From NCBI GenBank assembly GCA_016748015.1, contig JAAOMT010000571.1, positions 366,875 to 430,874 of the forward strand: a stretch of DNA of 64,000 nt, read 5' to 3'. A program made the position numbers and the translations under genes. Every line of letters starts with the position of its first letter. Positions within the stretch are counted from its first letter, which is position 1. The notes under the pieces were generated by a model. That model was not told the DNA's origin. It saw only the letters and a program-made list of their open reading frames with translations, and did not search any database. Shown one piece after another: positions 1 to 64,000 of this stretch. The stretch is from Geosiphon pyriformis (Eukaryota > Glomeromycota > Glomeromycetes > Archaeosporales > Geosiphonaceae).

Positions 1-1896
1 AGTAAACAAAACTATTTAAAAACAGATTATTGTTTCAGGTCTAATAATTTATAATCAAAAAACCAATATAGAAATAATGATTACAAATTCCAAATCTTAA
101 ACTATATTAATAATCTATTATTTAAACAATATTAATATCAGTTACATTTCTTTTAAATGACATAACAGCCAATATACATATCTTCTATTTATTAAGTTTC
201 AACACTCATAATTTATTAACTATTACAGTTACAAATAATTTATTAATCTCAACCAATTTAAATACCACCATAAAATTTAGTTCAAATATTAACTGAAAAT
301 TCAAGACCAAGAATTACATACACATAATAAAATTAGAGATTGGCAATAATTATGTATTAGCTAATTCTTAACTCCTTATACCAGTTATTAAAATTGCACT
401 CAAGAAATTTGGAAAATAAAAATATCTAAAACCTAAATTTTCAGAATTATTTAAGTCTTCTGGCTATATCAGCAGATAATTTATTTAATAATCTAAAAAT
501 TCACTACAATTTACTAATCAACAATATCTCACCAACAATTATTACAGAAAACAAATTACTAGCTACTATTTTTTTATTTAAATTAAAAAATTAATCAAAA
601 ACCCTATTATTTAGTAAAGCCACTTTTAATACCAAACTCATTATTGTTATATATATTAACACTAAAATTAATAATTAATCTATTAAACTTATCTTTAATA
701 GCAGATTAGCAGACAATATTATTACAGAACAATTCATAAACCAATTAAATTACCAAGTTAATTAAGTTGTTAGCACCAAAATTATTACTGTTAATAGAGC
801 AACAAAAACTCTAATTGAAAAAATTAATAACTTTTTTTTTAAAGTTAATAGTATTATTATGCTCATCAAAGTTTTAGTAATAGAAGTCACACAATACTAA
901 GTTTTTATTAGTAATAACAAGCTGTTCAAAATTAATACTATACTTGATTAGAATACTTAAAAGCTCTAATTAACATTTAATAATTAGCATATTCAAGTAT
1001 TTGCCACTTATAGTTATTTCAAAGCTTTTTTAAAAAAACAATCATTGATCAAGCTAGAAAAAAACCTACTTGAAAAGCCTATTAAGTTTTATAAATTAAA
1101 GATAATTACAATAAACTATTATTAATACTCTCCTGAAAAAAAAAGATAAACTCTAAACCATTACTATTATTGAAAAAATAGCCAACAATTGATATGTATT
1201 ATACTCAACTCTAAAACTAAGAAAACAACCACTTTATATCTTACTCAAATACAAAGACTACAAGAAAAAGCTTTTATTTATGAAAGTTTGGATTTTGCCT
1301 AAAAAAAACTATAAAACATGTATCTATTACTACTGTAAAGCATATTACAGAAAATATTTTCAATACTTAAAATAACAGGAAAAGTAGAACAATGAACTAT
1401 GTCTTGCTTACAAAAAAATACTATTCAATAAAAAAATATAGAATAATATTCTTAATCATAAAAAAACATGTGATATATTGTGTTAATACACAATTTTTAT
1501 AAATAATTAAGTAAATAGAAGAATATCTTTTAATACTACATAGAACTATGTATTTTTATGTTTAGATAATTATTCATATAACAAAAATAAAATCTAAAAA
1601 ATAACAAATGCCAAAGTCAAAGGTACTTTATTCAATAAAATTTTAACAATTAAAAATAATTTACCAAAATCTGTTGACACTGTTTTCATTTTAAATTTAA
1701 ACATATTTATTAATATTATGATAATTTAAAACAATTCTATGAACATTACTAAGATTTAATACTCATTTAAGAAGACAAAAGCAGCATTTAGAACAATTAA
1801 ATACAAAATTCTGTAAACATTGCCTAATTTTTAGTGACTTTGAATATTGTAACAATTGTAATATTATTTATAATTCATTATCATATATGATTTATT
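1..1896. other. AT-rich gene-free stretch
   Basis: Very AT-rich sequence with stop codons in all frames. I see no gene, RNA gene or clear repeat here. The stretch ends at the TA target dinucleotide of the Tc1/mariner element. Confidence 0.6.
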
Positions 1897-1898
1897 TA

Positions 1899-3178
1899 CA
1901 GTCTAAAACAAAAAAAATTGGACAAAAAAATGCATCTTATAAGATTTGATCTAGTTTAACCAATTTTGGTTAAATTGTGGTAAGATTAGTTGGAAATAAA
2001 TGCAAAGGTAAGTGGCTATTGACTTATATATTTTTTTTGTGCATTTTATTAATTTTTTTTTAATTCTTATGCGAAAATGACAACATCTAAGCAAGAAATG
2101 TAATAATAAACAGTATTGTATTTTTGGAACCAAGAAATATAAATTGCAGCAGAAATACAAAAGCAAACAAATATACCATATTTTACTATTTACAATATTC
2201 TTAAAAAACTCAAAAAAATCAGGGTGATGGAGCATACAGATGGAAATAGTTGGCCAAAAAAGATTAAAAAAGTTGCTTCACGAGTATTACAATTATACAT
2301 CAAATAGAATTTCTCAATTTCAATAAGAACTTTGACAACAAAGTTGTCAAAAATAAATGTAGAGGTATTCTATAGAACAATTGGAAGGCATTTAGCATTT
2401 TTTGGTTACAAAAAAGATCTTTCTCAAGCCATTCCAATGTTTACTGATAAACATAAAAAGAGACATTTGGAATAAGCTTACCAACACTTGAATAACAATT
2501 GAAACCAAACTGTTTTTACAAATAAAACGGCCTTTTGTTTATTTTGGAACACACTAGAGCATTAATATAGAGATTTACAGTCCACCCATGCTATTTTAAA
2601 AGATCAAACAAAAGTCTTTGCTTGGAGTGGTTTCTATAAAGGAAAAAAAACAAGTTTATTTTGTTTTACTGAAATAATAAATAGTCATTTTTACATAAAA
2701 ATTCTTCATATTCACCTGCCTAAAATTAAAAAAATGCTTGGGCATGGGTGGCAGTTTTAGCAAAACAATAATTCAAAACACAAAAGCAAAGTTTCCCAAG
2801 CCTTTATAGCTACTAATATTAATAATGTTCTTAACTGGTCTGTTAACTTACCTGACTTGAATTCTATTGAAAACTTGTGGGCTATTGTCAAGAATAAAGT
2901 AGAAAAGTGAATGCCTGAAAATTGTAACCAGTTAATATAGTTTATAGAAAAAGAGTGGCAGATGATTTCCAGATCTATCTTTATTGGATTAGTAGGATTA
3001 ATAAAACAGCATTGTAAGATGGTGATTGCAAAGAATATCATATTAATATTCTATTAATTTTTTTTAATAAAATAATGTGCTTTTTATCTTTCTAATGATA
3101 TATTTTTTGTAAAATTTGGTTCATTAAATAAAGCACAATAATTAGTTTTTTGTGTCCAATTTTTTTTGTCTCACACTG
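1899..3178 (+). mobile_element. Tc1/mariner element, full length but dead
   Basis: A 1,280-bp element flanked on both sides by TA (1897-1898 and 3179-3180), the target duplication of Tc1/mariner insertion. The left end (from 1899, starting CAGTCTAAAACA) and the reverse complement of the right end (from 3178, starting CAGTGTGAGACA) match over about 32 bp with about four mismatches, including an identical AAATTGGACA core. The interior carries a + strand transposase full of stops. Ends and flanks are read directly; the family follows from the TA duplication and the transposase C-terminus. Confidence 0.88.
2240..3060 (+). pseudogene. Tc1/mariner DDE transposase relic
   Basis: A broken + strand frame. 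It reads a helix-turn-helix-like start (WPKKIKKVASRVLQLY near 2255), then KTKVFAWSGFYKGKK near 2610, and finally NLPDLNSIENLWAIVKNKV near 2845-2900, which is the Tc1 signature around the third catalytic acid (Glu of SIENLW present). The second catalytic Asp, normally in a QDNN or QDNA motif, is read as QNNN near 2765, and several in-frame stops occur, so it cannot encode an active enzyme. It lies inside the 1899-3178 terminal repeats. The same C-terminal signature recurs at 27.2 kb on the minus strand, so these belong to related subfamilies. Confidence 0.85.
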
Positions 3179-3801
3179 TAATTTTCAAAAAAAAAAAACC
3201 AATTAGTAAATATACTTTAGACTTAGAATTGAAATTTAATTACAATTTAAACTTTAATGATAATAACAATAATGATTTTAATACTGTTCACAATGGCAAT
3301 AATAACAACAATAATTCAAATCTTAATTTCAATCCTAAACAATATATTACACTTCTAGATTTTTGTAAAGAACAAAAACTTAAATAGTTTAATAATAATA
3401 ATAAAAGTATTATGCCAAAATGTGTACATAATATTAACACAAAATTTGATCTCAAATATCTAAGAAAAACTGTTATTAGATTGAAATCTTATTTACATAC
3501 CAGTATAGATTTAAAATTAATATTGAAAATTCTAGCAACAACAATAATGCAATTAGTGTTTAGATCTAGTTTAGCAAAAAAAAGAATTAATATTAAAGAA
3601 AAAATAATTAATGCAAAATATATAAGAAATATTATTACAATACTACAAAACAAATCAGAAAAAACATATACTATTAAACTAAATGAAAATATAACACAGA
3701 CAATATTCCTATTTTTAATAAAAATAGCTTATTTAGTATTAATAAAAACAAAAAAAAAGTTAAGAGAATTAGAAGATTTGGAAAATTTTAATAAAGCTTA
3801 A
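3166..3801 (+). pseudogene. degenerate Asn-rich reading frame, unknown
   Basis: Two open stretches in the same frame (to 3384, then 3412-3801) are separated by a single in-frame TAG at 3385-3387, giving about 210 codons with one stop. The first part is Asn-rich (runs of N and NGN) and the second is Lys/Ile-rich with no domain I recognise. A 129-codon open stretch is unusual in sequence this rich in A and T, where TAA is frequent, so it may be the remnant of a gene. The 5' end overlaps the Tc1 right terminal repeat, so the apparent start is not reliable. It lacks a signal peptide and kexin sites, so I do not link it to the GN-repeat genes. Confidence 0.25.
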
Positions 3802-6800
3802 TATTAAAAGAAAAGAATAATATTATTTATAAAAATAGAAATTATAATAGATAGAAAATGGTTAATAAAAAAGAAACATAGTAAAAAAAGAAATTTCAAA
3901 ATTAAAAAATTTCAAAAAATCTTATATAACACAAATTATGTATATATAGTAAGAGTATTAGAAGCAAAAAAAACATTCAAAATAAAAAACAGTAGTTAAA
4001 GACAAATAATTATTCAATATTTCTTTTTTCAAAAAATAGTTTTCTATAACTTAAAGTAAAATTAAACTCCTATTAATAAAAACATTTATTATTACCTAAA
4101 TCTATGTTCTTATCACTTAATTAAGAAATATTAATCAATTTTATACTATCAACAATCTATGTTAATAAAATTCAATACTTAATTATACTAAACTAATAGC
4201 TTTTAATTACAGTAATTAACAAGATATTAATTTTTTTTTTTTTTTTTATTTTCTTTTATTTTTTTTTATTTTTTCTTTGGTTTTGTTTTTTTTATTATTA
4301 TTAATTAATTAAAAAGATTAAGTACTGAATAATTGATGTTAAAAATAGTTTGATAAAAGACTTATAAAACAAAAGTAAAAAAAATTTAAGAATAGTTTAT
4401 CAGAAAAACATAACTGCCAGAATAATTCAGCCACAACACCAAAAAAAAAATTTACAAAAAAAAAAACTATTAATTAAATCTCTATTTATTATATAAAAAA
4501 CTCAACCAAAATCTTCAAACTTTAAAACTTTTAGAAATTATTATCATTAACAACTATTAAACATTAAATTATAAATTTGTTATTTGTTTTAATACTCTAA
4601 ATAATTATTTGTAATATTGGTAAATTTTTGATTATATTAAACAATTTATCAAAATTAATATTAATTATAATACTTAAAAATACAGTAATATTAATATAAG
4701 CCAAAAATAAAAATTGTTAAATCCAATAAACTAAAATTACATTAAACACTATTTTTTTTATTTAAACTTCTATAATTGTATTTATATTAAACTTAATATT
4801 AAGCAAATTTAAAATTAAATTATTATTTACTATAAAATAATTTAAAACTACTTTATAAAACAGATATTTTAAAATACTATAAACAATATAATTCTTATTA
4901 ATAATAAAACTTTTTATTTTTTTTAATAATAAATAATCAAATATTTAAATTAAAAACTAATTAAAATTTTTAAAACTTAACTGCTTTGTATTTTTTCTGG
5001 CTTTAATTATAACTAATAAAATAATATTAAAACTTAAACTTATATTTGTTAATTGCTAGATATCTATAATTATAGTTATATTAAAATATAATTAATATAT
5101 TAATAATTTATAAATTTTAAACTAAAAATTTAGTAAAGCTGTCTTAATAATTTTAGATGTTATTATTAAAAATTTTAATTATTTTTTGTAATATTATTAA
5201 TACTATTTTGCTGTTAATTTTATTGTTAATAAAAGTTAAAAATTTTTAATAAGTTAATTTATTTTTAAAGTATTTTTTTATACTTTAAATTATTATTATT
5301 ATTAAATTTATAATCAAATGACTAATTCTGTATTAATTATTTTATATAATTATTTTACAGTAAAAGTTAAATTTTTTTACAAAAATTTTTATCTATAAAC
5401 TTTTTTATATGTGATTACTTTGTTGTAAAAATCAATTTTTCTATAAAAAATCTTAATTATAAACTACTTAATTATAAAAAAAATCAAAAAAAATCAAAAA
5501 TATAAAAAATATAAAAAAAATTATTTTCAGTTCAAACTTAAAATTAATTACATATTTATTAAAATTAAGAGTTAATTAAATTTAGAATATTAATTATAAT
5601 TATAAATTTTTGAATAATAATAATTAAAAAAAAGTTTGATTTTTTAAAATAAAATTTTTAAATTAATTTGTAATAGTTAATTATTTGTTAAAAAAATAAT
5701 TTTAAAATAAAATACATTTTATCAAAAAAAAAAGCTTTTTTATACAATTTATTATAATATTATTATATAGTTTACACTTTTTTTTGTTAATATTTTGGTA
5801 AATTAAAAATATATTTTATTAAATTACAAATTATTTTTATAAACTATTAAGTATTTTAATAAATTATTAAATATTTTGTTAAATTTTTAGATATTTTAAT
5901 AAATTATTAAATATTGTATTGTTTAAAATATTGTATAATTTAATTAATACAATTAATTATATTTATATACTATACAAATTAAGTTATTAATTAAATAATA
6001 ATATTTAATAATTTAATAAATAATAAGTAATAATTTAAAATAATAATATATATTAATTAATAATAAAAATTTATAATATAATAATTTTATGCTAATTAAT
6101 AACTTAAATTTTTATTAATAATAATACCAAAAGTTTTAATTTAAATAATCTAAACAACTTTTTTGAGTTAATATTATTATAAATATAAAATCCTATTTTT
6201 TTAAACATAATATTTGTTAAATTACACATAAAATTACATAATATAAGTTATATTAATTTAAAATTTTTAGTTTATGTAAATTTTTTTAAAAAATTAAACA
6301 AATTATCAGTTTTTAACAAAGTAATTTTTTTAAAACATAATTATTTTTTATTATCTGTATTTTTAATATTATATTTTATTTATTTTTATTAATTTGTTTT
6401 TATAGAAAAGTTAATTAAATAATTTATTTATAGTTAAAATATCATAAATAGCTATAATATTTATAAATAAAACAAAAAAAAATATAATTAATTGTTTTTT
6501 TTACTTTTTTTAAATTGTTTTATGTAATTATTTTTGTAAAAAAAATTTTAACAATAAATTAACCAATCTAAAATCCAAGCATTTTTTAAATTTAGTACTT
6601 TTTTTGACTATTTTTATTGAAATTACCACTTAAAATAACAAATAAACTATTATTTACTACTTTAATTATAAAAAATTAATTAAATAAATTTAATTTAAGC
6701 ATATTATTAGTTTAATATTTATATATAAACTAAGAATTAAAAAATTGTTTTTAAACATTAATTTAATAAACAAAAAATATTTAACAATTTTAATAACTTT

Positions 6801-9600
6801 GTAAATATGTTATATTAAATTAATTTTTATAATAATTTTTATTTTAAATTTTATATAAATAAATTTTAAACTAAAAGTAAAATACATGTTTTTTTTATAT
6901 TTATTTTTAATTTATTAAATTTTTTAATTTTGTTTTAATAACTACAAAAATCAGATTGTTTTATTTTTTAAGCTATTTAACAATATTTATTTGTTTTATA
7001 AAATTATTTATTTTTTTAATATTATATGTTACTATTTTTTAAATAAAACTATTTATTAAAAAAAAAAAAAAACAAATTAACATTAATATACAAATAATTT
7101 AATTTAAATAAAACCAATTTTATAAAACTTTTAAATATTAATATATTGGTTTTTAAATTACCAATTATGATAATAAAAATTTTTAAACTATTAATATTTA
7201 AAAATAAAAAATTATTGAAGATATTATATATAAAAAAATAATGTATTTTGGTTATATATAACTATATTCAAATTATTAATTACTATAAAAATTTTAAAAA
7301 CAATAAAAAACAATAAAAAAAAAAGAAACAAACAATAACAAATTTAAATTATGTAAAACTTTAAAAACTTAATCTAATAAAAGTTCTAATAAATATTTAA
7401 AAATACTTAAACAAATTAAACAGAAAAATAATAATTTTTTATTATTTATATTATAATTATAAATACTAAAAAAAATCAATAATTTATTAATATTAAATCT
7501 TTTTATCTTAAGAGAATTTATTTTAAAGTTAAGATAAATATAACTTTTATTATTTTGTTTTATAATTATTATTAGCCAAAAAAACATTATTTATCTTCTT
7601 ATTAAAGTTTGTTTTTATGTTTAAAAAGTTGTTAACAATAATTAAAGATTTGTTTAAAAATATATTTTTTTATTTTTCTAAATATTTAATATTTTTAATT
7701 AATTTTTTTTGTTTTTAACTAATAAAACCATAAATAGACTCTTTTATCATTTTTTTTATTATACAACTACTAAAAGTAATTGTTAGATTTGTCATAAAGA
7801 GGTTTGTGTTATTAAAAATATTAAAAATATTAAAAAATAATAATAATAAAAAACAAAACTTTTTTATTAAAATAATATTCTTTTAAAAATTTAAAAAGTA
7901 CAAAAATTTTTTTTTTTATAATAATAGCAATTAAGTTTTATTAAGTAATAAAAAAATTAAAACATTAAAATTAATATTTTTAATTTGTATTTTTAATTCG
8001 TAAATTAAAATTTTATAATTAAGTATTTTAATATTTTACATAATTATATATATTTTAAAAAATATAATTACTTAAATATTTTTTTAATAATAATAATATA
8101 ATTTATTTTTAATAATTTTTATTGTTTTTTATTTATTATTTTAAAAAATTTATATTTTATTCAATAATAAAATAATATATATATATATTAAATTAATTTA
8201 TTAATTATAATAAACTTTTTTTTTTGAAATTTTTATTTATGATTATAAATAATTTTAAAATTTTAAAATTTATTTTATTAAACTTTGTTATTATTATATA
8301 TTTTTTAGTTGGTTTTAAATTGGATTTTTTGAAATTTAAGTTTGTTATATTGGTTTTATTAATTGGATTTGTTATTAAATTTATTAATACTTTAATTGTT
8401 TTGATTTTAAGTTGTTTAAAGCTTTTTTTATTTTATATATTAAATTAAAAAATAATTGTGTAATAATTAAAAAATTAGTTAAAACTTTTTAAAATAAGAT
8501 AAGTAAATTATATAAGAAATATAATATAATAAATACTAAAATTAGTATTAAATCTAATAAAAATATAAATTTTTTTAATATTATTATTAATAAAAAAGTT
8601 TTTACTTAAATAATAATATTTTAAAAAATCTAAGTTTTTGAAATTAAGTATAATATAAATAATACTGTCAAGTAAATAAATAGTATAATTAATAATAATT
8701 ATATTTTAAATGTTTTTTTATATATAATATATTTTTTAAAATAGGGTTTTCTTTTTAGATTTAATATAATTTAATCTTAATTAAATTAAATAATTAGTTA
8801 CATATAAAAAAATAGAAGTTATAATTATTTATAAAATTTAATAATTTTATATTATAATTATTATACTTTATTAAAAAAATAAAAAAAAATTCTTTATTTT
8901 TTAAAGTAATATTATAATTTTTATTAAAAATACTAAATTATTAAAATTTGTAAAATTTAATTATATAAATTATACTTTTTTGTATTTTTAATAATTAAAA
9001 TTTTTTATATTTAATATAAGTAAAACTTAAATATTTAATATTACATAATTTTTTTTATGCAGTTATAAATAATTTACAATATAATAATTTTAACATATAA
9101 ATATATAAATTTATTTATTTTTGTGTTAATAATATCTGATTTTATATAATAGTATTTAAGAAGTTTTTATTTATATATTTAGATATATTTTTTATTAAAC
9201 ATAATTAATAATATTATAAATATTTTAAACAAAATATTAAATATTGTTAAAAATATTTTATTATAATTTTTAAATGTTTTATCTAATAGTATGGCTATTT
9301 GCATTTTTTTTGTCAAAAATATATTTATTTAAAATTTTTTTGCAAAAATACTATTAAAATTCGAAATAATATTACAAAAAATATATTTTACAATAGTTAT
9401 ACTTAAAATAAATACAATTTTTTTTTGTTTAAATTATAATTAATAAAAAAATTTGGTTTTTTAGCAGTATTACAAAACATTAAAAAAATCAATTTTAGTA
9501 ATAATAGATAAAAGCCTTGATTAAACTTCTGTTTTAATTGTTAACTTTAAAAGCATAAACTGATTAATTTTCAATATTAATTTATAGACAAAAATTTTTA
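3802..9600. other. 5.8-kb AT desert
   Basis: Extreme AT content with long A and T runs and many TTA/TAA strings. Only chance short frames are present (for example 8224-8448, which opens with TTG and is almost all F, I, L and K). No gene, RNA or element is supported. Confidence 0.65.
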
Positions 9601-10320
9601 ACATAATCGACACCTTAAAAATTCAAGCAGAAAAAATGTTGTGCACCGTTGCTTTGCAACCCCCAAGAAAGGTGGCGTCAAGGGAGCGAACGACGTTGCT
9701 CGAAGAAATTTCCACTGACCATCAACAGCCGGCGCGTCCTTCAAAAAGCTCATCAGCAATTAACGCGTGTCCTGTCTCTTTTTACCATGAACTCGCTAAA
9801 CTCAACGTTTTTAACGTGTCTATCAGTCCTATAATTCATTCTCAAGATTACAAGTCTCTCCACAAATAATCCTTCCGTAGGTTCACCTACGGATACCTTT
9901 ACTTCCTCTAAATGACCAAGTGTCAGAAGGTAGGGCCATTCGATATACAGTTTCTCGTTTAAGGGTTTAAGTGTGCATGTCTTGTCTTTTTTATAGGGTT
10001 TCGACATTTTGCCAGTTGATACTATGAATATTATTTATATAATAGTACGTCTTATGAAACTTTTTGACTCAAACCCAGATCTTTACTGCTGATCGGCGCC
10101 AAGCCACTGACGTGACATCTTCACTGTCCATATCTAAATATAATATTGTTTTTAGATTTAGAGCAAATGGCTTAATTAAGCTAAAATATTTTTCGTTTGC
10201 TGTTCCTTTTTTTGACTGTGATAACCAATGTTTAGCGTGACATGTGCTGATTTGCCCGTAAATCACGCCATTCACTGGAAATAAAAGTGATCGGTGGATC
10301 AATAAATAAAAAATTGAACA
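9600..10320. other. higher-GC island in the AT desert
   Basis: Base composition shifts abruptly near 9600 to much higher GC, with stretches such as cggcgcgtcc and ggcgtcaagg. It contains an 18S rRNA 3' end on the minus strand. Small overlapping frames (9636-9869, 9753-10007, 10069-10302) look like translations of rDNA-derived or non-coding sequence. The rest of the island is not recognised; it may be diverged ITS or other inserted DNA. Confidence 0.5.
9868..9921 (-). pseudogene. 18S rRNA 3'-end fragment
   Basis: Read on the minus strand, this holds the conserved end of the small-subunit rRNA: the CTTGGTCATTTAGAGGAAGT block (the binding site of the widely used ITS1-F primer), then the TCCGTAGGTGAACCT helix-45 end and GGAAGGAT. 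Compared with the conserved fungal sequence, about a dozen bases between GTAAA and TCCGTAGG (the GTCGTAACAAGG part) are missing or altered, and AACCTGC reads AACCTAC. The preceding bases do not continue as a clear 18S gene. It is therefore a truncated, diverged rDNA copy and not a working rRNA gene. Confidence 0.72.
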
Positions 10321-12046
10321 GCGAGAACTAACACAAGTTTTGATCCTTTGGGGGATGAAAGTTTATTTTATAAATTGGCTTATTTCTGAATATCCAAAAA
10401 CTTTTACTATGAAGAATAGCTCTTTCTGATTTTTTTCAATAATGATCTGATAGTTTGATCAGAAGCGAGAAATTCTGTTTTACTTTTAAATATTTAAATA
10501 TTATTTGGATTTAATTTTGTGGTTCAAGATTAATTTTAGGATCTTAATAATATTCTTTACAATTTGGAGAAGTTAAGTGTTAAGAAAATAAGATTTTTTT
10601 GATTAAACTTTATTCGGGAATTAGGGGTTGAATCGATTTTTTTAATAATTGTTATCATTTGACTTGTGGGAAGAATATTCTAGTGAATTTCTGAATTGTT
10701 CCTGATTGAATAAATTCTTTATTTTGTGATTTCCAAAATGTAGTATCACTCAGTTAGATAAATTTATGAAAACAAAGATATTGTTATTCAGATATCAGTT
10801 GATGCAGGGGCTTTGGGCTTAGACATTATTTTTATCCCAATCTATACTGTATATATGGTTGTGCAAGAATTAAAGTTGGACAATTCTATTGCTATTGTGT
10901 CGTGATTCTTCATCATATATAAGGAGAGTAAAAGGTAAAAGTTAACGTTAATTCTAGCAAAGCCATTTCCTAAATTAGAAACTAATTAAAAGTTGTAAAT
11001 GAAAATTTTTTAAAAAAAGTCGATTTCATAACAACGTGCTTTGTCCAGTTCTTAAGGAAAAAAACCTGTACAAAATTAGTCCCCAGTCATTAATTGCATC
11101 AAAACTATGGCCAAAATTGGTAAAGGCTGTATACTGCATGATCTGTTATGGAAGAAGTCAATCGAAAAATTTAAATTAATAAACATCCCTAACAATCAAA
11201 ATCTCATTTTTTAAATAAAGCCCATGTAACTTTACTCGACTAGGAGTACCTGCATTTAAATGCAGAAACTCTTCCCCTGTTTTTTTTTTACTGCATATTT
11301 CCTTGAAATCCAGAAGTGTTGGTTTCAAAGCCACATCTTTTTATCCTCTTTCATCTTTTTGGGTTTTTATGAGCAACGGCGAGTACAATTAGCTTGTGAA
11401 CTATGAGAAGTTTTGTGGACTTCAGCATGTTGGAAATTTCTTTTTTTCAGGCTGAGCTTTGACGCACGAAAAATTTACTTAAAATGGTAATCAGGCATTC
11501 AATAATTTGAAATTGCCAATTAGAAAGATTGAAATTTCATCAGTCGGTGTTACGATAAATTAATGATGGATTATAAGAATTTTCATTGTGTTAATTGATA
11601 ACATAGGGCAAAACCATCTCTTAAAATAGATGGACTATGTCATTAAAAATATCATTCTTCTTTGAAATCATCTATGAACCAAACTGATGGTACAGCAAAA
11701 AAAATCAGGGGTTTTTTAGTTGGAAATTTCAAAGATCAATGGTTAGAAAAAGCCTCATAATATCTTTTTTTGCTTATTTAGGCAAACCTTAAGGCGCTTG
11801 TTGCATAAGACCTTGTTCCACTGTTGTTTTAATTATAATATTCTTGTTTCCAGTTTGGAGATTTGTAAAATATCCTAAAGTTGAGTGAATCAAATGCATT
11901 AAAAACAGGTTCCCAAAATTGTGTGAAACAGTTTGATTTCTAAAAACCAAATTTAGAATCGATTTTTAATAACCATTTTAATTGTGATCTAATAAATTCA
12001 CCAGTCCCTCACAAATTTGGGAAGAGGGCGGTGCAGATAAAAGGAT
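10321..12046. other. intergenic region upstream of GN gene A
   Basis: No coding frame is supported. The sequence is less AT-extreme than the desert and probably holds the promoter of the gene starting at 12197. Confidence 0.45.
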
Positions 12047-12054
12047 TATAAAAA
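12047..12054 (+). promoter_or_regulatory. TATA box of GN gene A
   Basis: TATAAAAA followed by GGGGAGG, 143 nt upstream of the ATG at 12197. Strong TATA boxes also precede the other GN-repeat genes, which fits highly expressed or induced genes. Confidence 0.6.
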
Positions 12055-12196
12055 GGGGAGGTTGGTCAACTCATTAATGTTTTTCTCACCCATCGAATTA
12101 CCACTTTTCGTTTTATAAAATTAAAAAAGTTGCTTTCTGTTCTTCAAGCGACCTCCAGACGTAAAAATCAAAATTTTTTTTAATAACCAATAAAAA

Positions 12197-13599
12197 ATGG
12201 CAAAAATTATCTACCTTTCCTCGGTTACTTGTGCCGCTCTTCTTACATTTGCCTTGGTCAATGCCGGTGATTTCAATGGCAACGCCAACGGAAATGGTAA
12301 CGTTGGTAGCTTAAATGGCAATGATAACGGTAATAACAACAAAGGCAGCTTTAACGGAAATAACAACGGAAACCTCAATTTTGGCTCTGCTAATGGTAAC
12401 GCTAACGGTAACAACAACAAGGGTGACTTTAACGGAAATAGCAACGGAAACTTGAACTGGGGATCATTCAATGGTAATGCTAATGGTAACAACAACAAGG
12501 GATCATATAACGGCAATAATGATGGTAACTGGAACTGGGGTTCATTCAATGGTAACGCCAATGGTAACAAAAATGTAGGATCATACAATGGTAATAATGA
12601 TGGTAACTGGAACTGGGGTTGGTTCAATGGAAACACCAATGGAAACTACAATTTAGGATCAACTAACGGTAACAACGTTGGAAACAAAAATCATNNNNNN
12701 NNNNNNNNNNNNNNNNNNNNNNNNNNNNNNNNNNNNNNNNNNNNNNNNNNNNNNNNNNNNNNNNNNNNNNNNNNNNNNNNNNNNNNNNNNNNNNNNNNNN
12801 NNNNNNNNNNNNNNNNNNNNNNNNNNNNNNNNNNNNNNNNNNNNNNNNNNNNNNNNNNNNNNNNNNNNNNNNNNNNNNNNNNNNNNNNNNNNNNNNNNNN
12901 NNNNNNNNNNNNNNNNNNNNNNNNNNNNNNNNNNNNNNNNNNNNNNNNNNNNNNNNNNNNNNNNNNNNNNNNNNNNNNNNNNNNNNNNNNNNNNNNNNNN
13001 NNNNNNNNNNNNNNNNNNNNNNNNNNNNNNNNNNNNNNNNNNNNNNNNNNNNNNNNNNNNNNNNNGATGGTAACTGGAACTGGGGTTGGTTCAATGGAAA
13101 CACCAATGGAAACTACAATTTAGGATCAACTAACGGTAACAACGTTGGAAACAAAAATCATAAACGAGGTGACTTCAATGGCAACGCCAACGGAAATGGT
13201 AACGTTGGTAGCTTAAATGGCAATGATAACGGTAATAACAACAAAGGGAGCTTTAACGGAAATAACAACGGAAACCTCAATTTTGGCTCTGCTAATGGTA
13301 ACGCTAACGGTAACAACAACAAGGGTGACTTTAACGGAAATAGCAACGGAAACTTAAACTGGGGATCATTCAATGGTAATGCTAATGGTAACAACAACAA
13401 GGGATCATATAACGGCAATAATGATGGTAACTGGAACTGGGGTTCATTCAATGGTAACGCCAATGGTAACAAAAATGTAGGATCATACAATGGTAATAAT
13501 GATGGTAACTGGAACTGGGGTTGGTTCAATGGAAACACCAATGGAAACTACAATTTAGGATCAACTAACGGTAACAACGTTGGAAACAAAAATCATTAA
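12197..13599 (+). CDS. GN-repeat secreted polyprotein A (interrupted by gap)
   Basis: Starts with a 23-residue signal peptide (MAKIIYLSS to ALVNA, V and A at -3/-1). It is followed by a 143-residue block made of eleven 13-residue motifs of the form G-S-x-N-G-N-x-N-G-N-x-N-x, about 41% Asn and 23% Gly. After the gap the end of a block ends NKNH, then Lys-Arg, then a complete second copy of the block, then stop (13597-13599). The first visible and last blocks differ by three synonymous changes that I can find and by no residue. Signal cleavage after VNA and kexin cleavage after KR would both expose GDFNGN, so each product has the same N-terminus. The reading frame cannot be followed through 12695-13065. 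Role unknown: probably a kexin-processed extracellular peptide or structural precursor. Confidence 0.85.
12266..12694 (+). repeat. 429-bp coding repeat unit, copy 1 of gene A
   Basis: Encodes one 143-residue block (eleven 13-residue motifs) from GDFNGN to NKNH directly after the signal peptide. The last copy lies at 13168-13596. Confidence 0.92.
12695..13065. other. assembly gap (371 N) inside gene A
   Basis: An N run. The sequence before it ends exactly at the end of one 143-residue block; the sequence after it resumes at the 96-bp tail of another block. If exactly one extra unit (6-bp KR linker plus 429 bp) spans the join, 339 bp would be missing, close to the 371 drawn. The gap is best explained by a tandem repeat the assembler could not resolve. 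Confidence 0.85.
13168..13596 (+). repeat. 429-bp coding repeat unit, last copy of gene A
   Basis: Preceded by AAACGA (Lys-Arg) at 13162-13167. The translation is identical to the unit at 12266-12694, with a few silent base differences. This points to recent amplification or gene conversion. Confidence 0.92.
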
Positions 13600-15080
13600 G
13601 ATCATTATCAAAGACATTGCAAATGAGGCATTTTCAACACCATCTAATTTAGATAATGTTTACAAGTCCTGTACTTTGCTAGACTTCAAGTAACTTTGTT
13701 GTAGTTTTATTTAGTCATAATGTTAAAATTTTCACGTCTTTCTATGTAATTATAATTTTGGATGTGAATTTAGACCTAATTTTACTGATTATCCACGATC
13801 GAAATACATAACTAGTAAATTTCTTTCAAGAAATAAAATCAAAATTTTAAATACAGTAATTGGTTATGAATTTGTTTAAAGTGACTTAAACAGGTTTCGT
13901 TGGTGAAACTGAAATAAGCAAAAGTATTAAAAAAAGCAAATGATCGAAATTTCTACGCATAAGATCTTTCAACACTCTTAATTCGTCAAAATATTTTGAT
14001 ATTGGCAAAATGGGAAATGATAAACTTGAAAACCTATTTAAGGTTTGGTCACTGCTATGGATACAGAGGTAGCTCAGAGCCAAATTTTATTATGCACACA
14101 TTCGGGCTTGAAAGTAGTCACGAAATATGGGTACACAGTTTCATGAGGTGAAACTTGAATGGTACCACTTCAGATTTCCTATCTTGAACCCACACAAAGG
14201 TAAACTCTAATCGTAATTTTAATATGATGTTTTGTGAAAATCTTTTACTGAAATGCAACAGTGAAATCAAAAAGAGAGATAAACTTAAAACATATCTAGT
14301 TTATTAATCAGTAATCACAAATTTGATATTTATCCATCTCACATACAATCAGCACAATTACCATCTAGTATTAGAAAGGCTTTCGTGTAGCAATTTGGTT
14401 CAATTATAGGACTATCTCAACAGGAAATACAATGGGCGTAAGTATGATAATTTGGTCAAAACTTCTTTCAAGTATTCAGGATGACGCCTTTGCTGAAATA
14501 GAATTTTATAAAGTCTTTTAATTGGAAAATTATTTTAAACCTTTAAAACCAATTTGAGTATCACTCATTTCCAACAATAATTGATAAGAATTTTTTGTTT
14601 TTGACTATTCGATTTTAATAATATTGATTATTTCGAAAAATATTTTTCATCCCATATCGCATTATCACATTTTTATAACTTATAATTATGCTAATGATTT
14701 TAATAAAAATGTACTTTGACTAAAGTTGCCATAATTTTTTCCCTGAGATTCAAACCTATTACATTTACAAACATATGAATAACCAGAGGTGGGAGATTAC
14801 CTCGTTCTTGCTTTAACTGATAATGTAAATTAAATAATGATGATATTTTAATAAAACAAAATAAAGGTTATAAAAAAATTTCTGTTTGAAAGTTTTTTAC
14901 CTTAGAATTTAAATTAAAGATTTTAAATTAATCTAGTCAAAAAGACTTAATATTAAAATATATTTTAAATTGTGTAATATGAAAGCTATATAATAACAAA
15001 GTTATATAGTTTAATATATACAATTTATTAATGTTAATTTTTAACGATAACAATCAATTACAAATCTAATTATAATAATC
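13600..15080. other. intergenic region
   Basis: 3' flank of gene A and following AT-rich DNA. No frame with gene-like composition is supported; the 65-codon minus frame at 13886-14083 has no recognisable feature. Confidence 0.45.
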
Positions 15081-15360
15081 GTTTACAATATGGAATTTTT
15101 AGTAAGACAATAATTCAAAACACATCTTAAAATGATCTCAAAGCCTGTTTTCCAAAAATGCAGTTTTTTTGGACATGATATAGTCTTAATCTTAATCTAA
15201 TTGTAAATATTTTAACCAAAATTACATTAAAAAAATAAGATGACAAAAACAAAGTGTCAAACAAAAGAGTTTTGTTATGTTGTTAAAAAAGAGTGAAAGA
15301 ATCTTTTAAAGAATGAAGTTTTTAACTACATTAATAGTATACAAAATCGTCTTAACTAGA
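15080..15360 (+). pseudogene. Tc1/mariner transposase 3' relic
   Basis: The DNA around 15107 (acaataattcaaaacaca) nearly repeats the transposase segment at 2765. Downstream frames read SLNLNLIVNIL near 15180, in the place of the Tc1 SPDLNPIEN motif, and then VVKKE and NEVFNYINSIQNRL near 15280-15355, which resemble a Tc1 C-terminus. Frameshifts and stops break it, and I find no terminal repeats. Confidence 0.45.
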
Positions 15361-16495
15361 CATATGTTTTTTAACTTAAAAACAATACAAAAAATAATTT
15401 TTATTATTATTATTGTTATTGAATAATTAAATAAATTTGATTATTATTGTTTTACAAAGAAAAAATTAAAATATATATTATAAAAAACAAAATTTTATTG
15501 TTTTATATTCACAAATTGCTTTTTGTTTGTTATTACTTTTTTTTTTTTTTACAAAGATATTACAAAGAAATAAAACAGCTTCAGAAAATATTTAAAAGTA
15601 CAAATGTCATTTTTATGTTTATAACAATCAAGAAACTTAAAATTAAAAATTTTTGAAAATATATCAGTTTTTTTCTAACGGCTTGAGAATTAAAAACTGT
15701 AATAAAATTTATTTAGTAAATTTTATAAAAAACTACCATTTTTAATTAAAACTTTATTATCATTACAAAATAAATGGATTTGAATATTTTCTTAAAATAA
15801 TTTGTTTTATTAATATATATTATTTTTTTATGAATTTTATTTTTCACAATATGTTGTAAATTAAAAAACTATTTTATTAAACATAAAAAAAATAATTTTT
15901 TATTGCATTGTAGACTAAAAATTGTATTTGAATAGTTTGAAATAAATATAATGCTTAATTATTATATAGTGGTAATTTAGAATTATACAAACCCAATTAG
16001 TTACGATTTATGTGATAGTTTATCATATTCACCATTTCATTTTTACTATGCATAAATACTAATAAATTTTACAAATTAAATGTTTATATGATTAAAAAAT
16101 TTGCAAATTTATAATATTTAAAATTTGTCTATAATATATTAAAACAATAAAAAACTTAAATGCTTATATTTTTTAAAAAAATTATTTTGGATTTTAATTG
16201 GCATATTTTTAATAATAATTTAGCTCACAGTATATTATAAAAGATATATTTTAATATTTTGTATTTCAAATACTACAAAAATTCAGACAATATTGAAATA
16301 ATTACATCTTTTAATAAACATTATCAATGTTTTCATCTTGAGAAAAATATTTCTTATTTGTTGGTCTATTTTCAGTTTATTTACATACAAAGCAAAAAGT
16401 AACAAAAGGTTTTAATACAATTAATGTCTTGTTTTGCATGAAAAAATTAAATTCGAAGTAAAATACTGGAAATTAAAATCATTAAATTTTATCTG
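15361..16495. other. AT-rich intergenic stretch
   Basis: Nothing recognisable. The small + strand frame at 15447-15656 is low-complexity and opens from a long T run. Confidence 0.45.
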
Positions 16496-16756
16496 TTATG
16501 AATGGGGTAAATGTTTGAAAATGTTTTTGAGACAAATTATTAGATGGCAAAGGTTATCAAATTTGAGCTTAGTGAATATTTCCTCAGTTGTATTCCGAAG
16601 TGTGTCTTGACAAATTTTCAAATCCTCAAATTTGGAAATAGATTTCCAAAGCAAAAATTCAGTTTCTGTATTTATTGCTCGAGGGAATTTAGGATCAAAT
16701 AAAAGATTGTACATGTCGAAATAATTATAACACTTAAGATCATTGTGATTATACAT
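16496..16756 (-). CDS. 86-residue hypothetical, duplicated
   Basis: An open frame beginning MYNHNDLKCYNYF and ending KHLPHS, 16 bp downstream of GN gene B on the same strand. I do not recognise a domain; it has no signal peptide or membrane segment. A diverged, stop-broken copy of this DNA lies at about 24450-24660, also just beyond a decayed GN-repeat copy in the same orientation, so the two were duplicated together. It may be a real small gene, the 3' end of a longer gene, or simply part of the duplicated block. Confidence 0.3.
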   Translation of the reverse strand: MYNHNDLKCYNYFDMYNLLFDPKFPRAINTETEFLLWKSISKFEDLKICQDTLRNTTEEIFTKLKFDNLCHLIICLKNIFKHLPHS

Positions 16757-16772
16757 ATTGAACTATAAAAAA

Positions 16773-17309
16773 TTAGACATATTTTAATACCGATCCATTA
16801 ACATGAGTTTTTTCTCTCACAGGATAGCGTTTTTTAAGCTCATATCTCTTAGATACATCTCTCTTCAAGTCGTCGTTGCTATTCCTATTACCGTTAGACC
16901 AACCGCTATTGAAGTTACCATTGTTGTTCCCATTCAAGCTACCGTGATTATTGTTGCCATCATTATTTTCATTATTGCTGCCAAATTTATCATTTCCATT
17001 ACCACCTCCGCGTTTGCTGAGCCGAGTTTGCCTCAAAATTGGCTCTCTCTTATATAAGTATCTCTTCCAGTCGTCGTTGCCGTTCCTATTACCGTGAGAC
17101 CAACCGATATTGAAGTTACCATTGTTGTTCCCATTCAAGCTACCGTGATTATTGTTGCCATTATTATTTCCATTATTGATGCCAAGATTATCATTTCCAT
17201 TATTATTTCCATTACTACTTCCGCGTTTTTCATTCGCTGAGACCGTTCCAGTAAAGGTGAGGAGAGCAACATAAAATAAGGCAGATATTACAAAAGTTTT
17301 CTTTGCCAT
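16773..17309 (-). CDS. GN-repeat secreted polyprotein B
   Basis: 178 residues. The signal peptide (MAKKTFVISALF to GTVSA, about 26 residues) is followed by NEKR and a first cargo block of four 13-residue motifs (GSSNGNNNGNDNL and so on) ending DDW-KR. Next come short spacers YLY-KR and EPILRQTRLS-KR, a second diverged block of four motifs starting GGGNGN and ending DDL-KR, then DVS-KR, YELK-KR and a basic tail. The dibasic sites would release two blocks of about 50 residues plus very short peptides. The start is the only ATG before the signal peptide; the TATA box lies about 75 bp upstream. The inverted copy at 21180 shares the first half. Intact frame, so likely functional; role unknown. Confidence 0.82.
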   Translation of the reverse strand: MAKKTFVISALFYVALLTFTGTVSANEKRGSSNGNNNGNDNLGINNGNNNGNNNHGSLNGNNNGNFNIGWSHGNRNGNDDWKRYLYKREPILRQTRLSKRGGGNGNDKFGSNNENNDGNNNHGSLNGNNNGNFNSGWSNGNRNSNDDLKRDVSKRYELKKRYPVREKTHVNGSVLKYV

Positions 17310-18190
17310 TTAAAGTTCTCCTAGGAAGGATCTTTCTTTTGAAATTATTAAGATGAAGTTTTTGTTGAGAAGGCAATGGTTTTTTTATATACCTTTCAAA
17401 TGTTAGGTTACTCTAGAAATTCAATTTTTTCAGGCATAACATTAATGGTTAATTGGAGTATTAACTATTCACCCTCTTTTTAGAGTAGCAAAAATATTTC
17501 TCATATTTACAATTAATTTCACTTGTAACGCATTATCGTTATTTGAAACTTTTTTTAGTATATTCTATATTATTCTGATATAACTAAAAAGATTTCCAGT
17601 CTAGCACATTCTTACGCTAAGGGCTATCATTGAAATTTTAGAACAAAGCCTTTGAGGCTTTAAACCTTAATTTTTCGTAGTAAGAATGAAGCCACTATCT
17701 GTGACTTTGAATCTAGACCATTTTAATTACTCTAGTAAAATAACGTTTGCCAATTTGATTTTTTAAGAGAATAGATTTGATCGGATGACTTCCCAATATC
17801 TTATTAATTTGAAATAGCAAGCAACATATTAAACCAAAGAATGACTTTGATATTTCAGGTTTTGAGGCTAGTGGTAGTGATTTCACGACTTTCTTAATTG
17901 GGGTTTTATTGTTTTGGCTCTTTTGCCTTTTTTGCCTTTTTTTAAGGCGGAATATTTCTTTTCCAGTTGCTTATTCTTCAATAACATTATATGACATGTA
18001 AAAACATCTTAAACTAATAAATAATCAAGGATTACCTAATTTTAGAGGCTGGTGGCAATATATTCTTATTAGGATTTCATTGATTAGCTTTTTTTACCTT
18101 TTAATTCACCTATAAATTTGTGAATTCAAGATGTTTAGATATTTTGCAAAATATTATTTATTATTATTATTATTTTTCAAATTATATTAT
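17010..18190 (-). repeat. left arm of inverted duplication
   Basis: This DNA, from inside gene B through its promoter and about 0.9 kb of upstream sequence, recurs in opposite orientation at 20278-21482 with few differences. The inner end lies in the gcaaaatattatttattattatt tract near 18150-18190. The arms carry the 5' half of gene B, its TATA box and its 5' flank. Confidence 0.88.
17383..17391 (-). promoter_or_regulatory. TATA box of GN gene B
   Basis: TATATAAAA on the minus strand, about 75 bp upstream of the ATG at 17309. The same element is kept in the inverted copy at 21075-21083. Confidence 0.6.
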
Positions 18191-18499
18191 ACGTAAAATC
18201 TATTGTCTTTATCGATTTTAACAAAGCAAACCGTGAATGTTGGTGCTGTGCCGTTTTGTTTAACTGTTAATTGGTTCTCTATCTCCAAGCTTTCTTGCAA
18301 TTAAAACACTCTTTCAATAATAAAATAGGGAGGATATTAGATAAGATTTTAACAAACTTAAAGATAAAGCAAGGAGGCAACAAATCTAGGTGTAAAACTT
18401 ACAAGCTGTTCCTAAAATTAGAGAATCTCGTATTAAATTTTTGTTAAATAGTTCATAATTTCAATTCTCGATTCATAATTTTGCTCAATTATTAACCCT

Positions 18500-19790
18500 T
18501 AAGACATGTAAGTAGTTTTAATCCAAAATCATTATTTCACTTTCCACAACACCTATTTGCTTCTTCGATGTTTGTGACGTCACATTGACGGATATAAAAT
18601 GGATAACAAAAAGATTTATCAGTCTTATGTTTTAACTTTAGGCGGAATTTTAAAACAACGACTGCAAAACTTATACTTTTCAATAATTAAAAGGTTTAAA
18701 GAGAAATTAGGATATTAATTAATAAATGAAAAAATTAATATTTGTAATATTTAATTTTTTTACCTAAAATTTAAAACAATAATTTATTATATAATTTTTG
18801 GTCAATGGATGAGATATTTGTTAGAAGGTTAGATTATATTTTAAATATGAAAAAATAATCCCGTCTCTTCAGAAAATTCAAATTATTTAGCAACAAAAAT
18901 TATGTTTTCAAATTAATTTAATCAGTTCTATCAAGTTTTTTATTATCAATCCCACCTTTATTTCTTTTTTCTCTTCTTAGTTGTTAAAAAAAATCAATAT
19001 ATCAAGTTTTCTTCGTTTTTCACAAATAAACTTGATTTTATAATTCACCAACATTATAACATCTAATTGTACATAGACTTGATCCTGCTTATCAGGAAGA
19101 GAGAACTAGGCTAGAAAATTTGTTAGTTAGGTAGAATCTTAAATGGGGAGGTTAAATTGGGTAATTTATCGAATACAAGATAGTATTTCTTCGGGTTTAT
19201 TGAAAATGGTTTTTGTCAAATTCTTTCAAGAATCAAAAGTAATTATGTTGGGAAATATTTTAATTTTTAAATTCTCGAGATTCTAATTATTTGATTATGT
19301 ATGTGCAGAGTAAAGTTTTATCTCATGGATCCAATTTTTTTCGAGACATATATAAATTAGTTATTTATCTTTCCCTATGATCATAGATTTGGTTTCTAAA
19401 AAATCAACTATTTAGTAAAACTTGTATTTATTAAATTAAAAGTAAATAAAAGGTTTAAATAACAGAAAATCCCAATACTATTTGTTATGCATATAAGTAT
19501 ATTGTTTCTAAAAATATATAACTTTTCATTTTAACATAATGGTGTATTGCATCGATTGGTGCAATCCCAATATCCCATTGTGATCGTCATTCTTCACCAT
19601 TTTTTTATAATATAAAATAGATTTTAGTTCCACAAAAAAAATGAACCTCAAAAGATCCCCAAAAATACTAATATCAATAAAAATTTTTCCTTGTGAGATG
19701 TTAATATAGCAAAGTGAATATTGAATCCGCTGTAGAAACCCTTGTAAGTTCAAAGAGAATGATATAAATACGCCCACCAATGGTAAAAGA
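18500..19790 (+). repeat. dispersed repeat, copy 1 (palindrome spacer)
   Basis: Diverged but collinear with about 41340-42640 in the same orientation. Shared landmarks include a tatcaggaagagaga stretch (19089 and 42070), a region around atttcttcgggt / atttcttgaga, and gattggtgcaatcc (19555 and 42598). It fills the spacer between the two inverted arms. No intact frame; identity unknown. Confidence 0.5.
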
Positions 19791-20277
19791 CAGGATTTAA
19801 CTTTCGTAAATCCTTAATACCAGTTATTGCTGACCTTTATTGCTTTCTGTACCTACATCTAGTCCTGAGTTTCAGGACATGACAACTATGTCAGCCGGAA
19901 TAAAATTCTAGTTCGTAAGATATGGATTTAAACCTCGGACTGAAAAGTTTTTTATCTCCTACAAAAAGTTCTTAAATTTGTACAAACAAAAACTAAATAA
20001 CTATTGTAGAAAAGACTTTTTCAAAACAATTGAAATCAAAAAATATAAGTTTAAAGATGAATGGAAATCATGAAGTTTTGCAATTTAAACCTATCTTATA
20101 TCATTATGTAGAAGATTAAATTAATCGCAAGCTCTTATTGTCATCATATTAGGCTGTTATTTAAATATAGATAATGGAAAATAAATTAATACTCCCAATA
20201 AAAATACTAAATAAGCAATACAGCACCAACATATTACCTGCAGAAGCCTATATATTAGAAATTGGGATTCTTGCCTT

Positions 20278-21482
20278 AATATAATTTGAAAAATAATAAT
20301 AATAATAAATAATATTTTGCAAAATATCTAAACATCTTGAATTCACAAATTTATAGGTGAATTAAAAAGGTAAAAAAAGCTAATCAATAAAATCCTAATA
20401 AGAATATATTGCCACCAGCCTCTAAAATTAGGTAATCCTTGATTATTTATTAGTTTAATATGTTTTTACATGTCATATAATGTTATTGAAGAATAAGCAA
20501 CTGGAAAAGAAATATTCCGCCTTAAAAAAAGACAAAAAAGGCAAAAGAGCCAAAACAATAAAACCCCAATTAAGAAAGTCGTGAAATCACTACCACTAGC
20601 CTCAAAACCTGAAATATCAAAGTCATTCTTTGGTTTAATATGTTGCTTGCTATTTCAAATTAATAAGATATTGGAAAGTCATCCGATCAAATCTATTCTC
20701 TTAAAAAATCAAATTGGCAAACGTTATTTTACTAGAGTAATTAAAATGGTCTAGATTCAAAGTCACAGATAGTGGCTTCATTCTTACTACGAAAAATTAA
20801 GGTTTAAAGCCTCAAAGGCTTTGTTCTAAAATTTCAATGATAGCCCTTAGCGTAAGAATGTGCTAGACTGGAAATCTTTTTAGTTATATCAGAATAATAT
20901 AGAATATACTAAAAAAGTTTCAAATAACGATAATGCGTTACGAGTGAAATTAATTGTAAATATGAGAAATATTTTTGCTACTCTAAAAAGAGGGTGAATA
21001 GTTAATACTCCAATTAAACATTAGTGTTATGCCTTAAAAAATTGAATTTCTAGAGTAACCTAACATTTGAAAGGTATATAAAAAAAACCATTGCCTTCTC
21101 ATAAAAAACTTTTTCTTAATAATTTCAAAAGAAAGATCCTTCCTGGGAACTAAATATAAAATTCTAAAGAGTACTTTAAGTGGCAAAGAAAACTTTTGTA
21201 ATATCTGCCTTATTTTATGTTGCTCTCCTCACCTTTACTGGAACGGTCTCAGCGAATGAAAAACGCGGAAGTAGTAATGGAAATAATAATGGAAATGATA
21301 ATCTTGGCAGCAATAATGGAAATAATAACGGCAACAATAATCACGGTAGCTTGAATGGAAACAACAATGGCAACTTCAATATCGGTTGGTCTCACGGTAA
21401 TAGGAACGGCAACGACGACTGGAAGAGAGACTTATATAAGAGAGAGCCAGTTATTAAGTGAATTGGGCTCAACAAACGCGGA
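20278..21482 (+). repeat. right arm of inverted duplication
   Basis: Reverse complement of 17010-18190 with scattered substitutions. It includes the copied upstream region, the TATA box (21075-21083) and the signal-peptide half of GN copy C. The spacer between the arms is about 2.1 kb. Confidence 0.88.
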
Positions 21483-21545
21483 AGTGGTAACTTGAAGAGA
21501 GATCCTATGTTCATTTTACCCGATATCCCAATTGATATGTCTTAA
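21180..21545 (+). pseudogene. GN-repeat copy C, inverted and broken
   Basis: Encodes almost the same signal peptide and first four 13-residue motifs as gene B (one N-to-I type change in the motif block). The initiator ATG is GTG here (TTAAGTGGCAAAG against TTAAATGGCAAAG), and extra bases sit in the 5' leader with no replacement ATG in view. After YKREP an in-frame TGA (21459-21461) replaces the CAA codon of gene B. The frame then continues NKRGSGNLKRDPMF to a TAA at 21543-21545. Relative to gene B, the second GN block is deleted between GGTAA and CTTGAAGAGAGAT. Start loss plus a premature stop make this a pseudogene, although a GTG or other non-AUG start cannot be fully excluded. Confidence 0.8.
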
Positions 21546-24450
21546 AAAGTTTATTTTAGATCAAGTTTTTAAATTCTCTTAGCTGTACATACTCCCTTGT
21601 TCATGTAATTAACTTGTATAATTTCTTATAAAGAGATTTATTTTACATGAATCTCAATAAAAAAATGTCAATCTTTTGGTAAATTCGAATTTGATATCCT
21701 AGTTTGACTTGCATACTTAAATGATTCCATTTATAATAGTCATTTCAATATATAAACCGCGAATTTAATCTTCATAAATAGGCAAAATATACTTCAGACT
21801 ACAGCTGAGAAAATGTTCAGGAAGCTCAAATTCGATAACCTTTGATTTGTAATATTATCCGCTAAAATTTAAGTTTTTTTCTATTATGATAAATACAACT
21901 CGAATTTATAAATTACGATCAATGGTTAATTTTTTCATGTAAAGCAAAATATTAGGTTTATTAAAAAATCTTTGTACTCCTGGTTTTTTAAAAAAAATAT
22001 AATTCCTACATATTTTGCTTTCCATGACATTTTTTTGATAAATGCTCTAGATTTGGATATGACTAGCCAAATTTGAGCTTTTCAAAATCAATAGTTTTTT
22101 AAAGAAAACCATAATTACAAATGTCAAACTTTTATCTCTGAAAAAAATTTTAGTATGTGTATTTTTCTAATAACTTCTAAAATTATTATTATTTAAAAAA
22201 TTTCTGGTAAAAATTCTTTCTTATTTTTATATCTATTTGGGATTTATTTTATAATGTAAAATATTCAAATTTGTGTAGTTGAAATAGAAATTAAAAAACT
22301 AAGTTTATTTTTTCAACTAAATTTTAATTTCTTGTCATCCAACTACTATTTACAGATTACAACATATGTATTTTCAAATATAGACATGAATTATTCTCTT
22401 TCTAATTAGCCATCTAGGCCAATTAAAACTACTTTGTGTTAAAGCATTATGCAAAGTATTTATTTTTTAGTTTTTTGTTATGTTTCAAAGTAGAATCTAA
22501 TATGCTTATTAGAACACTTATTATATTATCTAAACAATTAACAGATTTAAGCAAATACTATAGAACATTTTTAACAATTTTAAAATATTAATTATTTAAT
22601 ACATCAAAATTTTTGATTCAGTATTTAGTATTAATTTGTAGTTAATTCAATTTTTTAGTGCAAAACTGAAAAATCAAAGCTTTATGCTTTAAAGAATAAA
22701 ATAAGTTTAAAAACAGTAGTAACAATAATAAAGTTGTTAAAATATATACAAAAATTATCTAATATATAACTTTTTAAATAATTTTTTTTTAAATATATAT
22801 AATACTTATAATTTATAATAATGAAAACATAAAAAACAAAACCAATTATTAAACACAGCATATTTTATTTAGTTTTAATGGTTTTTACAACAATAAAACA
22901 ATAAAATTACTAATTTATTTAATTTTATTACATTTTATTATTGTTAAGCTTGATTTAACGTTAATTTTAACTAATTTTAACTAGACAAAATAATTTATTT
23001 CGATTTTAAAATAATATTTAAATGCTTTTATGCTTTTATTTATTGAAAGCTTTTCTATTAATTGAAACTAAATTTGTTAATAAACTTAAAAGTTAACATT
23101 ATATTTAAAAAATAAAAGTTAAATATTAAAATAATGGCATTTTCAATAGTATATACTTACAAATTTGTTATCATCAAAATTAATTTAGTGTTTTGACAAT
23201 TAAATTAAATATATTGTCTGATATCACAGTATTAATATTACCCAAAATTCTTTTGTAAGCTTTTAACATTAATTTTATTCTATCTACAAAGCAAATTACG
23301 ATAATAAGTACTAATTTTAAAGGATTACTTGAACAAAAATTCTTATGTTCACTCTAATTTGGTTAATACTTGAGTAGCTTTTTACTTCTGTAGTTAATTG
23401 CTTTGAAGAGCAGAAAAAGATAACATAACAATTAAAATATGTCAGACAATATTTTTATTGACATATTCAGCAGCAGAGCACAGCCATTATTAGATAACAC
23501 AAAGTAATCTAACTAACTACTGATAAATGTGACTTAACTAAATGCCACTATGCCTAAGGAAATACTTTGCCAGCCGAACTTCAGAATCCATTTTGCTTGT
23601 GTGGCATCAGAATTTTTTTTTCAGCACGTTGCTCAAGATTTTTCTTTAATACTGTTGAGAACACAACTAATGTTGTGGTTAACACAATAATTTGCTGCAA
23701 TAGCATTATATGTCCAATTTTTTCCAGGTGTGTCAAAAAAACATTGATATGTTTGAAGGTGAAAATTATGCGAATAACAAAAGATCTGTAATGGAAGAAA
23801 TTCACAATTTAAAAAGTAAAATGAGTGTTTATATTATATAGCAATAAGCGCATATATGGGGCGTGCTGCAACAAAACAAAAAATATTATTGGTTCAATAA
23901 TAAGTCATGGTTTCATATTATAAATTATATTTGTTTAAAAACAAGTCTTAATTTTATTCAAGTTTCCAAACTAAAATAAAATTATCTAGTTTGCTTATTA
24001 TTTTTCTTTTCAACTTTGTTTTTTTTTTTAAATTTTGAGACAAATAGAAGCACAAGCAGATTTTAGAGTAAATGAATTGCTACCCTCTTCAGTTATTATT
24101 TTATGGAATTCTTTTACAGAATGGTGGTTTTAATCAACTGTTATAAATTGTTATTTTACTAAAAAAAACAAGCCAAACAAAGAGTAAAAAAATACAGCTA
24201 CTTTCTTGACTGACACAATACTTGAAGTCTCTGAAAATGTCTAAACTTTTCTGAATTTTTTTATTTCTTTGACATAAGTTCCATTGAAATTCTCATCGCC
24301 AATATTTTTTCTCTACAAAAATACAGAAATCTAAGTGATTTAAATGATTTTGGAATACTGGAAAAACAAACTTCATTAAAAAATTTTTGACTTGCACAAT
24401 TTATATTTAGTAATAAAATTCTAAAAACAAAATTTAGCATGTTAAAATAC
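21546..24450. other. AT-rich intergenic stretch
   Basis: 3' flank of copy C and then AT-rich DNA. Around 23560-23820 there are overlapping frames on both strands of about 74 codons that are slightly less AT-rich than the surroundings; I recognise nothing in them and they may be remains of an old gene or element. Confidence 0.4.
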
Positions 24451-24660
24451 CATATGCTAAAAATTATCATATTTGAGTTTCATTAATATTTTTTCAACTG
24501 TATTCTGAAGTGGATTTTATTAATAACTATTTGAGTTCTCGACTTTGGATTTTCGAAGCAAGAGACTCCGTTTCTGTGTTTACTAGCTTTATCTATTTAA
24601 GAAGATTAAATTCCGGCTTATATATCGAATCACTATTATAAATGAAATCATTTAATTATG
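24450..24660 (-). pseudogene. decayed copy of the 86-residue hypothetical
   Basis: Diverged duplicate of 16560-16756: matching stretches include the ttcaactgtattctgaagtg region near 24494 and the caagagactccgtttctgtgtttac region near 24560. Stops and indels break the frame. It lies in the same position relative to the GN relic at 24785 as the intact frame does to gene B. Confidence 0.5.
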
Positions 24661-24784
24661 CAAATTAAACTAAGTTATTAAATCTGTCGCTTCTTCGAAT
24701 TTACTAAAAAGATTTATATTTTTTTATTGAGATTTAAGTAAAATAAATTTCTTAATAAAAATTAATATAAGTTAATTATATGAT

Positions 24785-25080
24785 AAGGGAGTATGTACAG
24801 CTAAGAGAATTTAAAAACTTGATTTAAAATAAATTTTTTAAGACCTATCAAATCGGGATAGGTTTATAGGGTGATTATTCCCTAAATAAAATAAAAACTA
24901 CCGTTATAATTTCCATTGTTGCTTCCAAGATTACCATTTCCATTATTATTTACATTTTAAATGTTAGGTTACCCTAGAAATTCAATTTTTTTCAGGCATA
25001 ACACTAATATTTAAATGAAGTATTAACTATTCATCTTCTTTTTAGAGTAGCAAAGAAATTTCTCATATTTTTAGAGAAAA
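24785..25080 (-). pseudogene. decayed third GN-repeat copy
   Basis: Reading the minus strand, a short piece of GN repeat (NNNGNGNLGSNNGNYNG near 24960-24900) lies directly against promoter DNA matching the flank of gene B (aaatgttaggttaccctagaaattcaa at 24959). The signal-peptide part is missing. Its downstream side (24785-24840) matches the 3' flank of copy C at 21541-21610 (ttctcttagctgtacatactccctt in reverse complement). So this is a duplicate in which the middle was deleted. Confidence 0.7.
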
Positions 25081-25118
25081 CCCTTTTGTAGTAATAGAAT
25101 GAAGCCATTTTTTGCGCC

Positions 25119-25119
<1 letters not shown>

Positions 25120-25158
<39 letters not shown>
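25120..25158. repeat. (TAA)n microsatellite
   Basis: About 13 uninterrupted TAA units. A (TTTA)n tract follows at 25374-25400. Confidence 0.95.
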
Positions 25159-26324
25159 TAAAGCAAGAGTTAAATTCGAAGCAGTTTTTTAAGAAATGAA
25201 TATTTTTGGTCATTTAATACTTTTTAGTTTTTGGAAAGATTTTTGACTCACTCTTTGAATGTCTCTAATTTTTCACGTTTAAAAAGATTAAAATCATATA
25301 ATATTAACTTATTAAGAATTAATTAAATTTTGAAATTAAAAAAATATTAAAAAGGTAAATAAACAATCATTTTTTATTTATTTATTTATTTATTTATTTT
25401 GTTTGATTTGGTTTTGTGAATAAATATTTCTTAAATTCTAAATTTTTGCGTAATTGATTTCATTAGCAAAATATTATCCTTATTTTTAGTATATTAATTA
25501 TCGTTGTAAACCGAAATATTTTTAGCAAGAAGATATTTTATGGTCAAAAACCATAAATTTCATGAACCATAACCTTTCTTGAAGTTTTGAACCTCAAATT
25601 TTCTTATTATCTGAGTGAAAGTTTCTAATTGGTGGCTTTGAATTTTGAACATTTTATTTTATTCTGATAAAATGATGGTTTATTAATTTTAGTTTTAAAC
25701 CTTACTCAGATCCTGTTTGTTTTTTTTAAAAAAAAAATCATAATTGTTATTAATCAGATGGAATTACTTTTTTAGGCAAAAATTGAACATATAAAACTAC
25801 TATAAATCGCTTATCTGACAGATCATAGCCTTTGAATTGACAAAAATAAGATTTTAAATACGTTCATAAATTGTCAACTAAATGATTATCTTCATAAAAA
25901 AGATTAAATATTTAAACGGTAATATTTGTAATTTTTGACTTGTAAGTCTATAGTTGTTCTAGAATGTGAATAAATTTGATTTTTAAATATTTTTTTTGAT
26001 CATAATAGTTTAAAATTATTTCAAGCTAATTAACTAAAAATAAATATTTTTCACTAAAAACTTTTGTATTTGACTGGAAATTGGTTTAACATGTTTTAAT
26101 ATTTTTAGTACATTAACCATAGCTTCTTCATTATATTTTGTAAAGCAAATTATTGATAAAATTATTAGTATGTATGTTATTTTATTCAGAGTAAATTTTT
26201 TAATGAGTAATATTTTTTGAAAATATTAATTTATTTTAAATGTCTTCTTTTTAAAATTGATAATTATATATATTTTGTTAAGAGTTAAAATTTTACTTCT
26301 TTTTGATTCAAATATATATATGTA

Positions 26325-27090
26325 CAGACGGGTCACAGAAAATTAGGAAAATTTCCTCAAAATCTTGAAGATTTTTTTAAAGATTGCAATAATATTAACA
26401 ACCTTAAAATTGCACTTGCGTGGTTATCGTTCATAAAAAAAGACATTCATCATCTTTTGTTTAATCTATTATTTAAGTAATGAGCGACTTGAAAATTTGT
26501 GTATAATGTCATAAAAGGAGCTTTATAATTCTGATTATAAATTAGGATTCATTAAAAGTGGAGGTAAATCTATCATGGTATGGGGACGTATTAAAGGACA
26601 AAATTTAAACCATTTAATTCATACCTTTTTCACGTATGACTGGTGAAGCATATGGAAGCCTTATATTAGAGATATAGTTTATCCAATGATTATGATCAAT
26701 ATTTCAGAAAGATAACGCTCCAATTCACAAATGCAAGCTTGTGAAAGAAACTTTAGGATAATCTTGGAATTTTGACTTGGAATAGCCCCCACTAATCCCC
26801 AGATCTTAGTCCAATAGAAAATATGTGGAGAGAGGTTAAAAATTGGATTCATCAAAATTGAAAGCCAAGAACAAAAATTGAATTGGGGTAAACAGTCTTT
26901 ACTAGATGGAACAATGTTCCATTAAAGACAAATCTTCAATTTTAATTAACACGATGTCAAAACGTGTGTTAAAAAATTAATAAAAAAAAGAAAGTTTTTT
27001 TTTTTCAATAATCAAGTTATAGTGAAAAAGAAAATTTTATTACATATCTCGGTACCATTTTTTATCCTCGTAATTTTGTGTGGCTAAAAA
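26325..27090 (+). mobile_element. Tc1-like element relic
   Basis: The left end follows a TA (26323-26324) and reads CAGACGGGTCACAGAAAATTA. The right end near 27060-27090 has the reverse complement of a related GCCACACAAAATTACG end. Inside, on the + strand, are SGGKSIMVWGRIKG near 26560, FQKDNAPIHKCKLVKET near 26703 (second catalytic Asp kept) and SPDLSPIENMWREVKNWIH near 26800-26860 (third acid kept), in different frames with stops. The N-terminal DNA-binding part is largely missing. An inactive Tc1-family copy. Confidence 0.7.
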
Positions 27091-27109
27091 AATTTTAACT
27101 TTAAAGTTC

Positions 27110-27530
27110 GTATTTTACTCTTTATAATCAATTCGTAATTCGTTAAAGTGATCAATGCAGTTTTTGGCAAATAATTCCATCTTCAACAAAATATCGGTTC
27201 AAATTATCCCATATTTTGCGAAATTTGTTTTTTCTACTTCACGTTTAACGATTGCCCATAGATTTTCAATAGAATTTAGATCCAGATTACACGACAACCA
27301 GTCAATAGCTTGAACATTTTTCGCAAGAAATGACTTAGCTACTCGACCTTTATGCTTGGGATTGTTATCTTTTGAAAGTTTTCCAATTCTTCCCAAGTAT
27401 CCCATTAATGACATTTGACCTAATCAACACATTTCTGCTTTTCAAGTCTCATCAGCATCAGCATCAGCATCAGTGTAGTAATGGTAGGGTGATTTTTAAA
27501 TTGTGCGATATGAGATGTGTACACCCTCTG
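27110..27530 (-). mobile_element. Tc1-like element relic, internally deleted
   Basis: The 5' end lies at 27530 (CAGAGGGTGTACACATCT on the minus strand, next to TA at 27531-27532). A 71-residue frame (27199-27414) reads KDNNPKHKGRVAKSFLAK and then LDLNSIENLWAIVKREVEK, the transposase C-terminal half with a catalytic Asp and Glu. Only about 110 bp separates this from the terminus, so the N-terminal half is deleted. It abuts the neighbouring element tail to tail. Confidence 0.7.
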
Positions 27531-27843
27531 TATATTTAGTTTAGTAGAAATTTTTCGCAGACAAATGAAATTTTTTATAAGCATATTGATATACTTTTCT
27601 AAATATATTTTTCACATTTTTATTGCAAAATTGAGATAGGAAATTTAGTGAGTTTACTTAATTTGACACAGAACATTCACTTTCATTCCAAAAGGATAAT
27701 CAGCTTTTTGCTTCTTGTGTTCCTTGACCGAGAGATTCATCTTCGATGTCAATTACACACAAGGCTGGAAATTAATTACGCTTTGGAAATGAAAGAAAAT
27801 TAAGTCCTTTGAGTACGCTAATTTTTCCCTGTTGACTGTTACG

Positions 27844-27845
<2 letters not shown>

Positions 27846-27882
<37 letters not shown>

Positions 27883-27965
27883 AATTACTTGAAGAATTAT
27901 TTGAATTGTGTTTCACCGTTAAAAATTAGATTAAAATAAGAATAAGAATAATACTTATTATTGTT

Positions 27966-28005
<40 letters not shown>

Positions 28006-28027
28006 TGTCTTCTTCTTCTTCTTCTTT
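27846..28027. repeat. (ATT)n and (CTT)n microsatellites
   Basis: (ATT)n at 27846-27880, (TTA)n at 27970-28004, followed directly by a CTT run to 28027. Confidence 0.95.
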
Positions 28028-28261
28028 TGAAATCAAAAAAAAATACTTTCAAAATACCCAAGTTAATAAATCATCAAAAGAGAAACGCCATTCTTCTTCC
28101 ATATTTGGTAAATGTTTATAATATTTTACGAACAATAGCAATTTAAGTGAGGTCATTGACGCATGATTAGGATAAACTTCTACAAACCTTTCCCAAAATC
28201 TGCCTATACACAAAGTTACATTGTAAGTTACATTTGACTTACATGCATTTGCAGCTGAATA

Positions 28262-28262
28262 C

Positions 28263-28300
<38 letters not shown>

Positions 28301-28322
28301 ATGATGATTATGATGATGATTA
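28262..28322. repeat. (TGA)n microsatellite
   Basis: About 20 TGA/TTA units, pure in the first two thirds and interrupted by TTA in the last. Confidence 0.95.
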
Positions 28323-28937
28323 TGTACGCGAATATAATGATTCTAAAACTTTGTAAAAAATAATTCTAAAAATAAAAACTTTAATTGTTTGTAAACACAC
28401 ATACATCTTTTTTATTCCCAGGCACGAATCAGAATCACATTGTAAAAATATAGAGGAGGACAGGGTAAACACTCCTTGTTTAATAATAATAATAATCATG
28501 GAGACCATATCGTAATTCGTACTGGTTACCTACTTTATTTTTTTTATTTTACAAGGGAGTTGTTTGAAACTTTGACGACTGTTTTTAATTCCAAGTTTCA
28601 AACATCAAGAAATAGAATTTTTAAAAGTGAGAGATTTTGAATAAGGATTAAAGTTATAACGAAACTCTGAAGAATTAAACTATCCTTAGTCTTATTATTA
28701 TTTTAATGATAAAATTTTGAATAAATATAGTAGCATTTGTATCATTATAAATATCTTTGAATTTATAATGATTATAGATTACTGAATCATAACAAAATGT
28801 TTGATTATGCATAAAATTACATAAATTAAATGTGACATTTAAACATTTTACGACAATGGGAGATCTTTTGGATTATACATGTAAAAATTGATATTAACAA
28901 AATCCAAAGTTTCAAGTATAAATTTTTAAATTCTCAC

Positions 28938-28981
<44 letters not shown>
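28938..28981. repeat. (TTA)n microsatellite
   Basis: About 14 uninterrupted TTA units. Confidence 0.95.
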
Positions 28982-29264
28982 GGTAAAATGCTTTTTTTAT
29001 TTGAAACAGATACATGGGAACTGGAAAAATCCAAAACGGATGGATTATGGGTACACAAAATTTGCCATTGTTCCTTTCCAGAAAATCTTTTTTTTCTATG
29101 ATCTATTTTCGTATTCAGGACTTATTTGTTTTTTCCCCTTATTTATGTATGATGCATAATGTTTAATTCCCAAAATAGGAATTGAATTATGATCATTGTT
29201 AAAACTTTACTATGTTTTTTTAAATCAGGAAATATATAAAATTTTTCATATCTTGGATAACTTT

Positions 29265-29343
29265 CACACACACCCACACACACACATATACACATACACT
29301 TACACATACACATATACACACACATACACACATACACATACAC
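29265..29343. repeat. (CA)n/(TACACA)n tract
   Basis: An alternating purine-pyrimidine tract of CA and TA steps, about 79 bp. The overlapping Thr/His- or Cys/Val-rich frames here are artefacts of this repeat. Confidence 0.93.
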
Positions 29344-30650
29344 CATTTAATTTTAAAATTACGAGAATTTGTGTGTTTCATATCGTGAAACATATATGAA
29401 CTTACCTTGTTCATTTGCTTTCTATTTTCCTTTCTGTTTCATTTGATTTTGTAACTTTCTTAAATCTTCTCATTCATTCATAGTGAATTGTAACCCCAGG
29501 AAAACTCTTCAAGAGAATTCTATTGCAGTAATTTCTAAATTTAGTCAGCCAACTCATTATTTCATTAAACAGATTCTCTGGAAAATAGAACAACTTTCAA
29601 GAAACTGAAAAATTATTTGATCAAATTATTTTTTCAAATTACATAAGCATTTGTAAAAATATCGAATCTAATGACAGGATTTTTTACGATAAAGTTTTTT
29701 TTTTAGCTTAGATATTTCAGTAAAAAGAATCTTTTATTTTCCAAGTTAAAATTATCAAACACTTTTCGGAGTTGTTAAACCAAGAGGGCATAAAATCTCG
29801 TTGCCACAAATATTCACAAAAAAAACAAAAACAATTCATGACCTTTGAATTGCTAGTTAGTATATTCCAATTAAACTTTGGTGATTCAAATTATCAAAGT
29901 TAATAATCTACTCTTGAATTCTCATCCTCAAGTTCTTTTTAATTCTGACTTAAACAAGATTTTGAATATTTAATAATAAATCAGAGGAACAAAGTATATT
30001 AGAAATATGAGAAATATTTTCATGCAGGGAGGCGTCTCATAAGATTACCAAAAAAAATTATGAACCAATCATTTCCCCTGTTATATTTTTATCATGATTT
30101 CTTATAATTGTGAAACTTACAAATGTTACTCGTCAACCATGTCTATTTCAAAGGTCAACCGTTGTTCAAATGTATTTGAAATTTTTTTGTGTAAAAAAAC
30201 ATATGAACAATAGTATATAGTATCACTTCAAAAAAAAAAAAAAAATTTGTGAAATATTTTAAAACGTGAAATTAGTTTTTATGCATAATTTGTAATTTAT
30301 TTTTTTATTTTTTTATTTATTATTTTATTAATATCACGAATCTAATAATTTTTTTTCTTTACCTATCTAATATATTATTATGTTTTGAAAAGTTTAAATA
30401 TTCGGCAGTATGAAAAAAAATTTGAAATTTGAAATTTGAAATTTTTTACCCCATGTAATTGAAGTGATTCAAGATCTCACAAAGTTTCAGATCGTACTTT
30501 GTGAACATTCAAATTTTTTTTGGTAGGTAGGTATCCTATCAGAATGATTTTTCAAGATATAGTGTTTAGGCAACTAACTAAACTAATTAATTAATTAATT
30601 AAAAGAACTATAGGTTTTCGGTTTCTCATAATAAAAATTTCATGCTTTCA

Positions 30651-30652
<2 letters not shown>

Positions 30653-30704
<52 letters not shown>

Positions 30705-30729
30705 CATTATCATCATCATTATCATTATT
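30653..30729. repeat. (AAT)n then (ATC)n microsatellite
   Basis: About 17 AAT units followed by ATC/ATT units. Confidence 0.95.
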
Positions 30730-31410
30730 ACAGATCTTGTAATTCTGGAATTACTAGAATCCTCGATATAAAAAATCAAGGAACTACCTTCTCCATTGGT
30801 CTAATTTCTAATTTCTTTTGGCTCATTTTCCAAATGTTTACAATGAGTTATAAGACTAACTAACTAAATAATTAATTAACTGTATTTCTTTTACTTTAAA
30901 AAATAAAATTATATAAATTTTTTTTCTTCATTGTTCCTATTTCAAATTCATAAATTGCTGCTATGATCAAAATAGAATACAATGGGTATGAATCTAAAAA
31001 AAGATAAAAATTACAACCTTCCAAACAAAAGTGTAACAAATAATTTTTCATAGTTTTCACGTGGGTAAAAATACTATTATAGGGTAATCAATGGTTATTT
31101 TTTTCTTAGTGTTCCTCTCTGTACCACATATTTATAATTCCCTCAATTTAATCGGCCTGATCATGGTAGGACCAATTAGAAATACAGCTTTTTTTTTTGT
31201 GGTGAATCATATAAATTCCCCTGGGTCCTTTGTCTTGTTCTTTGTATCTGTAACTCTGGGCAGTACCGCTGCAGCGTAATTTGATTTTTAATGTTAGGCG
31301 AAATTAAACTTGTCCTTCCAATCACTCGGATCCCAACAATGGTCAAAAATGGTACAAAAAATGATTGGACCTAAAATATCTGCTTTCCTAGTCCGAAAGA
31401 ACAATGGGAT

Positions 31411-31453
31411 ACATCATCATCATCATCATCATTATCATCATTATCATCATCAA
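31411..31453. repeat. (ATC)n microsatellite
   Basis: ATC units with ATT interruptions, about 410 bp upstream of the E2F start codon. It may lie in that gene's upstream region. Confidence 0.93.
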
Positions 31454-31862
31454 TAAGAATTTCTTATTGGTTATTCTATCAAAATTTTTATTTACGTCAT
31501 ATATACATTAGATATGATGGTAATTAAAAATTTTTTGCTAAAGATACCGATTACCAAAAGTGATCTTGAATGTCTCAATTCTCAACCATCTCATATAATC
31601 ATTGTTCAAAGAGAGTATAACTGTCTTTCCATTCTTGGAAATTTGAACAATGGGAATTAACACGTCCTCCTATAGCCTTGAAGTTATCGCGTAGTTTTTG
31701 TTAACTGACTAAATGCCGCGTTTTTGCATATAAATACAAGTAAAATAATTGCTCTACAAAAAAAATTCACAGAATTGAACAAAGATTCTATTGTTTTGAT
31801 TCTTTTCGAGATATCATTAAAAATATTTGACGAGTTCCTTCCTTCGATAAAAAAAAAACGTA

Positions 31863-33260
31863 ATGTCAACCGTTAACAAATCCTCCTCTGGTGGTAATAA
31901 GAGGCATTATGCCTCAAAAAGGGTAATAATACATTAAATGTGTATTTTTTTCTAGTAAAACTGGTCTTTTAAACATCATAATTACCAAAATAAATTCTTT
32001 ATCAAGCTTTACTTTTTTGTTTAATTAGACGACGACGACGACTAAACGTGGTAACGGTCCCTCCCAAGACTTTCAGTTTGTTACTGGGAATTCTAAACGA
32101 CGAAGAAGCCGTAATTATTTCTTTCTTTCTTTTTTTGAGTTTTTAAATCGTTTCTTTTTTATTATTCTAAAATCTGTTCCGTTTACTTTTATCCTAATCA
32201 GAGTCCGAAAATTATGACGATACCACAAAACCTTCGGGTCGAGAGGAAAAGTCATTATTTTCCTTGACCATAAAATTCTTGGGCCTTCTGCGTGAAGTAC
32301 AGGGTCGTGAATTGGACCTTAAATTAGCGGCAAAGACGTTAGGGGTTGAGAAACGTCGTGTTTATGATATAACGAATGTTTTGGAAGGGATTGATCTTCT
32401 AAAAAAAACCAAGAATCATGTCAGTTGGGTGTAAGTCGAAAAGTATTTTAAACATGTAATATGTTCATATTATTGAAGTTTCTTGGTTCAAATGCTAATT
32501 TACCTTTTTTTTATTTTTTTTTTTATTATTTTTTTTTTTTTCAGAGGACCAAAGGAATTGTTTAATTGCTCACCCCCGGTGTCTCCACTGGATGATGATG
32601 AAAATAATATAAACGAAAGAAATGCCAGAATCCGAGCCGAGAACGAAAGTCTCCGGCAAGAGCGCGAATATGTGGAAAAGCTTTCGGCGCAAAAAGAAGA
32701 AGAGATGAGTACCTTCAATAAAGCTCTTTTGTTTGTCACTGAAGATGAGATCAGTGAAATGTTTCCCAATCAAGTACTTTTTGCTGTCTCGGGTCAATCC
32801 GACCAAGGATTGGAAATTGAAAAAGTATGTTTATCTCCTTTTTGCTTAATGCTGTCACTTTTAGATTTTTATAAAATTATTTAACCTTGAAATTTTTAAC
32901 ACCATTGTAATGTAGAATGGTCGGAACTTTAACATTTATCCCAAACCAAAAGAAATTATACAACTAGGAAATTACACCAAAAATTCAAAATTTCCTTCGG
33001 TTATTCCCAACGGTGGTTTCCAAAATCATCATCCCAGCCCCCCGATAAATACCCACGACACTTATCCTTTACCAAATCGTTCTATATTACTTCTACCACC
33101 AATATCACCTCGGCGTAACATGCCAACTTCAACTCCACCCGAGGAAGGGTACGATAACGGAAATCGACAAAAGAATCGTTTCGCTTACGATGTCCATCGG
33201 GACTGTCAACAATGTTCCGATTATTTTTCATATGATGTAGGACACAATTCTTTTCATTAA
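31863..33260 (+). CDS. E2F transcription factor, five exons
   Basis: Exons 31863-31922, 32029-32110, 32202-32430, 32545-32824 and 32916-33260 join in frame to 331 residues; every intron is GT-AG and 91-114 nt. The E2F winged-helix DNA-binding domain spans about residues 62-125, with [13 protein letters not shown] and NHVSWVG. The TNVLEGI form marks E2F rather than its DP partner. A coiled coil follows (about 143-180, [15 protein letters not shown]) and then the marked-box-like beta part (about 199-235, QVLFAVSG to [14 protein letters not shown]). The last 90 residues are Pro/Asn-rich; I see no clear retinoblastoma-binding motif. E2F proteins pair with DP and switch on G1/S genes. The start ATG is the first in a short exon that runs cleanly into a donor, which makes exon 1 less certain than the rest. 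Confidence 0.92.
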
Positions 33261-35331
33261 ATATATATGCACACCACTACAAAACTTCTATGCCTCAATA
33301 CTTTTTTCACCCTATTTAAGATTTTATCTTTCTTAAACACTTTTTCATTTTATGCTTTCCAATTTTTATTAAGCTTTTTTTCTCCTTCATCAATCAGCGA
33401 ATTTAGTGCACAAATCATGAAAAATAAAACTTTTTTTAAAATTAAAGTAGTCCGAATTTTATCACAAACTATCTGTTCTGTTAGCATATAATAATTTACT
33501 CGAGAAAATTATTTTCGTTCTATTCGTTTCTTTTACGCATTTTTCTTCGTAATCTTTTACTCTAGTTTTTCAATAACCGTAGTTCTTTTTTCCTGTTTGT
33601 TCAATTTTTTATTCAATCTTGTTCTGTTCTGTTCTGTTATTTTCTCTTTTGTTCAATACTAAAAAAGACTACGCTTAAATTACTCGCGTTTTTTATCTTA
33701 AACACACATGAACTTTAGATTTTTTTATATATATTGTATTGTATTAAATATAAAATATAAAATATAAAATAAATATAAATATGTATATTATACTTAAAAG
33801 TTTGAGTGTTATCCAAAAAGACCGATATTTGGGAATTTATTAAAAAAAAGTGTTAAAAGCCTAAATTTTTGCCAAGCAATTCTTTTATCAATCAAATTCT
33901 TTAATAATCCATATCAGGTTTATAATGGTGTTAATAAATAGTACACCTTTTTTATTCCCACATTCTGTATTGGATGAACTCATACTACCCCCTGAAATCC
34001 ATTAGTATTATTTTTATTAATGGAAAATAATTTAAAAGCAAAAAGTTTGAAAATCGATATTTAGCATTAAAAAAAATAATTCTATAAAATATTTGGACAT
34101 CTCATGAAAAAATTAACGAAATATAATTAGTCCTTAGCAGTGAAATATTAAACTTTTTACTTTGAATGTAACGATTAAAATTTTTACTTTGAAAAGAAGG
34201 ATGTAATGATTAAAATTTTTACTTTGAAAAGAAGGATTTAACGATTAAATTTTCATATCAATCTTATCGCCGCTAAAATAAAAATAATTTTTAATTGGCC
34301 GATTGCCCAATGCATGCATGCATGCATGTGTGATCAATTAATTACACATACAATAAAAATTAAAAAATGTGTTTTTTAATTTTTTTATGAATAATAATAA
34401 TAATAATAATAATATATTTGCTAAAGTTAATTTGAATTAGTATCTAATTAAATTGCTTGATATGTTAAATTTTTGTTAATTTTTATCAATTTTAAAAACT
34501 AAACAAATTATATTTTTATATTTAACTTTAACTAATTAACTTATTGAATTATTTAATTTTAAAAATTAAATTGATAATTGATAATATAAAAACTAAAATA
34601 CTTTCTTCTTTTTTGTTTTCTAAAAATATTGCTAATTCTGATGGTATTTAAAAAATAATTAAAATTGTCAAAAAATTTTTAAATAAATAATTTTTTACTT
34701 TTAATGTTTAATAAAACTTTTAATATTAATTTGTTTTATATTAAAACTACATTCTAGTTTTTACATAAATTTATTAATTTAAAATTAATTATTAAGAATA
34801 ATATTAAATTTTTCTGTATGAAATTTGCGTTTTAAGTTTTTTTTAAATATTGATGTACAACTTGTGCTTGCTAAATTACTTTTTTTTATTACTTTTAAAA
34901 TTTTTAAGTGTTTTAAAATATTTGAATTTGCTTCAGTTTTTTGGATGTTTTTTCTAATATAATTAAAAATGCTCTTAATGTTTTTATTAAGTTTTTGATA
35001 TCAAATTAAAATTTTCTGATTTATAATAATATGCTGTTGTATATTTCGAATTTTTTAAAGTTATTAAGATTGTTTTTGTTTTATTAATTAATTTTAATAA
35101 TAAAAAATAATATTATAATTTTACTTCTGATTATACAGTTTTTAAATTAATAATTAAACTTGTTTTGTTTTTTTGTTTTCTAATAATTAATATTAGAAAT
35201 TTGTTATTGTTATTTTTAAGTTTAAAGAAATACTTAATATTGCTGTTATTAAAACTAGTATTTTTTAAAAAAATTCATATCCAATAAAAACTCTTAAATA
35301 TTAATACTACTATAAATATTCAAGATTTTTT
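33261..35331. other. AT-rich intergenic stretch
   Basis: 3' flank of E2F, then AT-rich DNA. Contains a short (TGCA)n tract near 34311-34328 and (AAT)n at 34390-34414. No gene supported. Confidence 0.5.
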
Positions 35332-35954
35332 TAGGGCTTCTAACGATTCGAATTGGGTCGAGTCTTGGTCTGACTCAGATTGACTCTGAAAATTTTTATT
35401 TTTAAAAATTGAGTCGAGTTTAATAGCCTATGATCCAAATCAATTTGTTATTTGTCATATGTAAAAATTTTATTGGTAAAATTTTTATTCTCGACCAATA
35501 GAAAGAATAATGACACTCAATTTTCAATTTATAAAAGACCTATATTTTCTTTGTGTTTCATTTTGTAAAAGAGCTATAAATCATGACAAATGAAGACAAG
35601 TTTTATGTTCATTATTAGTAAGTATTAACTATTCAGTTATCCTAAAGCTTTGTTCTACTACTAATAATAATTTTTTTTACCTGTATAAAAAATAGTACTG
35701 GTTATATGGGGACATCTTTTTTTCAGTCATAGTAATTATAGTATCTACTTTAGTATCACTATCAAACATATTATCAAGTTAAAAAGAGCTAAATTGAGAT
35801 TTGATCTACTTATATATAAGACTCAGCAAATCGAATCAAGTCATGAGATTTTGACTCGTATCAATTCCAAGGCAAATTATTTATAACTTGAACTCGATTC
35901 TTATGAGTCAGGTACTGAGTCAAAGAGAGTTAACTCGAATCTTTTAGAGCTCTA
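35332..35954. mobile_element. hAT-like MITE
   Basis: Imperfect terminal inverted repeats: TAGGGCTTCTAACGATTCGA at the left and, in reverse complement, TAGAGCTCTAAAAGATTCGA at the right. Further inverted similarity continues inward around GACTCAG/GAGTC motifs. Flanking 8-mers are gatttttt (35324-35331) and aatttttt (35955-35962), matching at 7 of 8, which fits the 8-bp duplication of hAT elements. No transposase inside 623 bp, so a non-autonomous element if real. The T-rich flanks make the duplication weak evidence. Confidence 0.5.
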
Positions 35955-38022
35955 AATTTTTTTATATTTTTTAAAGGCCCAAATTAAGTTTATTTTTAAT
36001 TTAGTTATTGGTTTTTTTAAGAGTTTTAATCAGTTTAATGATAAATACAAATCCTATTTTTTAAATATTTATAATATAAGTTATAAGTTTATTGTGATTA
36101 ATTATAATAAAATATATAAAATATGAAGTTTATATAATAATAATAAAAAAATAAAGTTTCATGAAAAGACAATAATAAAGTAAATATAAAAACATATTTA
36201 TAATAATTAATTATTTAATAAATACTTTAATAAATTGAAAACAATGAGTTTTTTTAATTTTTTAAATAAATAATATTTATTAACTTAGATCAGATTGGTT
36301 GATTATATGTAAAAAAAAAAAAGTACATAAATTAAACTTTTAATTTAATTCTTAAAGGTAAAAACAATATTAAGAATTTATAAGACTACATTTTGTTAAA
36401 ACATAAAAAAAAAACATATAATAATTAATTTAAAAAATAATAAACTAAAGAAATAATTAACTGAACAATTCATTTAAAAAAATAATTTAAAACTTTTATT
36501 TTTAACAATTTAATTTTTTTGGTATTACAATCTATTAAATTATAAAAGACTAGTCAAATAAAAAAATATAATTATTAATTTTGTGTATTTTTAATTAAAA
36601 CTAGATAAAAAGATAACATTTTAATAAATTGTAACTTTTAATTATATAAATACGATTCATTTTAATTCATGTAAAACTTATTTTTTGTATATTAAAATCT
36701 CATTTTTAAAAAGTTTTAATTAAAAATTTAATTTTATATTTAATTTAAAATAATAATAATTCAAAGACCTCTTTACTTTGTAAAATAAATCTTATTTTTT
36801 TACAAAGATATAATTATAAACAAAAATTTTTATTTTTATTAGTTTTTTAAATAATACAGTAGTGCTTAATAAGAACTTGACTAAATATGTGCTTTCAAAA
36901 TTTTGAATAAAGCCAAATAGAAAAAACTAAAATTTTAATGAACATATGTTTTTTTTTTCAATATTTGTGCAAATTTTAAAGTCTCAAGATTTACGAATAT
37001 TGAAAAACATTTTATCATTAAAATAACAATTTTAATTTATAATTATTTTTTTTTTGACTTTATATATAACTTTTTAAATAATTTTTGCGAAAAATATTAT
37101 TTAACAATTTATTTTATTACAATATATATAATTTGTTTAATCGAATATTTAGATATTTAATAAATAAGTAAAAAAATAACTAATTTTTATTTTTATTTTT
37201 ATCTTATTTAAACATACTTAAAATTTTTCAATATTAGATTTTTGGTTAAAAATAGTTTATTAAATTAAAAATTAATTTAAATTTTACATAAAAAACTAGA
37301 TATTAAATTTGTAAAAAAAAAAATTTATTTTTCTATTCATTAAGCCATTATAACTTTTATAAATAAAATGTTTAAGAATTTATTGTTATATTTTTAATTT
37401 TATTTTTAGAAACTTTTAGTTGATTCATACAAAAATAGTGAAAAGTAAATATTTTTTTTTATGCTTTATACAGTAAGCTCTACTGTTATAAAATTTAAAT
37501 GTTCTATGATAAATACAACTTATGTTCTTTCTGTATGTGATTAGCTAATCAAGGCAACAATATACACAGATAACTATATCTTTAATTATATGACCAACCA
37601 TTGCAACATGTTCAAACAAAGAAGATATGTGAAAATAATTTTTACTTATTAAATTGACCAAAAATTTTGATATTCTATATTAAATAAACTTTCATTCGAA
37701 AAATTAACAATTCGCTAATTTACAATCTATAAACTTCAGATCTTTAGCATATATTAATCAATTTAGAAATTCTATCCCTGTAAGCAATTAGAATTGATTG
37801 AACAAACTCCATAATTTTGGCAGTTGTCTTTTATATATCCTTAAAGCTTCTTAGAACCATTCCTTCATTTTAAAGCCCTTTGCCAGAGCCATATACAGCT
37901 AGTTTACAGTTGTTAAATTGCACATCTTATTATAAGATATTAGAAATGTCTTGTAAAATATTAAATTTGTGAATGCCAGACTGATTTGACCAATCAACGA
38001 ACAATGTCAATCCTAATGTTTA
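35955..38022. other. AT-rich intergenic stretch
   Basis: No supported gene. Long A/T runs dominate to about 37500; after that composition eases slightly without a recognisable frame. Confidence 0.5.
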
Positions 38023-38026
38023 TATC

Positions 38027-38225
38027 TGTCATAAGTTAGAACAGGATTTGAGTTAATTTAGAATTCTAATTCAACTTGAATTAATTCGGAATCATTAATT
38101 CAACACTGTGTTGATTCCGAATCAACTCAACCAATTACATTATTTGGTTAATTGGACAGTAAAAAATTTCTCTTTCATTAGTCAATCAAAAAAATCAAAG
38201 TTTTGATATTTAACACGTTTTTTTA
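38027..38225 (+). repeat. left long terminal inverted repeat of Ginger-like element
   Basis: About 200 bp; its inner end, around atcaaagttttgatattt, pairs with 40370-40390. It ends at the start codon of the transposase frame. Confidence 0.8.
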
Positions 38226-40333
38226 TGGCTTCCCAACATCATTTATTATTTATAAATTATGAATGGCTTACTCAAGAAACATTTTCTGACCTTTTTGAAA
38301 GCTATTTATTAGCTAGAAGTGAAAAAAGACAAGCCAAAACTTTGCTTTCTCAAGATTACATAAACCAATACATTAAGATATTAAAAAGTACTCCTGAAGG
38401 AGAAAACTTTTATTCTAACTTGAAATTTTGGGTATGCACTAACTTTTATATTGCACAAGTCGGAAGACAAGATATACTTTATCTTAAAAAAACAAAAAAA
38501 CCAGTCTGTTTGAAAGAAAAATTATATGAAAAACTATGTGAATTTTATTTAGAAATAGAACATAGAGGAATGAGTAAAACTTATAACGCGGTATATAATA
38601 TTAATTTAATTTTTTATATAAATAGATACTAATAATTTTTTATTTATAGATTAAAAATAAATACGCTTAGGTGCCTGAGGATTTAATAAAACAGTTTTGT
38701 TCTCGCTGTGCTAGATGCATTACGCGATGATCCTTAGCTTAACCAATAGCTGCAAATCCGATATTAGCAAAAGGCTTCATGTGTTGTTTACAAATAGACT
38801 TGGTTGAAATGCACAATCGACCAGATGATTCTTACAAATATATCTGTCATGCTCGGAATCATTTTACGAAATTTTCTTGGACTACGGCCCTTTTTTCTAA
38901 AAAAGCAAAAGAAGTAGCAAGCTTCCTTTTTCAACTTTTTACCACATTTGGACCTCCAACTATCCTTCAAACTGATAATGGAAAAGAGTTTATGGCTAAT
39001 ATAATCAGAAAATTAACAGAAATGTGGCCAACTATTCTTATTATAAATGGATGCCCAAGACATTCTCAATTCCAAAGATTAATCAAATGAGCAAATGATG
39101 TACTTCAACAAAAACTTTCAAAATGGATAGAGGATAAAGAAACTAATAATTGGTCGCATGGTTTATATTGGGTGACATGTAAAAAAAATTATTTTTATTT
39201 TGATTGAATTATTTAAACAATGACTAATTTATTTTTATGTTTAGATGTAATGAACACAGAAGTCTCTGTGGTTACTGGCTTTCCACCTTATTAAATAGTG
39301 TCTGGAAGAAAATCTTGTGTGAATTATTTTCTTTTCGAGTCCCTTTTTGAACAATCAATTATGCAAGAAAAAGATCTTTCTAATAACTTGGATGTAGAGC
39401 CAGCTGATGAAGAGCCAATCCAACAGGAAATCAAAAGTAATAGTGATCTGCAGTAAAACAGATCGCAGCAATAAGATGACCAGCAATGGCAGCAAAATGA
39501 CCAGTAACAAGATAACCAGCAGTAGCAGCAAGATGTCCAGTAGTCACAGCAGAATAACCGGGAGCAGTGGCAATAATCACTAAACTAGCAGCATCAATCT
39601 AATATAGTAAATAATATTGAAAAAGAATTAAGAAGAATTGAGCCACGAGTGGAAGAACCAAGCAATCTCTTGAAAAATACTAGTACTCACTCTAATAACT
39701 CTCATGTTTTTTCCATTATAATTTCAAGAGATGAGATAATGTTTTTTATTATTTGCACTTTTTAATATTATTCTGTATTAATCTCATATTTTTTAATAAG
39801 ATAATGATGACCAGAACAATGTGCTACATGATATTACTAACTTACCCACTGGCCATCATAAAATATGCCAAATTGTTCGTGACTGATATGTTAATAATGC
39901 CAAAGTAATGCTGCATAAAAATACAAAGCAGAAAATATCTTATGAGATTGGAGATTTTGTGCAAATTGGGATTCCAAAGATCAATTGTTCAGGTACTGAT
40001 AGAAAGCTCCTTATCTGCAAAGTGATCAGAACTGTTAATGAAAGATTATATAGACTGGAATGCAAGTCAGGAATATTAAAAAATTCTTATCATGCAATAG
40101 AATTAATGCCTACTAAGGCTACTGATTTTCCAGAATTACGAGAAATACTAAACATTTTTATTTCTTTATGTGAAGCAGCCTTATGCCAAAGTCGGGGGGA
40201 AATGACAGATTATCAATGCAATTGTAAAGGAAGCTATAGAACTAATCATTGTAATTGCAGAAAAGCCAGGGTTTTATGTGGTGCACGATGTCATGGTGAT
40301 AATAGCAATGCTTGTGAGAATCGAAACAAATAA
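38225..40333 (+). pseudogene. Ginger-type integrase transposase, broken
   Basis: First exon 38225-38590, a short GT-AG intron, then a continuation from 38650 whose frame reads HRGMSKTYN (in exon 1), IKNKYA, stop, VPEDLIKQF and CSRCARC: an HHCC-type zinc-binding integrase N-domain. The catalytic core follows at about 38790-39180, with Asp in QIDLVEM and Asp in LQTDNGKEF. The third acid, normally Glu in a GLVERAN-type motif, reads RLIK-stop-AN (TGA 39088-39090), so the triad is broken. After another probable intron (about 39176-39244) comes TEVSVVTGFPPY, a Gln-coding low-complexity stretch, and an open C-terminal frame (39908-40333). That last frame holds DFVQIGIPKI and a Cys-rich CXC-like tail (CNCKG, CNCRKARVLCGARCH). 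At least three stops show that it is dead. Confidence 0.82.
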
Positions 40334-40359
40334 TTAAAATTATTAGATATGATAATAAA

Positions 40360-40584
40360 AAAATGTGTCAAATATCAAAACTTTGATTTTTTTGATTGGC
40401 TAATGAAAGGGAAACTTTTAACTGGCCAATTAACCAAATAATGTAATTGATTGAGTTGATTGAGTTAATTTGGAATCAATACAGTGTTGAATTAAGGATT
40501 CCGAATTAATTCAAGTTAAATTAGAATCCCAAATCAACTTAAGTTGATTCCGAATTATCTCAAACCCTGTTCCAACTCATAACA
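40360..40584 (-). repeat. right long terminal inverted repeat of Ginger-like element
   Basis: Inverted match of 38027-38225 with a small insertion (extra tcaactcaa-like repeat near 40445-40465) and point differences. Confidence 0.8.
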
Positions 40585-40588
40585 TATC

Positions 40589-41339
40589 CACCACATGCTC
40601 GAAAATATGATCAGATGATTACACTTTCTCATACTTGATGCAGGATACCCAATATTATGCAACTTTTTTTATTCTGCAACTGGAAATTTACTATGCAGTA
40701 TCTTTATAATATATGTATGAAGCCCAGCTGTCTTGAGTAAATATTGTTATATTTTTATTTGTTTAATTTATTAATAATATTAGAATTGCATATAAATTTT
40801 TAAAATTGGATTGCCAAAATTATTAATGTATTTTAGTTAAACAAATATTTTCTAATGATTAAAATTTAATTCAAAAGATTTAATAATAATGTAATTAAGA
40901 GAGAGATATAAAAATAATACAATTTATAGATTTTAAAAATTAAACATAGTAATAATAATAATAATAATTTTTATTTAAACATTAATTTTCAAAAACAGAG
41001 TTTTTAATTCATTTGAATATTTTTTGATAAAATTTTTTATTCAAGTATACATAATTAATAAGATTTTTAATAAGTTTCCAAAAATTTTTATTAATATTAA
41101 AGTTTATTCAATTTAGTGAAGATTTAATCAATACTTTATTTAAAACTAAATTTTTTTAAATAATTTTAAAAGGTTGAATAATGTTAATTTTATGTCAAAA
41201 TTCAGACTTAATCAACAATTTTAATTAAAAAAAAATTATATTGATATTAAAGATTTTATTAATTTCATAATTAATTTTTTGAAGTTGTTTTATATAATCT
41301 TACAGCTGGTAAATTAATTGATTGTAAAAAAAAAAATTG
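40589..41339. other. AT-rich intergenic stretch
   Basis: No gene seen. Contains (AAT)n near 40950-40968. Confidence 0.45.
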
Positions 41340-42640
41340 TTTCCAATCTCATTTCCTTTCACTGAAAAAGTGGTTTCATAACTAAAAGTCATTATTTCAT
41401 CTTTCGACAAAACCTTTTACTTATTCAAAGTTAATAACACTCGTTATATTGGTAGATTTATTTATAAGATAGAAAGGATGACTAAAATATTGTGTTTAAA
41501 TTTTAGGACAAACTTTTTGAAACAATGATTTATTATCTTACAATTATTCAATATATGAGATTTTTATTAGAGCGTTTGGGTTACCATTTGTTATATAAAA
41601 AACTGGTAGTCATAATAAATCTTAAATAATTTTTAATAATAAATACCGAGTTTTTAAATTTTAAATTTTCAAATTATTATTCTTTTTTTTCTTTTTTGTT
41701 CATTATTATACATCTTTTTATTCTTTCAAGTAGTCATTTCCTTATATATATCTCTTTTCTCACTAGTCTTTAATACACAAACGTTTACAATTATATTATA
41801 AATTTGGATAGAAAACCGTTTATCATTGCATATGTAACTTGAATTTTTATGGGGGAATTTCCAATGATAACTTATTTATTATGATTTATTTATATCTATT
41901 TTTGTAGGAGTTTCAAAGTTTTTGAGCATTCACTATTAATTGAGGAAATTCAATGGCAGATGATTCTTTAAGGTTACAACAAATTAAAGTCATAAATTTG
42001 AAAAGATTAGATGAATAGTTTCTAAAATTTTGCTTTAATGAATATTAGAGTTTCGAGATTTAGTTACTGATTATCAGGAAGAGAGAGAATTAGGATAAAA
42101 ACTTTGTGAGTTAGATAAAACTTTGAATGGTGAGATTAAATTGAGTAATTTATTGAATATATAAAATATTATTTCTTGAGATTATTGACAATAGTTTTTT
42201 ATTATATTGTTTTGAGAATAAAATATGTTTTAATTTGTAAATTCTTGGAATTCTAATTATTTGGTTAGGGTACTTGCAGAATAAATTCTTTTCCCATTTG
42301 ATCCAAATTTTTTTTTAGAGACATATATCAATAATATAAATATTTTTAAAACTATTCTTTATTTATCTTTACTATTATCATTTAAATTTTAACCGATAAA
42401 AGAATCTATAGATTGGTTTCTATATACAATTAATTATTTTCATTAATTTTATATGCATTAAATTAAAATTAAATAAAAAGTCTAAACAAAAGAAAATTTT
42501 TCGAATTCTCTAGACCATTGCGGACTGTCAATATTATTTGTTATGTCTGTAAATGTTTTTCAATACATTAATTTTAAACACAATAGTTTATTAAAATGAT
42601 TGGTGCAATCCTAAACTAGGCATTTATAAATTACCATTAA
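41340..42640 (+). repeat. dispersed repeat, copy 2, with coding remnant
   Basis: Collinear with 18500-19790. This copy also holds about 130 bp absent from copy 1 that reads ADDSLRLQQIKVINLKRLDE (from 41954) and, after a frameshift, EFRDLVTDYQEEREL then KLCELDKTLNGEIKLSNLL (to about 42160). The strongly charged residues suggest an old coiled-coil coding region. I do not recognise the family. Confidence 0.45.
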
Positions 42641-43287
42641 TAATTTTTTTTGGTTAATCTCTCAACTCCTCAAATAAACAATAATAAATTTATGTCAAAA
42701 AAGATTTCCATAAATAATAAAGGTTGAAATAGACTCGTGAAAAATGATACAAATTTTAATTTAGAAAAAATAATATTGAATCCATTGAATTAAAGACCCA
42801 TTTTAAAAAATAATAATTAAAGTTGAGTAACAAACAAACAAACAAACCTTTTTTGTTGTTGTGAGTGAAGAAATATATTATAATAATATTCAAAAACTTT
42901 TGAGATGAGAAACCGTTTATTTTTGATTTAGTGGTCTATGAATATTTATTATTAAACATTTTTATCGTTTTTCCAATTTGATTCTAGAATTATTGTTTTA
43001 TATATAAGATCAAAAGTTTTTTTAACAAAAGAATATATATGTTGATAAAAGAACCAATTAAATCTGTAAACTCTTTTATTTTGTATTTTTTACTATAATT
43101 TGTGTATTAATAGTGTTAAATATAAACGTTAATAGGTATAAAAAAGAAAGATGAAATGAAAATGATTCTTTAAATTCTTTTCATCGTAATCTTGAATCTT
43201 CTATGATAATAATACGTTTCCATAAATAAATACTTAAATTTCGAAATTTATTATAATAATCCCTTTATTATATTCAACATATAAATA

Positions 43288-43842
43288 ATGTCATCAAAAG
43301 AACTCTTGAAAAACAACATTTTTTCCATTGATGATGATGATGATGATGATGAGTTAAAAGTTTTTGAATTTGCTCAATCAATGATACAACCAACATCACC
43401 CGAGTCTGATATTCAAGTTACCGTCGATATAACCACAAAAAGACCTAACTTCAACCACTTAGAAAATGATGCTAATACAGATGAAAATTTTTTCAATTCC
43501 CATCAAGAAGTTTACTTTCATTTTAGCACTATTGTTGTTGAAAAGAATCAAAATCAATCTAAACCACAAGTAAGACAAACAACTTCAGTCAAACCTTTAG
43601 CTAACAGCAGCAGTGAATCAATCAGAAAATACTTACAACCGAATACAGAGCGACGAAGAAAACTTGTAAGCCCATTCATCCTTTATAGTAAACTTAAAAG
43701 TCCAGAGATTGAGGCTTTACATCCTGATAAAAGTAAAGCAGTAATTGCAAAGATTATTTATAAATTGTGGTGGGAATTAGCCGTTGATGAACGTGAATAT
43801 TGGGAAAGCGTTTCTGATGGGTTAAGGAACAAAACTTCATGA
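43288..43842 (+). CDS. HMG-box protein, MATA-HMG-like
   Basis: 184 residues, no intron. The N-terminal part is acidic and low-complexity with eight consecutive Asp encoded by a GAT repeat (about residues 16-23), followed by a Ser/Thr/Asn-rich linker. The C-terminal part, about residues 124-178, matches the HMG-box of the MATA class: SPFILYSKLKSPEIEAL, then SKAVIAKIIYKLWW and DEREYWESVSD, with the expected aromatic and Trp positions. It ends right after the box. Such proteins are strongly multiplied in arbuscular mycorrhizal fungi; in other fungi they bind DNA and control mating or development. Its target and role are not shown here. The ATG follows a TATAAATA-like stretch very closely, so an upstream promoter is not resolved. 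Confidence 0.83.
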   Translation: MSSKELLKNNIFSIDDDDDDDELKVFEFAQSMIQPTSPESDIQVTVDITTKRPNFNHLENDANTDENFFNSHQEVYFHFSTIVVEKNQNQSKPQVRQTTSVKPLANSSSESIRKYLQPNTERRRKLVSPFILYSKLKSPEIEALHPDKSKAVIAKIIYKLWWELAVDEREYWESVSDGLRNKTS

Positions 43843-44020
43843 AGGAGATCATGAAGAGCAATATTATTCTTTTAATAAATAGTAGAAAGCGCTTTCAATT
43901 ACTTTTAACAGAAACCGAGATTTTTATTAATGACCTATAATTAGTGTATATCTTTTCAAATTTATCTAATAACCTTTATCATACTTCTGAACTTTAGTGA
44001 GAGTTTGAAGAAATGAGCTA

Positions 44021-44055
<35 letters not shown>

Positions 44056-45730
44056 TTAGTTTAGAATTTTTTCAAAGTTTAAAATTGTATTCATGATAGT
44101 TACTTGAAGCATTTCAACTAATATATTTGAATAAAATTTTAAAATTGAAATTTATCAATATATAAAGTCCTAAACTTTCATTGAAGTTGTTGGAATATAC
44201 CATAAAGACAAAATAAAATGTTAAACTTTAAATAATATTGATGTTTGATTAATTGAGATAAATTTATCTCTTCCCTTTAAAATTACCCAACATGCTCGAA
44301 TCAATACGTTCAATCATTATAAGAAATAGCTTTAATATATTCTCATAATTGACCTCAACTTTGAGAAGTAGACATGGGTTTCTCGGTAAAAATTTTTGAT
44401 AAAATTGATCCGTATATTTCACAGAATTGGGGAGGATTTAGATTTGATGTTAATGATCCCAATTTTGAATAATTTAATTTGTCAATTTATTGAAAGGAAA
44501 TTTTTAAAAGCTAATATTATCTAAAATAAATAAATTTATTCTAAAAAAAAAAAATCGGTTCTTACTTTTGTCCTGATAATTTTAGAATTTGAATAGATAT
44601 AACAAATTTAACCAATTATTATGAACATAAAATTCGTAAAAACAAGTCACACCTTATACTTTTCAAGAAAACTCATTCGATGTTTTTAACATCTGCCTTT
44701 TAATCTTTAACAAAATTTTCAATTATTTTCAATGTTGTTGATTTAGAATCAAATATAGCTATTAAAATTCATTGAATAAATTATAAATAAATTTTTTTTT
44801 TTTTAAATAATTTTTTTTTAAATTGATACCAAATTATCTAAATTTTTACCCACAATTTTACAAAACAAACTTATTAGCATAAAATAATATTTATTAATAA
44901 ATATATTTTAAATGTTTTTAAAAATATAAAAAATAAACATTACTTTATTGCAATATATTTATTTATTTATTAGTTTTAAATGTATTTTTTTGATTAAAAT
45001 ATTATTAACAAATAACTTTTTAAATTCTGCCAAACTTATAATATAATTAAAAATAACTTTTTGATTAAACATATTTTTTTGTGAACCAAAGACAGAAACA
45101 AAATTTTTTGTTTTTAGAAATCGATTTTCAAAGTCAAAAATCTGAAGAATTGACACCCAAGAATACAATTTAGAAAATAATTACCAAGCTCAAGTACAAT
45201 AATATTTAACATTTAAAAATTTTTAATTTGCTGAAATTTTCAATCTTAAAAATATTTAAAAATAAAAATAAATCAAATTACCAAATACAAAGTTATCTAA
45301 ACCAAAATATTTTAATTTATTATAATAATCTGTCTTTAAATTTATTTTTAAATAATTTATATTTTATACTTTACCTATCGACATTTATTTTAATTTGCTT
45401 TTATCAAATATATATTATAAGTAGCTTAATAAAATTATATTATTATAATATTATAATAAATTATTATTTAAAATATTAATATTTTTTGTTTAATTTTAAC
45501 AATTTTAAATTATTAGTAATTATTATTGTTATTTTTATTATTATACAATCAATAATTTTTCAAATCATATAAATAAATTTTTTAATATTTAAAAAATAAG
45601 TTAAATAATCTTTTTGTTAAAGATTTTTTAAAACATAATTTTAATAATTTTGCTTGTATAACAAATAAAAATACATAATTTAATAAAAATTTATTAACAA
45701 TTAAATAATTTATTATTATGTTAAAATAAC

Positions 45731-45764
<34 letters not shown>

Positions 45765-46098
45765 TATAATTAGTTATATATAAATTAAATATTATTTAAT
45801 ACTATATAACATCAAAGTATTCTAAATTAAACATAATTTATATGTTGTTTTTATATAATTAATTATCTAAGTAAGTTAAATTTAAACTATATTAAATTTA
45901 TAAAAGCAAATTTATTTAATACAATTATTTTTTATATAATTGTAATCAAATTATTATTATTAAAAATTAAATTAACTAATTATATAACAGTTTTATTTGT
46001 ATATAACTTAATATATTAAAAGTTTAAAGCTTTTAAAAAACTATTATTTTTAACAAAAATTTTTTTATTAATAAAAAATTTTAATTTGTTATTAAATA

Positions 46099-46131
<33 letters not shown>

Positions 46132-49100
46132 ATAAATTTTTTATATTATATTTTATCTTAAGATTAATAATTTTTTACTTTAATTCTTTTAAAAATATTA
46201 ATATTCTTTTTTATCTTAGCATTCACAAAAAAATATTTACTAATCTCATAATTAAAGTAACTAAAAAACTAATAAATTTAACAATAAATTTAATTAACAA
46301 ATTTTAATTTAGCCAATTCGAATTCCAAAAAATAAACTTAGAATTAATCATAAAATTCACAATAGTAATAGAAAAAAAAACCAAAATATAACTGTTTTTG
46401 TATAATACTTTATATTAGTAAAATAATTTGTAAAATTTTTAAAGTCAACCACAAATTTTAATAAAGCTTAAAAAAAAAAACAGAAATATCTTATAATTTG
46501 TAACCAATTAATTTACACTTTAATATTTGAAACATTATTAATAATTAAAGATTTTTTATCAAATATAATTTTTTTTAAAATATATAATTTAGCTTAAAAA
46601 TTAAAAATAATAACAATATATCTCAACTATTATGTAAAATTAAAAGACAAAAAAAAGAAACAAATGTAATTATATACTTAAAAAACTAAATTGTTAATTT
46701 TAAAAACAGTACAACCAAATAAAAAATCCACTAATTTGGCTTTAAATACATTTTTTAAAATAATTATTTCTCTTTGATTTAAAACAAAAAAGATTTTAAC
46801 ACTATTTTTTTAACAAAAACTGACTAGCAAATTAAAGCTATATTTAAAAACTTATGCAATTTAAAATAGACAATATTATATTATTATTGTTCGATAGGTT
46901 TTATCTTATTATTAAAAATTTATTAAAAGTATTCATACCATTTTTAACTTATTTATAGTGGCTTTTAAAAAAATATTACAAAAAGCAAACAGCAACAAAA
47001 ATAGAATTAGAATCAAGTATAATTATAAAAATAAAAATAATTATTAATTAATTGAATAAAAAAACTTAATTAAGTTTTAATATATTAAATAATAATAAGT
47101 TTATTAAATATATTAATATTAATATTTGTTTAATTTTGTTGGCTATTTAAATATTATAATTTAGATTTTAATAAACATATTAAATTTTGGTTTAAGTAAA
47201 AAGTATTTTCTGTAATAAAAAATGCATAATTCGTATTTTTAATAAAATATTTATATATTGTAAATAAGTAAATAGTAATTGAATTATATTCAATAAAATA
47301 GTTAATTTTTTTCAAAAATTTTCAATTAAATTTAATTTTAAATATATTTTAACCAGTTTAATAAATCTTTTCTCAAGACAATTTGTGTATTAAAATTGTT
47401 ATTTTGTTTGAACTGTTAATATTTTTTTATAAATATATTTTTTGTCTAAAATTTTTAGGTATTTTTTAATTAATTTTTTTATATTCTGTTTTTTTATTAA
47501 TGACAAAACATTGTTATAAATTTTTTCTCAATTTAATTACAATTATTTATTAACATTAAAAATAGTTTTTGGTTGTTTTTGGTTATTTTTAATTCCCGAA
47601 TGTATAAAATTGCCAAGTAAAAAATCAATATATATAATTTTTTTGATTGTGTTGTTAAAACATGAAAAAAAAACAGTTTTATTTTGTTATATTTATTGTG
47701 CAATTGATTGAACATATTAAAAAAAAAACTTTTTTGGTCAATTAAAATTTTTTTTTTGATTTAAAAAGTATTTATTTCAGTTTTGCAAGACTGTTATAGA
47801 TTTTAAATATTAAATTTTTGTTCTATCATAAATTTTTTTTTTAAACACATTTTTATATTTTCAGAGATTTAAAAATTTTTACATTATAGCTCCAAATGTG
47901 ATTTTGTTATTTTCATGAGTTTTAACCAAAAAAAGATCAAAAATATCACAAAAAAGTGTAAATATAATGTTATCATTTAAACCAAAAAATTAACTTTAAT
48001 AATTTCTAAAAACTTTATATTAAAATAAAAAGAAATTTCCTTTTGACCAATTTTTCGTGGGAGTTGAGAATAATTGGATTGGAACTTCTTTTTGAGTAAA
48101 ATTCATATAATTTTTTTTTTTTGAAAAATGTAGACTTTTGTAAAAATAGCGTTAAAACCTAAAAGTTTTTTTTGAAAATTTGCAACTGCCGAGAACTGTT
48201 AAAATTGGTGAATTCAAATGGTGAATAAACATTAAAAGTAAATAATTGCAAGCATAAAATATGATTTGACAGTAGAATGGTAAATAACAATCAAAACCTT
48301 ATTGAAAAAATGATGTTTTTTATATAAAATTAAACAAGGTTTATTTTTAATTTGGACAAAAACATAGTCTTACTAAAACTTGAATTTTAAAAAATTTCAA
48401 GAAAGTAAATTTCTTGGATTAAATAATATGCAATGGGCTGAAACAAAAAGTGTACAAAATTCAATTAAGATACGCATTATTTTTTGAAAATTTGTTATTC
48501 TTGTTTATCAAAAAAAGCTTAAAAATTTATATAAAATAATTAATCGAATGTAATGTCAGTTTCAAGAATTAAATAATTGTATAACCCATTAAAAAATGAA
48601 AAATTAATTTCTTAAAGTTACAAGATTATCCCGCGGGAAATTGGATGAATACATTCAAGGGTTAAGCGTAAGATGTGGTAAATAAAATAAATTCTAACAC
48701 ATATTTGACTCTTTGCACAACAAATGTGATTAAGAATGATGAGAAATTCAAAAAATTGATATATATAGTGCTGGCAAGATTTTTAAATCATATCACCTAA
48801 AAATATGTATAATCAAAATAATTTACAAAATCTGTTTTTTTTTTAAATCCGACCCTCAATAATTTACATACCCCAAGATGAAACGGAAATTTAAAAAAAA
48901 AAAGAAAGTTATTTGCGCAACAATTGTTTCGAATCTGTTAGTTACATTTCCAAATCAACAAAACTCCTTTTTTGTTTTTGCGAAACACAAAAGATATCTA
49001 TATTATATCCAAAAGCTTCGCATATTCATGAGCTTATTAGAAGACTTCATTCACAACAAACTGGTTAACAGAATCTTTTGTTAAAATATCTTAAAAAGGA

Positions 49101-49423
49101 AAAAATTGGTTATATTCACAAATCATAGATTTTCAAAAAAATATTCCAACAAGCTCTTAAAAATTAAATATGAATTTTATTGAGAATAATAATGAAATTG
49201 ATATTCACATGATCTAGAATGCTGATTTAATTACATGAATCTGAATGTGTACACCAGTGAAAATGCAAGAATTTATATAAAAATGATTCTGTGGAAGAAT
49301 GTAACAATTCGAACGGTTCTTTCCAGGGTAATTTTTGAAGTATGGTATATACATTTTGGATTAGTAACTAGCTTAATCAATTCTGGGTTCCCTATTTAGT
49401 TGTCGTTGTCATTGAACTAATCT
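43843..49423. other. 5.6-kb AT-rich intergenic region
   Basis: Contains (ATTG)n at 44021-44055, (AAT)n at 45731-45763 and (ATT)n at 46099-46130. Open frames such as 45228-45479 and 46086-46307 are I/L/N/K-rich products of AT sequence. From about 48600 composition rises modestly; the 68-codon frame at 48878-49084 is not recognised. Confidence 0.5.
44021..44055. repeat. (ATTG)n microsatellite
   Basis: Nearly nine uninterrupted ATTG units. Confidence 0.95.
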
Positions 49424-50896
49424 TTAGTAAAGAGCTCGTTTTTCCTCCTGTCTCTTCCCGTTGCCGCGTTTCCATCCCCTGTTGTTGTTGCCATTGCTGT
49501 TGCCATTAAAGCTACCCCAATTAGCGTTACCATTTTTGTTACCATTCGCGCTACCGAGATTATTGTTGCCATTGTTATTTCCGTTGAAGTTGCCAAGGTT
49601 ACCATTTCCATTATTGTTTCCATTACCGCCGCGTTTCCACCACCAGCCGTCCCTATTATTGTTGCCATTGCTATTTCCGTTGAAGTTGCCAATGTTACCA
49701 TTTCCATTATTGTTTCCATTACCACCGCGTTGCCACCACCAGCCGTCCCTATTATTGTTGCCATTGTTATTTCCGTTGAAGTTGCCAAGGTTACCATTTC
49801 CATTATTGTTTCCATTACCGCCGCGTTTCCACCACCAGCCGTCCCTATTATTGTTGCCATTGTTATTTCCGTTGAAGTTGCCAAGGTTACCATTTCCATT
49901 ATTGTTTCCATTACCGCCGCGTTTCCACCACCAGCCGTCCCTATTATTGTTGCCATTGTTATTTCCGTTGAAGTTGCCAAGGTTACCATTTCCATTATTG
50001 TTTCCATTACCGCCGCGTTTCCACCACCAGCCGTCCCTATTATTGTTGCCATTGCTATTTCCGTTGAAGTTGCCAAGGTTACCATTTCCATTATTGTTTC
50101 CATTACCACCGCGTTCTTCTATTCTCTTATATAAGAGAGGATCTCTCTTATATACTAGAGGATCTCTCTTATATTCTTGAGGATCTCTCTTATATTCTTG
50201 AGGATCTCTCTTCCACCACCAGCCGTCCCTATTATTGTTGCCATTGTTATTTCCGTTGAAGTTGCCAAGGTTACCATTTCCATTATTGTTTCCATTACCG
50301 CCGCGTTTCCACCACCAGCCGTCCCTATTATTGTTGCCATTGTTATTTCCGTTGAAGTTGCCAAGGTTACCATTTCCATTATTGTTTCCATTACCGCCGC
50401 GTTTCCACCACCAGCCGTCCCTATTATTGTTGCCATTGTTATTTCCGTTGAAGTTGCCAAGGTTACCATTTCCATTATTGTTTCCATTACCGCCGCGTTT
50501 CCACCACCAGCCGTCCCTATTATTGTTGCCATTGCTATTTCCGTTGAAGTTGCCAATGTTACCATTTCCATTATTGTTTCCATTACCACCGCGTTCTTCT
50601 ATTCTCTTATATAAGAGAGGATCTCTCTTATATTCTTGAGGATCTCTCTTCCACCACCAGCCTCCCTTGTTGTTGTTGCCATTGCTGTTGCCATTAAAGC
50701 TACCCAAATTAGCGTTACCGTTGTTGTTCCCATTCGCGCTACCCCAATTATTGTTGCCGTTGTTATTTCCGTTGAAGTCGCCAATGTTACCATTTCCATT
50801 ATTGTTCCCGTTACCACCACGTTTTTCATTGGCAGAGACGGCCACAGCATAAGCGAGAAGTGACAAGGTAGATAAAGTTATAATTTTAGGTGCCAT
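49424..50896 (-). CDS. GN-repeat secreted polyprotein D with WWW-tipped peptides
   Basis: 490 residues. Signal peptide (MAPKIITLSTL to AVSA, about 22 residues), then NEKR. The first cargo is four GN motifs ending KGGWWW-KR. Then come heptapeptides of the DPxxY-KR type (DPQEYKR, DPLLYKR, DPLVYKR) in two groups. Nine repeats of a 32-residue peptide follow in two arrays (4 and 5), each with two GN motifs and a tail RDGWWW then KR; one has QR instead (Lys lost). Both arrays open with IEER. The last, longer block ends RGW-KR, followed by GNG-KR, QEE-KR and ALY. Kexin cutting would free about 11 GN peptides, most ending in three Trp, and six heptapeptides ending in Tyr once Lys-Arg is trimmed. The resemblance is to fungal kexin-processed precursors; activity unknown. 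No intron is seen. Confidence 0.9.
   Translation of the reverse strand: MAPKIITLSTLSLLAYAVAVSANEKRGGNGNNNGNGNIGDFNGNNNGNNNWGSANGNNNGNANLGSFNGNSNGNNNKGGWWWKRDPQEYKRDPLLYKRIEERGGNGNNNGNGNIGNFNGNSNGNNNRDGWWWKRGGNGNNNGNGNLGNFNGNNNGNNNRDGWWWKRGGNGNNNGNGNLGNFNGNNNGNNNRDGWWWKRGGNGNNNGNGNLGNFNGNNNGNNNRDGWWWKRDPQEYKRDPQEYKRDPLVYKRDPLLYKRIEERGGNGNNNGNGNLGNFNGNSNGNNNRDGWWWKRGGNGNNNGNGNLGNFNGNNNGNNNRDGWWWKRGGNGNNNGNGNLGNFNGNNNGNNNRDGWWWKRGGNGNNNGNGNLGNFNGNNNGNNNRDGWWWQRGGNGNNNGNGNIGNFNGNSNGNNNRDGWWWKRGGNGNNNGNGNLGNFNGNNNGNNNLGSANGNKNGNANWGSFNGNSNGNNNRGWKRGNGKRQEEKRALY
49640..50660 (-). repeat. 96-bp tandem coding repeats
   Basis: Two arrays of near-identical 96-bp units encoding the 32-residue peptides, separated by the heptapeptide block at about 50115-50210 (in-frame GATCCTCAAGAATAT-type units of 21 bp). 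Base-level identity between units is very high, indicating recent expansion or homogenisation. Confidence 0.93.
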
Positions 50897-50968
50897 TTAG
50901 AATCTCCTTTTCTTGTGAAGTGGTTTAGAGATATAGGAATGAAATTATTGTGAAGAAGGGAACGGTTC

Positions 50969-50976
50969 TTTTTATA
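50969..50976 (-). promoter_or_regulatory. TATA box of GN gene D
   Basis: TATAAAAA on the minus strand, about 75 bp upstream of the ATG at 50896, the same spacing as in gene B. About 51.1-51.3 kb also shares similarity with the upstream flank of gene B (gaagcc..ct..ctgtg.ctttga pattern). Confidence 0.58.
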
Positions 50977-50999
50977 CTTTTGAATACTCCTTAGCTGAT

Positions 51000-52020
51000 T
51001 TATAGAATTTAGAATTTAGAATTTTCATTTGTGATTGATTAGGGATTACACCATAAAAAAATCGAAAAAGTAATCGTTCTCCAAGCAATTTTAGATGACT
51101 ATAAGGCTTAAATTTCTGGTTTCCATATGAGAACAATCATTAATAAGCCTCAAATGCTTTGAAATTCGGATACAGAAAAAGCCAAATTTAAGAATCTTTG
51201 GCATTGAAAATTTATCATATTGAAGCCTCTTTCTGTGGCTTTGAGTTTTAATTTTCAACCTAGATTGGTGGCAATAAAATTCTAAATCGTTGTTTGATCA
51301 ACTTTCTTTTCCAGGCAAGATTTTATTGGCTAGCTTTTTTAACCGCTAATCTTCTTCAGCTATTAATTTATGGCAAATATAGCGTCATGTCAATATTCAG
51401 ACCACGATTGAAGCAAGATTCTTGTTTTCTAACGTTAAGCCCATTCTTGGCAAGACAAGTTTCTATTATTTATAAAACAATTAAGGCTCATTAACTTCTA
51501 ACGCTTGGGGCAATCATTCTAAGGTTTTCCTTCTTAAGATTTTATTGGTTTGCTTTCTTGCCTTTTCAGGGCTTATATCCTTTCTTGGAACTATTAATTC
51601 AGGGTAAATTTGCGAAGTAAAGCTGGCGAGATATTTAGTTAAATAGTGTTGTACTATTATCCATATTATATTCGAGGCATTCTTGGGAAAAAATTCTTAG
51701 TTTATCGACAACAAGTTCGATGTAATAATAAAGCAAAGCCATGAAGTAGGATACGATGATTAGCCTAAATTTGGGCTCTTTTTTCAAGCTTTTTTACCAG
51801 TTAAACTATGTTTCAACAATAAAATTGACGATCATAAAATAGGGGAGAATTTTGGAAGAAATAGTTCGTATTTGATTCATTAGAGTAGTGTGCTTTTTTA
51901 CACTTATAATAATAATACACTCTCGTAAATTTTTAAAATAACTTGACACAAAGCAAGAGTATTTTTTGTAAATTGACACCGAATTTTTAATTTTCCTCAA
52001 TAATTTCGTTTTTCCATGAT
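51000..52020. other. intergenic region upstream of gene D
   Basis: Promoter flank of D and the 3' flank of the hotdog gene. The small frame at 51294-51494 has no supporting feature. Confidence 0.45.
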
Positions 52021-52831
52021 TCAAGATTTTAGCGCCTCCAATTTCTCTACACTCAAAAATAAGGCATTTGCATCGAGAATAAGTAGCTCCTTATCAAAAA
52101 TCATCATTTTACCTTCAACAAAACCTTTTCTTCCTTCGAGTTTCGTAACCTTGCATTGGCATTTTACAATTTGGTTGGTAGCACAAGGAGTTCTAAAGTT
52201 CACATGAAGATAAGCTGTTGCTCCATTTTCGTGAGGAAAGTATGGATTTACCTTTAGTAGACAAAGTTGTTAGGGAAAAGTTTCTTACTAGATATTTTTT
52301 TATTTCTAAATATTAACTTACAGTCCTAGCAAACATTTCATCCATAATAGTTGACAACAACCCACCATGCACAATCCCATCATGTCCACATAAATCCCTA
52401 CCAAGATGCAAAAAAGCTAACAATTCCATCTTTTCCTTTGAAAAAAATACAACAGGGGGCACTGATAACCGTCCTTTTCCTAATAATGTGCCGGCTGTTA
52501 AATTATATTTTCTGGTTTCTTCTCGTAACCATGGATATACTCTATTTTCCTCATAGCCTTTATCATTACGTAGCTGTTGAACGAGTGGATGGGAAGATAT
52601 TTGTTCATTGATTTCTCTAGCAAAAGCTAAATTTTCATCTTGCGAAATTGAAGTAATTCTGGGGGGGCGAGTTATAAAGACAGTGTAACGCCTCAAACCA
52701 CCGGTTACCAGAAGAAGCGAGATCCCTATTGCTGTCAAGCCGATTACTACTGTGGTAGTAGTTTTTGAATTAGTGAAAAGATTTGATCCCAAAGATTTAA
52801 ATGCTGTTCCATAACCTGAGTTTGACCCCAT
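52021..52831 (-). CDS. membrane-anchored hotdog thioesterase-like protein
   Basis: Two exons on the minus strand, 52831-52322 and 52251-52021, join in frame (GT-AG, 70-nt intron) to 246 residues. A single hydrophobic segment lies at about residues 26-45 (VVIGLTAIGISLLL), so the N-terminus is an anchor or mitochondrial/ER-type signal. The hotdog fold follows, with the hallmark GIVHGGLLSTIMDE near 153-166, where the 4HBT family carries its substrate loop and acidic residue. The strand YLHVNFRTPC comes just after the splice site, as in many thioesterase-superfamily proteins. These hydrolyse acyl-CoA thioesters; the substrate is not shown. The start is the first ATG of the frame. Neighbours on both sides are GN-repeat genes, with no evident functional link. 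Confidence 0.87.
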
Positions 52832-54690
52832 TTGAAACTTTAAAAAAATTTTCTGTTTGTCTTTAAAATCTTATGATGGGACAAAAAATTTAAAAAATCT
52901 TTTTTAAAAATGTACAAAGTTGGCTAGGGGAAAATAATTTGGTATGGATATAAAAACTCCGAAATTTGCCTTAATATTATATAATTCAAAAAGTGATGCG
53001 CCAAACACCAAATAGATTTTATGATTGGTTAAGGATCTACTCAGGTCTTTAAGCAATAAGGAATAAACTGAATATTTTAATAAATAAAGCAAATGTTCAA
53101 AAAAAAAAAAATTTTATGAATATATTATTAAAATTCTATACACAAAAATAAGCCCTCAAGTTAAAACTTATATTCTGTTTGCTTAAAATTAAAATTGTGT
53201 TTTCAAAAAGAATTGAGAAATAAATAACTGAAAATCTCACTTTTTTCTTTTAATTATTATAACTTTTGTATTTGAAAAATTTGACTATATGATGAAATAT
53301 AATCCATTACAAAGCTTGATTCTTTTGAATATTATTCCACAAAAAATTAATTTCTATAAAGTAATAATAAAACTATATAATTTATTATTATTTGAAAAAT
53401 TTAAAAATTAAATTTATTAATTGATTAATTTTTTAATTAATTAAAAATTTGCCAATTATTTGAATTAGAAAAATATTTATTATTAAAATAAAACTTAAAA
53501 ATTTAAATATAAATATTTGAGAATGAAAAATTTAAAAAACAATATTTTTTTTAATTAAATTACATTTTAAAAATTAATAAAAACAAAATTATTTATAATT
53601 GGGTTAAATATTTACCAATTTTTATAAAATGTATTTGTTTTAAGATTCGAAAAAATATTTTCAAAAACAAAAACTTTACAGAAAATTATTTAATTTTATA
53701 ATTTGAATTTAAATTTGAATTATATTAGTAAAAGATTTTATAATTAAGAGTAAAAACATTAATAATAATTAATATTTTACTTGATTATTTATTTAATTTA
53801 ACTAAAGTTTCAAAATTAATCTTAAATTTTAGGTCAAAACTTAAATTAGAGTGTTATTTTTAATTTAAAACTATACAAATTAACAAATTCAAATTCAAAA
53901 AATAAATAAATGACAAAATTAAAATATATTTACAAAATTCAGACATAAGAGATAAATTTTGAAGAACAACAATAAGCTAGCCAATAATTTCATAATTCAA
54001 TATTAAAAGTACTTCAAAAAAAACTTTTTCATAATATTTGGCGAACTTTGTAAATAAAACAATTGAGCAAATGTATTAAAAACTTAAAAGGATGCTTATG
54101 TTCCATAGTCAATTTAATTAGAATTTTAGAAAAGATATTCTAGTTTTTCTCAAAGCTATACAATCACAATAGGAATAAGCCAGCTGTTTTTATATCTGCT
54201 GTTTTCCATCTAATCAGCATAGTTATTTCGATCATTCAACAAAAAATTTACTTGCCAATTTATGAAAAAGAACTTTGGGTCACCGTTCGGCAATTATCAC
54301 ATAAAATATGTTATTCACAAATTTTTTTATTAAGAAGAGTCGCAAAATAAGCTTTCATCTTGGGATCATGGAACCTGTATGAGGCCAAAAGGTTAAAATT
54401 TTTGATAATGGTAAATTCCTAAATGCATTGTGGCTACAAAGTTAGCTCTTCAATTGCGACAATATGAAAACCTTTTTTTGAATTTTGATAGTTAAGGAAC
54501 TTCAAGATTTAAATAGCTATTGATAAAATAAATATTGTTAATAATTTCAAGATTTTCTATATCTAAATTAAATTGATATTTTTGTCTCAAGATTTTAATT
54601 AAGTACAAGGAACATGAAAAAAATGCAAATAATTATTGTCATGATTGTCCTATATATTTCTATGTTACCAAAATGTTTCTTTTGAATCCA
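52832..54690. other. AT-rich intergenic stretch
   Basis: No gene supported. Around 54260-54470 composition is less AT-rich, with broken frames that I cannot identify. Confidence 0.45.
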
Positions 54691-54691
54691 A

Positions 54692-55492
54692 TTAGTGGTT
54701 GAAATTTCCATTGTAATTTCCGTTAAACCAACCTACATTGTCGTTTCCATTACCGTTACCATTGAATGAACCATCATTGTAATTTCCGTTGGAATTTCCA
54801 TTTAACGATCCTTGGTTGTTGTTTCCATTACCGTTGCCATTGAATGAACCATTGTTTCCGTTGCCATTATTGTTACCATTCCCACTACCACGTTTATGGT
54901 TGAGATTTCCATTGTAATTTCCGTTAAACCAACCTACATTGTCGTTTCCATTACCGTTACCATTGAATGAACCATCATTGTAATTTCCGTTGGAATTTCC
55001 ATTTAACGATCCTTGGTTGTTGTTTCCATTACCGTTGCCATTGAATGAACCATTGTTTCCGTTGCCATTATTGTTACCATTCCCACTACCACGTTTATGG
55101 TTGAAATTTCCATTGTAATTTCCGTTAAACCAACCTACATTGTCGTTTCCATTACCGTTACCATTGAATGAACCATCATTGTAATTTCCGTTGGAATTTC
55201 CATTTAACGATCCTTGGTTGTTGTTTCCATTACCGTTGCCATTGAATGAACCATTGTTTCCGTTGCCATTATTGTTACCATTTCCACTACCACGTTTATG
55301 GTTGAAATTTCCATTGTAATTTCCGTTAAACCAACCTACATTGTCGTTTCCATTACCGTTACCATTGAATGAACCATCATTGTAATTTCCGTTGGAATTT
55401 CCATTTAACGATCCTTGGTTGTTGTTTCCATTACCGTTGCCATTGAATGAACCATTGTTTCCGTTGCCATTATTATTACCATTTCCACTACC
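54692..55492 (-). repeat. four 201-bp tandem coding units
   Basis: Each 201-bp unit encodes 65 residues plus Lys-Arg. Units differ by only a few bases, mostly silent. Confidence 0.94.
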
Positions 55493-55591
55493 ACGTTTAT
55501 CGTTGACATTTGTATCAGCATTGGCAGAAAGAACAAAAGAAATAAGAGCGGCATATGCCAAAGCAGATAAAGCGATGAATTTTGGTGCCAT
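54692..55591 (-). CDS. GN-repeat secreted polyprotein E
   Basis: 299 residues. A signal peptide (MAPKFIALSAL to VLSANA, about 24-26 residues) and a short propeptide ending NDKR are followed by four copies of a 65-residue block. Copies are joined by Lys-Arg, and the last has no KR and ends the protein. Each block is exactly five 13-residue motifs, the first starting GSGNGNNNGN and the last reading GWFNGNYNGNFNH (one copy has L for F). 33 + 4x67 - 2 = 299 accounts for every residue. Kexin would free four essentially identical 65-residue peptides. The architecture and the NH-KR junction are closest to gene A. The ATG is the first in the frame and is followed at once by the signal peptide. Role unknown. 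Confidence 0.9.
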   Translation of the reverse strand: MAPKFIALSALAYAALISFVLSANADTNVNDKRGSGNGNNNGNGNNGSFNGNGNGNNNQGSLNGNSNGNYNDGSFNGNGNGNDNVGWFNGNYNGNFNHKRGSGNGNNNGNGNNGSFNGNGNGNNNQGSLNGNSNGNYNDGSFNGNGNGNDNVGWFNGNYNGNFNHKRGSGNGNNNGNGNNGSFNGNGNGNNNQGSLNGNSNGNYNDGSFNGNGNGNDNVGWFNGNYNGNLNHKRGSGNGNNNGNGNNGSFNGNGNGNNNQGSLNGNSNGNYNDGSFNGNGNGNDNVGWFNGNYNGNFNH

Positions 55592-55761
55592 TTTTGAAAT
55601 GAAATTATAAAGATCTAAAAGTTGGGATTAAAAATTGGAAGCTTTAAAACGGATTCTTTCTTTGTATTGTGGAAATAATTTGATGAGATCAAATTTGCTA
55701 AACTTGTTGGATAGAAGACTTGGGATTTGAAGCAATGACCTTTTCTGAAGCCCTCCCCATC

Positions 55762-55771
55762 TTTTTATATA
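55762..55771 (-). promoter_or_regulatory. TATA box of GN gene E
   Basis: TATATAAAAA on the minus strand followed by GATGGGGAGGG, about 175 bp upstream of the ATG. The nearby GGGGAGG also follows the TATA box of gene A. Confidence 0.55.
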
Positions 55772-55839
55772 TTATTCTCCTCGGCAAAGTCACGCTGTTT
55801 TCAATTTTCTTTCTTTCTTTTTTCTTTCTTTTGTTTGTC

Positions 55840-56635
55840 TTTGACCTCTCATAGAGACTCTATGAGAGTCTCATAAAAGCTAAGACTCATGAGAGCTAAT
55901 TGATGGATTTTTCTATTTGTTGATTTTTAACATATTGTTCATGCGAATCTATGAGAGCATGTAATAATGCACTGCCATCTTGATTTATAAATAAGAAAAA
56001 GAAAAATATCAATTGTAAGGAGTTTTGAATTAATTTGTTTTTCGATTATCAGATTCATCCGCCACAATTTTTCAGTTTTTATGACGGCCAACTGGCTGTG
56101 TAATTCCTGTTAATTGAGAAATACATGTTTAAATAAACCTACCCCTATTTCTAATAGTTTCTTTTAAAAATGACAAATTGTTACCTTGTATTATTTTTAG
56201 AAAATACATGTAATTTATCCCAAATAAAGGTTTACAAGAAAAGTTTGAATTAACATAACTAAGCTGAATTATTCTATGGGCTATAGTAATTTTGATCTTA
56301 AAAAATATCGTTTTAACTTTGGTTGGATAGGTGAAACCCCAATAAAGATTTTCGGATTTCACCCCGCAAAGGTTATGATCAATCAATCTATATTTGTATC
56401 AAATATTGAACAATCAATCAAGTATTAGGTTTGTGTGTCTCTCTATGCTACTTTTTTAATGCAGCTAGAGTCAAAATTTGTATGTCAGCACAGTAAATTT
56501 ATGAATAATTTTTTTAAAAACAAAAATTGCTTCTCTCGTTTTCTAAAAATAATTATTACGATATTTGTCATTTCAAATTGATATTACTTTCTGAGATGGT
56601 GCTCTATAAAAACACATAAATAATAGACAAGGATT
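55840..56635. other. intergenic region
   Basis: Contains short inverted copies of gactctatgagag near 55853-55905. No gene supported. Confidence 0.4.
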
Positions 56636-56639
56636 GCCT

Positions 56640-57270
56640 ATTATTTCCTGTATGGTCAAGGCTTTATCAACCAATGCCCCGAGAAAAGATCCCCGAGCGC
56701 TATTTTCATCTCTATCTATCATAATCCAACAATTCCGGCAATTGTACACTTCGGACCCTCCGATTCTTTGATGTTAACACATTAAATACAAGTCTTAGAT
56801 GTATAAGCTTGTTCTGGATAATAAGACGAACCCCTAATTCCTCGGCCTTGCTGATCAGGCGTTGTCGAAAGCGATAATGCGCCCAACAAAGTATTTTCCG
56901 AAAAGTTTTTCGTGTAATCTTTCTTGTCTTAGGATTCATATATCTGACACTTCAAAAGGAGGAATGATAATGGCATCGAATTCACGGGTAAAGAATCTAA
57001 CTGATTTCTTTTGAATTTTCACTTTTTAGACGTATAAATTTTTACCGCATTCGAAAAATCGCTTTATCAAGTCCCCAGGCTATTTTATTCTTATGTTTTG
57101 AGGAGGATGCTAATAGATTATCCTTTTCGCAAATGAGATCATCCAAGTACTTGTAAATGCGAACTATAGAATGTTCGCCAATCTTGTCTACATCTGAAAT
57201 TGATATATCGCTGAGGAGAAAGGAGTTGATTTGTCGCCTGAGGTTCTATTTTTGCTTCAGCATTCTGAGA
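56640..57270 (-). pseudogene. Fanzor/TnpB-like nuclease relic 1
   Basis: Minus-strand frames, broken by shifts and stops, spell the C-terminal half of a TnpB-family protein in order. IGEHSIVRIYKYLDDLI (about 57180) and FTREFDAIIIPPFEVSDI (about 56980-56940) come first. The open frame 56939-56712 then reads RKILCWAHYRFRQRLISKAE and GVRLIIQN. In a shifted frame AYTSKTC (56808-56788) and VYNCRNCWIMIDRDENSARG (from 56749) follow, the zinc ribbon and the last RuvC Asp. This order is that of eukaryotic Fanzor and bacterial TnpB, RNA-guided nucleases of transposons. Frameshifts around QNK/AY and stops make it inactive. No guide RNA or transposon end could be assigned. Confidence 0.83.
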
Positions 57271-59880
57271 GGTTAGCTCAAGAAAGAGGGAGGGTAAGAG
57301 AAAAGGGTGGTGTATTTATGTTCACAATTTTGAAACTGATATTACCAACATTTTATCGATAAACATTCTTAAGCAAATCTTTCATCAGTGAAATTTACAA
57401 AATAGCTAAAATTTCAAGTTTTAATTGAATATTCCCATTGAATTCTAAAAGAATTGACAAGAAGCCATAAAGCATAATAGTTTGAATTTATTAAATTCAA
57501 GATTTTTTCATCTTATTCTTAACTAATGAATTTAAGAAAATAACACCTTCCCAAGCATATCGGGAATTCTTTAATATTGTAATTTCTTAATGTCTTGGAT
57601 TTGATACTGTCATATCTATATCACAAATTAATTATTTTTTAAAAGCTTGATGACGAAAAATTGTGCTAATTTTTGAATTTAAATATAAAAAATCTATTAT
57701 TTTTATCTTTCATCAGAATATAATGTCTATTGCCTAAAAAAACATTTCAATCGAATAATTTGTAAACAGGATCATTTTCCTCTGTTCCAAAATGTAATAC
57801 GATTTCAAAACATAAAATGAGAAATAAAAAACTTTCAAGTTTAAGTAAAATTATATGGAATTTTTTGTCTATTATGAAACTAAAAAATTTTAAATATTTA
57901 CTTTTCAACATGTTTAAAACAATTAAATTTGAATTTCTGTGCTAATTAAAAAGAAAATACCATATTTAATCAATTATTTTTTATATTGTTATTTGATTTA
58001 TTAGAAATGTTTTAAACTATTTTAATGGTTTACTTATTAATTATTAATACAAAACATACTAAACAAACCATATTTTAAACTATTTATTTTTATTACTAAC
58101 ATTATAAAACTATTTTGCTGTTAATATTTATTTATTTATTTATTTTAAATCAATGTTAATTTTATATCATTTTTTTCTCTTTTTTGATTTGTATTTTTGT
58201 TAGAATTAGCTTAAAAAGTAAGATATTTACTTTTCTAATTCATTGAATAAAAAATTGTTAAAAATCTGGTATTAAATTTTAAAAATATTAATTAAAACAT
58301 AAATTATAATAGCTGTGTTATTGAAATTGATTACATTAATTAAATTACTTACACATTCAATTTGTTTTCTGGTTAATATTTCTTTATATTGCTCTTAGTT
58401 ATTTTCTTTAAAAATATTTCTTAGTGTATTAATTTCATTTATAATAATATATCAAAGACATTATTTGTATAAATTAAAATTATTATTATTTATAATAAAC
58501 TATTTAAAATATATTGTTAATTAATAAAAAAATAAATAAATAAATAAAATGTTAAATTGTATTGAAATTTACAATATAATTATAAAATTATAAAATATTA
58601 ATAAAAACTTTTATGTTAAAGTGTGACTTCAATTATTTTTAATAAACAAACTTTTTTTAAATTTTAATTATGTTTAATAAATCAATTTACAGCTTTCTAT
58701 ACATATTAATCATAATTTAATTGAATGTATTTACAAAATTAAAATATACTGTATATAAAAAAATTGATTTTTGATTTCTAAAAGATATAGAAATACAAGT
58801 TTTCTGATTTTCTGGTATGAAATTAAAATAGTTCAAAAAAGTTTACAGAAAAGTCATTGATGATGAGCCTAAACAGGTTCCGAAATCAGTATATTTAATG
58901 AAAAATAGTAAATATTTTCTGTTGCCGATCAACATTTAAGTTCGATCAATACTCCAATCTAAATTTGGCTGTGGCATTTGTCATTAATATTTCCTGTTCA
59001 GGTTTGATTGATGGTGATGAAAAATTACATTCCTCAACATAAATAACTACAAATAGATTCGTTTAAAAGCTCATCAAAATTTGAATATAATATTCTTATA
59101 AACTTTTTTATTTAAATTTTAAAATTTTTTATTAGTATTAGAATATTTATAGTATTAAATCTTTGAATTAATTATTTTTAAATTTAGATATAATATTCAG
59201 TTTAAAAACAAAATAGACAATTAGTAAATTATATATAAATTCAATCTATATATATAATTCAGGTTTTTTAAATATAATCACCAAAAAAATTTTCAATTTC
59301 AAAATTAAACATAAAATTTTTGAATTTTATTATTAAACAAATATTAGATATTTGTTCTTTTTACGAAAATAATACTAAAAATAACCACAAAATGATAAAT
59401 ATAACTTTTGTGCTTTTAAAAGTATTCAAAAGCTTTTTTATTTGTTTATCATATTTCGATAAAAATAAAAAAAATTTATGATTAAAAAAATTGTCCTTTT
59501 TTAAAAACAATTTGTTTTAAATTCTGCTTTAATAATAATTTCAAATTTTTTGCAATTTTATTTTCAAAGGTGAAACTACTTTTATATTTATTAATTTGGC
59601 TGAAAGCTAATTTCAAAATATTTTTCTTGTAAGTACGCTGAATAAAAATGAGATATTTTTGAGGTTCAATTATTTACTTTCTTTCCATAATGAAGAGATC
59701 GATTATAGAAAAATACAAAAGTGTAGTCTTATCAACATTAGAAAATATACAGAAAGAGAGAGAGAGAGAATGGTACACCTGCAGTCACTCAGCATTACAA
59801 AGACAGAATGTTAGATTGTTTAATACCAAATTTGAATACTCATCATTCCTAAGTAATATTACTATTACTGTATGAGAATT
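57271..59880. other. AT-rich intergenic stretch
   Basis: No gene or element recognised. The 61-codon frame at 59690-59875 includes an (AG)n run and has no domain. Confidence 0.45.
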
Positions 59881-59884
59881 AAGG

Positions 59885-60360
59885 CGCCGTCAAGCAATTC
59901 CCGGAAGAAAATCCCCAAATGGTCTTTATGTTACCACATCAGCTACAAGTCTTTAATATATAGGCCTCATTTTGGATGACAACACGTACTCCTAACTGTT
60001 AAGATGTTGAAGAGCGTTTCTCCGACAGTCTTCCGCATAATTTTTCTCGCCTTACGAATTGTCATGCCTGACACATAAAACGGCGGGATGATAATTTCAT
60101 TAAATTTGCGAGTGAAGAAACGATCGCTTTTCTGTGGATTTCATTCTCCAGCCGCACGATCCTTCGTCGTATGTATGAGACTTGTTTTTTGAGTCCCGGG
60201 CCCTGTGTTCTTACGCTTTGAGTTAGAGACAGCCAGTTTAGCTTTTTCGAAATGAGATCATCCATATAATTGCACAGGCGAACAATTTGTCTGATGTCAC
60301 AGAGGGTGAATGCCACGTGGAGTATGCAAACGCCAGGATCAATAAAGCCTCCATGAATGA
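59885..60360 (-). pseudogene. Fanzor/TnpB-like nuclease relic 2
   Basis: The minus strand reads IDPGV (60343-60329), the RuvC-I motif with its catalytic Asp, then DIRQIVRLCNYMDDLISKK, IRRRIVRLENEIHRKA, FFTRKFNEIIIPPFYVSGM and RKARKIMRKTV in two frames. A deletion then removes the WAHYRFRQRL part kept in relic 1, and GVRVVIQNEAYILKTCS-stop-CGNIK follows, with the RuvC-II Glu in NEAY and the first zinc-ribbon cysteines. It stops short of the second CxxC and the last Asp. At least one frameshift and one stop. It is about 2.6 kb from relic 1 on the same strand and clearly a diverged relative. It lies about 0.8 kb downstream of the Bre1 stop. Confidence 0.83.
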
Positions 60361-61155
60361 AGCTGTATGATTTGGTTTCGTAGACTTATCTTTGCGTCTC
60401 ATAGACCCAGGATAATGTCCATTCGAGAATATGTAAGCTTGCCGTCAGATTTAATCCTCTATGGATAGGGCCACTGTTCTTAGTTCGAACTGGAAAGGCC
60501 ACAGCACGTGTTTATCCTTATTATTTATAAAATGTCGTCGATGTGCACAGGTATATTTTGAGCGCGAAATCGTAATAGTGTGATACAATGAGTTTCATGC
60601 TTTAATAATTTCTGTCAGTTAGACCATTTCTTCCTTTAATAAAAGGTCACACTATCCAAATTAGGAACACATTTTTGCTAAAACTTGAGTTGACATGTAA
60701 ATACCGGAAAATTTTATCAGACTTATTTTTTTAACGGTTGAACTTCGAACAAAGGGGTTTGGCGTTTTATTTCTTGGGTAATGAGTATTAAAAAAAAAGA
60801 AATATGATAGAAGCGCGCAAAAAAAAACTGTACAAAAGAGAAAATTAATAAAGGAAACGATTTTTTTCACTTCTTGATCCTATACTGTCTGGAAAATTGA
60901 ATTTATGAAACGAGGATATGTGCAAGGTTTGGGGTGTTAACCAAGAAATTTACATAAGGAAAAGGAGCACATAGTAAGATCGAATCTTACAAACATGTAA
61001 ACAAGAAATTATTCAACCGCGACTATGAACATTAATAAAATGGATCAAGAATCACATTCCAGCCGCCGCCTATCAATACCAAGTTGGAAGACTGGTGTTG
61101 CCGCAAGTAAAAATATTTTGTGTCCCGGAATTACGAGAAAAATGACCAAAACAAC
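60361..61155. other. intergenic region between relic 2 and Bre1
   Basis: The first 200 bp may hold more decayed nuclease N-terminus. Nothing else is recognised. Confidence 0.4.
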
Positions 61156-64000
61156 TTAAATGTATAATCTTTTCACATCGTTGGTTCCAAATGCCTCACC
61201 ACACTTTCCACATTTACGTTGACGAGTCTCTATCCGTGCATTAACACATTCTGCGCAAAAAACGTGCCCACATTTCACTATACAAGTATCAATCAAACGA
61301 TCGCAGCAAACTCGGCACTTTACCATGTCCTTTAAATATTAAAAAATTAAAAAAATTGCTAATTTTTGAAAATTAAGGAACCAATTTTCCATCTTACCTT
61401 ATATATTTGTTCAAGTTCTGATCCTGCAGCTTTGCTGCCTCCTGAAGATTGTCTCAGTTGTAAATCTTCCAGCCTTTTCTTATATACGCTCATTTCTTCT
61501 TGCGCTTTCCTTTTTAAATAGACCTCATTTTCAATTGCTCCAATCTTTTCTTTGTATTGATAAACAAGCTGTTGTGGCAATTACAAAATTTTTGCGGTGG
61601 GTCAGTATATTGATATAGAATAGAAAGAGAATCGCAAGTTAAAGTAATGAAATTTACGTCGTTGTATTTGTTTTCATATTTAGTGAGCTTTTCTCGTAAT
61701 GCACCGTTGTCCTGCATGCACTCTGTCAATTTCAGTTTGTGCGTTTGTATTACCGTAACGGCAGTCGCAGTTTCTTTCTCCAAATTAGCCTAAAAGAATA
61801 AAATTTATCGCATTTAAATTAAAAGATTTGAAATTTTGTAAAAATTACTACTAACCAGTTGCTGATGAAGGTTTTTGATTTGATAATCCTGTTGTCGGAT
61901 CGTTTCTTCCATTTTTAATCGCAGGGCAGCGTAATCTTTATTTTGTTGTTCGATAGAAGCAAATTTGTTAGTCAAGGCTTGACATTTTTGCTCCGCTTTC
62001 GATTTCTATATCAATTTTATCGAAGAAGTGAATATTAAGCTTTTGGTTGCTACAAAGCTTAAAAAAAGCAATTTACGGACCTAATTAGCACATACCATTT
62101 CGGCTAGCCTCAATAACTCATTCTCATGCTTGATTATATCAAACATTTGCTGATTGGCCTTTTCATCAAGTTGCTGCATTGCTTTATCAAGCTCGGTAAT
62201 TTCTCGTACTTGTGTCATCTCTCGCTATTATTGAAAATTTATGTTATATCTTATTTAGGAAGAATAAGTTACATTATCAAAGATAAATTTCTTTACATGT
62301 TTTATTACAGCAACTTCGTGAACCAATTCTGTTATTCGTTTATCTTTTTCTTCAATTTTCGCTGAAAGAATATGTAAAGGATCGTCTCCAGGATCACGAA
62401 TTCCGTATTTTTCGTCGTATTCATCTAAACGCCGCTTCAAAATATCAATTTCTTTCCGAAGATTTCGTTTAGAGACTAAAAGCTCTTGAGTCTGTTTTAT
62501 CTCTTGTGGTGCATCTTTGTACGCCTCAAGTTTAATTCTCAGTTCAATATTTTGTTCCTCTGCTTTTCTGTTCAAAAGAAACTTTCAAATTAATGACCGT
62601 TTCTATAAATACAATAGCCCAATGAAGTTGAATTAATTTTTTACTGCTTGCCTTAATTTTCCTCTCAAGTCAGCGACCAAAGACATATTATATTTAAGCT
62701 CAATAACATCCGTATCATCGTTCGGCTCTTTCTCAATCGTATAATATTCAAAACTTTCCATGTCTCTACATTCATATGCAGCCCTTGCATTCTCAAGTCG
62801 GATCTCATCCATTATGCGTCTTAATTGTGATTTTCGTCCATTTGCAAGTCGCCTTAGGGCAGGTATCTGCTGAAATCCGGGGCTATTTCGAGCTTTCGCT
62901 ATGTCAGCCTCATGTATTGCAGCATCTCGTAATGCCCGAACTCGATTTAAGTCGGCTTCAATCATATGCATTTCCTTCGTAATTTCCAGTATTCTTTGAT
63001 TTGCCTCTTTCTTTTTTCAAAAATTTTTGATGTTAAGATATGTTTTTAAAGAATAAGAAGATAATATAAATATTATTTTAGAACCTCGACTTGTTCTTGG
63101 AAAGCCCTACGATTTGCTTTCATGTCTTCCAAATCCCGCGTCAAGCTTTCAATAATGCAATTATAATGTTCAACCTTATCCTTCAGTTGCTTACATTCTG
63201 TATCCAAAAGCTTGTAGGTATGACTCTCAGTAATCCGATGTTCAGGAATGCTTTGATACTTGATTAATGAAACGAGAAATTAGATTAGATATTAATATAA
63301 TTAAAGAGTAAAACATAGTGTACATACTTTCTGACTAGCCAAGAGGCTAATATAAAAATCTTTGAGATATTAGATATACCTTGATCCGATAATCTTCTAA
63401 TTCTTGTTTTAATTTAATAATTTCGTCTTTTTGTCTTTCCATTTCCTTTCCACGGGCTTCATATAGTCGGTCTACTTCATTGTCGACTATAGAAGACTAA
63501 AATTTAAAAGAAAAGTGAATCAAAGAAAAACGAGCAGAAGCAAATATGTTTTAATACATACCCGTTCAGGCGACTCGACACGGTCAATTTGCGATATCGT
63601 TTCCGTTGAACTAGTAACATCATGATGCCAAAATCCGAGCGTAGGACATCGACTTCGATCAAACCTTTTTTCTGCTTTTTCAAGTTCGCTTTTAGTATCA
63701 TCTAATTTTTCCTGAGTTGCCTCCAAGAGATTTTTCGTCTTTTGAAGTTGATTCCTTAGTGTTGTCACCTAATATAGTGAAATCGTCACCGTTAATCATA
63801 AAACCCACGAAATAAATCCAAATCTTGGGTAAAAAAAAAATTAATAATGGAAATAGATGGAGTTACAAACTTCATCATACAAAGAGGAATAATCCGCCTT
63901 TAAAATTTCCAATTGTTTTTCCTGGTCTGCGTTGATACGATTAATTTCTTCATATTCTTTTTTGAGCACTTTAAGAATTCGATTCTCTCGAATTGCTGGT
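61156..64000 (-). CDS. BRE1: Bre1 E3 ubiquitin ligase, 5' end outside window
   Basis: Eleven exons visible on the minus strand: 64000-63871, 63768-63562, 63496-63380, 63258-63085, 63010-62652, 62567-62297, 62224-62096, 62005-61856, 61789-61658, 61568-61398 and 61329-61156. All join in frame to about 670 residues with stop TAA at 61158-61156. Most of it is heptad-rich coiled coil. The last exon is a C3HC4 RING finger, KCRVCCD then KCGHVFCAEC and RQRKCGKC, followed by EAFGTNDVKRLYI at the end, the Bre1 pattern. Bre1 with Rad6 attaches single ubiquitin to histone H2B, needed for H3K4/K79 methylation and transcription elongation. Introns are 60-101 nt. The intron between 62652 and 62567 fits only as GC-AG (AAG then GCAAGC), because no GT donor keeps the frame. 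The N-terminus lies past 64000. Confidence 0.92.

Follow-up and report, generated by a model that had tools for sequence, protein, structure and literature searches.

A genome-wide family of predicted secreted and kexin-processed proteins built from a 13-residue Asn/Gly tile in Geosiphon pyriformis

The genome of Geosiphon pyriformis carries, at 54 or more loci on 33 contigs, a gene family marked by repeats of a 13-residue tile, NGNxNGNxNxGxx. We infer function, cleavage and assembly as follows: kexin would release capped solenoid rods from these proteins, and the rods would build or coat the fungal surface, a reading to which we assign a probability of about 0.55. An earlier, sequence-only reading of the window (the whole 64,000-nucleotide stretch analysed here) had described the family as lying within 43 kb. 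Its window genes stood up as real, but the confinement did not, as the loci are spread genome-wide.

Open frames A, B, D and E of the window have in common a hydrophobic N-terminal stretch, dibasic sites and NGNxNGNxNxG repeats, confirming at the level of open frames the claim that they share a signal (predicted by hydropathy), KR sites and a 13-residue motif. Gene E (54692..55591, minus strand, start at 55591; 299 residues) has a signal/pro region of residues 1-33 followed by four KR-divided blocks of 65 residues, as had been proposed, and each block consists of five tiles (65 = 5 x 13). Gene D (49424..50896, minus strand, start at 50896; 490 residues) is composed of NG blocks, mostly with a GWWW-KR end, and six short DPxxYKR spacer peptides, one more of which occurs in family member C271. 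For D, nine blocks of 32 residues plus others had been suggested; we count seven two-tile blocks (five of 30 residues and two of 34) together with larger ones of 56, 62 and 53. Blocks are near-identical within E and within D. Gene B (16773..17309, minus strand, start at 17309; 178 residues), whose product is identical to the public protein P0001, encodes a signal, EKR, a 52-residue block, spacers and a degraded second block of 48 residues, where two of about 52 had been described.

Gene A, on the plus strand, is interrupted by an assembly gap of 371 N (12695..13065) whose flanking frames do not match. The 5' part (12197..12694) holds the signal region (codons 1-23) and the first 143-residue block, of 11 tiles; the 3' part (13066..13599) holds a block end, a KR (13162-13167), the last 143-residue block and the stop. 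Over 429 nt the last block is 99.3% identical to the first. The KR of gene A sits between blocks, and there is none ahead of its first tile. Three or more 143-residue blocks had been claimed for A; two (11 x 13) are seen, and that is the minimum. Of two supposed decayed copies, the first (21180..21461, plus strand; 93 codons) is indeed an inverted copy of B, in which GTG replaces B's ATG, and sits in a duplication with B of 1216 bp that is 95.6% alike. The second, placed at 24785, is only a remnant of a third B-like copy (24593..25070, minus strand); its flanks span 24593-24860 and 24943-25070, and a fragment of tile survives around 24885-24950.

The tile repeats are not due to chance, because a one-tile DNA pattern matched the genome 428 times, against 3 for the reversed pattern. 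From the fetched loci we built 37 gene models, leaving out loci that had gaps or broken frames, were incomplete or lacked a clear start. All 37 have a hydrophobic N terminus, which is partly a product of this selection; dibasic sites were not a selection criterion. Only E, its copy C387, A, C95, B and one piece from each of C378a and C277b have block lengths that divide exactly by 13; those of D (30, 34), C354d (66) and C242b (57) do not, which counts against the rod reading. No Pfam family was matched at cut-off by D, E and five relatives, no NCBIfam family by D, E and one relative, and no PDB sequence was found with E or with the family profile. A relative from Ambispora (P0002) has KR directly ahead of the repeat. 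No match named from Rhizophagus or Gigaspora was among those listed (about 8000 candidates scored per search; one list comprising the best 120 of 135), and we claim no absence from these genera.

A dibasic site at residues 22-47, ahead of the repeat, is present in 26 of the 37 models, compared with a mean of 1.28 and a maximum of 6 in 2000 shuffles; the remaining 11, including gene A, have none at these residues. In total there are 105 [KR]R sites, compared with 14.3 in shuffles (maximum 26). None lies inside a tile core, 3 of 187 Arg residues fall inside tile cores, and Y, W or H precedes the site in 59/105. Between-tile dibasic sites are found in 13/37 models. Multi-block polyproteins are a subset, and the commoner plan is one predicted cut ahead of a single repeat domain. 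The first tile of a block is also distinctive: a cap tile, with Gly at position 8, accounts for 61/74 block-first tiles versus 74/464 other tiles, and opens 34 of the 37 internal blocks, which come from 13 genes. Counted by gene, the preference is seen in 27/37, with 4 against.

The tile is also found in prokaryotes, with matches mostly in Hyphomicrobiales (Mesorhizobium, Methylobacterium, Labrys). Among 141 same-tile prokaryotic frames, 66 passed a filter, 56 of these were non-redundant and 15 of the 56 were taken into our set A4. The Hyphomicrobiales proteins are like those of Geosiphon in their 13-residue tile and, in most, a hydrophobic N terminus (130/141 of all the prokaryotic frames). 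Unlike the Geosiphon family, they are without dibasic sites ahead of or between tiles: 0/141 frames have one ahead of the first tile, where shuffles expect 1.36 at residues 22-47, and none has one between tiles. Homology and convergence are both possible. A kexin gene is present in the Geosiphon genome. Together the prokaryotic contrast, the capped blocks and the kexin gene strengthen the kexin reading, and the proposal that Glomeromycotina secrete repeat proteins punctuated by kexin sites is supported at the level of predicted secretion and cleavage.

The mature part is predicted to be a β-solenoid with one 13-residue tile per coil. AlphaFold modelled the first block of gene A as an 11-coil β-solenoid, one tile per coil, with a best pLDDT of 77.4; the other four of five models scored 47-59. 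Confidence is moderate, with the best model alone being good. In the gene E model (pLDDT 60.9) strands recur each 13 residues, with low confidence over approximately residues 26-108. Foldseek returned no significant PDB matches for the E model; the model matched 3p4g, which was absent from the 50 entries listed for the better A model (217 chains aligned). The best-surviving alternative, which we nevertheless consider unlikely, sees in them disordered, elastic or amyloid-prone surface proteins of low complexity, with a 13-residue period that reflects DNA repeat expansion only. It is consistent with their disorder-like composition, with the low-confidence region of this first AlphaFold model, and with the classing of relatives as disordered in the consulted parts of PMC8786786. 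In contrast, the tile is kept across bacteria and across paralogues that differ at variable positions, Asn and Gly codons are mixed rather than forming one repeated DNA word, block-first tiles are unlike inner tiles, and a regular solenoid is predicted.

These data allow us to propose how capped rods could reach and cover the cell surface. Kexin in the Golgi would cut most members at a KR ahead of the repeat, and would also cut multi-block members from block to block. Each cut would free self-contained rods of roughly 2 to 11 coils, most with a cap tile first. The conserved Asn and Gly would form a constant scaffold, decorated by variable positions 4, 8, 10, 12 and 13, which may face outward. 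Once released, the rods may come together on the hyphal surface, or where fungus and cyanobacterium meet, to form a matrix or coat, with a logic perhaps comparable to that of the Ustilago Rep1 peptides. A role as KEP-like signalling or effector peptides, aimed at the cyanobacterium, at a host or at other hyphae and repeated for dosage, would explain the KEP layout, the near-identical blocks of E and D and the DPxxYKR spacer peptides. We judge this improbable, given that mature units are mostly of 50-140 or more residues with one tile across all 37 models, that the mature part of C367 runs to 902 residues uncut, and that prokaryotes carry the tile without cut sites, all of which suit a material more than a ligand. 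Ice-binding or drought-protective solenoids, the reading on which the 3p4g match of the E model bears, are a minor rival of low probability.

Upstream elements and the pattern of substitution count in favour of real genes, as judged from sequence. A TATA-like element occurs in 27/29 family upstream regions versus 43% of random window stretches, although paralogues share upstream DNA and the regions are not 29 independent cases; gene A has a TATAWAW-like element at -150 (12047..12053, plus strand) and another at 12114. Gene E and its C387 copy differ at 37 synonymous and 5 non-synonymous codons. We did not take the resulting dN/dS of 0.03 at face value, since all 42 nucleotide differences are transitions, 22/41 of those classified lie at CpG, and blocks homogenise each other. 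The last of these reduces the evidence for selection to about eight independent events, and we therefore scaled the claim to block level, where 7 synonymous to 1 non-synonymous change gives P = 0.003 under all transitions and P = 0.02 under a CpG-only null. Pointing the other way, C232 and C112 differ by 2 synonymous and 6 non-synonymous changes. That the family is a set of non-functional minisatellite expansions in decaying duplicates would suit the decayed copies in the window and elsewhere, but is very improbable in view of the long intact frames with signals, the TATA elements, the placement of dibasic sites and the excess of synonymous change.

Geosiphon pyriformis is a fungus that houses cyanobacteria (Nostoc), and to our knowledge little is known of Glomeromycotina surface components. 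On the reading of kexin-released surface rods, we would tentatively go further, while thinking it rather doubtful: the 13-residue Asn/Gly solenoid may be an extracellular unit shared by plant- and alga-associated microbes (rhizobia and their relatives, early-branching Glomeromycotina, Coccomyxa, and some plant root-cap-domain proteins). Geosiphon would have developed it into a kit of dozens of self-capped, interchangeable rods, processed by kexin, that surround hyphae and Nostoc as a coat or interface matrix. The tile itself raises the question of why rhizobia and a cyanobacterium-hosting fungus share it. Once coil unit and cut sites are both defined, what were 'GN-rich disordered proteins' become a structural family open to test, and KR-bounded blocks give exact peptides for mass spectrometry, with predicted ends GSGNGN...NFNH in E, GDFNGN...NKNH in A and GGNGN...GWWW in D. 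The family also lends itself to studying how a repeat domain acquires kexin punctuation, and how the blocks of one gene keep their likeness as copies of that gene diverge.

GpRIC1-3 of Geosiphon are reportedly covered in a 2018 thesis by Hoffrichter. The sequence-only reading had recognised no characterised family and proposed an undescribed system; this does not hold, as relatives and a named class are in print. The consulted parts of Schultz et al. 2022 (PMC8786786) report GpRIC cDNAs from Geosiphon, describe GpRIC1-3 (MH580277-MH580279) as GN-rich secreted proteins with KR noted as possible Kex2 sites, and treat these and the GN-rich proteins of Ambispora and Paraglomus as disordered. GpRIC1-3 are probably members of the tile family, as their description matches, and the GpRIC name was on none of the database matches listed (one list being the best 120 of 135). 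They are three proteins against at least 54 loci here, and the 13-residue coil, cap tile and bacterial counterpart go unmentioned in the consulted parts of that paper. As far as we found, the family size, the tile as solenoid coil, the capping of blocks and the rhizobial counterpart are new.

Class II hydrophobins of Trichoderma and Claviceps likewise carry glycine-asparagine repeats in secreted fungal surface proteins, as described in PMC2253510, but have an eight-Cys domain. A hydrophobin with a GN extension was rejected because Cys is too scarce: 29/37 models, and A (5' part), B, D and E, have none after residue 22, and no model has more than four. GPI-anchored AGL (PG/A-rich) was also rejected, with P ≥ 15% in 0/37 and a hydrophobic C terminus in 0/37 (by hydropathy; two models end at a gap). 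Dikaritin-type cyclic peptides, prompted by D's YKR spacers, were set aside as the spacer peptides have only 5 residues; a genome search for UstYa (PF11807) gave no matches, but neither did its control set. The closest known systems include the self-associating autotransporters TibA and Ag43. Rep1 of Ustilago maydis, as described in the consulted parts of PMC6339444 and PMC5293756, is alike in having kexin-released repeated peptides, which are of 37 residues and act at the hyphal wall; we liken the two by description only. A class has been named for KEX2-processed repeat proteins, or KEPs (Le Marquer 2019, PMC6339444; Umemura 2020, PMC7329392), characterised in the parts consulted by a signal, repeated units and dibasic sites between units, and D and E fit it. 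Coprinopsis KEPs have been expressed in Pichia (PMC9769878). A signal peptide is predicted by hydropathy in A, B, D and E; three or more KEX2-separated repeats are present in D and E, while B has two, one degraded, and A is interrupted by its gap; and repeats make up at least 15% of the protein (4 x 65 of 299 residues in E; seven two-tile blocks of 30-34 in the 490 of D). The tile family differs from KEPs, as described there, in that its units are multi-coil domains and most members would yield a single unit after one cut.

The Asn/Gly-repeat genes of the window, which the sequence-only reading had described as kexin-processed polyproteins at 12197..55591, belong to a real family that is larger than that reading claimed. 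Protein searches of the 124.7 Mb genome of Geosiphon pyriformis, a fungus that harbours Nostoc (window, G000:C389:366875-430874), returned 54 loci on 33 contigs, rising to at least 66 loci on 40 contigs once the DNA-pattern matches listed are included, with decayed copies counted in both figures. A one-tile DNA pattern gave 428 matches in this genome and its reverse gave 3. Assembly figures for Geosiphon appear in PMC9453076. Across 514 tiles from 37 gene models, the 13-residue unit has the consensus N1 G2 N3 x4 N5 G6 N7 x8 N9 x10 G11 x12 x13. Positions 1, 2, 6, 9 and 11 were fixed by the search term; at the free positions Asn occurs at N5 in 96%, N7 in 94% and N3 in 69% of tiles, and positions 4, 8, 10 and 13 vary widely. 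Gene B is identical to the public protein P0001, but D and E were not returned by their own searches of public proteins, so public annotation seems to hold few members.

Family architectures run from a single domain of ~100 residues up to C277a, whose 1067 residues include Ser/Thr linkers. One public model, P0028 (G9A89_006378), fuses an unrelated N-terminal stretch onto the repeat protein of contig C242 and is probably a mis-prediction. C354b (L012 2310-3377) carries repeated FQ/FEKW-type motifs C-terminal to its tiles, a part for which no Pfam match was found. In C286 and C241 (L049, L056) tiles flank a Thr/Val-rich stretch on both ends, a layout unlike the kexin type.

Genes A (12197, +), B (17309, -), D (50896, -) and E (55591, -) are as first described, save for the three or more blocks credited to A. 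This gene is interrupted by a 371-base assembly gap (12695-13065) across which its halves are out of frame, making the stated gap length doubtful and leaving only two 143-residue blocks certain. Another assembly gap inside a repeat gene of the family lies in L021. B has a decayed inverted copy with GTG replacing ATG and a third, remnant copy. Copies arise through whole-locus duplication: E is 94% alike over 1925 bp to its copy on contig C387, the 5′ flank giving further matches, and E is also related to C95. Elsewhere in the window, an ORF at 43288-43842 (+) matches the HMG-box (PF00505; 25.0 bits, slightly below the 25.4 cut-off) and another at 3412-3801 (+) matches dUTPase (PF00692; 31 bits, above cut-off).

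Of 29 family upstream regions, some of them recent copies of each other, 27 carry a TATAWAW element between -250 and -40, compared with 43% of random 217-nt window stretches (32% with GC matching). Between E and its C387 copy, 37 codon differences are synonymous and 5 non-synonymous. All 42 nucleotide differences are transitions, about half at CpG, whereas 17 of 40 changes in the upstream kilobase are transversions; transversions therefore look purged within the gene. As the four blocks of E copy each other, we also counted at block level, giving 7 synonymous to 1 non-synonymous (P 0.003 under equal transitions, 0.02 under CpG-only mutation). dN is also below dS for B/C271 and E/C95, and not clearly so for C232/C112.

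Outside Geosiphon, the relative in Ambispora leptoticha (P0002) has KR immediately preceding the repeat. Other relatives occur in Mesorhizobium, Bradyrhizobium, Rhodopila, Coccomyxa, Microdochium, Rhodotorula and plant PF06830 proteins; P0017 and P0026 (Salvia, Humulus; Root_cap domain PF06830) bear N-terminal runs of a similar Asn/Gly repeat. Among 84,980 prokaryote species, the two-tile pattern matched 96 stretches (L059-L154), several of which share one genome, e.g. Mesorhizobium soli. From their titles, and the order to which each named genus belongs, we take about 82 to be Hyphomicrobiales. Five others carry titles of organisms that are not Alphaproteobacteria (Cohnella, Paenibacillus, Rathayibacter, a Myxococcales MAG and a Methanosarcina MAG), and two more are titled only Proteobacteria. 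At least two tile frames occur in 35 of the 96, and the Hyphomicrobiales tile proteins look secreted. Six stretches (L060, L062, L066, L070, L071, L072) hold a neighbouring gene pair in which one gene is tile alone and the other bears GNVGAFNG-type repeats, and MacAB/HlyD-type exporter genes lie near the tile genes in L071 and L072. By tblastn, MacB permease (8 stretches), HlyD-like (15), kinase-like (36) and regulator-like (33) genes were found, these counts giving presence in a stretch and not adjacency. Across these organisms the tile may be homologous or convergent, as sequence this simple fits either origin.

Dibasic [KR]R sites occur at residues 22-47 in 26 of 37 Geosiphon models (shuffles: mean 1.28, maximum 6), gene A being one of the 11 without. 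The models hold 105 such sites in total (shuffles: mean 14.3, maximum 26), none within tile cores and 52 between tiles, the latter in 13 models. By contrast, 141 prokaryotic frames with at least three tiles, drawn from the 96 stretches, had none before the first tile (0/141) or between tiles (0/141). Shuffles of these frames predict 1.36 at residues 22-47, so composition alone lowers the dibasic chance there, but the Geosiphon count lies far above its own shuffles. Gly at position 8, defining the cap tile, marks 61 of 74 block-first tiles versus 74 of 464 others. A cap tile opens 34 of 37 internal blocks, which come from 13 genes and are in many cases within-gene copies of each other; by gene, 27 of 37 show the bias and 4 the opposite. 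Prokaryotic first tiles lean the same way less sharply (86/141 versus 304/659). One P_proprotein domain was found in the Geosiphon genome, and its surrounding exons, read by eye, contain subtilase motifs, the P domain, a hydrophobic stretch and an acidic tail, predicting that this gene is kexin. Together, dibasic placement, cap tiles and the kexin gene suggest that each block is a discrete unit intended for release; cleavage itself is inferred.

These data allow us to propose, as the most likely mechanism, a model in which family proteins would enter secretion, kexin would trim the precursors to set free capped rods, and the rods would assemble on the surface. The short spacers of D could conceivably act in signalling. 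Our preferred role for the rods is a structural one, on four grounds: the scaffold stays constant as other tile positions vary, uncut mature parts run to hundreds of residues, bacteria deploy the tile unprocessed, and Rep1, the closest precedent in fungi, works at the wall. The family merits following for its modelled solenoid coil, capped blocks and rhizobial counterpart.

It is partly known already. PMC8786786 describes the GN-rich Geosiphon cDNAs GpRIC1-3, with their KR remarked on, as well as GN-rich proteins from Ambispora and Paraglomus; by description, these likely belong to the tile family. KEX2-processed repeat proteins (KEPs) are treated in PMC6339444, PMC7329392 and PMC9769878, SP7 and KEX2 sites of Rhizophagus in PMC5293756, and GN repeats in hydrophobins in PMC2253510.
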